This document shows, in pieces, positions 1-64,000 of a stretch of 64,000 nt of DNA (position 1 is its first letter; each line of letters starts with the position of its first letter). The notes below the pieces were generated by a model. That model did not search any database and was not told where the DNA came from. It saw only the letters and a list, made by a program, of their open reading frames with translations. The DNA is from Panopea generosa (taxonomy: Eukaryota; Mollusca; Bivalvia; Adapedonta; Hiatellidae). Location: contig CM055900.1 in the NCBI GenBank assembly GCA_029582155.1, positions 124,001 to 188,000 on the forward strand, read 5' to 3'. Position numbers and translations under genes: made by a program.

Positions 1-104
1 GCCCTGCCCAGAGACACCAAGTTTTTGACCCTGTCTCATCTAGAAGACGGTCAACGAGTCTCGAGAAAATGTGCACACGCTCAGTGCGTTGGCTTGGCAG
101 CGAT

Positions 105-2034
105 TTTGACGAAATTAGGCGAAAACATGGCTTCTATTCCCGGCGCTAATGCCACCCCTTGGCAAATACTTGGGCTTTAATGACCAACTCAGGTATTTTC
201 TACATACCATGCTCTGCCCAGAAACACCAATTATTTTTACCCTGTCTCATCTAGAAGACGGTCAACGAGTCTCAAAAACATGTGCACATGTTCAGTGCGT
301 TGGCAGGGCAGTGATTTCGAAAAAAATAGGCGAAAACATGGCTACTATTTCCGGCGCAAATGCCACGCCTTGGCAAATACTTGGGTTTCAATGCACAACT
401 TAGATATCTTCTATAAACCATGCCCTGCCCAGAGATACCACGTTTTTGATCCTGTCTCACCTAGAAGGCGGTCAACGAGTCTCGAGAACTTGTGCAAACG
501 TTCGGTGCATTGGCAGCGATTTTGACGAAATTAGTCGTAAATATGGCTTCACTTTCAGGCACAAATGCATCCCCTTGGCAAATACTTGGGTTTTAATGTA
601 CAACTCAGATATCTTTTTGAGATAATTCCCTACCCAGAGACACCAAGTTTTGACCCAAAAGGCAGTCAACGTGTCTCGAAAAGATGTGCACATGTTCATT
701 GCTTTGGCTGGGCAGCGGTTTTGACGAAATTAGTCGAAAACATGGCTTATCTTCCAGGCGCAAATGCTACACCTTGGCAAATACTTGGATTTCAATGCAC
801 AATTTAGGTATCTTTTACAAGAACATGTGCACACGTTCAGTGCGTAGGCTGGGCAGCGATTTTGACGAAATTAGTAGAAAAGATGTCTTCTCTTCCCGGC
901 GCAAATATCACTCCTTGGCAAATATTTCGGGTTTAATGCACAACTCAGATATCTTCTAAAGACCATGCCCTGCCCAGAGACACCCATTTTTGACCCTGTC
1001 TCATCTAAAAGGTGGTCAACGAGTCGCGAGAACATGTGCACACGTTCAGTGCGTTGGCTGGGCAGCGATTTTGACGAAATTAGGCGAAAACATGGCTTCT
1101 ATTCCCGGCGCTAATGCCACCCCTTGGCAAATACTTGGGCTTTAATGACCAACTCAGGTATCTTCTACATACCATGCTCTGCCCAGAAACACCAAGTATT
1201 TTTACCCTGTCTCATCTAGAAGACGGTCAACGAGTCTCAAAAACATGTGCACATGTTCAGTGCGTTGGCAGGGCAGTGATTTCGAAAAAAATAGGCGAAA
1301 ACATGGCTACTATTTCCGGCTCAAATGCCACGCCTTGGCAAATACTTGGGTTTCAATGCACAACTTAGATATCTTCTATAAACCATGCCCTGCCCAGAGA
1401 TACCACGTTTTTGACCCTGTCTCACCTAGAAGGCGGTCAACGAGTCTCGAGAACTTGTGCAAACGTTCGGTGCATTGGCAGCGATTTTGACGAAATTAGT
1501 CGTAAATATGGCTTCACTTTCAGGCACAAATGCAACCCCTTGGCAAATACTTGGGTTTTAATGTACAACTCAGATATCTTTTTCAGATAATTCCCTACAC
1601 AGAGACACCAAGCTTTGACCCAAAAGGCGGTCAACGTGTCTCGAAAAGATGTGCACATGTTCATTGCTTTGGCTGGGCAGCGGTTTTGACGAAATTAGTC
1701 GAAAACATGGCTTATCTTCCAGGCGCAAATGCTACACCTTGGCAAATACTTGGATTTCAATGCACAATTTAGGTATCTTTTACAAGAACATGTGCACACG
1801 TTCAGTGCGTAGGCTGGGCAGCGATTTTGACGAAATTAGTCGAAAAGATGTCTTCTCTTCCCGGCGTAAATATCACTCCTTGGCAAATATTTCGGGTTTA
1901 ATGCACAACTCAGATATCTTCTAAAGACCATGCCCTGCCCAGAGACACCCATTTTTGACCCTGTCTCATCTAAAAGGTGGTCAACGAGTCGCGAGAACAT
2001 GTGCACACGTTCAGTTCGTTGGCGGGGCAGCGAT
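105..2034. repeat. Higher-order repeat, 2 x 965 bp
   Basis: Bases about 105-1069 recur nearly unchanged at about 1070-2034, including distinctive variants such as the monomers with a TCGAAAAAAATAGGCGAAAA segment and one with a shortened AAAAGGC block. The unit contains five monomers, some truncated. Similarity between the two copies is far higher than between neighbouring monomers, so the duplication is recent and involved the multimer. Confidence 0.9.
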
Positions 2035-2260
2035 TTTGACGAATTAGGCGAAAATGTTTTTGATCCTGTCTCATATAAAAGGCGGTCAACGTGTCTCGAG
2101 AACATGTGCACATGTTCAGTGCGTTGGCAGGGCAGTGATTTCGAAAAAAATAGGCGAAAACATGGCTACTCTTTCCGGCGCAAATGCCACCCCTTGGCAA
2201 ATACTTGGATTTCAATGCACAACTAAGATATCTTCTACAGACCATGCCCTGCCCAGAGAC

Positions 2261-3860
2261 ACCACGTTTTTGACCCTGTCTCAACTAGAATGCGGTCAAC
2301 GAGTCTCGAGAACTTGTGCAAACGTTCGGTGCGTTGGCAGCGATTTTGACGAAATTAGTCGCAAACATTCTCTTTCCGACGCAAATGCAACCCCTTGGCA
2401 AATACTTGGGTTTCAATGTACAACTCAGATATCTTTTTGAGATAATTCCCTACCCAGAGACACCAAGTTTTGACCCTGTCTCATCTAGAAGGCGGTCAAC
2501 GAGTCTGGAGAACATATGCACACGTTTAGTTCGTTGGCTGGGCAGTGATTTTGACGAAATTAAGGGAAAACATGGCTTCTCTTCTCGGCGAAAATGCCAA
2601 ATACTTGGGTTTCAATGCACAACTCAGGTATCTTCTACAGACCATGTCCTGTCCAGAGACACCAAGTATTTGACCCTGTCACATCAAGAAGGCGGTCAAC
2701 GAGTCTCGAGAACATGTGCACACGTTCAGTCTGTTGGATGGGCAGTGATTTTGACGAAATTAGGGGAAAACATGGCTTCTCTTCTCGGCGAAAATGCCAA
2801 CTACTTGGGTTTCAATGCACAACTCAGGTATTTTCTACAGACCATGTCCTGCCCAGAGACACCATGTATTTGACCCTGTCACATTTAGAAGGCGGTCAAC
2901 GAGTCTCGAGAACATGTGCACACGTTCAGTTTGTTGGCTGGGCAGCGATTTTGCCGAATGTAGGCGAAAACATTGCCTCTCTTCCCGGCGCAAATGCCAA
3001 ATACTTGGGTTTCAATGCACAACTCAGGTATTTTCTACAGACCATGTCCTGCCCGGAGACACCACGTTTTTGACCCTGTCTCAACTAGAATGCGGTCAAC
3101 GAGTCTCGAGAACTTGTGCAAACGTTCGGTGCGTTGGCAGCGATTTTGACGAAATTAGTCGCAAACATTCTCTTTCCGACGCAAATGCAACCCCTTGGCA
3201 AATACTTGGGTTTCAATGTACAACTCAGATATTTTTTTCAGATAATTCCCTACCCAGAGACACCAAGTTTTGACCCTGTCTCATCTAGAAGGCGGTCAAC
3301 GAGTCTCGAGAACATTTGCACACGTTTAGTTCGTTGGCTGGGCAGTGATTTTGACGAAATTAAGGGAAAACATGGCTTCTCTTCTCGGCGAAAATGCCAA
3401 ATACTTGGGTTTCAATGCACAACTCAGGTATCTTCTACAGACCATGTCCTGTCCAGAGACACCAAGTATTTGACCCTGTCACATCTAGAAGGCGGTCAAC
3501 GAGTCTCAAGAACATGTGCACACGTTCAGTTCGTTGGATGGGCAGTGATTTTGACGAAATTAGGGGAAAACATGGCTTCTCTTCTCGGCGAAAATGCCAA
3601 CTACTTGGGTTTCAATGCACAACTCAGGTATTTTCTACAGACCATGTCCTGCCCAGAGACACCATGTATTTGACCCTGTCACATTTAGAAGGCGGTCAAC
3701 GAGTCTCGAGAACATGTGCACACGTTCAGTTTGTTGGCTGGGCAGCAATTTTGCCGAATGTAGGCGAAAACATTGCCTCTCTTCCCGGCGCAAATGCCAA
3801 ATACTTGGGTTTCAATGCACAACTCAGGTATTTTCTACAGACCATGTCCTGCCCGGAGAC
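2261..3860. repeat. Higher-order repeat, 2 x 800 bp
   Basis: Bases 2261-3060 recur at 3061-3860 with few differences; similarity falls away at 3861. Each copy holds four monomers of 200 bp, mostly the subtype lacking the ACCCCTTGGC segment. This unit differs in length and monomer composition from the 965 bp one, so two independent multimer amplifications sit side by side in the same array. Confidence 0.92.
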
Positions 3861-6800
3861 ACCAAGTTTTTTACCCTGTCTCATCTAGAAGACGGTCAAC
3901 GAGTCTGGAGAACATGTGAACACTGTTCAGTGCGTTGGCTGGGCAGCAATATTGACGAAATTAGGCGAAAACATGGATTCTCTTCCCGGCGCAAATGCCA
4001 TCCCTTTGCAAATACTTGGGTTTCAATTCACAACTCAGGTATCTTTTATAGACCATGCCCTGTCCAGAGACACCAAGTATTTTACCATGTCTCATCTAGA
4101 AGGCGATCAACGAGTCTCGAGAACATGTCCACACGTTCATTGCGTACGCTTGACAGCGATTTTGACGAAATAGGCGAAAACATGGCTTCTATTCACAGCA
4201 CAAATGTTCCCTTTGGCAAATACTTTGGTTTCAATGCACAACTAAGGTATCTTTTAAGGACCATACCCTGCCCAGACACACCAAGTTTTTTACCCTGTCT
4301 CATCGAGAAGGCGGTCAACGTGTATCGAGAACATGTGCACACGCTCAGTGCTTTTGCTTGGCAGCGGTTTTGACGAAATTAATCGAAATCATGGCTTATC
4401 TTCCCGGTGCAAATGACAACACTTGGCAAATACTTGGGTTTCAATACACAACTCAGGTATCTTTTACAGACCATGCCCTGCTCATAGACATCACGTTTTT
4501 GACCCTGTCTCATCTAGAAGACGGTCAACGAGTCTCGAGAACATGTGCACACGCTCAGTGCGTTGGCTGGGCATCGATATTGACGAATTAGGCGAAAGCA
4601 TGGCTTCTCTTCACGGCACAAATGCAACTTCTTGGCATATACTTTGGTTTCAATGCACAACTCATTTATCTTCTACTGACCATGCCCTGCACAGAGACAC
4701 CAAGTTTTTTACCCTGTCTCATCCAAAAGGCGGTCAACGTGTATCGAAAACATGTGCACACGTTCAGTGCGTTCGCTGGGCAGCGATTTTGACGAAATTA
4801 GGCGAAAACATAGCTTCTCTTCCCGGCGCCAATGCCACTCCTTGACAAATACTTGGATTTTAATGCACAACTCAGGTATATTCTACAGACCATGCCCTGC
4901 CCAGAGAGTGTAAGTTTTTGCCCTTGTCTCATCTAGAAGGTGGTCAACGAGTCTGGAAAACATGTGAACACGTTCAGTGCGTTGGCTGGGCAGCGATTTT
5001 GACGAAATTAGGCGAAAACATTGATTCTCCCTTCCCGGCGCCAATGTCATCCCTTTGCAAATACTTGGGTTTCAATTCACAACTCAGGTATCTTTTATAG
5101 ACCATGCCCTGTCCAGAGACACTAAATTTTTTACCTTGTCTCAACTAGAAGGCGGTCAACGAGTCTTGAGAACATGTGCACACGTTCAGTGCATGGGCTT
5201 GACAGCGATTTTGACGAATGAGGCGAAAGCATGGCTTCTCTTCACGGCACAAATGCAACTTCTTGGCATATACTTTTGTTTCAATACACCACTCATTTAT
5301 CTTCTACATACAATGCCCTGCCCAGAGACACCAAGTTTTTTACCCTGTCTCATTCAAAAGGCGGTCAACGTATCTCAAAAGCATGTGCACACGTTCAGTG
5401 CGTTGGCTGGGCAGCGATTTTGACGAAATTAGGCGAAAACATAGCTTCTCTTTCCGGCGCCAATGCCACTCCTTGGCAAATACTTGGATTTTAATGCACA
5501 ACTCAGGTATATTCTACAGACCATGCCCTGTCCAGAGATAGCACTTTTTGCCCTTGTCTCATCTAGAAGGTGGTCAACGAGTCTGGAGAACATGTGAACA
5601 CGTTCAGTGCGTTGGCTGGGCAGCGATTTTGACGAAATTAGGCGAAAACATGGATTCTCTTCCCGGCGCAAACGCTATCCCTTTGCAAATACATGGGTTT
5701 CAATTCACAACTCAGGTATCTTTTATAGACCATGCCCTGTCCAGAGACACTTAGTTTTTGACCCTGTCTCATCTAGAAGGCGATCAACGAGTCTCGAGAA
5801 CATGTCCACACGTTCATTGCGTACGCTTGACAGCGATTTTGACGAATTAGGCGAAAACATGACTTCTATTCACAGCACAAATGCTACCCTTTGGCAAAAA
5901 CTTGGATTTGAATGCACAACTTAGATTTCAACTACAGACCATACCTTTCCCAGAGACACCAAATGTTTAACCCTGTCTCAACTAGAAGGCGGCCAACGAG
6001 TATCGAGAACATGTGCATCTTCTTGGCATATACTTGGATTTCAATGCACAACTCATTTATCTTCTACAGACCATGCCCTGCTCAGAGACACCAAGTATTT
6101 TACCCTGTCTCATCCAAAAGGCGGCCAACGTGTCTCGAAAACATGTGCACACGTTCAGTGCGTTGGCTGGGCAGCGATTTGACAGAATTAGTCGAAAACA
6201 TGGCTTCTCTTTCCGGCGCTAATGCCACCCCTTGACAAATACTTGGGTTTCAATGCATAACTTAGGTATCTTCTACAGACCATGCCTGCCCAGAGACACC
6301 AAGTTTATGACCCTGTTTCGTCCAGAAGGCGGTCAAAGAGTCTCAAGAACATGTGCACACGTTCAGTGCGTAGGCTAGGCAGCGATTTTGACGAAATTAG
6401 TCGAAAACATGTCGTCTCTTCCCGGCGCAAATGTCACCCCTTGGCAAATATTTCGGGTTTAATGCACAACTCAGATATCTTCTAAAGACCATGCCCTGCC
6501 CAAAGACACCAATTGTTGACCCTGTCTCATCTAGAAGGCGGTTTACGAGTCTCGAGAACATGTGCACACGTTCAGTACGTTGGCTGAGCAGCGATTTTGA
6601 AGAAATTAGGCGAAAACATGGATTCTCTTCCTGGCGCGAATGCCACCCCTTGACAGATACTTGGGCTTTAATGTACAACTCAGGTATCTTCTACATAACA
6701 TGCCCTGCCCAGATACACTAATTTTATTACCTTGTCTCAACTAGAAGGCGGTCAACGAGTTTCGAGAACATGTGCACACGTTCAGTGCATGGGCTTGACA

Positions 6801-7080
6801 GCGATTTTGACGAATTGGGCGAAAATATGGCTTCTATTCACGGCACAAATGCTACCCTTTGGCAAATACTTGGATTTGAATGCACAACTTAGATATCTTT
6901 TACAGACCTAACCTTGCCCAGAGACACAAAACTGTTTACCTTGTCTCAACTAGAAGGCGGTCAACGAGTCTCGAGAACATGTGCACACGTTCAGTGCGTT
7001 GGTTTAGGTGAAAACATTGCTTCTCTTCCCGACGCACATTCAACTCCTTGTCAAATACTTGGGTTTTAATGCACAAATAT

Positions 7081-8428
7081 TTTAATATATATATTTATTT
7101 GTGAATTAATTATGCATTTATTTTGTAAATTGGAAATATATTTGTTTGAATACATTGACCATTTGTATTATCATTCATGTTGAATAAGGTATCAAAAACT
7201 ATGTCTTATTTAATGTATTGGAAATACATTACTTGGCTCTTATCAGATTTTAAGTAGTATAGGTGGTGGTCCTGCTGCAGGTAGAGTATTAACCGTTCAC
7301 GCAAGAGGTCGCGAGTTTGATTTTAGGCTCAATCCAATTGCCTTAACACTCTGAAAACAGCATAGGAAACGATTCATATAAGCGTTGGCACTATTTTGCA
7401 ATCAAGCAACAAAAACTAAATTACCCTCTTGAAATTTATATTTCGGAAATTATAAACATCTTTTACAATAGTTATTGTTCTCATGTTAGATTTGTAAAAG
7501 AACACAAATAAAACAATGTCAATTACAATTTCATTGCATTTGGATAGTTGGGTTCTTGGCTTTACTGATATCGAAGGCTTCTTTTATAAATTCATAAATT
7601 CGGAGACTTTATACAACAAAGGTTTATTCTCGGAAGCAGTTATAGAATTCAATTTATTAATGATAAAATATTATATCGAATAAGGACAAAATGATACGTC
7701 ATGTTTTTTTCACTAAGAAATGCATGGCTTTACACCAATGTCCCTACTACTTCGTTATTAAATACTTTGTTTCAAAACACTAATACACTGATATCTTAGT
7801 ATTGTAACCATATACTAAAAACGGTGACTTTAATATGTTTAACCTCTCGGGAAATATATAAGGTATCTCGAAATATAACGTATCTTTTAAATTGGTAAAT
7901 ATTTCCTGTGCAACCAGTGTCAGTACAACACCAATATAAACCATTATCGATCTAATAGTATTACAGAGCGGCGCTAGTACCTGATCGGAAATGATCGGAC
8001 ATGTGTATTAGGATATTAGGACTTTTCTGTTCAGGCGTAGAAAATTCCCTACCTGCATCACAAACTGGACGGTAAAGAACGTTACATTTGGGTAACGACA
8101 AAATTCCATGTTACGCTAAAATAATCTCGATGTATTTAGATGTTATATATTAGAACCATTTAAACTCATGTCGATGCTCCTTGCTTTTTCAATAATAAAA
8201 CCATTAAGTATATTTGGTAATATAACATGTTTAATGCACAAACACACACACACATTAATAACGTTAGTTCTTTTAACTATTTTTGGTGACCATTTCTATT
8301 CCTTTAAAACAATTTTATAAAAGGTTCATAGTATTTTTTTTTACAATTGTGCTGTAACATCTATTATGAGGATCATTTTTCTTCCTGTAAAACTATTTTA
8401 CGCGGAACGCGTATACTCAACAATTGAG
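7081..8428. other. AT-rich flank between satellite and gene A 3' end
   Basis: No credible gene. It holds a SINE-like copy at about 7258-7440 and a short CA run near 8240. The last few hundred bases should contain the 3' UTR of gene A, which is transcribed from the minus strand, but I did not fix a polyadenylation site. Confidence 0.6.
7258..7440 (+). mobile_element. tRNA-derived SINE, family 2, copy 1
   Basis: The head resembles a tRNA promoter region: a box A-like GTGGTCCTGCTGCAGGTAGA and a decayed box B-like GAGTTTGATTTTAGG. The body then shares GATTCATATAAGCG, a GCACTATTTTGCAATC-like block and a final AACTAAATTA with the copy at 36930. Two loci sharing head, body and tail support a SINE rather than a tRNA gene. 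Box B is mutated and no cloverleaf is apparent. Confidence 0.6.
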
Positions 8429-8743
8429 TCAGTACAACGGAGTCTGTCCAGAGACAAGATGATCATTTCCATCCTTGTATAAGTCTTCATACAGAGGTGG
8501 AGGTGATGAATATTGTCCTGTAGGTGGCGCTTGATTTTGGTCCTGCCTTCCATGTGATTGCATGTTTGTCGTTTGATTCGGATATTGTGCACTTAGTGGA
8601 TAATTGCCGTATCCTGGGTTTGATGTGTTGCTAGAATACACAGGTGGTTGTCCGCTGACATAGCTAGGCTGGTTCTGAGCGCCATAAACGACATGTGACT
8701 GTTGTCCGGCAGTATTTGCATTGTATACTACAGGTTGTGAACG
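8429..8743 (-). CDS. Gene A exon 5: PPxY cytoplasmic tail and stop
   Basis: The acceptor TTTTATCCACAG precedes CGTTCACAACC, entering in phase 0. The exon codes residues 251-354 and ends in ...GQTPLY and a TGA stop. It is rich in Tyr, Pro, Gln and Asn with repeated YxxP-like spacing, has two PPxY motifs, and an acidic YEDLYKD after the second. No basic or zinc motifs are seen. Confidence 0.85.
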   Translation of the reverse strand, partial: RSQPVVYNANTAGQQSHVVYGAQNQPSYVSGQPPVYSSNTSNPGYGNYPLSAQYPNQTTNMQSHGRQDQNQAPPTGQYSSPPPLYEDLYKDGNDHLVSGQTPLY

Positions 8744-11700
8744 CTGTGGATAAAATAACACCTGATTAATTATATATTAAACGACATAATCATGGATTAT
8801 TTTGAAGTATTCAACATACATATAATTATATTTGAACGTGTTTATAGTTATATATTGAGCATTTGTTTATCTTATTAAATAACATGTACCAAAACATGAA
8901 CCATCTCTATGCTTCACTTCAGATTTAGGCGCCAAAACCAATATGAATAGAATATTTGACAAACTGATATATACAACTGCGATATCCTAGTTCTTTTTTA
9001 TTTTGTGATCAAATATTTTAATTAATAATTTATCGAAACTTTTACACAACCTAAGCATAATTACATAAAATTGCACATGTACTATATTGTTTTATAACAT
9101 TTATAATAATCTTTATGTGTTATTAACTGGTTTCTTCAAATAAATAGTATCTGCAAGCATTGTATGTGCTTTATCCTGGACGGAGATTTACATAAACATG
9201 CTTTTAACCCAACACATTTTCTGTCTCTGTAGTATTCTAAGACTTCCAGTACATACAAATTACATGTTATTGTATAATACGTATAGATTTTTGAAATAAG
9301 ATGTCTTTAAACTGAATATAACTTATAGTGATTTTATGCATATACACGAAAGAAAAGCTTTGTAATGCCATGAAACGAAAAACGCCTATATGTTGTTAAA
9401 TTACCATCAAAGTAACTATATTCATTTTGTTTGTAACACGATAAATTGTGTTATGTATAATCATATATGAGGAGAAAAAGGAAAAAGGTAGAGTATAAAA
9501 GGCATACGACAATTTATTATTTTCTACTTTGTTCTGTTGAAGCCGGGCTTTATGTCAAAGGCACAACTTGCTTTTGTCGTCATGATAAATATTTGGAGAG
9601 GAAATCACTGCCAAAATGATCAAACGCGACAGGGCTACATAATTACTTACAGAAGGACGGTGGCTCTACTCAGAATTATTATGGGGTCTTTATCGACAAA
9701 TAAAACGGAATTTCATAAATAACATGACTTATGTTAAAAAGGCGTTAAACTGCGTGCATTCCATTTCAAACATGAGTGCAATGACCGTATCATTATAAGT
9801 TTAAAATGGAATACTGGCATATACTATATATTATCTGACCATATCATCAGGTCGAATAAATTGTTTCAAAATTGTTTACATAAAATTCGTGAGTTTGAAT
9901 CAAGATTGGTCCCAAATTTGACTTGAGAAAATTAAGCAGTTATTTGATGGTTCTAAAAAAAGGTTTTCCTCGGCCAATAAAATTGTATGTTTAGCACAAC
10001 CTGGAATCTCTTACTATGTTATTTCTCTTTATATGTCCACGTGTACAGCATTTGAATATTAGGAAAACGGTCACAATGAAAATGAACCCGGCCAGGCTTA
10101 CGCAAATGATCCACACGACATTTGCGGGCAAATCACACCCAGAGTCATCACCGCATGAATTGTAGCCTTTGCACTTGATATCATCGTCGATGCAGCGTCC
10201 ATTGTTACATTCAAAGTTATTGTTGGGGCAACTGGAGCCTGTTGATACAAGAGAAATGCATAAATGCGCACATGTACCAGTACGTAAATGAAGGTTTAAT
10301 TGTGACAAATTTGATGATCAGTGATAGTTAGATCATGATATTCTTTGTTTTACTGAAACTTACCTTGATAACAAGATACCAAATGACTCTTTAATACTTA
10401 ATGAGAACTTTGATATATTTTATAGAAAGGACCGTTCTAATCATGGAGGGGGGTGGGGGGATACTTGTTTATGTTTCAAATAGTGTTATTCATTTCAGGC
10501 GAAATGACTTTGAAATATTTTGTAACGAATCAATTTCGATAAATGTCAAAATCAAAAATGAAAATATACTATTAGGTGTGTTCTATAGACCCAAAACTGC
10601 AGATATAACGTTTTTCAATGACTTGAATGCAACTATTGAGAAAACATACGAAACTTCTAAAAATATCGTCCTATTAGGTGATTTTAATGAAAACCTTCTC
10701 AACTCATCATTCCATAACCTGAAAGATATATAAACCTTAAACTCACTTATAATACTATAAATGAGCCCACCAGAAATCTAGCCATTCTTGATCCAAGCAT
10801 TGTTCCATATGATGTGCCATAGAAATGCTGGTACTATGGAAGTTCCAGCTAACATAAGTGATCATAAAGCAACATACATAATATTACAATTCCCGTACGA
10901 GCTAAATTCTACATATAAAAAAAACAAATATGGTTATACAACAAAGCAAATTTTAATCTCCTTTATGATAAAGTTAAATCATATGATTGGGACTGCTTAA
11001 CAAATTACTCTATTAATGAAGCATGTGACAAGTTTACATATATATATATATTTATTGGAATGGTTAAAACTTGCATACCATCTAAATTAGTAACTGTTCG
11101 TCCAAACGACAGGCGTTGGTTCGATTCAGAAGTTAGAAAATATCTAAAAATAAGGGACAGACTAAAGAAAATTGCAATTTAATCAGGCAAGGCAAATGCT
11201 TGGTATAAATAAAAAACATAAAAAAATATCGATTTCTACAAAACCATCCAACAACATTTCAATTAATGGACATCCATCATCATATCTGCAAAACCTTAAA
11301 TAGCAAACAATTTTTCTTGCATGGTATTCTGTGACATATCGAAGGTTTTTGTTTGTGTTTGGCATCAAGGGCTCTTATTCAAACTTAAAGAAATTGGCAT
11401 AAATGGTACAATACTAAATTGGTTATCAAGTTATCTGAAACACAGATCTCAACGTGTTGATAAACAATCATCCGAATCCACTCGTAAGTTTATAAATGCA
11501 GGTGTTTCCCAAGGGTCTGTCCTTGGACTTCTATTATTTCAAATAAATGTTAACGATATCGCTGATTAACTAGGTTGTATGCGGACGATAGTTCCTTTTA
11601 TTATTCTGCAACTTCTACCCAGGATCTTGAAGGTATCATAAACTATGATCTTGATGTTATATCTAAATAGTCTAAGCAATGGATGGTGAATTTTAATCCA

Positions 11701-13182
11701 ATGGCGCAATGTTCTTGTCTTTAAGAAAAACCTGACAGACTACTTAATATTATATTTGAAAATACTTCTTTACAAATTGTTAATTCTCATAAACATCTTG
11801 GTGTTACTTTAAGCCATGGTGGTAAGTGGTTAACACATATTGAAAGCATATTACATTTTGCTTCCAAGACAATTCACATTATGAGACGTTTGAAATTCAC
11901 TATTGAAAGAAATGCACTCAATCAAATGTACATATCGTATGTACATCCAATTCTAGAGTATTCCTCATTGGTTTGGGATGGTTGCATAGTGCACCTCACA
12001 GACTCAATAGAAAAACTAAAAAACGAAGCAGCACGAATTGTTACTGGACTTACCCAATCAGTATCTATTCAAAAACTGTATAATGAATGTGAATGGGAAC
12101 CGCTTAAAAAGAGAAGTGAAATTCAAAAATATTACCTTATTTAATGCATATCATTCAAACATTCAAAGTTATATAAATGATCTTTTCCCGCCTCTAGTTG
12201 GTGCAACAACTGATTACCCACTTGGAAACAGAGATATCTATACTACTCCATACTGTAGAACAGAGATAATGCGAAAGTCACCGTTCTGTGAGTGTCAAGA
12301 GGTTATAGAAGATGCTGAACAATACTTCTTTAAATGGCCTAGATATAGCAATCAAAGACTCATCTTGCATAACAGCCATTTATTATCAATCTACTATTGA
12401 GTGGAAGTGAAACTATATCTATAGAATGAATGAATGAATGAATAGGGTTTTACGGCGTACCAACACATTATAGGTTATTCGACGCCAACAGGAAGGAAGG
12501 TTCCAGGTTCACTCTACATGTACAAAAACAACAAATTAACATACAGATTTAAAAAAAATAGACCAGCAAATGAATATGCAGAATGAACCTAGAACCTTGA
12601 TACCTGCAGAACTGCAGAGTTTCAGCAAATTATATCGTGTTACTCAAATTGTCGCTTCTTACGACATGCATGAGCCACAGTGGTCCTATTCTTGCCATCA
12701 CTCATATGGCTCTCTGAAACCACACGTGGGTTCATTATTTAATCACAATGATGAACATGACAAAAATGATAAAATGAACATGATACCCATTCGGAGGATT
12801 CCTACCCCTCTGTAGAGATCGGCAGTGATTCTATTCTTAGCCGGAACCACACGGGCTTTATATCTACAGAAGATAACTATTGTAGATGCTGTCCCTAACT
12901 TTATTAAAGATGCCCATATATTTTAATATAATAATAATAATATGGATAATAATGATAAAAATAATAATTACAATAATAATAATCATAATAATAATGATTA
13001 TAAATAATAAATGAGTTTAAATATATTATATACTAATTTAGAAATATACACTCTTTGTGTATATATATCCTGTATATATGTCCTGTCCAAACACAAAGTT
13101 ATGCTATCTGAGAATGCCTGTCATAAAGGGAGTCAGGAAAATATAATCATATACTTCTTACTATTTTCTTTTATCTGCTTAT

Positions 13183-13234
<52 letters not shown>

Positions 13235-16200
13235 ACTCTTTCTTCCTCTCACTCAATCACCAACTGTATGTTTATAATTGTTTATATTAGCATAAACATG
13301 TAATTTGTTTTGTTACACACTGTAAATTTGTTACTTGTAGGGGGAGGTCCGAATGTAAGTTTGAAGAACTTGTGGCCCAACCCAATTTCAAAATATTTGA
13401 AATGAATATGTTTAAACTAAACTGAACATTACTACTAAAACATTACCGTTCATTTTACTACGTTTGACTCCATCACATACACAGTAAATATTTAGCCTAA
13501 TTGTCTATCAATCCATATTACTTTGATTTGATTTTTTAAAAATTCCGTTACGTTACGAACATATGTTATCTCTGCTTTCTATTAAATCAAATGTTGTTTA
13601 GGTTAAAGAGATATTTAAAGTTTATTACTTTATGAATGCTGAAATGGTGGCTTAAAATCACACCGGACGTGACGTAGATAACTACGGCGTAGGCTCAAAC
13701 AATTACTTGGCATATCGTTTGGTGGCTGGTCAGGACCCCTTATATGCCTACAGACATCAAGCATGATAACGTTGTAAGTTGATGTTCTATTTTTAATTTA
13801 ACATTACGTTAACGTTGAACATAATGGAATGCACATGCTGTTTCTTCTATAGATTACTCTATTAAATACTTAACAGTATTGATATATAAAGTAATATTTT
13901 TTTTTTATCTATTAATCATGCACATAGAAAAATGTATAAATAAATAGCAATGTTTAAATTCGTTTATTTTTTCGGCTTACGCTTTCATCAGGTAATTTTG
14001 TATTTAGGTAAGCATATATAAATGAAGGCGGAAGCCGAAAATTTGAAAAAAGGTTAGACATTGTTATTTATCTATATTCTTCCCTACGCATGATAAAAGT
14101 TATAAAATACGAAGTATTTAATTATGCTATGAAAAATGCTCACCCTCCTGATAGGCAGTGAATATCATAGAAAAGGCATTGTAGTGGTAATTTCTGCTAC
14201 TTTGTGTAAATTTTATTTTCAGCTTTCTGTTGACAATTGTAAACACGCCCGGTGGTATCGATCCGCACACTTGTCCTTGGAGCCCTGTTACAAATATAGA
14301 CAAATGTCAAGTATCTACATTGATGTAATTCTCACTTTAAATTTAACGAAATGTATATCGTATGTCAATACAAACTCTTTAATTTCACTCTTAAACACTT
14401 AAACATGATTAAACATGTATATTGCAAATAAAATTATAGTACAGCAGTGAAATATAAGTAAAGATTATTTATCGTTTACGTGATCTGTTCTCACAATCAA
14501 TGATATTTTACTATTTTGGAGCAACGACCATTTAGCGCAGCGATGAAATATGAATAAGCATGAGGCCAAAGAGGTCCTGAATAGCTCTAATAAATAAATA
14601 TCGACAAAGTGCTTTTTGTTTTCTAAGTTCTCCATAAATTGCGCCACATTGTGTATGACGGTCGCAAATTTAAACCCGACTTCCACAAACCATTAAGGGG
14701 ACACCAACATGTTAAATATCTAAGGCCTAGGCCTTATTTTTAGTCGAATCACTCTTGACTTTATTCGAAATCGCAAATTTGGTTAAGTTTGAAAAATAAG
14801 TGGGAGTATACTATCACATCTGCACGATGAAATCATGATGTGATGGCTAAAAATTTGACTACAGGGAACCGAAATGACTTCAACAAAAAATTCAGAGGAC
14901 CACCGTGCAATGATATATGTAAACTATCCAATGTTTAAGTCTTGAATTACCAGAGAAAAAGTTTCATTTAAAATGTGTTTATAAACCATGTTGAGGGGTT
15001 CATTAATGGTCAAATCACGTTGGTTCTAGTGATATAACTGCTGTTGAAGTTTGGTAAAAAATCATTGAAAAATGGGAATGCAATCGTGTTTACAAGAAAA
15101 ATGTTAACAGAAGGACGCCTGAAGCCTGAGGATGGACGACAGAAAATTAACCATGACATCAGTTCTGCTGACCTTTAGCCAGTAGAGCTAAACAACAGAA
15201 CTATTAGGATTGCAAATTAAATAAAAAAAACAACTTATGTGAGTCGATAAAAATATTACCTTTTCTTGACCAGCAGCACTTACCGTTAATTTGACCCTTA
15301 TGATCTCCATCAAAAAACTCCAAATAGCCATCTGAACATGGCAAGTCAAAGCCGTCAAAATAGAACATGAGGTGATTCCAGGTAATCCATGTCTCTACTG
15401 TCACTTCACACACGTTACTTGGCCTATTGTGGAAGGGGTATGTATCATGTCGATTAAACGACTGCGGAGTATTAAGAGTCAGTTGTCCCTGCTGTATGCC
15501 TTGAAGAATCATGCTAATCTCACCGTTGCAATAGTTTTGCATTTCATCTAAAATGATAAATAAAAAATGGAATTGATTTGCTGGTGTTTTTTTATCAATG
15601 ACCTGTAACCAGACAGATGGAAGGGTAGATGTACCAGAACAATGATATAGTATCATGTTATGTGTTATAACCCAATGCTTTAATATGAGACTCTGAAATG
15701 AAATGAAAAATGAGCTGTTTTCTTATTTATATAGGACATAATTAATTATAAAAATGGACAGACGGCAAAGTCAAAATAGTGTTTATTCTTTGCGTTAAAA
15801 AGGATAATAACAGACAAAACTGAGATAGCTTTATGTCTCACTTTAGAAAACCTCCCTTACATGACGTTAGTAATACTTTTACGCTCAAGAAAATAGAGCT
15901 GTGTAAAGCGGTTGGTCATTTTTTTATGAAAATGCATACATTTGTCACATTTCTTTTTGCATATGAACACATTGGAATATGTACATGACTTCCGCCAAGT
16001 TTGGACGACATTGGGTACTATTTGATGAAGATATAACAGTTTAAAGATAAATGGGCAGAAAAGTAAAAATATGAAAGGGTGCCATTAAACCAACGAAATT
16101 GTAAAAAAAACAATATGGTCAACATTTCAATTGGACCAACAGAGGACATCCTATGAGAACAAGTCACTTGCAGAACCATTGACAATGTATCCAGTGTTCC

Positions 16201-19200
16201 AGAAGTGTATTTCTCTATATGAAGAACAGGACAAATTAGTTGTTGTGTGAGACGTTCAAGAACCTGATCATTTTCGGTAAACGCTTGGAGGAAACTGCAT
16301 CATTGTGATTCAGATTTACTTTCGTTTTTAAAATATATCGATGTCGAAGTGAAATACTGTATATGAGACCTTTAAATAAAAAAACAGATTTTTTTTTGTG
16401 AAACATTGATGTTTTTGAGTAAAATAGAGAAGCTGTCACACATGCAAAACACATGCAAAACGAAATTTGAAGATTAAACAATAAAACAAATAGGATAAAG
16501 TCAGTTTGTAAACTATTCTCGCGACAAGTATTTCTCATTACGATAATATTCTATATATTTATTTAAATCAGCATTGTCGTAAAGAACCTGGATTTAACAA
16601 CCGTCGGAATGTGCTTAGCAGCCCAGCAATATGTATCCATATTATGTTGCATTTTCATTCATTGATTTATTTCTTTGTATCAAAGTTACTTTCATGCACA
16701 CTTTACTTTCATTTGCTTTTTAATTTTTTTTAAAATAAACAAAATAGTATAAAAATTTAATATATGCCTAATAAATACCTCAACTGGTAAGATAACTATT
16801 CATAGTTGATAACGAATCTAATGCATGTATTCAAGTATGTTATTCATTTGTATATTGAAAAAGGGGTCATGGTTAGTGTCAGTGATATGCAAATTATTAT
16901 TGGGTGCCTACAAACATTAACATGTATTTGTTATATATATAAAAAAGTCAAATATATAGTTTTGTTAGAAGTAGAGCATTATTTTTAGATAAACAACTTT
17001 TTATTAATAGTATGGGCATGTATTTAGACAATGTTTGCACATTTAATAATTCAAAAATGGATATGCAGTCACATAGATAAACCATATGAGACTATAAAAT
17101 TACATTTTCAAAGTATTTATTCTTCTATAATTATTTTTACTAAGGTACACTGTCTAATATTTTGGGCATTTTTTTTGAGTAGTCCAAATATCTTATGCAT
17201 GTGCGATTACTACCTTATTTGGTACATGAATTCGAAAACAGTTGCGCGATGAATTGAAAAGGCGTATTTATTTAGAAATGGTAGAAGTTTGTTCGACAAT
17301 GTTTTGAGTCATTAACCATGACAATTTCTACTTTTTAAGGTCTCACTAACATATGATAAAATCATTTAGAACGATTCAGATTTAAATGATTTTAACAATT
17401 CATTGCATGAAAATAAACATGTATTTGATGATATTTGTGATAAATTATTACAAAACGAAATTGATATTAACACATGTGTAAATAATTTATCTAGTATTAT
17501 ATATGATATTTCTTTTAAAACAAATGGGAGAACATTTAAAATAAATTCAAAACATAAAATAAAAAAATCTCCATGGTTTAATGAAACTTGTCGAAATGCC
17601 AAAAAACAATTTCTAAATGATAAAAGGGTCTTTAAATCTAACAAAAATGAAGATAATAGATTATTATTTTTGAATAGTAGAAGGGAGATAAAACTGACCC
17701 CAGTAATTTTTGAGGAATTACTCTTGTAAATATAATCTCGAAAATATTTTCATTGGTTTTACGGAATAGAATTAATCGCTGGTGCGAATCTGAAAATGTA
17801 TTTAACGCTTCACAATTTGACTTCAGGGATAAACGAAGTACAGCTGATAGTCTTCATTCAATTATTCAAAAGATTTTAGCTAATAAATCCAAACCAAAGT
17901 CATTCATTGACTACGAAAAAAGCTTTTGACACCGTTATTAGGGATTCCCTCTGGGTTAAACTTATACAATCAGGATTAAACTGTAAAATGGTTAAAATCA
18001 TTAAATGTATTTATGAAAATATTAAATCTTGTGTAAAAATTCCGTCTAACAGTAATTTATCGGAATTCTTCGATGTTACGCTTGGTTTAAAGCAAGGGGA
18101 GCCACTCTCGCCTCTTTTATTTATACTTTTTATTAATGATATTCAGTACAGTATTGACTTTCAAGGTTTGTCTGAGAATGATCTAAATCAACTGTCTATA
18201 TACATGATTTTATTTGCCGATGACATAGCGCTATTCACTACTGACTCAAAAAGTTTACAGACTCAGCTTAATGGAATATCAAACTATTCGCGTAAATGGG
18301 GTCTCAAAATAAATGTTAATAAAACAAAAATATGTATCTTCGAGAAAAGAAAACAAATTAACTTTGTTTTTTTTGTTGACGGGGAACCTATTGAAGTTGT
18401 TGACACGTTTTGTTATTTAGGTATAAAATTCACTCACACGGGTAATATGACACACGCTGTGAACGCGTTATCTGAACAAGCATTAAAGGCTTATAACAAC
18501 TTATTATCTGTTTGTGATAGACTTAATCTCGACATTAAAACCAAGTTATCCCTTTTTGATTCGATGGTGGTACCTATTATCTTATATGGGGCGGAAGTCT
18601 GGGGTATCTATGGTTTCAAGGAAGTGGATAAAATTCATATTAAATTCTGCAAACGTATTTTAGGTGTTCGTCAGCAAACCTCAAATCTAGCTGTATTAGG
18701 GGAACTAGGAAAATATCCACTGTCAATTATAGCTAAAGAGAGAGCATTAAAATTCTGGACTAAGATTTTGAAAAGCCCAATTCTATTATATATAGATCTT
18801 TTATTGATCAATGTGAATCTATCACTGGTAAATGGTGGGCGAGTAATGTGAAGGAATATTTGGATAGACTAGGATTTGGTGAACTATGGTTAAACTTTAA
18901 TACAGACGTAAATTATCTACCCATGTTTAGACAAAGAATACGTGATCAGTATATCCAGAATTGGAATACTGGCATTAAAGAATTGCCTAAATTGGAATAT
19001 TTTAGGAAATTCAAGAAAAAGTTTATTTTTGAAGACTATTTAGATGTTATAAAAAATAATGCCATTAGAAAACAGTTAAGGTGCCTTAGATTAATCTCCC
19101 ACGATTTAGAAATTGAGTTTGGAAGATTTAATAATATAGATAGAGAAAATAGGCTATGTAAATTATGTTCCATGAAAGTTGTTGAAACTGAATATCATTT

Positions 19201-22200
19201 CTTACTATGTTGCCCAAGATACCATAGCATCAGAATATTATATTTAAATAGTTCATCTTGGCCTACAGTTCAGAAATTTTCAAGTATTATGTCAAATAAA
19301 AACAAGAAAAATATTTTAAAAATAGGAAAATATGAATCTGAAGCTTTTAAGATAAGAAAACTAGCACTAGAACAAGTAAATAATATTTGATAATGAAACT
19401 ACTTTACAATCCCTATATAATGTAACTGTTTCTTATACTCAATATGTTTATAGCTTAGTACATAACTTGTATGTGAATGATATTCATGATTTTGTTGTGT
19501 ATTGTGTCTTGGCCATATTTATTTAAAAACTTTGTAAATGGCCAAAGGCAAATGTTTGCCGAAATTGCAATAAAATTTGAAAAAATTTGAAACTAAAGAA
19601 TATACATTCTTACATGACGTAAGCAAGATTCTTACGCTCAAGAAAATAGAGCTGTCCATAGTGCTGTTTTGCATTATTTTGTTAAAAATGCATAAAATTG
19701 TCATATTTCTTTGCGCCTATGTCAACATTAGAACATTTTTCATGATTTCTGCTGCAAATTTGGATGACATTGGGTACTGTTTAATGAAGCTATAACTAAA
19801 AATGCGTAGTGATAAAATGCAACAATTGGACATAATAGTAAAATATTATGGGGTGTCGTCACATACTGGAATATTTAAGACATTTCGCAAGAGTTATCCG
19901 AAAATTGCCCTAGCGCAGTTTGGTGATATTGGAGATGAATCTAATTACTTTCCTTAGATCGCGATAAAACATACAGATATCGTTCCACTCTGACACAAAT
20001 ATCAAGTAGGCGTGACGTGTTATATATGCCATGGGTATAATATATTTATCATTGATTATTTTGTGTTACTATAAAGAAATAAAATTATTACGGTTATTGG
20101 TTTACTGTTACATAAACTTATATTTGAAAGGGCTAAATCAATCAACACAGAGACTGATGCCGGGCGAGGATTCGAATTCACGAATTACTATCTGAGTTAA
20201 CAGGACAATTGCACTGATGTTCAAATGATATTTTAACATTTATGTTGTTGTTTTTTTTTAAATAAAATTATAACGGCTATATAATTATATAAAATTGTGT
20301 TTGAAACAAAATCTTAATATAAGCGCATGTGTTTCTAATAAAGCCTAAAATGATACTTGACCATAATTCGTTTTTAACAACTTCTTTTAAGTACCTCGTG
20401 TTACAATATCTTAAGATTATGTTGTTACAACAGATTGATATCTTTTTTATACCACTTCAATATACGAGAGGATCATTTTTTGAAAAATTAAACTTAAAAC
20501 TGAACGTAACTTAAAACAAAATAATAGAAGTTGTTTAAAGAATTATTACCAACACATTTAATTAATAAAGCAATCGCATAACTGAGAAATACACAAATTT
20601 GTAGAAAATCGCCAATATTTCTTTTTTTCACGCTCTATTATCTGTTTAAAAAAAATTAATTTATTATCATTTTATCTGAATATCGATGTTAAATCAAAAA
20701 GCTCATTTAAAAAAAATGAACAACAAACTTGTGTTGAAATATTATTACATTCTAGAAGATTATATTATTACCCCAATAAAATAACATGTTTTGCCTCCGG
20801 GCCAGGGGTAGTTGGTTATTAAGGTCATAAATAAACACTGGACTATCGCATTGTTTGAGACTTGAAATACAGACAGAGAGCTCTGATTTTTTTGTACAAG
20901 GATCATTAGATTTGTATATTATTTTACTGACCTTAGGACAACGTTTAAATTCAATATGCTGTAATACTTAACATTTGATAATGATATATCGTTACTAACT
21001 TGTATTAAGTTAGATACACGATATCAATGCAGTGACTATAAAACGAACATAAACATGCACAAAATGAAACATGTTCGCAGTCAAAATATTTATTTCAGAA
21101 CGGATGATCCAACTTTAGTAATATCAGTACCATTATTTTTTCTTAAAATAATTAAATAATTTTATTTTTTGTGCCGCAAAACATCATTCATTTCATTATT
21201 TTATTTTCGTTCCATCTATGTACCCAGTATATAACAATACATATACATGAACGTTTAAACTTGTACGTAGCCATTCTAAAAGAATTATAAGGTACGTTTT
21301 AAAACATAAATTATGCATATCATCAATACAAAGCACTATTATTTGACATTGTAAAGCTCTACTATAATCTGCAATAAACCAACTTTTGAATTAAAAAGCT
21401 AAAGAAGAAAAAAAGCACTATTGTGCATATTTAAAAATATCTTTAAAAAAACTATTATCTCCTTTGGTCAGATCAATTGAGAACTGATAAGCAATATTTT
21501 CATATATATGTAGAGATTAATTTTTAAATCAAGTAATACGAAACAATGATATGCTAATTATGCTGTATTGATATAATTATCAACCAATTACATTATTAAA
21601 TATCTTTGCTCAAATTATATGCCTCGTTTAAAGCATTATTGTTATTTAGTCACTGGTTTTGTCTTTAAGAATCAAGTGATATAAATTAATTATTCGAATT
21701 ATACATACTCTTCAATCAATTTTCATTCTATGACAGTGAATTATTTCATAACAAAGACAGTTAATTTAAAACATAAATTTGTGCGAAAAAAAAAATAAAC
21801 CATTAATTTATGTTTTGAAATATAAAAGAAATGTACTTGAATTTGAAGTGTTTTTAAGATAATTTTGTTAAAATATAAAGTTAAAATAAATCTATGCTTT
21901 AGAATATAAATAAAATACATAAATAAAAAACACACTTTAAACTACACATTACTTGCAATATCACTATGTGTTTATAAACATTTCGGACTGACCAACATCT
22001 GCATAAAGACGGCTGATATAGCGACATACATTGGATGCAAAAATACGCTGTATTGGGTACAGTCGTACGCTGTATAGGGTATACAAAAAATAAATCAGAA
22101 TTACATTTTATTTCATTTTCAAATCAAAATGGAAGCAAGATGCAATTATCATATTTTATATCTAAATATCATCGTAAAGAGAATTTTATTTGCAATAAAC

Positions 22201-24932
22201 GTATACGTTGTAATAGATTGGCAAAAAAATCACAACTAAGGTTTATAAGACCTTAAAAATGTCCGACAACGTGTTTTGAGTAAGTTTTATAAAGAACATA
22301 TTAGGAGCATATATGCTGTCATAAAATTAAAAAAGGGAGCAACAAGACGTGAAAATATTTTATTTTTTTATTTTATCATAATAAAGGTTATATACTTAAC
22401 TCAATGACTAGACGTTGTAATAGGTTGGAAATTTAATATTGAAACAGTTATAACGATAACATTAAATTCCTCCTATATGTTTCTATTTAACCCAAATATC
22501 ACGGTTTAGCAAGGTAAGTAATAAAAACCGCCGATATCAAGGGGGTGGTGTGTGTGTGGGGGTGGGGGAGGTAACTTTTCTCGATAAGCCAGTGAAATGT
22601 CTGAAATTGTCCGACATGAAACCATCGAAATTGTAAAAAAGCAATCTGTTCAACACCTTGTTTTCTGCATAATTGGACCGACAGAGGACTATCTATAGGA
22701 ACAAGGCTCTTTTATAACCATTGGTAATGTATCCAGTGTTCCAGAAGTGCATTTCTCTATATGTAGAACAGTACAACATTAATTGTTTTGTGGAAGTGTA
22801 ATGCACACAGAAATGATAAATTGCCTTTAATGAGAATGGAATTAGTGTAATAAGTGTTGAAAGAACAATAAAGCAATATGATATTTATTGGCTATTACCC
22901 ATGATGATGTTCAATCAAGAAGTCAGTATTAATACATATAAAAAATGTGTAACTTTACGAAATTATTAATGTGTGACTATCTCACACACTTCATTTCAAA
23001 TTCAAGAGAATATTAACAGTTCTTTTAATGAAACTAATGACACCTAACTAGTTTTTAAAACATAATTAATGTATTTAAAGAAGATACACGGGTATTGAGT
23101 ATGTGAAATTCGTAATAATCAAATGGTTTGTGCCCAATCGCTTCACTATTACATCTCATATATTCACAACAGGTAAAATGCTAATTTCACAAATGTCCGT
23201 CCTTTAATTTTGGTGCCTGGATTTAAAATTTAAAATCTGTTACAAAAACGAGACAAAACAATATCTGGGTCGTAGTAGTGAAATCGAAATGAATTTCTAA
23301 TTACAAAGATAAATACTTCTTTTCAATATTTGTCTTCTTATAGAATAATCTGAACTCCCCATGTGTGAAATCAACATGACTGATTAAACCGAAATCAAAT
23401 TAAAGTCATTAATTTGATATGTCACAGAATGTACTTCAATTTAAGCAGGAACATTCTTTAAGTATAACCCGAGCGTGTGAGTCAATCCAAGTTGAGAAAG
23501 CCCTTTTCATATTTCAACACCCCGATAAACATCCTTTAACGTATTAACATACAGCTTGGTAGAGAGATAAGATAATAATTGAATATTAATTAAAATGTCA
23601 AACTTCCCTTCGTGTTTACATGTATTTTTTTATCCCGTTAATACTTTTTTGGCAGATCCTCAATTCGATATTTTACTGTACGATATTGAACATATTCTCA
23701 CTTATTACTAACATAAATATTAAGTAGAAATTTATTCTTCTACGCTTTTTCGAAGGATAATTCTTCCATATATAATGTTATGTTTCTTCGTCTCCTCTAA
23801 TTTTCCTTTTGATAAATAGCATGCCAATGTACGTAAGCGTATCGAACCAATCCAAATAGAAGTTGACCTGGCATTAAAGGAACATTTTTAACATATCTTT
23901 TACATGCATATAAGTTTAGATAAACTAAACATATTTATTTAGCAACCGAGATATCTACAGAACACACCTTAAGTTGGCTCAATTACAAACTTACTTGTGA
24001 GGTTATTGGCACCTATTCAATTTTTTTTCAAAAAGTTTAAATCTTAATGTATTCGTTTACTATTGATATCACAGTCCGCTTTAGTCATTCACCCACACGC
24101 CCCTGAACCAAAACAATTGATTTATTGATTGAATATTTAGCGTCATTTTTATGCCATCGAGGGCTAACAGACGAACAGTTAACCTAACCATTGTTTCCTG
24201 GGATCCTTAAAGGTTAATCAGTACTCGAGCACACCCCATCTCCGCAAGTAACTGATAACTTGCCCGCTTGAATCAGCGGTGAGAGACGAATGATAATGAG
24301 AAACAATGTCGTATATGAATCATCACGGAGACTGTTGTCGGGCGGGGATTCGAACTTACGACCCCTGGATTGATAGTCAGACGCGTAACCGACTGAACTT
24401 ATCAGGCCCGGCAAACAAAAACAAACACAGCCGTTCACATTGAAATAACATGCAGATGTATTTATTCACACCTTAAATCGCAGACAAGCATAGTATATTG
24501 AGATTACATTGTTTTCTGTTTACCATATACCTTTTCAAAACCTATTTTCATGTTATTGATCTAGTGAATTATCCCATTGTGAGTCAATGAGTCACAAGTA
24601 TTTCAACAGGGCACATTCTATTTCTGAGTCCATACTATGCTATATGTAAACTTGTAAACAGTGATATCTTTTAATGTTAATTCCATTGTTTCATAGAAAT
24701 TATAATCAACTATTTATTTAACAGTAATAAACAGATTACATAAAATCAAGGAATTTATAGAGATGTACGTCTTTGACATGTACAAACAAAAAAGTATATA
24801 TGTATACTTACAGTTTTTTATTGCCGACACGGCACTTAATGAAGTAAAAACCGGTACCATGGCCAGACACAGGTAGATCATTTGAAGGTTCGCAATTCCC
24901 GCCTGACTACCATAAACCTGTTTATCTTCCAT
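8429..24932 (-). CDS. Gene A: CUB-LDLa single-pass membrane protein with PPxY tail (5 exons)
   Basis: Joining 24932-24812, 15547-15284, 14284-14144, 10238-10015 and 8743-8429 gives an unbroken reading frame of 354 residues. The intron phases (1, 1, 1, 0) agree at every junction and each intron has GT/AG ends. Order: signal peptide (hydrophobic about 17-36); CUB domain about 47-175 with cysteines 47, 87, 111, 135 and the typical DGYLEFFDG strand; LDLa module 179-210 with six cysteines; transmembrane helix about 215-237; then a Tyr/Pro/Gln-rich cytoplasmic tail with PPVY (283-286) and PPLY (332-335). The architecture suggests a type I cell-surface receptor or co-receptor. PPxY motifs in other LDLa proteins bind WW domains of NEDD4-type ubiquitin ligases, so such binding is inferred here. 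Ligand unknown. Gene B is its tandem paralogue. Confidence 0.85.
10015..10238 (-). CDS. Gene A exon 4: LDLa module and transmembrane helix
   Basis: The acceptor TATCAACAG enters in phase 1 and the donor ATA/GTAAGA leaves in phase 0. The exon codes a compact LDLa repeat (FECNNGRCIDDD, then KCKGYNSCGDDSGC) followed by about 23 hydrophobic residues and a basic KCCTRGHIKR stop-transfer. LDLa modules bind calcium through an acidic cluster near the fifth and sixth cysteines; here GDDSGC keeps acidic residues but departs from the usual DGSDE form. Confidence 0.9.
10320..12445 (+). mobile_element. Decayed CR1/Jockey-type LINE in gene A intron 3, antisense to gene A
   Basis: Fragments of an endonuclease domain run from about 10326 (HDILCFTETYLDN, then GGGILVYVSNS, LGVFYRP and LLGDFNENLL). 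Reverse transcriptase follows from about 11320: a DISKVFVCVWHQGLLFKLKE region in place of the usual DxxKAFDxVxH, then GVSQGSVLG, then LYADDSSFYYS near 11580. After that comes the C-terminal segment with YVHPILEYSSLVWDG. Stops and frameshifts interrupt every domain and part of the region between endonuclease and RT is missing, so it cannot be active. The 3' end runs into GAATGAATGAATGAAT, a short-repeat tail usual for CR1-like elements. Confidence 0.85.
12446..12880. repeat. Probable dispersed repeat fragment
   Basis: The stretch starts with GGGTTTTACGGCGTACCAAC and continues through GTCGCTTCTTACGACATGCA to CTATTCTTAGCCGGAACCAC. From memory, similar strings are common as dispersed non-coding repeats in molluscs and other invertebrates. 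There is only one copy here, so the call rests on recall rather than internal evidence. The open frame inside it has no recognisable domain. Confidence 0.4.
12928..13232. repeat. AAT-rich stretch and (TC)n microsatellite
   Basis: About 12928-13012 is made of AAT/AATAATG runs. 13187-13232 is an uninterrupted TC run of about 23 units, likely length-polymorphic. Both lie in gene A intron 3. Confidence 0.9.
14144..14284 (-). CDS. Gene A exon 3: second half of the CUB domain
   Basis: The acceptor TATTTGTAACAG and donor GAGG/GTGAGC are both phase 1. The exon is 141 bp, the same as its gene B counterpart. It codes LQGQVCGSIPPGV..., NRKLKIKFTQSS and NAFSMIFTAYQE: the fourth CUB cysteine and the terminal F-x-A-x-Y strand typical of CUB domains. 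Confidence 0.88.
15284..15547 (-). CDS. Gene A exon 2: first half of the CUB domain
   Basis: The acceptor ATCATTTTAG and donor AACG/GTAAGT are both phase 1. It codes residues 41-128, with CNGEISMIL, a QLTLNTP strand, SNVCEVTVETW, HLMFYFDGFDLPC and DGYLEFFDG. Three of the four CUB cysteines are here. Read-through past the donor stays open for some codons, but the homologous gene B boundary fixes the splice site. Confidence 0.88.
15840..17345. repeat. R1 dispersed repeat unit, copy 1 (gene A intron 1)
   Basis: Landmarks shared in the same order with 53585-55855 include AAGAAAATAGAGCTGTGTAA, TTGATGAAGATATAACAG, a GACCAACAGAGGAC-like block, CCAGTGTTCCAGAAGTG, ATTTCTCTATATG, TTCAAGAACCTGATCATTTT, GGTTAGTGTCAGTGATATGC and AAGTTTGTTCGACA. 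Homology spans about 1.5 kb here against 2.2 kb there. No reading frame is conserved between copies, so it looks like non-coding or long-dead mobile DNA. Confidence 0.75.
17366..19599 (+). mobile_element. 5'-truncated LINE with recognisable reverse transcriptase (gene A intron 1)
   Basis: It starts in a linker (KSPWFNETCRNAKKQF). RT follows: FIDYEKAFDTVIRD at about 17900, GLKQGEPLSPLLFILFINDI, and the catalytic LFADDIALF at about 18210. Then comes a C-terminal part with VVPIILYGAEVWG, LAVLGELGKYPL and a zinc-knuckle-like CKLC...YHFLLCCPRY. Breaks: a probable one-base insertion in an A run at about 17920, a shift near 18795, and lost sequence near 17700-17750. The 3' end is GCAATAAAATTTGAAAAAAT. 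The longest open piece is 314 codons, so it is younger than the LINE at 10.3 kb. The clade within the CR1/Jockey/I/RTE group is not assigned. Confidence 0.88.
19600..19870. repeat. R1 dispersed repeat, partial copy 2
   Basis: It repeats the R1 start: ACATGACGTAAGCAAGATTC, CTTACGCTCAAGAAAATAGA, a GATGACATTGGGTACTG block, then GGGGTGTCGTCACA. It begins just after the LINE 3' tail. This matches the second R1 unit at 55856, so an R1 tandem pair appears to have been split by the LINE. Confidence 0.7.
20142..20215 (-). mobile_element. SINE family 1, short head fragment
   Basis: CACAGAGACTGATGCCGGGC followed by GAGGATTCGAATTCACGAAT matches the tRNA-like head of the copy at 24125-24416, including box B. 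Only about 75 bases remain. Confidence 0.6.
20216..22599. other. Gene A intron 1 interior without a recognisable feature
   Basis: Very AT-rich intron sequence with scattered poly-A/T runs. I see no coding signal, RNA gene or tandem array. Confidence 0.6.
22600..22812. repeat. R1 dispersed repeat, internal fragment
   Basis: It carries the middle R1 block only: AACCATCGAAATTGTAAAAA, AATTGGACCGACAGAGGACT, AACCATTGGTAATGTATCCA, GTGTTCCAGAAGTGCATTTC and TCTATATGTAGAACAG. Each matches 16090-16235 and 53820-53975. A G-rich GGGGTGGTGTGTGTGTGG stretch lies just before it. Confidence 0.75.
22813..24124. other. Gene A intron 1 interior without a recognisable feature
   Basis: AT-rich intron sequence between the R1 fragment and the SINE at 24125. 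Nothing identifiable. Confidence 0.55.
24125..24416 (-). mobile_element. tRNA-derived SINE, family 1, copy 1
   Basis: Read on the minus strand, a tRNA-like head starts GCCGGGCCTGATAAGTTCAG, with box A like TGATAAGTTCAGTCGG and a good box B AGTTCGAATCC. An unrelated body follows (GTGATGATTCATATACGACA, CGCTGATTCAAGCGGGCAAG, ACTTGCGGAGATGG, GGATCCCAGGAA, CCTCGATGGCATAAAAATGA). The copy at 26876 in the opposite orientation matches over the full length, which defines both ends. Confidence 0.85.
24812..24932 (-). CDS. Gene A exon 1: signal peptide
   Basis: An ATG at 24932-24930 opens 40 codons (MEDKQVYGSQAG...) with hydrophobic LQMIYLCLAMVPVFTSLSAV, then the donor CT/GTAAGT in phase 1. The gene B first exon is the same length (121 bp), begins MED and uses the same donor context, which supports both start and splice site. 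Confidence 0.82.
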
Positions 24933-25165
24933 TTTGTATACACTTAATATTTTGTGTTATTTCTTATACACAATAACACTAAACCTGATTTAATACCTGA
25001 AATATGTTTTAAAATATTTCGACCGATCCCGTTTACGTTTAAGTACATTATCAATATAATGCAATGCTCTCCTTGGATTCTAATGTATGCCACCATGTTA
25101 TATGTGTATTATCACACCAAGATGATTTGCCGGTCTAATATCGGGCACTGTGGGTGTTTAAGGTA
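24933..25165 (-). promoter_or_regulatory. Upstream region of gene A conserved with gene B
   Basis: Sequence upstream of the ATG matches the region upstream of gene B in short collinear blocks: TTTTAAGTACA-like, then GATTTGCCGGTCTAATATCG against GATATGTCGGTCTAACATCG, then GGGTGTTTA. It probably holds the promoter and 5' UTR. No clear TATA box or initiator was identified. Confidence 0.5.
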
Positions 25166-25265
25166 ATAAAGTGCCTTTCTCAACGGACATGTGATTTTTG
25201 TTTGTAATTTTAAGTTTTCTTTCGTTTTAAAACATTTAAAGATAAATTATGTCATTCTCGAAGCG

Positions 25266-25894
25266 GCTCTTTATATAGTAAAGTATACAGTAGACTTTCT
25301 CGTAGACGCCGGAAGGTCTTGAATGAGTTCGATGATGATTTACCAGCTGACCGACAAACGGACATTCCGGAGGAAACAAATGACCTTGACATACTCGTCG
25401 AACAAATCGGCCTCAAAATGGATATAAAACAGATCTGCAAGTATATCAATTAACAGCAACAACATTTAGAAAGTTGTTGTATCTGTGCACATTACTGGAG
25501 GAACCGGTGTTGCTCTACATGGTATTTTGAATCCTCCAAACTAAGCAAGAAGTCCGTGATCAAGACGATCATGACAAACATTTTCGAGGTCCTCTAGATC
25601 TCCCACTTGGTCTGTATCTTAGGCGGTGAAACTGTCAATTTACTGAATGTCTTCCAATATAGATGCCGCCGCCATATCTTTCGGTCGATCACTTTCAAAC
25701 CAGGCGCTATCTTAAGAAAAACACGAAACCACTTTCTGTTGAAATCAAACACAGCAGATGACGCTAGTTTGGCCATGCATACAGGTTGGACCATTAAGTT
25801 AACAGTTCTTAAGAAATTCATGCTGAGCTTGGGCCAGATCCAGGATTGGCATAAGGACAGTCAATACTGGCGGCCTTTTGTGCAACCCGAATGA
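25266..25894 (+). other. Unrecognised coding-like patch, broken
   Basis: It is less AT-rich than its surroundings. One plus-strand frame reads SRRRRKVLNEFDDDLPAD, then EETNDLDILVEQIGLKM, and stops at about 25452. A second frame is open from about 25607 to 25894 (RSITFKPGAILRKTRNHFLL..., ending ...RPFVQPE). The minus strand is also open over part of it. The two frames are separated by stops. It could be a decayed transposon or gene fragment on either strand; I do not recognise a domain. Confidence 0.3.
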
Positions 25895-26875
25895 ATAATA
25901 GTTATAATATAAACGTATTCAATAAAACATATTTTTACATATTATGAGGTCAAATATCATACAAAGTGGTGACCGAACGTTGATTCATTATAAATATAAT
26001 CTGATATTTTTTGAAATCATGGATCTCATGCAGAGTTTATTAAACGCAGACTAATATGTAAAACAAGGTTACAGGACGTAAAGGGCGTTACTTGTTTCAC
26101 TTACTCTCTTGAGCAGATGCAAGGAGGCTTAGTGTGCTTTTGCATTTCTTTGAGGAGTTTTTTTAATTCCAATGGATCCTTTTATCTGGTTATATTGACT
26201 TTAACAACGGCAAACTGAGTTACATTCAGTTTTATATTAGTGTTTCGTACTTATATACTCAACATAAAACACTAGCTTTCTCAGGAGCGGTCTGGTCTTA
26301 AAATATTAAAATGATTTATGCTACCCACAATATTTTACCTTCTTAGTGTTTCTTTTAAAAACATGTAGATTTAATTTTTAAAGATGTATATTATCATATC
26401 TAAATACTATCTCAATTGCAGTTCTCAACCCAACGATCTTGTTTTTCCATGTTTTCCTTGACATACCTTTTGTTTTCTCTTTTTAGGTTATGGTTAGTAT
26501 AAATATTTTAATACTTTTACACTAAATAAAAATTATATTGTTTAAAATTTAGACATAGTTATTCAGGATGTGAAATTATGAAATTAAATGTTTAAAAAAG
26601 TATCAAAGTATGACTATAAGACTGGAATAATTATGCATTAAATAGTGACCCTGTAAAAATGTGAACACTGAACAATGGATTACATCTGAAATGTGGACTA
26701 TTTTAACATTTTAGGAATGGTAGATTTTAAACTAGTCTAGAATACCTTCATTGTGATTCTAAGCAGCAATTAACTGTTAAATTTGAATGAGATTGTAAAT
26801 TGGATTATGCATTAATTTTCATTGCGTGGTGTGTATGTAATTGTCATTATTATTGCATATGCTTCCACTCCAGCT

Positions 26876-27178
26876 GGGAACGGTTAGCTCAGTTGGTAGA
26901 ACATCTGACTTTCAATCAAGAGGTCCTAAGGTCAAATACCCGCCAAGCCTCATCTCTGTGATGATTTATAAACGACCTTGCGTCTCATTGTTGTTCCTCT
27001 CTCACCCCTGATTCAAGTGGAAAAGACATCAGTCACTTGCGAAGATATGTGTCTTTTAGTACTGGCTAACTTTCCAGGATCCCAGGAATGATAGATTAGG
27101 TTAAATGAGTGTCTGTCAGCTCTCGATGGCATAAAAATAACACTAACATATTCTAATAAACAAACAAACTATCCAATC
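26876..27178 (+). mobile_element. tRNA-derived SINE, family 1, copy 2
   Basis: The head has an excellent box A (TTAGCTCAGTTGG) and a mutated box B (AGGTCAAATACCC). The body matches the 24125-24416 copy throughout: GTGATGATTTATAAACGACC, CCTGATTCAAGTGG, ACTTGCGAAGATAT, GGATCCCAGGAATG and CTCGATGGCATAAAAATAAC. It ends in an ACAAACAAACT-like tail. Confidence 0.85.
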
Positions 27179-27540
27179 CTGAAAGATATATTATAATCTT
27201 AACATACGTGAATATTATACATATATATTATATAAACATGAATTAAATAATATTATATGTAGAGCATAGTCATAATTTTATACTTTCTTAATCAGCAGTA
27301 TTAATAAAGAATAAACATTAGAGCAGATGGTGCATAGTTCTTATAACATTTAATCGGTTAGAATAAAACATATTGTTTAGTTTATAAGTTATCAGTACAT
27401 GTATGTAGCTGACTTCTTTTTTTATAATGAAATCAAGCTTTATAGTATTGTACACATTTATTAAGACCTAGGTTTAGCCAAAGTATGTTTATTACTTAGG
27501 AATGCAGATAGCAGTTATAAATCTGCAAATTTCGTTTAGT

Positions 27541-29650
27541 TTAAGTATGACTGTATCCGTCCTGATTTTGCCTCCATCTTGTTTTTGTTTATTTGGATGA
27601 CAGATGTAAATATTTTATCAATTAATTGTCAGGGCCTTGGTTCAGAAGAGAAACGCCCTGATGTTTTTAATTACATATACTAAAAAAATGTCATATATTT
27701 TGTCTGCAAGATGTTCATTCTACATCGGGTACTTAGAGATTAGTTCGTACAATATGGGGACATAACTGTATATTTAGCTCTGGAAAGTCCAATGCCAGAG
27801 GGGTTGCGATTCTTTTCAGTAAAGATTTAGACTATACATTGCATAACCACATATCAGACCCTGAAGGGAATTTTATAATAGTAGATATACTATAATTACA
27901 AACATATAAATAATAAAAATGCCCGTGAACAGCTATTAGAAATAAAATCAACACATAATCTTATTGACCCCTTTAGAGAATACCATCCTTGCCAAGACAA
28001 AGAGTACAGGTTATAGAAGATGGAGAAAACACATATAATACTTTTGCTGCCTAGAGTCGCACAACTTTACAAGTAAAATTATCCCCAAAATAGAAATAAC
28101 AGATGGTAATATAATAACTGATAAAAAAGATATATTTATGGACACAAAAGTTTTTTATGAAAATTGTATACTCAAGTAGAGATCATGAACTAGAAGATAT
28201 AAACTTAGAAAAAATGAACTTTTTGATATAAATGTATCAAAATTAACAGCTGAAGAGTCTAATTCACTAGACGGAATTCTTACATTCGATCAATCTTCTC
28301 TCTTGCTGCAGGGAATGAAAAAATAACCGTTCACCCGGCTCTGATTGATTTCAAGCAGATTTTTTTTAAGATTTTCTGGAAACACATTGGTCACTTTGTT
28401 AAAGCAATATATTATGGCTACTGTAATGGCGAACTCCCAGTTACCCAGAGAGAAGGAGGAATTATTACACTTATACCAAAGGATAACAAACCATTTTTTA
28501 AAAAAAATATAGACCAATAACTCTTTTAAACTGTGTATATAAAATTGTTTCAGGTGTCATAGCAAATAGATTTAAACCCATATTACACAAGGTTATTAAT
28601 GACAGTCAAACTGGGAAGATTTACGGTTGAAAACATATGATATTTGATGCTATGCAGTTTACGGAGGAAAAACAATTTACCTGGTCCTATACTACTTGTT
28701 GACTTCGAAAAAGCATTTGATTCGTTGTCTTGTACATTTTATATATAAAACGTTAAAATTCTTCAATTTTGGTACCTCAATTTTGTCTTGGGTGCAAGTA
28801 TTGTATAATAATGCTTAAACTATCTGTAAACCAGGGTGGTAACTTAGCAAGTGTTTTTAACATAGGGAGAGGCTGCCGTCAAGACGATTCATTATCCCCA
28901 TATATTTTTTATTATATGTGCCGAAATTTTAGCAATAAAGATAAGAAGCAATAAAGATATAAAGGGTATTTTCATTAAGAATAATGAATATCAATTATCA
29001 CAGTTTACAGACGATACATCAGTTATATTAGATGGTATCGAGATGTTCCTTAACGAAGCGCTTACTGTTTTATCTTATTTCGCCAAAATATCAGCACTGA
29101 GGATTAATTTTGATAAAACGCAGGTAGTCTGGATTGGAGCAAAAAAACACAGTACAAACTCAATAAAAACAAGATGGAAACTGCTTTGGGGTAGTATCCA
29201 ATTTAAACTATTAGGTATAAACTTTAATGTAGATCTTGACAGAATCACAGACATTAACTACTCTGATAAAGTATTAAAGATCAAAAATCTTAAGCTATGG
29301 AAACGTAAATATTTGACACCACTCGGAAAAAAACACTGTCATCAAAACCTTATTATTACCAGTTTAAAATCATTTAATCATTTCTCTCAAAAACCCAAGT
29401 TATTCTTGTATAAAAATATAAATTACATATTCTATGAATTTCTATAGGTTGGGCTAGCTAAAATTAAGAGTAGCGTTGTCATCAAACAATATAATGAAGG
29501 GGGTTTAAAAATTATTAATCTTAAAGCTTTTATCATTGGATTAAAGGCAACATGGATAAGAAGGCTCACCCTTAAAAATGGATTCTGGCAAAACACAATG
29601 AAAAATATAATAAATTTAAAAGACATTATAAATAAAGGAAAGCTCTAGTT
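27541..29650 (+). mobile_element. Decayed Tx1/L1-like LINE
   Basis: The endonuclease start is seen at about 27598 (TDVNILSINCQGLGSEEKRP). RT follows with RPITLLNCVYKIVSGVIANR near 28510, LLVDFEKAFDSL near 28695, GRGCRQDDSLSPYIF near 28870 and a catalytic FTDDTSVIL near 29010 in place of YxDD. A thumb-like part follows (INFDKTQVVWIGAKK, KLLGINFN, LKLWKRKYLTPLGK). These motif forms are typical of the L1/Tx1 branch. Many stops, frameshifts and internal deletions make it inactive. Confidence 0.8.
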
Positions 29651-31422
29651 AATGTCCTTGATAAACAAAACAAATAAAATTTTCTAGAAATATGTCCTCA
29701 AATCATACATAGCTATTATCGCGCATGATAATCCGACAAAAATCATTTTTATAAAATCCGCTTTTTTTAACCATAGCATTTTAATTTGCTTAGCTAGTTA
29801 CGCAATCCCGGTTACAATTAATGACATTATTACATTTTGAATAATATTGGTTTGTTAATGGTAACCATGTAAAAATGTTTCATTTACTATTGAATGAAAT
29901 AATATGGTACAATCAATTGCTTATTCCGACTTGTTATGATTGTTTTTGTTGCAAGTTAACAGTGAACACACTAATACCAATACTTTACTTGCAATACTTT
30001 ATATGGACCGGTTAAATGTCATGTACAAAATATGGTTATATTGACACGATAGTCACAGATGAACAAAGAAGGGAATATGCCAACGGGATATAATATAACA
30101 AGTATTCCACATATTCTGACCATAACTCATTTGTTAGGTAAATAGCTTTAATAATAATTTCAAAATAACAATTAAATGTTCAATCAATTGCATCTAGACC
30201 AATTTTCAGAACCATTGTTGGTGATTCAGCTTTACATTAAGTGAGTCCAAAAAGCAATACAGTGAGTATAAAGACACAGAAATATCAACATTACCCAGTA
30301 GAACGTCTATTTATTTCGGCGTAAGCAATATCGTCTAATTGAATCAAACCATGTAAAGAATGAATGTTATAACTTGTAATATTTGGGTTTAAGGAAAAAA
30401 GCATGCATAAAATAAAAGAAATCTACTTAAAATAATGTTTTATATATGAAAGACTAAGTAGTTTTAAGCCTTTTGGAAACGGCTTCAAGTTAATAGTTTT
30501 ATTATTAACCAGTAATCAAACAATTATAAAAATGGTATATTTTTCTTGTAACTAAAATTAGTAAAACATATCATAAAACCTTATATATAATCAACAATTC
30601 ATTCAAACAGTTTACTTTTACATATATCATAATTTGTGTTTTTATTTGATCACATGTACATTTATTGTCCTATGTAAAATATACTGAATATTTTATATTA
30701 AACACCACTTTATGATTTGCTCATACATAGTTATCGGTGGATATTTACAAAAGGTGGCAATCATTTTATTAAATATTAAACTATACAAGATTAAGACAAA
30801 TAAATTACTAAGCCATATGAAAAAAGGAAAAGGAATACAGCCAGTATATTTGCATTGTAGAAGATTATAGAAAACAACTCCAAATTTACAAACATTTCAT
30901 TAAACACGATAACTGTATCATTTGATTGTTCAAAGAGGCATTTGATATGTAAATTGTTATTACCAATAAAACACTAAAAGCAATGTATAATTTATTTATG
31001 TCATTAATCGCAAACAACGACGCTTTATTAACATTTGCATTGTTTCGCAGCCCAAATGAAAAATATATTTAAACGCAGTCGAAAAGCAAAACTTTTTTTG
31101 AAACAGTGTCATAAGTTACGTAATTGTTCCCTTGTATTGTTTTGATACTCAAGCGAAACGTAGAAAAAAGCGCAAGCGGGAGACAAAACTGCGTTTACAG
31201 CCTTCGACGTATGTGATTCTTATACATTGAACATGTTAGGAATAACATATGAATACGAGTACGTCTTATATACTCTTAAACTAACTTAGTGCAAACAAAT
31301 GTACTCGGGCCGTGGAGCTATTACAACAAAGCGTGCTCATCGATATGTTGGTCAGTATCCGTCTTGTTTAAAATTCCATATTATGGCGGAGGTGATGAAT
31401 AATTTTGTCCTGCAGGTGGCGC
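29651..31422. other. AT-rich intergenic stretch 3' of gene B
   Basis: No gene-like signal on either strand. The last part should contain the gene B 3' UTR, including relics of the longer tail exon at about 31299-31422. Confidence 0.6.
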
Positions 31423-31644
31423 TTAAATTTGGTCTTGTTCCACAGATGTTTGATTATTTTGCATTTGATTTGCGACACTTGATTGCGGGTAACCTGGATA
31501 AATTCCAGTGTATCCAGGGTTTGATGTGTTGCCAGGATACGCAGGTGTTTGACAAGTGACATAATTAGGCTGGTTCTGTGCACCATAAACGACATATGGT
31601 TGCTGCCCGCCTGGATTTGCATTGTATGCAACATGCTGCGTGCG
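31423..31644 (-). CDS. Gene B exon 5: shortened tail
   Basis: The acceptor TTTCTCTCCACAG precedes CGCACGCAGC, phase 0. It aligns with gene A exon 5 through NANPGGQQPYVVYGAQNQ and GNTSNPGY. Then GACCAAAATCAAGCG in gene A corresponds to GACCAAATTTAAGCG here, so a Gln codon is TAA. Past this stop the DNA still matches gene A (GCGCCACCTGCAGGACAAAA, TCATCACCTCCGCC) until a second TAA replaces the Leu codon of PPLY. Confidence 0.85.
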   Translation of the reverse strand, partial: RTQHVAYNANPGGQQPYVVYGAQNQPNYVTCQTPAYPGNTSNPGYTGIYPGYPQSSVANQMQNNQTSVEQDQI

Positions 31645-34600
31645 CTGTGGAGAGAAACAAAGTAACGTGTTTAAACAATTGCTAGAAGGTCCATTTTCAA
31701 TATTGCCACGAAAGCTTGGTAATTGTTTTTTTATAGCTTGATATCACGTACTTTCGTTTTATTGTTTGTACGTAAACTGTCAGAAGTGTCAACATAAAAT
31801 GATAGTGGATTTTTTATAAATTCTTAAGTTATTACATTAATATTTCGCAAATTACACCAGTTACATATAATAACACTATTAACACTGTAGTTGATGTCAT
31901 CAAATTGCAAACTTTTTACTTTAATTTTAAAATGTATCTTCAATCTAATATTAATGGTCATAGTTATATATCACAGTTTTTTTATAAAATGGTACCAACC
32001 CAAAACACAGAACCTTTTAGTTTTCAGTTATCTTCAACAAAATTAAGTCTTAGCCTTTAACACTATTTACCTGAAAAATGAAGTATTTTTTCTGTTAATT
32101 CCCGCCCCGCCTACCCTTTTTCTATGAAACTGTTCCATCTTACTGCATTTGTAAGATATTGCCAGAGTTATTACGACAAGAGTCTAAGATATATACTGAC
32201 TGAGTTCTACGTATACACATAGTGCATGGTTCTCCATTTATGAGATGCTAATGCTACTTTTACTTACATTTTCTCGCTTTCTCACCTGGCGAGTTTTTTT
32301 ACACTGATCTTTCTATGTCACGAACAACTGCCATCAAATCTTATATGTTTTTATTGACCTTAATATAATGAGATTTTATTATGTTTGTATTAATTATGTT
32401 GTAACGATTGCGTCCTTTGGAAACAAAATCTCGTATTCTAAATATTCTTACCATGTTTTTTCTTCTCTTTTGTCCACGTATGTAGCAAAACACCATGACG
32501 ATAACGGTCAGAATGCCAATGAATCCTGCTAAGCTTCCTATAACGATATACACGATAACCTGAACGCTTAAGTCGGTTCTACAACCGGAGTCGTCACCGC
32601 ATGAATTGTAGCCATTGCACCTTATATCATCGTCAATGCAACGTCCGTTATCACACTCGAAGTTGTAACTTTTGCAACCTGAAGCTGGTTGTACAACAAA
32701 CATTAAAACATGTGTTAGCATGTGCATATGTTTCGTTCTGTTTAATTTTATAATGCTGTTCCTCGTGTTCACAGAGTGACAGGCTCTTTCCGTAGGAAAC
32801 AATTGAATCAGTTACCAAACCATTCAAATATACACCAATATATCAGGACTAATTGAATATGTAAATAATCAAATACATTATGCATTCCATTTTCAGTTTT
32901 TTTAAAGTGAAATGTCAACGGCTAAAGAGTTAAGTTTCATAATACAATACCATTTGATAAAAGTGTCACTTGGAAGCATATAACAATACTAGAATCGGTT
33001 TTGTAGACGCTCTTTATGCGAGTAAATGAAAATGCAGCACCACTCCAAACCCCACCCTAGTGCTGGTTAAATATGTATGTTATTATTGAGCAACACTGAA
33101 TAAAACCCATGATTTAAAAGAACCAGTCTCATGAAGTGATGATGTGATTGTGAAAAGTATGGGATAAAAAACCCTATTGGAATCACAGAATGTAGCCGTT
33201 TTATCAATTTTTTACTTGTGAATAATGAAACAATCTCTGGCAGTCACAAATATGTGATGATGGCACGCACTGGCATCACACAATATAACCTTGTCAAGTA
33301 GTGTGTGACTGCCGGTAGTAAACTGTGGCAGTCAATATTATGTGATAAAAGCACGCACTCTCATCACAAAATATAACCTTGTCAAGTATGTTACTGAAGG
33401 TAATAAACTGTGGCAGTCAATATTATGTGATGAAAGCACGCACTGGCATCACATAATGTAACATGTCAAATGCGTTACTGCAGGTAATAAACTGTGGCAA
33501 TCAATATTACTGTGAAATAATTTATTTTCGTTGGTATTAAATTTCGTGGTTTCCACTTCAAAAATATATTCGTGGGGACTTAAATTCGCTGAAAACCAAT
33601 TTCATTTTTTTTTTTTACACTTTCGACATCACAATCAATGTGCGTTCCAGTTGTTAACCTTTGCTGTAATTCACACGTCGCGCGTCAGGGTTTATCGCAC
33701 CCCATACCACAAACCAATTAGTACCCTAATATACAAGTACGATATAAAGCAAATTGTTATGCAAACACCAGGTGAAGAAAAGAGAGGTACGACATCTAAT
33801 CCAGAAAGAGTTTCAGAACGCAGGTCTGGTGTAAAATAACAATAGTGCCACATCACGTGACTGTGAAAATGGACAGTAAACCAATGTGCTGCGTCTTCTA
33901 AGAGATTTGTTTGTTATATTCTTTAAAAATGTATTGATCATCATATATTTAATCATAAAGAGAAACAATTATAGAATAGAATAAAAAAAATACCACTAAA
34001 TAAAAGATATTACTTCACTAGAAACTTGTGTTTAGTTTTTGGCCGGTGCGTGAGCACTGGTTATAGCCGTTATTTTGAAGTCAACCATCGCTTTTACTAA
34101 AAACCTAACAACTCAGCTGAAAGGAATTCAATCTACTCAGCCGATAAAAAAGTAGTTCATTCGAATATGTTTGAAAATTCAACTGAATTTAGCTATAAAT
34201 CAATTGAATCATAGATTAAATGATAAACCTCGTCAATTAATCTATATATGCTCACAGCAATAGTTTTTAAAAAAATTTTTTTCGCAAATATGTCGGTTAT
34301 TTGGTAGTCTATCCCAGTCCTGATATTTCCTATGCCTATCCCACAATTCATAGCTATTCAACGCTTACCAAACTGAGACGTCATTCAACTGACCAATCAA
34401 AGTGCTCAAATCCCATTCCTAGTTTACGGACCCAATCGGGATAGCTGGGTCCGCTCTACAGACTAGTTCTTTGGCGTGTAATGTAGCAAAACAGTCAAAT
34501 TGACTGCAGGTAATAAACTGTGGCAGTCAATATCATGTCATAATAGCTCGCACTGGCATCACATAATGTAACCATGTCAAGTGTGTTACTGCAGGTAATA

Positions 34601-37600
34601 AACTGTGGCAGTCAATACTATGTGATAAAAGCTCGCACTAGCATCACACAATGTAACCATGTCAAGTGTGTTACTGAAGGTAATAAATTGTGGCAGTCAA
34701 TATCATGTGATAAAAGCACGCATTGGCATCACACAATGTAAACATGTCAAGTGATGTGTTACTGCATGTAATAAACTGTGGCAGTCAATATTATGTGATA
34801 AAAGCACGCACTGGCATCACACAATGTAACCATGTCAAGTTGGTTACTGAATGTAATAAACTGTTGCAGTCAATATCATGTGATAAAAGCACGCATTGGC
34901 ATCACACAATGTAACCATATTAAGTGTGTTACTGAAGGTAATAAACTGTGGCAGTCAATATTATGTGATAAAAGCTCGCATTAGCATCACACAATGTAAC
35001 CATGTCAAGTGTGTTACTGCAGGTAGTAAACTGTGGCAGTCGTTATTATGTAATAAAAGCACGCATTGGTACCACAAAATATATCCTTTTCAAGTGTGTT
35101 ACTACAGGTAATAAACTATGGCAGTCAGCATTGTGTGATAAAAGCACGCACTGGCATCACACAATATTACCTTGTCAAGATAATGTAGATAACGAAGTAT
35201 GCTGCAAACATTATAAGAGCGATAAAAGGACTCTTGATGCTATTATCTTACATTGAAACAAGACGATGTTTATAGAATAATTGACTTAAGATAATTATAA
35301 ATGCACAGGTCAGGTGGTCAGTACTTTAAAGTTACGTGTGTGTTTCTACATTGAACAAACAGTTAAAATGATGAATATAATTTATACTTATATGCTTAGA
35401 ATATACATATTCATATAAAAATAACTAAAAAAAAGTTAAACAAGCATAGTAATATGCATATAAATGTTGCAAATGACACACATGGGCGTATGAAATAACA
35501 ACATTTGCTATAAACCAGGGGCTGGCTACATAAATGACGAATTGTATCAGTTTTACCTAAATACATTTCCAAATCTTAGTTAACTTTCTTTATAGCTCGA
35601 GTTAGGGGTATTAAATAGACTCACCTGTCTGATATGCAGTGAATATCAAAGAGAAAGCGTTGGAGCGATAATTGTAATTAAGTCTAGTAAATTTCACTTT
35701 CAGCTTTCTGTTTATCGTTACAAACACATCAGTTCGCAACGATCCGCATATATGGCCTTCAAGTCCTGTAACATATATATTGGCAAACATAAGAAGAAAT
35801 ATGTCCATGACACGTAAGCAATACTACAACAGTCATTATACATAAACAGCAAAGCAACCTACTACTGGAGAATTTTGACCTAGTTAACATATGCGTCTTC
35901 TCTCGCTCTTCACCAATCTATACATCAAAAAATGAGAGTGTTGCTAAAAATAGCCCTAAAAATTTCAATCTCATAATGTATATGATTTCTTATATATAAA
36001 GCGTACGATGGTACTTATGGGCAAGTTTCTATCAAACATATCGATAAACATGTAGTTAGTCGAAATCATTCAAATATTTGCATATTCATTATTATTATAG
36101 TACATGTTCTGTCCTACTACGTGTATAAATAAGAGCAATATCAGGTATAACTTAACAGTTGAATTTGCTCTATGATAAAAATAAATGCACACAGAAATAT
36201 ACTGAAAGTATTTTTTCCAAAGGCAGGAATGTCTCTGTTCATATATATGCACAACTGGTGGATTTACTCACTTTTGTAAAATAAAAACAATGCAGTTACA
36301 CGTCTTAACTTTTTAATGTCCTCAAATGCTCTAAATTACAACAGTCTGTTGAAATTCAATAGATTTCATTTTAAACAATTGACGACTTGTGGCACTATAT
36401 GATATGTCAGCTTTCACCCTATCTTAAGGCCAGTGACGTTTTTTCGCAGAATATATATACAATTTCAGCACAATAGTGGGGTTATTGTCACTAAAATTGT
36501 AGTGGCGGCGCGATGGTAACAAAAACACAGCCATTGCGCGAGTACATAGTACAAAATAACGATTACAGATATCTTAAACTGCGCAAGCGATACTGACCGT
36601 TGATTTGATCTCTAAAATCTCCATCAAAAAACTCCAAATAGCCGTCTGAACATGGCAGGTTAAAGCTTTCAAAATAGAACATGAGGTGGTCCCAGGTATA
36701 CCATGTCTCGATTGTCACATCGCATCTGTTTCTTGAGTTTTTTTGACCAAACTGGTATATATTGTCATGAGAGAATGTCCGTGGTGTATTGAGTGACAGC
36801 TGCCCCTGTTTTATGTCATCATAGATCATACTAATTTTGTCATCGCAGTTGTTCTTCATTTCATCTGAAACAACAAATAAGAACGATATTGGCCTTAAAA
36901 CAACTATATACGAATTGTTAAAAGTCACGGTAGTCTACTGGAAAGAGTGTTGTCCGCTCCTGCCAGAGGTTGCGGGTTCGATGCCCTGGTTCTACCCAGG
37001 AAGCGGACTTGAGAACGGTTCATATAAGCTCCGAGCTTTCATCGCAATCGAGCTAAAATAAATTAGTATAAACTAAAAGTAACGGATACAACGACGTTTT
37101 CTACTTTTCAATCAACTTAAAAACAGTACCAAACTTCAAACGTTAATCGATATGTTATATATCTTTGTAAGTTAATCGATTACAGATGATTTACATAAAC
37201 TACCTAAGTAACTTGTACCTTGGAATGCCTCGATCTCTATATTGACACTTGTTATCTGCTGTTATGTTGACTTTTTGCCAACCGCGGCGCTTATTTGGGT
37301 TTAACCGGCTATATCAAAAATGTTCTTATCATGTTTTAGACAGCGAATAACATATAAAGCTAAATATTTGAAATAAAATAGCTTTCATATCTCGCAAAAT
37401 GACAACATTTGTACGATTGTCAGTAATTAGAATTTATTTGCGAATTCCAAATTCATTACATTGTATTGTATGCACTGAGAGAGTGTATGATATTGTACTG
37501 TATACAATGATGTGTATGGCATTGTGTGGTGTGTATAACATTGTGCTGTATACACTGGTGTGTATGACGTTATGTATGACATTCTACTGTATACATTGGT

Positions 37601-40600
37601 GTGTATGACATTGTGCTTTATACACTGGTGTGTATGCCATTGTACTGTTTACAATGGTGTGTATTACATAGTGCTGTATACACTGGTGTGCATGACGTTA
37701 TGTATGATTTTGTACTGTATACATTGTATGACATTGTATTGTATACATTGGTGTGTATGACATTGTGCTGTATACATTGATGTGTATGACATTGTACTTT
37801 ATACATTAGTATGTATGACATTGTGCTGTATACACTGGTGTGTATGTCGTTATGTATGACATTGTACTGTATACATTGGTGTGTATGACATTTTGCTGTA
37901 TACACTGGTGTGTATGGCGTTATGTATGACATTGTGCTGTATACACTGGTGTGTATTACGTCATGTTTCACATTGTACTGTATACATTGGTGTGTATGAC
38001 ATTGAGATGTATACACTGGTGTGTATGACATTGTAATGTATACACTGGTGTGTATGATATTGTTCTGTATACACTGGTGTGCATGACGTTATGTATGACA
38101 TTGTACTGTATACACTGGTGTTTATGGCTTTGTGAGGTATTTACTGGTGTACATGACATTGCAATGTATACACTGGTGTGTATTGCATCGTACTGTATAC
38201 ACCGGTGCGCACGACACTGTACTGTATACACTGGCGTATATGACATTGTATTGTATACACTGGTGTGTATGTCATTGTACTATATACACTGATGTGTATG
38301 ACATTGTATTATATATACTGGTGTGGATGGCATTGTACTCTATATACTGGTGTGCATTACATTGTACTCTATACACTCGTGTGTATGACATTGTACTATA
38401 TACATTGGTGTGTATGACATTGTACTATATACGCGGGTGTGTATGGTATTGTACTATAAACACTGGTGTGTATGACATTGTACTTTATATACTGATGTGT
38501 TTGACATTGTACTATATACACTGTTGTGTATGACATTGTACTATATACACTGGTTTGTATGGTATGACATTGTAATGTATACAGTGACCTCATATATGAC
38601 ATTGTAATGTATACAGTGACCTCATGTATGACATTTTCTATATACAGTGATCGTATGTATGGCATTGTACTTTAAACTTGGACCTTATGTATGACATGTA
38701 CTGTATACAGCGACCTTTTGTATAACATTGTACTGTTTACGATGACCTTATAATGGCATTGTTTTGTATAAATTGACATATTTGACATTGTAATGTGTAC
38801 AGTGAACTTATAGATGGCTTTGTGTTGCATGCAGTGACATTATGTATTGCATTGTTTTGCATGCAGTGAGTTTATGTATGATATTGTTCTGCATGCAGTG
38901 ACCTTATGCATGACATTGTATTATATGCGGTGATCTTACACATCAGATCACAGACAGAGATATGTCGACATCAGATTACAGACAGTGGTATGGAGACCAC
39001 AGATCACAGACAGCAGTACGGATACTACAGATTACATATAGCGATTTAGATACCACAGATCACAGACAATGGTTCAAAGGCAACAGTATGGAGTCACACG
39101 CAGATCACACGCATCGGTATAGAGATCACATACAATTAATCACAAACAGTGGTATTGAGACCACATATCACATACTTTGTTTTATTTGATTAATTTGTGA
39201 TAATCTATATGTCATAAATACAAAGATACATCAGGCACATTAACATACACTAACACAGAAGCAATAACATGTATTTTAAATAATATATTAAACTAATTAA
39301 CAATAAACTTATTTCTAATGGGGTCCAGAAACTACATATCACAGGCAGCAGTACGGAGACAATATATCACAGACAGCGGTATTGAGACCACATATCACAG
39401 ACAGCCGTAAAGAGACCATATAACACACAGAGCAGTATTGAAACCACATATCACAGACAGCGGTATGGAGACCACAGATCACAGACAGCGGTATGGAGAC
39501 CACAGATCACAGACAGCGGTATGGAGACCACAGATCACAGACAGCAGTATGGAGACCACATATAACAGACAGCGGTATGGAGACCAAAGATCACAGACAG
39601 CAGTATGGAAACCACAGATCACAGACAGCGGTATGGAGACCACATATAACAGACAGCGGTATGGAGACCACAGATCACAGGCAGCGGTATGGAGACCATA
39701 GACCACAGCTTTACAGAGACAACTGATCACATACAGTAGTATGGATACCATCGACCACAGCTGTATAGACACCTCAGATCACAGACAGCGGTATGCAGAC
39801 CACATATCACAGACAGCGGTATGGAGACAACATACTACAGGCAGCAGTATACATACCACATATCACAGAAAGCAGTATGGAGACCATAGATCACAGACAG
39901 CGGTATGGAGACAACATATCAAAGAGAGCAGTTTGGAGACAACATATCACAGACAGTGGTATTGAGACCACATATCACAGACAGCGGTATGGAGACCACA
40001 GATCACAGACAGCGGTATGGAGACCACAGATCATAGACAGCTGTATGGAGACCACAGATCACAGACAGCGGTATGGAGACGACAGATCACAGACAGCAGT
40101 ATGATGACCACATATAACAGATAGCGGTATGGAGACCACAGATCACAGACAGCAGTATGGAAACCACAGATCACAGACAGCGGTATGGAGACCACATATA
40201 ACAGACAGCGGTATGGAGACCACAGATCCAAACAGCGGTATGGAGACCATAGACCACAGCTTTACAGAGACCACTGATCACATACAGCGGTATGGAGACC
40301 ACATATCACAGACAGCGGTACGGAGATCACAGATCACAGCCAGCGGTATTGAGACCACAGATCATAGACAGCGGTATGGAGACCACAGATCATAGACAGC
40401 AGTATGGAGACCACATATAACAGACAGCGGTATGGAGACCACAGATCACAGCCAGCGGTATGGAACCATAGACCACAGCTTTACAGAGACCACTGATCAC
40501 ATTCAGCGGTATGGAGACCATAGACCACAGCTGTATGGACACCTCAGATCACAGACAGCCGTATAGAGACCACATATCACAGACAGCAGTATGGAGACAA

Positions 40601-43600
40601 CATACTACAGGCAGCAGTATACATACCACATATCACAGAAAGCAGTATGGAGACCACCTATCACAGACAGCGGTATGAAGACCACATATAACAGACAGCA
40701 GTATGGAAACCACAGATCACAGACAGCGGTATGGAGACCATAGACCACAGCTTTACAGAGACCACTGATCACATACAGCGGTATGGAGACCATAGACCAC
40801 AGCTGTATGGACACCTCAGATCACAGACAGCCGTATAGAGACCACATATCACAGACAGCGGTTTATCGACAACATACTACAGGCAGCAGTATACATACCA
40901 CATATCACAGAAAGCAGTATGGAGACCACATATCACAGACAGCGGTATGGAGACCATAGATCACAGACAGCGGTATGGAGACCACAGATCCGGAGAGCGG
41001 TATGGAGACCACATATCAAAGAGAGCAGTTTGGAGACAACATATCACAGACAGAGGTATGGAGACCACATATCACAGACAGCGGTATAGAGACCACAGAT
41101 CGAAGACAGCGGTATGGAAATCACAGATCACAGATCACAGAAGCGGTATGGAGACCACAGATCACAGACAGCGGTATTGAGACCACAGATCACAGACAGC
41201 AGTATGGAGACCACATATAACAGACAGCGGTATGGAGACCACAGATCACAGACAGCAGTATGGAAACCACAGATCACGGACAGCAGTATGGAGACCACAT
41301 ATAACAGACAGCGGTATGGAGACCACAGATCACAGACAGCGGTATGGAGACCATAGATCACAGCTGTATGGACACCTCAGATCACAGACAGCCGTATAGA
41401 GACCACATATCACAGACACCGGTATATCGACAACATACTATAGGCAGCAGTATACATACCACATATCGCAGAAAGCAGTATGGAGACCACATATCACAGA
41501 CAGATGTATGGAGACCATAGATCACAGACAGCGGTATGGAGACCACAGATCCGGAGAGCGGTATGGAGACCACATATCAAAGAGAGCAGTTTGGAGACAA
41601 CATATCACAGACAGTGGTATGGAGACCACATATCATAGACAGCAGTATGGAGACAACAGATCGAAGACAGCGGTATGGAAATCACAGATCACAGATCACA
41701 GACAGCGGTATAGAGACCACAGATCACAGACAGCGGTATGGAGACCACAGATCACAGACAGCAGTATGGAGACCACATATAACAGACAGCGGTATGGAAA
41801 CCACAGATCACAGACAGCAGTATGGAAACCACAGATCACAGACAGCAGTATGGAGACCACATATAACAGACAGCGGTATGGAAACCACAGATCACAGACA
41901 GCGGTATGGAGACCATAGACCACAGCTTTACAGAGACCACTGATCACATACAGCGGTATGGGGACCATATACCACAGCTGTATGGACACCTCAGATCACA
42001 GACAGCCGTATAGAGACCACATATCACAGACAGCAGTATGTAGAAAACATACTACAGACAGCGGTATACATACCACATATCACAGAAAGCAGTATGGAGA
42101 CCACATATCACAGACAGCGGTATGGAGACCATAGATCACAGACTGCGGTATGGAGACCACAGATCCGGACAGCGGTATGGAGACCACATATCAAAGAGAG
42201 CAGTTTGGAGACAACATATCACAGACAGTGGTATTGAGACCACATATCACATACATTTTTTATTTGATTAATTTGTGATAATCTATATGTCATAAATACA
42301 AAGATACATCAGGCACATTAACATACACTAACACAGAAGCAATAACATGTATTTTAAATAATATATTAAACTAGTTAACAATAAACTTATTTCTAATGGG
42401 GTCCAGAAACTACATATCACAGGCAGCAGTACGGAGACCATATATCACAGACAGCGGTATTGAGACCACATATCACAGACAGCCGTAAAGAGACAATATA
42501 ACACACAGAGCGGTATTGAGACCACATATCACAGACAGCGGTATGGAGACCACATATAACAGACAGCGGTATGGAGACCACAGATCAGAGACAGCGGTAT
42601 GGAGACCACAGATTACAGACAGCGGTATGGAGACCACAGATCACAGACAGCAGTATGAAGACCACATATAACAGACAGCGGTATGGAGACCACAGATCAC
42701 AGACAGCAGTATGGAAACCACAGATCACAGACAGCGGTATGGAGACCTTATATAACAGACAGCGGTATGGAGACCACAGATCACAAACAGCGGTATGGAA
42801 ACCATAGACCACAGCTTTACAGAGACCACTGATCACATTCAGCGGTATGGAGACCATAGACCACAGCTGTATGGACACCTCAGATCACAGACAGCCGTAT
42901 AGAGACCACATATCACAGACAGCGGTATGGAGACAACATACTACAGGCAGCGGTATACATACCACATATCACAGAAAGCAGTATGGAGACATAATATCAC
43001 ATACAGCGGTATGGAGACCATAGATCACAGACAGCGGTATGGAGACCACAGATCCGGACAGCGGTATGGAGACCACATATCAAAGAGAGCAGTTTGGATA
43101 CAACATATCACAGACAGTGGTATTGAGACCACATATCACAGACAGCGGTATGGAGACCACAGATCACAGACAGTGGTATGGAGACCACAGATCATAGACA
43201 GCGGTATAGAGACCACAGATCACAGACAGCGGTATGGAGACCATAAACCACAGCTGTATACACATTTCAGATCACAGACAGCCGTATAGAGACCACATAT
43301 CACAGACAGCGGTATGGAGTCAATATACTACAGGCAGCGGTATACATACCACATATCACGGAAAGCAGTATGGAGACCACATATCACAGACAGCGGTATG
43401 GAGACCATAGATCACAGACAGCGGTATGGAGACAACATACTACAGGCAGCGGTATGGAGACCACATATCACGGAAAGCTGTATGGAGACCACATATCACA
43501 GACAGCGGTATGGAGACCATAGATCACAGACAGCGGTATGGAGACCACAGATCCGGACAGCGGCATGGAGCCCACATATCAAAGAGAATGGTTTGGAGAC

Positions 43601-45553
43601 AACATATCACAGACAATGGTATGGAGACCACATATCACAGACAGCGGTATGGAGTCTACAGATCACAGACAGCGGTATGAACACCACATATCACAGACAG
43701 CTGTATTTCTTTTAAATTTAAGATCACACATATATGTATTCTTACATACTTAAGATCACAGATAGAGTAGACTTACAGCTGTCACAGAATATTCGTTCAC
43801 ACTCGAGATCACAGTTAGATGTATTAGTACGTACCTTATATATCAGACAAATATATTCATTTATAGGCGAGAGCAAAAACAGCTGTATTGGTTCGAATTC
43901 CGATATAATAGACCGACAGCTGTCATAGAATATATATTACTTCAAACACGAGACCAGACAGCTGAATTCGTTCACAGCATTTGCACAGTATTCCTTCACA
44001 CCCTCAATTATAGACAAGTATAATTGTTCTTACTTGCGAGCACAGGAAGCTATATTCGTCGACACCCTAAATCACAGACAAGTATAGTCGTACTCACTTG
44101 CGATCACAGGCAGCTATATTCGTTGACACCCTTAATCACAGACAAGTGTAGTCGTTCTCACTTGCGATCACAGGTAGCTATAGTCGTTGATACCATAAAT
44201 CACAGACAAGTATAGTCGTACTTACTTGCGATCATAGGCAGCTATATTCGTTGACACCCTTAATCACAGACAAGTATTGTCGTTCTTACTTGCGATCACA
44301 TGTAGCTATATTCGTTGACACCCTAAATCACAGACAAGTATAGTCGTTCTCACTTGCGATCACGGGCAGCTATATTCGTTCATACCATAGATCGCAAAGA
44401 AGTATAATCGTTCTCACTTGCGATCACACGTTATTATATTCGTTGACACCCTTAATCACAGACAAGTATAGTCGTTCTCACTTGCGATTACAGGCAGCTT
44501 TATTCGTTCATACAACAGATCACAGACAAGTATAGTCGTTCTCACTTGCGATCACGGGTAGCTTTATTCGTTGACACCCTAAATCACAGACAAGTATAGT
44601 CGTACTCACTTGCGATCACAGGCAGCTATATTCGTTGACACCCTAAATCACAGACAAGTGTAGTCGTACTAACTTGGGATCACATGTAACTTTATTCGTT
44701 GACACACTTAATCACAGACAAATATAGTCGTTCTCATTGCGAACACAGGCAGCTTTATTCGTTCATACAACAGATCACAGACAAGTATAGTCGTTCTCAC
44801 TTGCGATCACAGGTAGCTTTATTCGTTGACACCCTTAATCACAGACAAGTATAGTCGTACTCACTTGCGATCACAGGCAGCTATATTCGTTGACACCCTA
44901 AATCACAGACAAGTGTAGTCGTACTAACTTGGGATCACATGTAACTTTATTCGTTGACACACTTAATCACAGACAAATATAGTCGTTCTCATTGCGAACA
45001 CAGGCAGATATATTCGTTCATACCATAGATCACAGACAAGTATAATCGTTCTCATTTGCGATCACAGGTACATGTAGCTATATTCGTTTTCACCCTAAAT
45101 CACAGACAAGCATAATCGTTGACACTTGACGTCACGAAAATGTCTTTTAAACGCCATGTTAATGTCTATATTCCAACGCCTCATTTTATATTTTTGAAGC
45201 TGTCCGTTTGCCCCACTATGGGTCAACGAGTTTTTAACATAGTTGAGTATATTTGTAAATCCAATCTTTGCTACTAGGCATACTCGTTACATATGGTTAC
45301 AATAATGTTAAATATCAAAATCATATTAAACTTATATTACTAATACAAATAGTACAGATAAGAAGGGAGTTTGATAGAGATATAATTCCTTGACGAGACG
45401 TGTCAATAAAACAGGTACATATTTATACTTACAGAATTTTGTTGCCGATACAACAGTGCAAGAATACAAAACCGACACCGTGACAACAAACAGGGAGATC
45501 TTTTGAAGGTTTATAACTCTTGTCCGACGTTCAAACACATATGTGTCCTCCAT
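31423..45553 (-). CDS. Gene B: CUB-LDLa membrane protein, truncated tail (5 exons)
   Basis: Joining 45553-45433, 36864-36598, 35765-35625, 32684-32452 and 31644-31423 gives an unbroken frame of 327 residues. Splice phases are the same as in gene A and two exons (1 and 3) have identical lengths. It has a signal peptide, a CUB domain (NCDDKISMI, RCDVTIETW, DGYLEFFDGDF, HICGSLRTDV, FSLIFTAYQT), an LDLa module with six cysteines (FECDNGRCIDDD, RCNGYNSCGDDSGC), a transmembrane helix at about 219-246 and a basic YIRGQKRRKN. The tail is Tyr/Pro/Gln-rich, but the first PPxY position reads TPAY and the second lies beyond a premature TAA. The extracellular part looks intact, so it may be a functional receptor or decoy with altered signalling, or an early pseudogene. 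Confidence 0.82.
32452..32684 (-). CDS. Gene B exon 4: LDLa module and transmembrane helix
   Basis: The acceptor TGTACAACCAG enters in phase 1 and the donor ATG/GTAAGA leaves in phase 0. It is 9 bp longer than in gene A because of extra residues between LDLa and membrane (CRTDLSVQ). Six LDLa cysteines are kept, followed by a hydrophobic helix of about 27 residues and a strongly basic stop-transfer. Confidence 0.9.
33230..33512. repeat. 86 bp tandem repeat, left part
   Basis: About 3.5 copies of a unit with GTTACTGCAGGTAATAAACT, GTGGCAGTCAATATTATGTG, ATAAAAGCACGCACTGGCAT and CACACAATGTAACCATGTCA. The array breaks off at about 33512 inside a unit and resumes at 34500. It lies in gene B intron 3. 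Confidence 0.9.
33513..34499. mobile_element. Insertion of about 1 kb inside the 86 bp array
   Basis: Unique sequence separates two parts of one array. It begins TGTGAAATAATTTATTTTCG, TTAAATTTCGTGGTTTCC and ends before TGACTGCAGGTAATAAACTG. The TTCGTGG-type motif is, from memory, common in dispersed non-autonomous repeats of molluscs. No coding domain, clear terminal inverted repeat or target duplication was established by eye. Confidence 0.5.
34500..35185. repeat. 86 bp tandem repeat, right part
   Basis: About eight copies at a spacing of 84-88 bp, for example the TGTAACCATGTCAAG block near 34567, 34652, 34737 and 34825. Copies decay at the right end near 35185. Short open frames over it are by-products of the repeat. 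Confidence 0.93.
35625..35765 (-). CDS. Gene B exon 3: second half of the CUB domain
   Basis: The acceptor TATATGTTACAG and donor ACAG/GTGAGT are both phase 1; 141 bp. Codes GLEGHICGSLRTDVF, TINRKLKVKFTRLN and AFSLIFTAYQT. Gene A shares NRKLK.KFT and A.S.IFTAYQ. Confidence 0.9.
36598..36864 (-). CDS. Gene B exon 2: first half of the CUB domain
   Basis: The acceptor TTGTTTCAG and donor AACG/GTCAGT are both phase 1; one codon longer than in gene A. Codes EMKNNCDDKISMIYDDIKQG, QLSLNTPRTF, RCDVTIETWYTWDHLMFYF and DGYLEFFDGDFRDQING. The donor is GTCAGT rather than GTAAGT, a weaker but acceptable site. Confidence 0.9.
36930..37075 (+). mobile_element. tRNA-derived SINE, family 2, copy 2
   Basis: Box A-like GGTAGTCTACTGGAAAGAGT and a strong box B GGGTTCGATGCCC, then GAACGGTTCATATAAGCTCC, TTTCATCGCAATCGAGCTAA and a final AAATAAATTA. 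Body and tail match the 7258 copy. It lies in gene B intron 1. Confidence 0.65.
37455..38940. repeat. Minisatellite, 29 bp unit
   Basis: Tandem copies of TGTACTGTATACACTGGTGT plus GTATGACAT, about 50 in all. Variant units carry GACGTTATGTATGACAT. Copies decay rightward from about 38560 into GTACAGTGACCTTATGTATG forms. Open frames on both strands are a consequence of the unit. Confidence 0.95.
39183..39345. repeat. Non-repeat spacer in the 28 bp array, copy 1
   Basis: TATTTGATTAATTTGTGATA through ACTTATTTCTAATGGGGTCC recurs with almost no change 3078 bp downstream. It marks a 3.08 kb block duplicated within the array. Confidence 0.93.
42261..42420. repeat. Non-repeat spacer in the 28 bp array, copy 2
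   Basis: Second copy of the 39183-39345 spacer, differing by isolated bases (for example AACTAGTTAAC against AACTAATTAAC). Both copies are followed by the same irregular units (CAGCAGTACGGAGAC, then AGCCGTAAAGAGAC). Confidence 0.93.
43701..45115. repeat. Minisatellite, 64 bp unit, and transition zone
   Basis: From about 44020 a 64 bp unit repeats: AATCACAGACAAGTATAGTC, GTTCTCACTTGCGATCACAG, GCAGCTATATTCGTTGACAC, CCTT. There are about 17 copies. A 255 bp multimer is duplicated (the GTACTAACTTGGGATCACAT variant occurs at about 44665 and 44920). 43701-44020 is a diverged transition from the preceding array. The unit keeps the ATCACAGACA core of the 28 bp repeat. Confidence 0.93.
45433..45553 (-). 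CDS. Gene B exon 1: signal peptide
   Basis: An ATG at 45553-45551 opens MEDTYVFERRTRV and hydrophobic LQKISLFVVTVSVLYSCTVV, with donor CT/GTAAGT in phase 1. Length (121 bp), start and donor match gene A exon 1. Confidence 0.82.
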
Positions 45554-45785
45554 TTTGGATAAACTTGATATATCAAGTTATTTTTTCAAACATTAACCGT
45601 AAGCACGATTGAATATCTCAAATGTATTTCCAAATACTTTCACCAATTTAGTTTTAAGTACAGTTTCAACACAGTTCTATTTTATCATGCCTGGGTTTTA
45701 ATTTAAACCATTATCTTATCAGTGTATTGCTATACCAATACGATATGTCGGTCTAACATCGACCAGTTGGGTGTTTATGGTATTC
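45554..45785 (-). promoter_or_regulatory. Upstream region of gene B conserved with gene A
   Basis: It shares collinear short blocks with 24933-25165, clearest at GTCGGTCTAACATCG followed by GGGTGTTTATGGTATTCC. The duplication therefore included the promoter side. No core promoter element was fixed. Confidence 0.5.
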
Positions 45786-45902
45786 CGTGTATAATGAAAT
45801 CGGCAAAAATCGGATAAGTCCGTAACTTGGGAAATCCCATAAGTTTTGATTATCTGCACGCTTAAAATGATTACTAGTACCATTTTTGTAAACACGAGTT
45901 AC

Positions 45903-46047
45903 CTCCTGTGATGACCCAAATATGGCCGACATTCATGCTTTTCGTAACAGTTTCACGAAGGAATCGTCTCAGAATCGCAATGTTTAAAGGTCGCGTGTGT
46001 TTATCTTTCACTATTAAGTCGGTGGTCATGTTTTTAAAGGAGATGGA
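45903..46047 (-). CDS. Orphan TRPM/LSDAT-like exon
   Basis: A pyrimidine-rich CCTCCTCCTCACACAG acceptor and a GAG/GTAACT donor bound 145 bp that is open in one frame: SISFKNMTTDLIVKDKHTRP, LNIAILRRFLRETVTKSMNV, then GHIWVITGG at the donor. TRPM-type channels and related LSDAT (SLOG-fold) proteins have a segment R.F..GL..A..T.(G/A)WI.TGG that binds nucleotide-like ligands, and the pattern fits. No neighbouring exon of such a gene was found in the window, so it is either a stray fragment or part of a gene with long introns. Family assignment rests on one motif. Confidence 0.4.
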
Positions 46048-46086
46048 CTGTGTGAGGAGGAGGATTGCATGTTTGTTATAACACAA

Positions 46087-47124
46087 TCTTGGTTAAAATT
46101 TAGAACGTTCATGCTGGATACGTGGTTGTTAAATTTGATGATTTACATTCTAATTTCCTGTCTTACTACGTGTATATGATGACATTTGGCGCGTTTTATC
46201 TGCATATTTGATAGTGTTATAAACACCAAGCTTGTAATATGAGAGCAACTGTTAATATTTGCGGAAATAGACAAAAAGTTCTGTTTGCAGAGTGCTTATA
46301 ATTCAAAATTTATGAAATTAGTAAGTTAAAAAAATCAGAATTTTTTTTTAAAAACAAAACTGATACAATACAGTTCTAAAACTGGTACTAGTTTAAATTA
46401 TTTTAAAATGTGGTGGCTCAAAACATATTGGTGTAGAATAATTAAGTTATTGCAAAAATGTGAAGATATGTGATATTTAGGGAAATGTTGACTGTAAATT
46501 AAAATATCAGCAGATAGTTTATAATAACAAGTCGGAATGGAATGTACATATTTTAAATAACTTGAACGCAGTATGGAGTATTTCATTCTTATTTAAGACT
46601 ACTTTTATAAATATCCGATTAACTCATAGCATCTTGTCACGTTTATGGTCATGTTAATATTGTGCTTATATTTGAAAGGTCTTAGAAAAGGATTTTTAAT
46701 AACGAACAACGAGCGAATTAATATTCATGATAAAATAGTATGCGTATATACATTTTTGTTTATATTGTTTACTTTAAATTTCCATTAACAGTATACGCAT
46801 GAGGAAGTATGTGCTATTAAAGCAACCATGCATTGAACCATTAGTTAATAAGACATTCATAACCATTGCAATTGGCTGTTATCAGAAGAACTAGTGACTG
46901 ATGACAACGTCTGACAATGGATCTCAAGACCACTGTTGTGGCCGACCCCATACCACCAAGTGCTTTAGTATCTGAGTGTGTTGTAGTTTTGTAGTGATTC
47001 AGTTTTCTGTGTCAGCAAAGTTCATGTAGTTTTAAGGTTTTGTATGAATATATGTAATTGCTTCTTGAAATAATTGACTTAATATATATCATGAATATGT
47101 TAATCATATAATCAGATTATATAG
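46087..47124. other. AT-rich stretch without a recognised gene
   Basis: A less AT-rich patch near 46917 opens a short frame (MDLKTTVVADPIPPSALVSE) that ends after 25 codons. No other signal. Confidence 0.5.
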
Positions 47125-47690
47125 ATTAAAAATCTAGTGCCCATTATGAGAAATCTATAGTTAAGTAAGGATGTTGTGTATCAAAAGAGAAAATAGAGTG
47201 TCGTGTATGAAAATAAAATGTCAATTAAAGAATTTGATTATTGTGTAAGGATGTTGAGTATATATAGACTAAAAAATCTAGTGCCCAGTAAAAAAAATCT
47301 ATAGTAAAGTAAGGATGTTGTGTATCAAGTGAGAAAATCTAGTGTCGCGTATGAGAATACAGTGTCAAATAAGGATTTTAATTTTGTGTAAGGATGTTGA
47401 TTATATATAGATTAGTAAATCAAGTACCCAGTAAGAAAATTATATAGTCGAATAAGGATGTTGTGTATCGAGAAAGAAAATCTAGTGTCACATATGAAAA
47501 TTTAGTGTCAAATAAGGAAATTTAATGTTCTGTAAGGATGTTGAGTATATATAGATTATAAAATTCTAGTGCCAAGTAAGAAAAATCTATAGTCAAGTAA
47601 AAATGATGTGTATCAAGTGAGAAAATGTTATGTCGCGTATGAAAATAAAGTGTCAAATAAGGAATTGGAATGTTTGTAAGGATGTTGAGT
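47125..47690. repeat. Tandem repeat, about 143 bp unit
   Basis: AAGGATGTTGTGTATCAA recurs near 47168, 47311, 47452 and 47600. Within each unit the blocks TCTAGTGCCCAGTAAGAAAA, AATCTATAGTCAAGTAAGGA and GTGTCAAATAAGGAAT alternate, giving an internal half-period. About four copies. Confidence 0.88.
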
Positions 47691-49070
47691 ATATAAACCA
47701 CCCTGTTAATTCTGTCGAAGGGATTTTGACTACCGTATCATTTTTGAGCCATGGGAATGAAGTACACTTGATTTATATCATAGCAAACGTTCATAATTTA
47801 AACCATCCAAATATATATCATTATATACACTTTATCCCAACACCCCGTGGAGAATTGCCCTAAGGACATTTGCCGCATCCCTTTAATTCATTCTCAAATA
47901 TACAAACCCCTCGACAGAATTAACAGGGTGGTCAAAATCCCTTTGATGAGTAGTCAAAATCCCCATGGCAAAAATGATAGGGTAGTCAAAATCCCCTTGA
48001 TGAGATCTCAAAACCCCATGATGGGTGGCATTTGTGAATAACTGTCTGGTAATCAATATAAAAAGAAGGTTATTTCTAAATTTCTACATGTGCTAACATT
48101 AGCCAAATAAAAGACAAACAAAACAATGAGCAATTTTATTGATTTTAATTCTTCTAATCTAATCATTCATATTATTGACATAATTTTATGATATAATGCT
48201 TGTAGCATATCAGGAAAAAAACAAATGAAAGAAAAACTACTCCAGCATATTCTGTATCTTGTAATTAAATATATCTTCGGTTTTAGCACATTTATTTATC
48301 TTGAATTGTAGCACATTTTCTTTCATTTACAGTAATTATCATCAAATATCTTAAGCCGATATGCAGTCAATTTAATAAATTAAGGAGTAATCATTGACAT
48401 GATCACTTAAATAACTGTAGCTGTGACAAACAAGTTTTTGTTAAAAATTACAATAAACTGCTCTGATTAAAATCAAATAATTAACATGACCACATAAATA
48501 ATTGACTGTGACAAACAAGTTTTTGTTAAAAATTACAATAAACTGCTCTGATTATCAGCAAATAATTAACATGACCGCATAAATAATTGACTGTGACAAA
48601 CAAGTTTTTGTTAAAAATTACAATAAACTGCTCTGATTATCAGCAAATAATTAACATGACCGCATAAATAATTGACTGTGACAAACAAGTTTTTGTTAAA
48701 AACTACAATAAACTGCTCTGATTATCATCAAATAATTAACATGACTACATAAATAATTGATTGTGACAAACAAGTTTTTTTGAAAAATTAAAACTGTACA
48801 AACATGATTAATAACATAGTTGTTTGTGAATTTGCAGTTTTTTATAAATGGTTGTGAATCTGCCTCTTCTTTTTTTTTAAGAAAATAAAACAAAAATACA
48901 TTTTAGATCGAAAACACTCATATATATGTCATGGGGAGGGGATTTTGATTACCCTCTATTTTGACCAAGGGAATTTTGACAACCTTTTTAATTTTATTTC
49001 GGGGATTTTGACTGCCTTGTCATTTTTGAGCCATGGGGATTTTGACCATGGGGAGATTGAGCGTCACCGT
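47690..49070. mobile_element. Probable foldback element with inverted arms of GGGATTTTGACTACC repeats
   Basis: The left part carries GGGATTTTGACTACC with TATCATTTTTGAGCCATGGG at 47717-47757 (plus), then the same motifs on the minus strand at about 47913-48024, where CATGGCAAAAATGATAGG is clear. The right part at about 48930-49062 has the motifs again on plus. The arms at 47913-48024 and 48930-49062 are therefore inverted about a 0.9 kb centre. No transposase is visible. A non-autonomous foldback or MITE-like element fits best. Confidence 0.55.
48400..48790. repeat. 85 bp tandem repeat
   Basis: TGTGACAAACAAGTTTTTGT recurs at about 48421, 48507, 48592, 48677 and 48762. Each unit also has AAAAATTACAATAAACTGCT and CAAATAATTAACATGACC. 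Inner copies are nearly identical and the outer ones decay. It sits centrally between the inverted arms. Confidence 0.95.
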
Positions 49071-49237
49071 ATAAATCGTATCTTGTAATATTGTAAATAA
49101 TATTGTTCGCATGGTTAATGTATATAAGTGAGGCGCATATGCATTATTATATAATATTTTATACTTCTTTCTGTAATCCCATATATATAAGAAGTACGTC
49201 TAAATATATTATCACACCATCACATGCTTCATTATAT

Positions 49238-49276
<39 letters not shown>

Positions 49277-49320
49277 GGACGGACGGACGGACGGACGGAC
49301 GGACGGACGGACGGACGGAC
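49238..49320. repeat. (GACA)n to (GACG)n compound microsatellite
   Basis: About nine GACA units pass directly into about twelve GGAC/GACG units. A degenerate echo (GTACGGACGAGCGGACGGAT) lies at 49624. Open frames on both strands here are repeat artefacts. Confidence 0.97.
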
Positions 49321-50793
49321 TGCTGGAAGTGTAGTTGTGGGGTGACGTTTTGATATGTTATAAAACATCTTTTTTTTTCAGAAAACAAAACAAAAACTAT
49401 TTTCTTTCTAACCCTAATATCACAAACCTTGAGATCCAACCCTAATGACACTAAAAAAGAATGAAAAAAGGTGAAAAAAAGTAAAAGAAAAATGTGAAGA
49501 AAATTAAATTAACCCCACAAGTCCATTTGCACGGGTATTCGTGAAATGTTCACCCCACAAGTACCAAAAAACCCCACATGTCCATTCTGTACTGGCAACT
49601 CAACCCACAAGTGCTGCTACACATGTACGGACGAGCGGACGGATGGACAGACAAACAGACTCGTGTAGCATCACTATCGGTTTTACTTCATCGCTGTCGT
49701 ATTTCGCCATCTCTTCTGATATGCACATGCGCACTCGATTTAAATATTCTGATTACATGTACATGATGTCTATATATAGAAATGCGACACATTTAGTGTA
49801 GTAACATACTGACTTGAGCATACACACAATATACTCTGGTATTATAAATGTACCCTTCACGAAATGAACTTGTCCTACTTTGAGCTACTGAGTTTATGAC
49901 ATTGCAATGTACATGTAGTTCCAATGTCATGCATACGCGTAATACACACAGGACGTACAACTCACTTGGACATGAAATTTAGGTGTCTTGTGTTCATATG
50001 TACTGTTATAAAAGGCTTTATCAAGCTCGATCAAATAGCACTAGCGATATCAGTAAAAATGAAGGCCACCCTGACACTATTTCCATAAGCCATGATAGCC
50101 TGTTTAAAACCAAAATCGATCCAATCGCCTTGAAGATATGGAACGTGGAAAGTAGGTCACTGTGACCGAATAAGCATACGCCGTAATAGTCTGTATTATA
50201 ATGTACAAATGGAACAAGTTAAATCGCAAAAAGTAATATACCCCGTGAAGATATATAAGGTGAAATATTTTAACCAAAGATAGCAGCAAAATGATACACT
50301 GCAGGAGGTTGTAAAATTGTTGTACATATTATTGACATCGCATATAATTTTTTCGAATACAGTAAGTTGTTTCGTGACGCCGGTTTACTGAAGTATTCAT
50401 GCGAAATGTTTCGTTACCAGTGAGATGCAAGAAAGAAATTAAACAAATAAAATAGTATCGTCAGAAGTATTTAAATTTAACGAAAAGCTTATCAATTTTT
50501 AAGCTGTAAGTAGATTTAAATGTATATTCTTTTTTAAATTTTTCTTTAACTTCTTCAATATAATTTAACTATGGTTGAAATGTATCTTCCAGCTCATGTT
50601 ATTTGTTATTCGTAAAGCAATTAATACAGTTATATATATCATAATGAATTGATTGTAATTGCTTGATTTCATAAAGATTACCCAACACAGTATTGAATCA
50701 ACTATTGGAAACATGTTTACTCTGATTTAAAAACAAAAAGTCGCTTATTTGTATTTTAATGATATGTTTTCATATTCGTCTTTTAGTTAACAT

Positions 50794-51485
50794 TTGCTAA
50801 ATAAACCAAACACGCAAATGATTATGGCAAATACGGAACAAACTACAAACGACCGAGAAGTACTTCTGAAAGAATTTACTGACAACATAAACGAATACGC
50901 ACAAGTCATAGTGTACGTCGCCATTGTTATTGTTCTTGGGATCGTTGGAAACCTGATGACTGTGATTTTCTACAAGTTCAAAACAAGGACATCAACTAAC
51001 ACCGTATTCATTTATTCGTTAACAGCAATTGATTGGACAACTTAATTATATCTGACGAGATTATTGAACTATGTTTTAGTGTAATATTTAAGAATGTCGC
51101 AGGATGCAAAATGGTGTATTTCATAAATCACTGGTTCGTTGTTACTTCGGTCTTGGTTCTGTGGATTATCTGCATCGACAGATACAGAAGACGTGCAGGC
51201 ATTCAGCCTGTCAATTTACCATGACCTCTGTTAAAATATAGATTGTTTTCGTGATTGTGTTTCCTCTGTTGATTGCGATTCCCACCTTGGTTACGTCTGA
51301 CAATGTCCGCGTAAAATTACAGATCGCAATGGAAATTTACTACAAGGATATTACTGCACACATCACATGCTAAAGAAAAGCAGACGACTATAACGTTCTT
51401 CCATCTGTCTGACGTTCCTATTTTTGTCGTTATTATTCTCTGCCGAACTATGTTTCGACGTCCCCGAATATATAAATAACTCCGA
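50794..51485 (+). pseudogene. Rhodopsin-type GPCR pseudogene
   Basis: An N-terminal part and TM1 are open from 50794: VIVYVAIVIVLGIVGNLMTV with the conserved GN, then NTVFIYSLTAIDW. A frameshift near 51035 leads to a TM2/TM3-like stretch (FKNVAGCKMVYFINHW, VLVLWIICIDRY) with the DRY signature as DRY at about 51180. Another shift near 51200 gives FTMTSVKI, a TAG, then TM4 (IVFVIVFPLLIAIPTLVTS). TM5 and the following basic loop are traceable near 51405-51468 (VPIFVVIILCRTMFRRPRIY), ending in TAA. TM6 and TM7 were not found. No intron is needed, which fits a single-exon or retroposed origin. At least two frameshifts and one stop make it non-functional. Confidence 0.75.
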
Positions 51486-51549
51486 TTTGTCATGGTAAAG
51501 TGACGTTTTTTGACGAACGGCAGAACAAATATGCAGGACTTTTCAGACA

Positions 51550-53584
51550 TGATAATATTGTTAAATAAATGGTAAATATACTAATTTTTTTAATTAATGT
51601 AAAATCTTATATTTGTGCTCATTTATTATTTAATTTTTAAACTCATTGGCAGAAATGATACAACGCTCGGAAACGCCTCGTACGATATATTTCTGCCAAA
51701 TCGTTTAATAAATTCAATAATAAATGAGCATTCATGTATGATCCTCGATATATAATATGCAAGAAAATAATACATACAAGAAGCAAAAAGTATTTAAAGT
51801 GATAGAACTTACTGTGATATGTTATTTAAAAATGATGCATTAATTTGTAATGTATTTGATAACATTTAAGTTGCCATGTAAACTAACTACTAGGCAACAC
51901 TACGCGTAATTTATAAAAATGTAGTTACTAAGTGGGCGGGATAGAACACGATAAAAAGTATAAAATTAAATGAACAAAAAAAGGCATAAAGGGACAAAAG
52001 GGCCAACAATTACATAGTCACATGGGGTAACAGAAGTAGGTGTTAATGAAGTGTCATCGTGGTCTGATGTCGGCGAAGAATAGGTACTTTTAGAATTAGA
52101 TACTTTTTATATCCTTAATCTCTGAAATATTACAAACCGGAATCAAGAAATGAAGTAAGACGACGCAGTCGTATTTTACTAAACATACATTTAGTCAATG
52201 TGTATATTCATTGTTGTTATGTTCTCTCTTTTTACAATAATTATTATTTAGTTAATGTCGAATTGGAAATAAATAAATATTAAGTTATCAACTGGCACTT
52301 TCCATCTTAAGGGATTATGTTGGCATATTGACGTCAATTCCCTGTCCTAAATAAACACGCCCAGCATGAAGATACACTTATAACTTAGAGATATGTGCGT
52401 CTAAAGTGTCTAATTGCATAACCTCTTTATTACAAACATCGGGTTTCTGAAGCCACGTTTTTGTTTTTGTTTACATTTGCCATTTTCAACGAACCGCTTT
52501 CGGGTTTCCGATTAATCATCGGATAACATCGTGAAGACTCGTTCCCGATCTCGTTTTCGTGGCTTTGTTCGGGAAGTTTACGGAGTTCAATGTAAACATT
52601 GTGCAATACTTTATTGCGGGACGTATTAAAGTTTTGGCCAAAATTCAATTACTGTTTATTTGACAACTTTCAAGTAAATAAAGGTTATACGTCTATACAT
52701 AAGCATTATTTTGTGAACACTGCATACAGGAAAAGTCTGGATTAACAGCATGTTTGTGTTACTTGCCAATATAATCCCTTTAAAAAATACCGATATCAAT
52801 TGGAACCCTCCAATTGGAGAACCTCTGTTCTAATTGACCAATTCTAAAAAAAATGTCCAATTCCAATTTGGAAATTACAGGTTGGAAATTAGAAATTCAA
52901 ATTGAACATTGAAATTTCCATCTTGGACGAACGGCTTTCCAGTGGGAAATAATTTATCAATTTACATTAAAAGAGATTTCACACTAAAGAGGATATCATC
53001 CGCTTACATATATAACTGTTGCTGAAAGTAAACGTCCATTAAAATATAACACAATAGTGTTGAGGTTCATATGCAATTGTACGGAGTCTGATTTCCATAA
53101 TCTTACATACCGGACAAGGACAGCTGCCAATTTTTAACGGGTAAGAAATTTCAATCCTACAAACCCTGAACGCGCTTGTCTCACCCTCATCGGGACGGAA
53201 TTTACTAGCTAGTTTATTATTCAATATAATAGTCTACGTCTGATTGTGAAGTCCCTAAACTCCGTAAGCCTCCGTTGTCATTTGAGATATATTTTGATAA
53301 AAAATAGAAACAAGTTATCGATATGACTATATGTGCTATATAACGATGTTTAATGGTGTTTGTAAAACTGTATGTATTCTTGTAGTTAACTCAAAGTAAT
53401 ACATCGTTAAGGGCGTATTCAATTACTATTAAATTGTTATTATACACTTATTTACTTAATAGTTATTTATATACTAATATGTTTGATTAAAAAAAACATT
53501 TAAACTAGATAGGTTTATTGATGTCAGATTGATCATCATAACAAATACAGAGCAACATTAATTACATGTAATGCATACAGTGTG
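51550..53584. other. AT-rich intergenic stretch
   Basis: No credible gene. 52430-52648 has a minus-strand open frame of moderate GC (LHNVYIELRKLPEQSHENE...) without a known domain. 52780-52935 is dense in AATTGG/CCAATT words. Confidence 0.5.
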
Positions 53585-55855
53585 TCTCTTACCAATTCCC
53601 TTCCCTTAGAGACGGTAGCAAGTTTGTCGCGCCCAAGAAATTAGAGCTATGCAGATTGGTTTGACATGTTTATTGTTAATTGTTGTTGTTTTACACAGAT
53701 GAGAACATTGGAACATTTTGTTGATTTCTGTCAAGTTTAGTTGGCATTGGATTCTATTGGATGAAGATTCCTAAGGATACACTGCAACAAATGGACTAGT
53801 TAAAGGGGACGGGATTTCATCAAACCATCGAAATTGCAAAAATGCAATCTGGTAGGCTCAATATTTTCCATGCATATTTGGACCTGCAGAGGACTACCGA
53901 TGGAAAAAAAGACACTTTTAGAACCATTGGTAATATGTTCAGTGATCCAGTAGTGCATTTCTCTATAGGTACAACAGTTTAAAAAGATTTGGTTTGTGAG
54001 AGACATTCAAGAATCTGATCATATTCGGTAGACGCTCAGAAGATACTGCATAATTTTGTTCGAATTTACTTTTTTAAAATATATCATTTGTCATGAAATT
54101 TTTTAAAATAACTGATTCGGCATGAAATAGAGATGTTTTAACTACCCAGTACGGAATTTGAAGTTAAAACAAATAGGGTAAGGATACTGAACTGTTAACA
54201 GAAATGTCATGAAAAATGTTTTAATCACGGATCAATTCAATTCAACACACAGCTTACCTAATACAGTAATAAACATTCCGACTAAAACACATGAAGAGAC
54301 CGGGATATTACAACAAAATCATGTTTTGAAATTCAGTGTGTATGTAAAAGTCATACCCAATGTAATGTTGTCATACTGTTTTCATTTATTGGCGATGCTT
54401 TTCGATAACACGGTTGGTTTAGTAAAAGCGATGTTGTCGACAAATTATATGTGTTTACCACGAATTATGTGGACATTTCTCTATACCCTTAATTTCGTCA
54501 TTTGTTACCATACTGATATTTATCATCGACAGTTTTGTATCCAATATCGTGTTTCGTTTCACTTTATGACGTATGAATAGCAAGCTGCTTTTGCTGTTGC
54601 TTTCTTTCCTTAAAATTGTTGTTTATGCACCTAAGACTTGATGGTATTCGGCGACATCATATTTTAAATGACATTAACTAAATTTAGCTTTATTTTTTCT
54701 TAACATTTAGCAAACCGGTACAAAACACTTCTGTACTGTGACAACAACTGATTTGTGTCAGGTTGTTTTCCTGTTTTATTAAAAAAAACACGATGCTTGT
54801 CATTGCAATTTGTATTGTTTCCATCGCTTGTTGAATGTGTGCAATATCTTTCACCATATTCAATAGTCAAGCATCCTCTGATATGACAACATCGAGATTT
54901 CATATTGCTCTATTGTTATGGCCAGTTTTCTGCTGACAATTTTGGAAACTCTGTAAACTAACGACAATGAGTTTATGCTTCGTCACTGTTATTGCAACAA
55001 AAAGTTGTTTTTTTCTTTTTTCTTTTCGCGATAATTTCCTATTCATTTATTTAAATCTGCATTGTTCAGAAGAGATGGGCTTTGTCGACCGTCCTCTTCG
55101 CGTACAGTTATCTTACTCGGATATAAACATAGTTTCATTTTTATTCGTTGATTTATTTTTTTGTCTCAAATGGTGTCACAGTATTTATATTATTTTGTTA
55201 TTCAAATTGATTAAACTGAATACATGTTATTGAAATTTAATGTATTTCTCTTAACTACCTCAATTGTTAAGACATCTGTTTATGTTTGATTATGGTACAA
55301 GCTGTGCTATTCACTTGTAAGTTGAAAAGAGGACATGGTTAGTGTCAGTGATATGCAAATTATTAATGGATACCTACAATCGTCAATACTTGTTTGGTAA
55401 TAGATAAATACGTTCAAATAATGTATATAGTTTTGCTACAAAACAGCATTATATGTAGAAAAAACATATTTGTGCTAATATAGACATTGAAGTTATGTAA
55501 TGTTGCATATATACAATAAATAGAAAATGTCAGATAGTTTAACCACAGTAAACAATACAATTGCATTGTAAAATTATTCCGTCTTTAAGAATATTTATAT
55601 AACAAGGAACTAAACAAGAGGTTCTAATTCCTTGTATTATGGTACAATTCCTAATATATTTTGGCCATTCTGTGAGTTATCGAGTTGTCCAAAACATATT
55701 TAGGCATATGCTACCGCAAGCATTCTTTGTAGCATGTAATCGAAAGCAGTTATGCAATGATTTCAAAAGATGTATTTTTATGATAAGAACATATATAAGT
55801 TTGTTCGACAAAGATTTCAGTAGTATGTGAGGGCAATGTGTTCATAATCTCACTT
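53585..55855. repeat. R1 dispersed repeat unit, long copy
   Basis: It runs from AATTAGAGCTATGCAGATTG through GGCATTGGATTCTATTGGAT, AAACCATCGAAATTGCAAAA, TTGGACCTGCAGAGGACTAC, CATTTCTCTATAGGTACAAC, CAAGAATCTGATCATATTCG and GGTTAGTGTCAGTGATATGC to AAGTTTGTTCGACAAAG. All are collinear with 15840-17345. It is longer because of extra sequence at about 54190-55000. The 123-codon frame at 54209 lies in that extra part and shows no domain. Confidence 0.75.
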
Positions 55856-56260
55856 ACCTTCTATTGGTGATGGTAGTAATATTATTGTGCTCATAAAATT
55901 AGAGCTGTGTAAATTGGATTGGTCTTTTTACGGAAAATGCTCAAAATGGTCATATTTCTTTTCATATATGAGAACGTTGGACACTCTTCAAGACTTTTGC
56001 AAGTTTGGGTGACAGTGGTTGCTGTTGGATGAATAAAACAATATGAAGATGCGTAGTGGTACACAGCAAACAAATGAAAGCATTTGACGGGGTGTCACCA
56101 AACCATCGAAAATTGTGTGAAAGCTATCTAGTCAACCCAATTTTGTTTTTGCGTATTTAGACCAACAGATGATTATCAACGGCAGCAAGACACTTTTAGC
56201 ACCATTTAGTAATATGTTCAGCGATCATTCCAGCAAAAGACAAATATCGTGTATAAGTGT
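55856..56260. repeat. R1 dispersed repeat, second unit (5' part)
   Basis: A new R1 start follows directly on the previous unit: AAAATTAGAGCTGTGTAAAT, GGGGTGTCACCAAACCATCG, ACCAACAGATGATTATC and ACCATTTAGTAATATGTTCA. It stops near 56260. Two units in direct tandem mirror the 15840/19600 pair. Confidence 0.72.
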
Positions 56261-56887
56261 TTGACACAAAACATGCCTCTGTGGCAAATTTATAGTGAAA
56301 TCAGTACTGTTTTCGAAAAAAAGACAACTATATAAAAGCATCATGATTTATTTATAATACTAGTACTTTATATTGTGTTCGTTTTGCTTGCAGATCATTT
56401 GCATACATCGTCAGGCAAAAAAACACTATTCGGTGGTGTGTTTTTCTTAAAACAATCTAAAGTTATAAAATCCAATGAATCTTTCAACTATGTCTTCTGC
56501 TCTATTCAGAAACTGGTTGTCCATTGTGCATATTGAAACAATTCAATCAGATCTTCAGATAGGTGATAATTATAGTCACACCGTCGTTTAACTTCCTTTA
56601 TTGTACAATGTTATATCTTACTTTTTTGTTTATAAAAAATATTTCTAACGTTTTGTTGAGAAAACACGTTACTGAAACAATACTTACAAATAAATTCCGT
56701 AAATAAAAAGTATAATTATCACTTATTGTAGTTCCAGTGTTGTATATTTGTGTGAGTACATGCATATACGGACAAACTATCTATTTAAATAAGCTTAAAT
56801 ATTTAATAAAGTCTTAATTCCTGATGGATTTTTCTCTTTCAAAATTAGATGGGTTTTTTTGTAATTCGTTTTTTTAATTCCTGTCGG

Positions 56888-58279
56888 TTATACTCGTTTA
56901 ACAGATAACATGGTTCTGATTTCGTCCAATTTGCTTTCAATATTGGACAACCTGTTTTCAAGACCGGAATTCTTATACTCCGACAGTTCTTGTTTACTTT
57001 CAACCCGTTCAATACATTCACTCATTCTGTTCACTGTCTCTGACACTTCAACCAACCCGACGTTGAACTCATCAACGTGCGCCTTTTCTATCTTCGTGAT
57101 ACGGAGCCGCCTTATTGCAGTTTTTAAATTATCCCAGTATTTACGCCGGAGGTTTTTATCCTGTTTTGAATATTTCTTGATCATCCAAAGTTGGATAACA
57201 GACTTTATCACATTTGCCGCCGCAGTTTTTCTGCGTCTCGCTATTTGAACACGCGTCACCATGTTAAACACGTATTTTTCTGATCTCGTCTGCTCTAATT
57301 TTCTCGCAAAGACGGCTACAAGCAGCGCTGTTGACCCAACTCCCATTATTCCCGTGCAGATAGAAATATACCTGCCGCAGTAGCTCTGTGGTATCTTGTC
57401 ACCGTAACCAACTGTTAAAAACGTAGTTGCTATGAGCCACATCACCTCCATGTATGTATTACTTTCCGTATTATCCTTATAGTATACTTCGCACGTCCGC
57501 ATGGCCCAACTATTTACCATAAATGTAGTAAGCATGACAAACAACAGCAGACGACTTGGAGTGTTTGTCATAGCGGCTTTGAACACGAACATCGTATTTA
57601 TTTTTATTTTACTTAAAGCCCCAATACTACTTGTTGATGTGTCAGTAAGCAGATGGCTGTGGACCACGGTGAACGGGGCTATTAGATAGAGCCTAGCCAT
57701 CATTAAGATGGACAACACGGCATCTATACTTACTTTCCTTGACATTCCCGTTGGCGATGTATACATTATTTTCATGTCTCCCGGAAACGGATGTATTGAG
57801 CAGACGAAAAGTTCTGCAAATAGACCGACCCATGTGGTGTTTGAAATAACAGAGTGCCAGTCTTTAACGCCAGTATCTAGAGCCGTTATTTGAAGTTCAA
57901 CATAGTGTTCAACACATATTCCAATAAGAAGCAAGAAAGTTGATGCGCTGATAAAGATTTTGATAACGAAAGAGATGGCGTCTGTTTTTTCCACATAACG
58001 TGAAATAAACATCTCAGTTTCAATCATCATGAGAAGAATACCTATCACTGCAAGTAAGCATACGATATCGACCAATATTCTTCGAGTTTCCATTAAAGTC
58101 CGCCTCTTTTCCAGACGCTTGCCCAAAGTATGACCATTGTTAGGTATCTGTTTAAGATCCACTCCGCCATAAGACTTAACGTTCATGATGGGTTGGTTTA
58201 CTGGCCCCTCCTGGAATAATGGCGCAGTTAGACTGTCTGTGCTCTCAGACCTGTGGAAACTGAAATGTTTATTACACAT
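56888..58279 (-). CDS. Small-conductance calcium-activated K+ channel (SK/KCNN-like)
   Basis: An intact 463-residue frame. SK hallmarks: LGKRLEKRRTLM before S1, S1 about 67-87, S2 103-123, S3 148-163 with CSIHPFPGD, S4 184-207 (DAVLSILMMARLYLIAP, few positive charges), SIGALSKIKINTMFV, S5 240-262, pore with selectivity filter TVGYGD (289-294), S6 303-325 (GIMGVGSTALLVAVFARKLE), a calmodulin-binding region about 328-412 (RRRKTAAANVIKS, LKTAIRRLRITKIEK) and a C-terminal coiled coil about 413-458. SK channels open when constitutively bound calmodulin binds calcium. Usual members have SIGYGD in the filter. The N-terminus is short. An in-frame TGA lies seven codons upstream of this ATG, but CATTTCAG/TTTCCACAG near 58265-58250 could be an acceptor, so upstream exons are possible. 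S1 to coiled coil in one exon is unusual. Confidence 0.9.
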   Translation of the reverse strand: MCNKHFSFHRSESTDSLTAPLFQEGPVNQPIMNVKSYGGVDLKQIPNNGHTLGKRLEKRRTLMETRRILVDIVCLLAVIGILLMMIETEMFISRYVEKTDAISFVIKIFISASTFLLLIGICVEHYVELQITALDTGVKDWHSVISNTTWVGLFAELFVCSIHPFPGDMKIMYTSPTGMSRKVSIDAVLSILMMARLYLIAPFTVVHSHLLTDTSTSSIGALSKIKINTMFVFKAAMTNTPSRLLLFVMLTTFMVNSWAMRTCEVYYKDNTESNTYMEVMWLIATTFLTVGYGDKIPQSYCGRYISICTGIMGVGSTALLVAVFARKLEQTRSEKYVFNMVTRVQIARRRKTAAANVIKSVIQLWMIKKYSKQDKNLRRKYWDNLKTAIRRLRITKIEKAHVDEFNVGLVEVSETVNRMSECIERVESKQELSEYKNSGLENRLSNIESKLDEIRTMLSVKRV

Positions 58280-58789
58280 ATACCATAGAAGATAGAAAAT
58301 TCAAATGTGTGATGGTTTAGAAGATGAATTTCATTTTATTTTAGAATGTCTATTGTGCAAATAATTCAGAATAAGCTGTATAAGAATAAATTTCTGGAAA
58401 TAAAAAAACAATATGCTTATATGCGTTTTTTTTTTAAATTTCACATGTCCCGACCACTGACACTGTAGACGACGTCCAACCAAATCACTTTAGCAACATC
58501 ACATCAGGTGATAGTAACATGAAATTTAATGTTTGCGAAAAACGTGAACAACTGTGTTTCCATATGAAAAGGTGGCCTATATTTAACACTGTGTCTTTTA
58601 TGTGTTTAATAAAGGTTTGAATTAAATATAACATGCAATTTGCTCTTTTGTCAGTGCATGAGGCCTTTTTAGTGATAATACTTCATACGACATTTTAAAC
58701 AATACATGTAATATGTAACATATCTAATCCCCTAACAACACCATCTGCAGATATAGGTATACGCAATGCACAGTATCTTAACATATTAA

Positions 58790-59840
58790 CTTAATATTTA
58801 CTTACAGCTGACACATAAAATACGGACGGTGTCTTATAACATTTACTTACATTTTACTTATAAAGTACGCATTATACAATATATGTAATCATATTAACGT
58901 ATAAATACAGCATATATTTATAGCTGGCTGATAAAGTACACATTATAACCGATGTTTAATCATATTTACAAATTAATATAGCTGTATATACTTACAGCTT
59001 ACTGATAAAGAACACATTATACGCGATTTATTATCATATTTACATATAAATACAGCTGTATATACTTAAAACTTACTGATAAAGTATATATTATACCCGA
59101 TGTAATATCATATTTACATATAAATACAGCTTCATATACTTACAGTTTGCTGTTGAAGTACACATTATACCCGCTGTTTTATCATATTTACATATAAAAA
59201 CAGCTTCAATATGCTTACAGCTTACTGATAAAGTACACATTATACGCGACATATTATCATATTTACATATGAAATACAGCTGTATAGTCTTACAGCTTAC
59301 TGATAAAGTACACATTATACCCGATGTAATATCATATCCACATATAAATACAGCTGTTTAGTCTTACAGCTTACTTATAGAGTACACATTATACCCGATG
59401 TCATATCATATTTACATATAAATACAGCTGTATAGTCTTACAGCTTACAGATAAAATACACATAATACCCGATGTATTATCACATTTACATATAAATACA
59501 GCTGTATATACTTACAGCTTACTGATAAAGTACACATAATATCCGATGTAGTATCATATTTACATATAAATACAGCTGTATTTACTAACAGCTTACTGAC
59601 AAAGAACACATTATTCCCGATGTATTATTTATATTAACATATAAATACAGCTGTATATACTTACAACTTACTGATAAAGTACACAATATACCCGATGTTA
59701 TATCATATTTACATATAAAATACAGCTGTATAGTCTTACAGCTTACTGATACAGTAGACATAACATACCTGATGTGTTTTTTTTTTCATATTTACTTATA
59801 AATACAGCTGTATATACTTACAGTTGACTGAAACACGATG
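58790..59840. repeat. 74 bp tandem repeat on the 5' side of the K+ channel
   Basis: About 14 copies of ACAGCTTACTGATAAAGTAC, ACATTATACCCGATGTAATA, TCATATTTACATATAAATAC, AGCTGTATATACTT. Spacing is 73-75 bp. Most copies contain CAGCTG, the core of an E-box. The array starts about 0.5 kb upstream of the channel ATG, so it may be promoter-proximal or in an upstream intron. Confidence 0.92.
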
Positions 59841-61674
59841 TTTCGTCATATTTATATATACAACGTATCGTATTACATTGACTAACAGTCAGCTAATTAG
59901 CTCTAAATGCCAATATGATATGAAATGAACACATACAGTTACCAGAATATTCCTCGCGTGTAATACTACTAAGTCCACAGATTCACCGAGGAAAATGACT
60001 TACTGAATAATGAATATGCGACAGTACATCAATGCATTGTTTGTGGCATGTAGACACACGGCATTGTGTCCAGTTAGAAGGCACCAGCTGTCACCACATT
60101 TGGTTTGTATATAGTTAATGTAAAGACATGAAAACGTTGTTTGTATTGTTAGTATATAGTTAACTTGGTTAACACAAACTTTTAAAGTTCAAGGAAAACT
60201 TTTGAATGAAATGCCCTATCAATATAAAACGACTAGCAAAAATTAATAAATATGCGGGAAGTGTTACATGCATAAACACCTTTAAATGTGAATAGAAACA
60301 GGTCATACATATCTATAGAAAATGATTTGTCACATAATTTCTATATTTCCAATTTATGAAAAATATATCACCAAGGTGTATGTGCATGTATATACAAAGA
60401 AAATAACTGTTATTTATTAAGACTTACCAACTACAGATTAGTTCGTAAAAACCAATTAAAAACAAACTGATTTTTTTTTATAAAACTTTATAATTAACTT
60501 GCACGTCAGACATGAATTAAAATTGGATATACGCCTAAAATATACTGTTTCAATATGAAATTAATATGAAGAGACAACCATGTTTATTTGGTCAACATTC
60601 ATAAGTTCAAAAAGTATGAACTTACATGTAACACGTTCAAGTTAATAAATCCCATAATAGTTCGTGTAAATTTCTTCAGCAAATGAATTTCCAAATAATT
60701 ATTTGTTCACAGTCGTTTTAACAACATGCCCCATTAATGAATCATTTACAAATACCATCTCACTTCAAATATCTAATAATCGCGAAAGGGGATATTAATC
60801 GATAGAAATATAAAACAACCATATTGAATGTATACTATATCTTTTTTCGGTTTGTCAACATTATTGATTTGGACATAAACTAACGACAAATGCAATATGT
60901 ATTTAATTAGGAATGCTCTGGCCTTTGTTCGAACAATACAATCACTAGCAATGCTAAAAGTATAATTCAATCAGAGGTTTGATACATGCATATTGAAATG
61001 AATAAATTTATAAACTTTTCTCAACCCTGTTATATATTCTCGACAAAGTAGGTAAAGGACAATTGTGTAAAATATGCACAATTTAGACATGTGTAAACGG
61101 ATGGCTTTTCATTTTTTTGATAAACGAAAACATACATTTTTAAATTATATACACGTTTAAATGTATGTAGAAAAATATCACGATAAAATCTCTTACCTAC
61201 GTTTAACTGTTCTGTCTATATTTTATTTGATTGTCGTAATGCTCTTATGCAATATACGTAAACAAGAACAATTTAGTGGCCAATGATTTAAGGTAAATAT
61301 GGAAGCAAATAATTCCATGATTAATGTGGCTATGGTTATCGTCTCGTTGTATGCCATGATGACAGGGAACATAACGAATTTGTATGCACCCATAAACCAG
61401 GTTTTAGCTACCTAATGTAGACTTGTGCCACTTACTGTTCAAAGGCCAAAAGCTTTTGCAGCATTGTTATATATTTCTATTTGTAATTATATATTTTGTT
61501 CACTTTTACCGTTATTTTTTATCCTTTTAACTTTACTAACATATTACAGCTCAACGCTACTAGCATTATATTTTCCAAGATGTATACTGCTAGTAGCCAT
61601 TACTATCCTCCCTAATATATATTTATTTTTAGATATTGAGTTAATGCTGTATTTGCAATGACATTTTCTAGCTG
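59841..61674. other. AT-rich stretch without a recognised gene
   Basis: Only short frames with no domain signature. A hydrophobic one at 61425-61661 is low-complexity and unsupported. Confidence 0.55.
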
Positions 61675-61738
61675 AATGATGTTAGAAACAATGTAAGAAA
61701 CAATGTTAGAAAACAATGTTAGAAACAATGTTAGAAAC
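61675..61738. repeat. Short tandem repeat, about 14 bp unit
   Basis: Five copies of AACAATGTTAGAAA with small changes (one has GTAAG, one an extra A). Confidence 0.9.
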
Positions 61739-62011
61739 GTCTCTCCCCCGCCCCCAAAGACATCTGTTCCGGTTTTATTAAGCCGTGAGAAGTAAGTAAT
61801 AAGCGGTATTTTCTGTTCAAGCAACACCGAATGAGACAAATGATTCCATGGAAACAAAATATAACAAACTGGGTTAAAGTATGGATTGACTTTTAACGCC
61901 ATAAAACACGTTCACTAAAACGCTTGTTGTTGGTTAATTCGAGGATCACTAGCACTAAGTTCACGACAAAACAAGCGTTTGGTCACTTACCGGGCATCGC
62001 TGATGTCGCGG

Positions 62012-62131
62012 GGTCGTGACCCTATTGGCCAAAAAACACCGGTTCTCGTTCGATCACCGAAGTTAAGCAACGTCGAGCCCGGTTAATACATGGATGGGTG
62101 ACCGCCTGGGAATACCGGGTGCTGTAGACTT
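62012..62131 (+). rRNA. 5S rRNA gene or pseudogene with altered 5' end
   Basis: From ACACCGGTTCTCGTTCGATC (62036) to GGTGCTGTAGACTTT the sequence follows animal 5S rRNA. This includes the internal promoter: AAGTTAAGCAACGTCGAGCC (box A and intermediate element) and GGATGGGTGACCGCCTGGGA (box C). The first 25 or so bases do not: the expected GTCTACGGCC start is replaced by GTCGTGACCCTATTGGCC. So helix I, which pairs with GCTGTAGACT at the 3' end, is largely lost unless a short deletion is assumed and the start moved to about 62020. Substitutions CGAGCC, TTAATACA and a T-run terminator are also seen. The 5S part of a SINE is an alternative. Confidence 0.75.
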
Positions 62132-62135
62132 TAAC

Positions 62136-62155
62136 TTTTTTTTTCTTTTCTTTTT
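62136..62155 (+). terminator. RNA polymerase III terminator (T run)
   Basis: TTTTTTTTTCTTTTCTTTTT follows the 5S 3' end by 4 bases, as expected for a Pol III gene. Confidence 0.75.
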
Positions 62156-64000
62156 ATTATTAGTATTATGAGAATGTTTGCTAGTTACTTGTATAAGGGC
62201 TGGATTCATTGATTCAAGTCTTTATCCATGTGTTTCAAATGGTTACATTAAAAAATATACACGATGTAACCCGAAGCATTTAAATTACGCTACATTTTAT
62301 CTAAAAATACTTCTTGTTTAAGTACGTGTTTAAAGAGTTCAATATAATACTCTTTATAAACGATTCCTTTATGCCAATGGGATAAAACCCCTTTTTTATA
62401 TGTAAATTCTCAAATTAATTCATTTCCCACTATCGGTAGACAGTTTTACGATTATAGGTATATAATTGAGAAAACATGTAAACATGTTATTGTTAACTTT
62501 GATGTATTTTCATTTGAAGAAATAAACTTAGTAATTAATGAATACTTACTTGAATGTCCTTAGAGAGTTTGTGATTTTATAAAATCCTCCGTAATAACTC
62601 ATTTTAGAGGTGTTTTAGCTATTCACGATTGATCACGTGATACTATACGTTCTATAAGCATGATATAAAACACAATCATGCAGTTTTTAATAAAGCGCTC
62701 TTTTTCAAAACAGTTTGATTCCTTCAATTCACTTCTGTTATATTGAAAACGTCATCTAGTCTAAAAACATAACCAATATAAATTGAAAACTATTTTGGAC
62801 GACGCAATATCCTCATCGACCCTTATAGTGATAAAATACATAAATTACACGATATATGTACTCACGTGATGTCACATATTTATCTAATCTCTCCGGTATT
62901 GGTGTTCTTGATATTGCTTGCAAATTTTATTGAACGGAAAGGGGGGATTTGCGCACATTCGTGGCAACAGCTTGCTTGGTTGTATCACACAAATGTTGTA
63001 TATATAGACATTTCACGTCATTTCTATTCACCGGGCCAGCGTTAAAAAGGACAATGCAAATGACTTGATTATTTGAGATATTGAGCTTGCTCTTATCTCT
63101 ATTTGATTTGCACACGTGAGAATATTGGATCTTTCGGCTAGATACACATTATCGAGTTAGATATAACTTTGAGTCGTCATGAAACTATTTTCATTTGTAA
63201 AGGATCCTCAAATGCTGTTAGAGTCGCTTGCATAAACATACTATTCAATTAACATGATATGAAATAATATGTTTTCAAACAACTTTTGCAGTTGTAGTAC
63301 AGCATGGGAGAAGTACTAATTTATCTGGACGGAGATATCCGGAAAAAGTCGAGTAGTTACGAACGATATAGACTACAAACATAACATAGTCATAGTCGGA
63401 AAATAAAATCTGTAATTATTACATAAAACTACTGCAGGGAGTTACAAGAGTCCTTAGACAGGATTTGTTTACAGCTATCTAATTAACGAAATGTGAATAT
63501 AGATATGTGAACTGACATTTTTGTATTTTAAACTGCACTGCATTAGCTCCCAATAAGTATATTTAGAGAATGAGCAGACATCTCATTGCTTATCGTAGGA
63601 TTGCTTACTGAAAGTCACCAGTAATGTTCTGGTTTGTCTTAAAATGTGATGTGGACGTGTGTGTGTGTGGGTGGGGTATAGGATCATATTATTTAAACTC
63701 TGCAAAATGAATTGTTTATACTTATTATCATGTAGTAGTAAACTACTTTAATTTGAAGAAGTATACATATTGATGGTTATAAGTATTGGACCTTTACGAA
63801 CTCTTCAAAAATCAGATCAATTTATGACCAAAATTTTATTTATAAGTTTCGTTGAAAAATACATTAATTTTATTGGAGGTTGTTTTTATTTCGGTTTGTA
63901 TGTATTGCCCTGTTATATATCCAATATGATTAATCTTATAAATAAACATGCTTGCTTAAATATAATCCTGACATCAAATTATAATTGACCGGCTTGAATA
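62156..64000. other. AT-rich right end without a recognised gene
   Basis: A short GT run near 63660 and several small frames with no domain. Nothing else supported. Confidence 0.55.

Follow-up and report, generated by a model that had tools for sequence, protein, structure and literature searches.

A tandem pair of genes for predicted single-CUB, single-LDLa membrane proteins in Panopea generosa, one of them encoding a truncated tail that ends ahead of the PPxY motif

The 64,000 nucleotide stretch of the Panopea generosa genome analysed here (the window) contains two genes, A and B, that are best explained as paralogues, arranged in tandem, from a family whose members are small type I membrane proteins. 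According to this explanation, to which we assign a probability of about 0.6 as a whole and which is based on sequence analysis, the members of the family would be adaptors or endocytic receptors coupled to NEDD4-type ligases, and A would have become uncoupled. All gene models of the family are predictions from genomic DNA of a single assembly.

Both genes, with all their exons, are located on the minus strand. Gene A (45553-31423) has five exons and a predicted product of 327 aa; gene B (24932-8429) also has five exons and a predicted product of 354 aa. Exon 1, which contains the start and, judged by eye, a probable signal peptide, is located at positions 45433..45553 in A, where the donor is GTAAGT, and 24812..24932 in B (121 nt in both). 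The CUB domain is encoded by exon 2 (first part; 36598..36864, 267 nt, in A and 15284..15547, 264 nt, in B) and exon 3 (second part; 35625..35765 in A and 14144..14284 in B, 141 nt in both). Exon 4 encodes the LDLa domain and the transmembrane (TM) segment (32452..32684, 233 nt, in A and 10015..10238, 224 nt, in B), and exon 5 encodes the cytoplasmic tail (31423..31644, 222 nt with an early TAA at its end, in A; 8429..8743, 315 nt with the sequence PPPLYEDL close to its end, in B). Intron phases are 1,1,1,0 in both genes, all eight introns have GT-AG borders, the two starts are separated by 20.6 kb, and 6.5 kb lie between the stop of A and exon 1 of B. The original prediction, made without database searches, of two genes in the same orientation about 20 kb apart, with intact frames and splice sites, equal phases, exons 1 and 3 of equal length, a four-cysteine CUB, a six-cysteine LDLa and the same domain order, is therefore borne out; the shared order is signal peptide, one CUB, one LDLa, TM and a proline/tyrosine-rich tail.

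The proteins encoded by A and B are 60% identical. Searches with the individual exons of A (tblastn) matched B with E values ranging from 1e-35 (exon 2) to 0.001 (exon 1), and no match was obtained at 1e-3 when the full A and B proteins were used as queries against the reversed window. Hence, the similarity between A and B is not due to chance. The similarity extends beyond the coding sequence: a region of A comprising 5′ flank, exon 1 and the start of intron 1 (45318..45782, minus strand) aligned with positions 25165-24697 of B (24697..25165, minus strand) with 68.6% identity over 477 columns (blastn, E 6e-41). This indicates that the duplicated segment took in sequence upstream of the gene as well as the beginning of its first intron. 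A retrocopy origin is ruled out, because no intron has been lost and the alignment covers the 5′ flank and the intron start. Intron 1 of A consists largely of satellite DNA, with a 64-bp tandem array of 17.8 copies at 43989..45128; a single stretch matching this 64-bp unit is present in intron 1 of B, soon after exon 1 (24413..24494).

A search of the Panopea generosa genome, the sole animal genome searched, revealed a third complete five-exon copy (C; C7:104413-93978) located 20 kb outside the window and 28 kb from the last exon of B (C7:132429). Its exons of 118, 240, 141, 230 and 369 nt have phases 1,1,1,0 and encode a predicted protein of 365 aa. A fourth copy (D) is present on the same chromosome, 50 Mb away, and 18 of the 23 family loci detected at E<=1e-3 are located on this chromosome (C7), which constitutes 5.3% of the genome. 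The expansion by local duplication that had been proposed, for which further tandem members next to the window were to be sought, is supported by the finding of C in tandem and of D and many weaker relatives on the same chromosome. An SK-channel frame at 56888-58300 of the window is a mere neighbour of A and B. A plasmid search, run as a check only, found nothing. Among the papers listed on mollusc or bivalve CUB-LDLa receptors, no title or abstract opening contained a description of this family, which does not imply that it is unpublished.

In A and B the CUB domain contains four and the LDLa domain six cysteines. With Pfam cut-offs of 21.4 bits for CUB and 24.1 bits for LDLa, B scored above the cut-off for CUB (26.6 bits) and below it for LDLa (22.3 bits), and A above it for LDLa (24.5 bits) and barely below it for CUB (21.3 bits). 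The LDLa domains of C (23.4 bits) and D (21.0 bits) scored slightly below the cut-off, and Pfam did not recognise the CUB of C and D; both proteins align with A and B across the two CUB exons. The TM segment of A to D was read from the sequence as a hydrophobic stretch, and the LDLa of the family has a shortened C5-C6 spacing. A CUB profile built from the four members found CUB proteins weakly (cubilin, 4e-4; neuropilin-2, 0.18; seminal PSP-II, 0.58), and retrieved myosin VI and a lamprey-type receptor at 0.47-0.79, presumably by chance. The broad features of CUB-LDLa type I membrane proteins, a CUB and a six-cysteine LDLa followed by one TM segment, are present. A hidden second CUB in intron 1 was not found: homology searches with the exons of A brought up no further CUB exon in this intron of either gene, and the ORFs of at least 50 aa (21 per intron 1) showed no CUB-like pattern by eye, an inspection that small diverged exons could escape. 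A profile search of the genome with PF00431, in which 150 of 265 candidates were scored, retrieved no CUB in the window and also missed those of A and B. Within these limits, the analysis supports the single-CUB organization originally proposed.

PPxY motifs are ligands of the WW domains of NEDD4-family proteins. Such a motif was found in nine of the 12 loci having a readable tail or tail candidate. Besides B, these are C (LPPSYGEL), D (PPPSYEDA) and six further relatives, at C7 4.2165 Mb (PPPLYRDV), C7 4.2677 Mb (PPPSYDDV), C7 11.407 Mb (several PPxY), C17 49.985 Mb (PPSYDEV), C17 49.979 Mb (PPRYSVV and PPRYSIV) and C11 14.304 Mb (PPAYDSI). The motif, which is the hallmark of PY-motif membrane adaptors, usually has the form PPxYxx-hydrophobic. 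Judged by eye, the tail frames at 4.2165 and 4.2677 Mb are alike around the motif, which argues that both tails are real. PPxY is absent from A and from two tail candidates, C7 12.107 Mb and C6 61.936 Mb, and possibly from the loci at 71.318 and 71.285 Mb, so that A is not the only member without it. In the latter two loci, which are outside the 12, the LDLa-TM frame runs into a mutually similar Cys-rich stretch without PPxY; if these stretches are tails the count becomes nine of 14. The loci at 74.572 and 4.0089 Mb, also outside the 12, have no convincing tail; an LPPIY at C7 4.0089 Mb is present in an unlinked frame only and was not counted. The count also left out, among others, the loci at 3.10, 4.286, 8.33, 9.11, 56.56, 64.61, 70.21 and 71.349 Mb and those on C9 and C14. 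In shuffled tails (10,000 trials each) the pattern PPxYxx[VILMFA], picked after the tails had been seen, occurred in 2.8% (B), 9.2% (C) and 7.2% (D) of the trials. As the motif is short, it is a weak sign of ligase binding.

The tail of A is stopped by a TAA ahead of the PPxY position, the first 73 tail residues being kept. A non-coding remnant of the tail end (APPAGQNYSSPPP*YGIL...), homologous to the coding tail of B, is located behind this stop (31320..31422, minus strand; blastn reaches 31385). Within it the sequence PPP*YGIL persists, the second TAA being located inside the motif remnant. That A has a shorter tail because of a TAA in frame, beyond which the similarity to B goes on, had been overlooked in the original prediction. 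The two stops near the tail end would also fit the view that A has no function left, being either a pseudogene of recent origin or an allele that is null in this assembly, with nonsense changes marking the start of decay. Just behind the first stop, no more than three substitutions and one 3-base indel in ∼39 bases separate the sequence from that of B (by eye), and the first stop may therefore be recent. Against this view, A has retained all five exons, its four pairs of splice sites and an intact frame as far as the stop. In addition, the sequence comparison makes coding constraint on A and B clear: dN/dS between them was 0.29 (NG86) or 0.43 (YN00) over 320 codons, and 0.26 (NG86) without exon 1, which is itself little constrained (dN 0.41, dS 0.49, 41 codons), although these values, being averages over both branches, are compatible with very recent decay. 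In relative rate tests 18 A-specific versus 36 B-specific changes were counted with C as outgroup (chi2 6.0), and 23 versus 29 with D as outgroup (chi2 0.7). These counts indicate that A evolves no faster than B, which makes a receptor with a truncated tail a more likely reading of A than a pseudogene of long standing. We consider the young pseudogene or null allele a possible, if rather unlikely, explanation.

Several known systems share parts of this architecture. Human LDLRAD2 is, like the proteins studied here, an LDLa membrane protein, and may have a CUB-like part; passages of two LDLRAD2 papers do not mention a CUB. LRP10, LRP3 and LRP12 have the combination of CUB, LDLa and TM in common with this family and differ from it, in domain make-up, by having two CUBs and three to five LDLa instead of one each (PMC5331069); LRP10 has a proline-rich tail with PPxY, as most readable tails here (PMC11315911). 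LDLRAD3 (LRAD3), a short LDLa membrane protein, shares the PPxY with B, C and D, but has three LDLa and no CUB (PMC5331069); it is reported to activate Itch and Nedd4, the former via two PPxY motifs (PMC11315911; PMC5331069). TMEPAI/PMEPA1, a small membrane adaptor whose PY motifs bind NEDD4-2 (PMC8508116), shares the tail principle only; its extracellular part is short.

NETO1/NETO2, SOL-2 and Drosophila Neto likewise combine CUB and LDLa in a type I membrane protein. NETO2 was the best of 43 PDB sequence matches, colinear from the end of CUB2 through LDLa to the TM segment (E 5e-6); LRP10 and LRP12 are not among these matches, so this one may not be specific to the Neto group. The comparison with the Neto group made in the original prediction is partly justified by the best solved-structure match, but the two CUBs are not found and the tail is of the PPxY type. 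This match, together with the channel-auxiliary role that CUB-LDLa membrane proteins play in worm, fly and mouse (PMC9083331), could mean that the family serves ion channels, either as auxiliary subunits or by clustering them, in the manner of Neto, SOL-2 or LEV-10, the CUB-LDLa part being the active one and the tail secondary. We regard this as unlikely: there is one CUB here instead of two or five, most readable tails have PPxY whereas NETO1/2 tails have PDZ ligands (PMC9083331), and no tie of A or B to any channel was found in this analysis. It is equally improbable, in our view, that these are endocytic cargo receptors of the LDLR type, acting via the NPxY-like SNPGY in the tail. A, B and C share an NPGY, which outlasts the truncation of A, but its position is occupied by NQNY in D. 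Moreover, the single LDLa is shortened and lacks most acidic residues of the canonical calcium cage (by the consensus and comparison with an LRP1 repeat), and Pfam scans of A to D detected no EGF or propeller domains, which accompany several LDLa in the core LDL receptor family.

In the favored explanation, that of NEDD4-coupled adaptors or endocytic receptors, the CUB-LDLa ectodomain would bind a partner, which could be a different membrane protein or a ligand outside the cell, and the PPxY of the tail would recruit a NEDD4-type HECT ligase via its WW domains. The receptor or its partner would then be ubiquitinated and removed from the surface. Having kept ectodomain and TM and lost PPxY, A would be expected to bind partners of this kind but not to recruit the ligase. 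It may be likened to the Liddle truncations, which free ENaC, in which a PPPxY overlaps YxxPhi, from Nedd4-2 (PMC7973139). Taken one step further, a largely chromosome-confined family, characterized by one CUB, one shortened LDLa and a NEDD4-recruiting tail, might through duplication in tandem and nonsense changes at the tail end have yielded a ligase-uncoupled A beside a coupled B, with A as a stable or competing form acting on the same partner; this would be a Liddle-type loss of the PY motif fixed between paralogues, a proposal that we put forward tentatively and do not expect to hold in full.

Membrane proteins with CUB and LDLa domains and adaptors with PPxY are each known in their own right, and the two-CUB protein LRP10 unites both features. 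The family described here joins a PPxY tail to a minimal architecture with a single CUB, and its copies have increased in number largely on a single chromosome. Should A prove to be expressed, its pairing with B would constitute a natural test of PY-dependent receptor removal that requires no engineering.

Genes A (minus strand, 45553-31423) and B (minus strand, 24932-8429) of the original prediction are real sequence features, and the predicted protein lengths of 327 and 354 aa were reproduced. The splice sites are intact, with all eight introns starting with GT and ending with AG; read on the minus strand, the donor sequences of gene A are GTAAGT, GTCAGT, GTGAGT and GTAAGA, and those of gene B are GTAAGT, GTAAGT, GTGAGC and GTAAGA. 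In both genes the CUB domain is encoded by exons 2 and 3, the LDLa domain and the transmembrane (TM) segment by exon 4, and the tail by exon 5. No match at 1e-3 was obtained when the A and B protein queries were run against the reversed window. We consider it nearly certain that the anatomy of both genes is as described here. Gene A is adjoined by a 470-aa open frame (56888-58300, minus strand) that matches SK potassium channels and Ion_trans_2, and that gives a CaMBD match just under the cut-off.

Comparison of the two gene regions by blastn aligned 45782-45318 of A with 25165-24697 of B, a match that extends beyond the exons, about 230 bases 5' of the start codon and 115 bases into intron 1. 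This bears out the proposed local duplication and indicates that the whole gene was duplicated together with its 5' flank, and the alignable flank and intron 1 start rule out that the pair arose by retrocopying. A 64-bp unit that is single in intron 1 of B (24413-24494) forms a 17.8-copy array soon after exon 1 of A (43989-45128). Much of intron 1 of A is occupied by another array, of about 158 copies of a 28-bp unit (39334-43706), where the two strands differ strongly in composition (AT skew 0.375 at 40001-44000). Further tandem arrays (29-145 bp) are present at 37458-38938, and the left end of the window (1-7002) consists of about 7 kb of an approximately 200-bp satellite. By eye, open frames resembling pieces of LINE reverse transcriptase were noted in introns 1 (17880-19390) and 3 (10395-12400) of B and at 28866-29447.

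The two proteins are 58% identical over their whole length and 60% identical over the 278 shared codons up to the stop of A, exon 1 excluded. Synonymous change amounts to about 1 per site (0.73 by YN00), and dN/dS was 0.26 without exon 1 and 0.29 (NG86) or 0.43 (YN00) over 320 codons. Exons 2-5 are constrained; exon 1 is hardly constrained at all (dN 0.41, dS 0.49; 41 codons), as is often seen in signal peptides.

Searches of the 1.47-Gb assembly (39 contigs; the window is C7:124001-188000) with B (at least 59 matches at E≤1), with A (at least 62) and with a relative's LDLa-TM exon (at least 54) revealed a larger family. At E≤1e-3 there are at least 23 loci when matches within 30 kb are joined, at least 18 of them on C7, and at least 19, with at least 14 on C7, for a joining distance of 100 kb. 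C7 makes up 5.3% of the assembly bases, and family loci arising by duplication are not independent of each other, so that a binomial value for their concentration on C7 serves as a rough guide. There is a further tandem member near the window: C, a complete third copy with the five exons and phases of A and B, lies 20 kb beyond the left end of the window, at a distance of 28 kb from B. A fourth relative, D, at C7 50.04-50.06 Mb, comprises exons 2-5 and a match to exon 1. D may be damaged, since it has no ATG at the site corresponding to the start codon of A, B and C; perhaps it starts at an inner Met. The most similar pair is C and D (70% amino acid identity, dS 0.37, dN/dS 0.50), and A-D form one clade (support 98) in a low-resolution tree of 16 short LDLa-TM exon sequences. 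The 12.1-Mb family member has a 58-bp satellite directly 5' of its LDLa exon, with dozens of units (C7:12107654-12111119). Each unit copies the intron end (TTTAG) together with the beginning of the LDLa exon (GYCYTYEYECSNGRQF), so that this exon-derived array carries many splice-acceptor-like ends.

The CUB domain of the family is divergent: that of B exceeds the Pfam cut-off, that of A falls just under it, and those of C and D are unrecognised. A profile of all four CUBs matched cubilin at 4e-4 and other CUB proteins only weakly, amid presumably chance matches. The best PDB match of a profile of A and B was NETO2 (E 5e-6), which is colinear with A and B from the last part of CUB2 through LDLa and TM. 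The family may be lineage-specific, or it may be the counterpart of a vertebrate LDLa protein with a single CUB-like part, such as LDLRAD2. Dense CUB matches were also seen within about 100 kb on C1 (19.32-19.42 Mb), and may represent a cluster or a single, very large gene with many CUBs. The six-cysteine LDLa is confirmed by sequence, and only five residues separate its last two cysteines (CGDDSGC in A-C). Most of the acidic residues that usually make up the calcium site are missing from it, an LRP1 repeat serving for comparison, so that weak or no calcium dependence would be expected.

PPxY motifs bind the WW domains of NEDD4-type ligases. The tail ends of B and C contain SSPPPLYEDLYKD and SALPPSYGELTTE, respectively, and that of D ends in NVPPPSYEDATTS. 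The same kind of motif is found in frames 3' of the LDLa-TM part at six other loci (C7 4.2165, 4.2677 and 11.407 Mb; C11 14.304 Mb; two on C17 near 49.98 Mb), and at the C11 and C17 loci one open frame spans LDLa, TM and motif. A tail, or a candidate for one, could be read at 12 loci; PPxY is present at nine of them and absent at three (A, C7 12.107 Mb and C6 61.936 Mb). Two further loci, 71.318 and 71.285 Mb, tell against the motif: there the frame of LDLa and TM continues into a Cys-rich stretch, similar in both and without PPxY; if these stretches are tails the count is nine of 14. The count covers neither 74.572 and 4.0089 Mb, where no convincing tail was seen, nor about ten other family loci. 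Shuffled B, C and D tails yielded the motif, defined after the tails had been seen, by chance in 2.8-9.2% of trials. A single PPxY-type motif is therefore not striking, but its recurrence across loci is. The B tail (8429-8743) plus TM gave a weak, sub-threshold Pfam match to RCR (17.2 bits, cut-off 27.8); RCR proteins are fungal single-TM proteins that bind Rsp5, the NEDD4 homologue, via PPxY.

In gene A a TAA (31425-31423) occupies the position of a Gln codon of B. The DNA 3' of this stop is still B-like, the blastn match reaching 31385, and reading past it gives APPAGQNYSSPPP, a stop and YGIL, that is, a PPxYxxL motif whose x is taken up by a second TAA. Since PPxY occurs in B, C and D as well as in more distant relatives, its loss in A is, by this comparison, a derived state. 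A has not evolved faster than B, with 18 specific changes versus 36 when C is the outgroup and 23 versus 29 with D. This falls short of proving that A is functional, because a recent truncation allows little time for decay, and we regard a functional, uncoupled A as rather unlikely.

The A/B family resembles Neto in its ectodomain and, in its proposed mode of action, PY receptors of the LRP10/LRAD3 type; its domain counts are those that define none of the three. Excerpts of published work describe one PPxY in LRP10, a two-CUB LDLa protein, and activation of Itch by LRAD3 via two (PMC11315911), and TMEPAI acting with NEDD4-2 via PY motifs (PMC8508116). In ENaC, according to a further excerpt, a PPPxY overlaps a YxxPhi signal, and Liddle syndrome results from truncations of the C-terminus (PMC7973139). 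We give a PY mechanism for the family a probability of roughly 0.6. B, C and D would then be ligase-coupled adaptors or endocytic receptors, and A would be uncoupled from the ligase.
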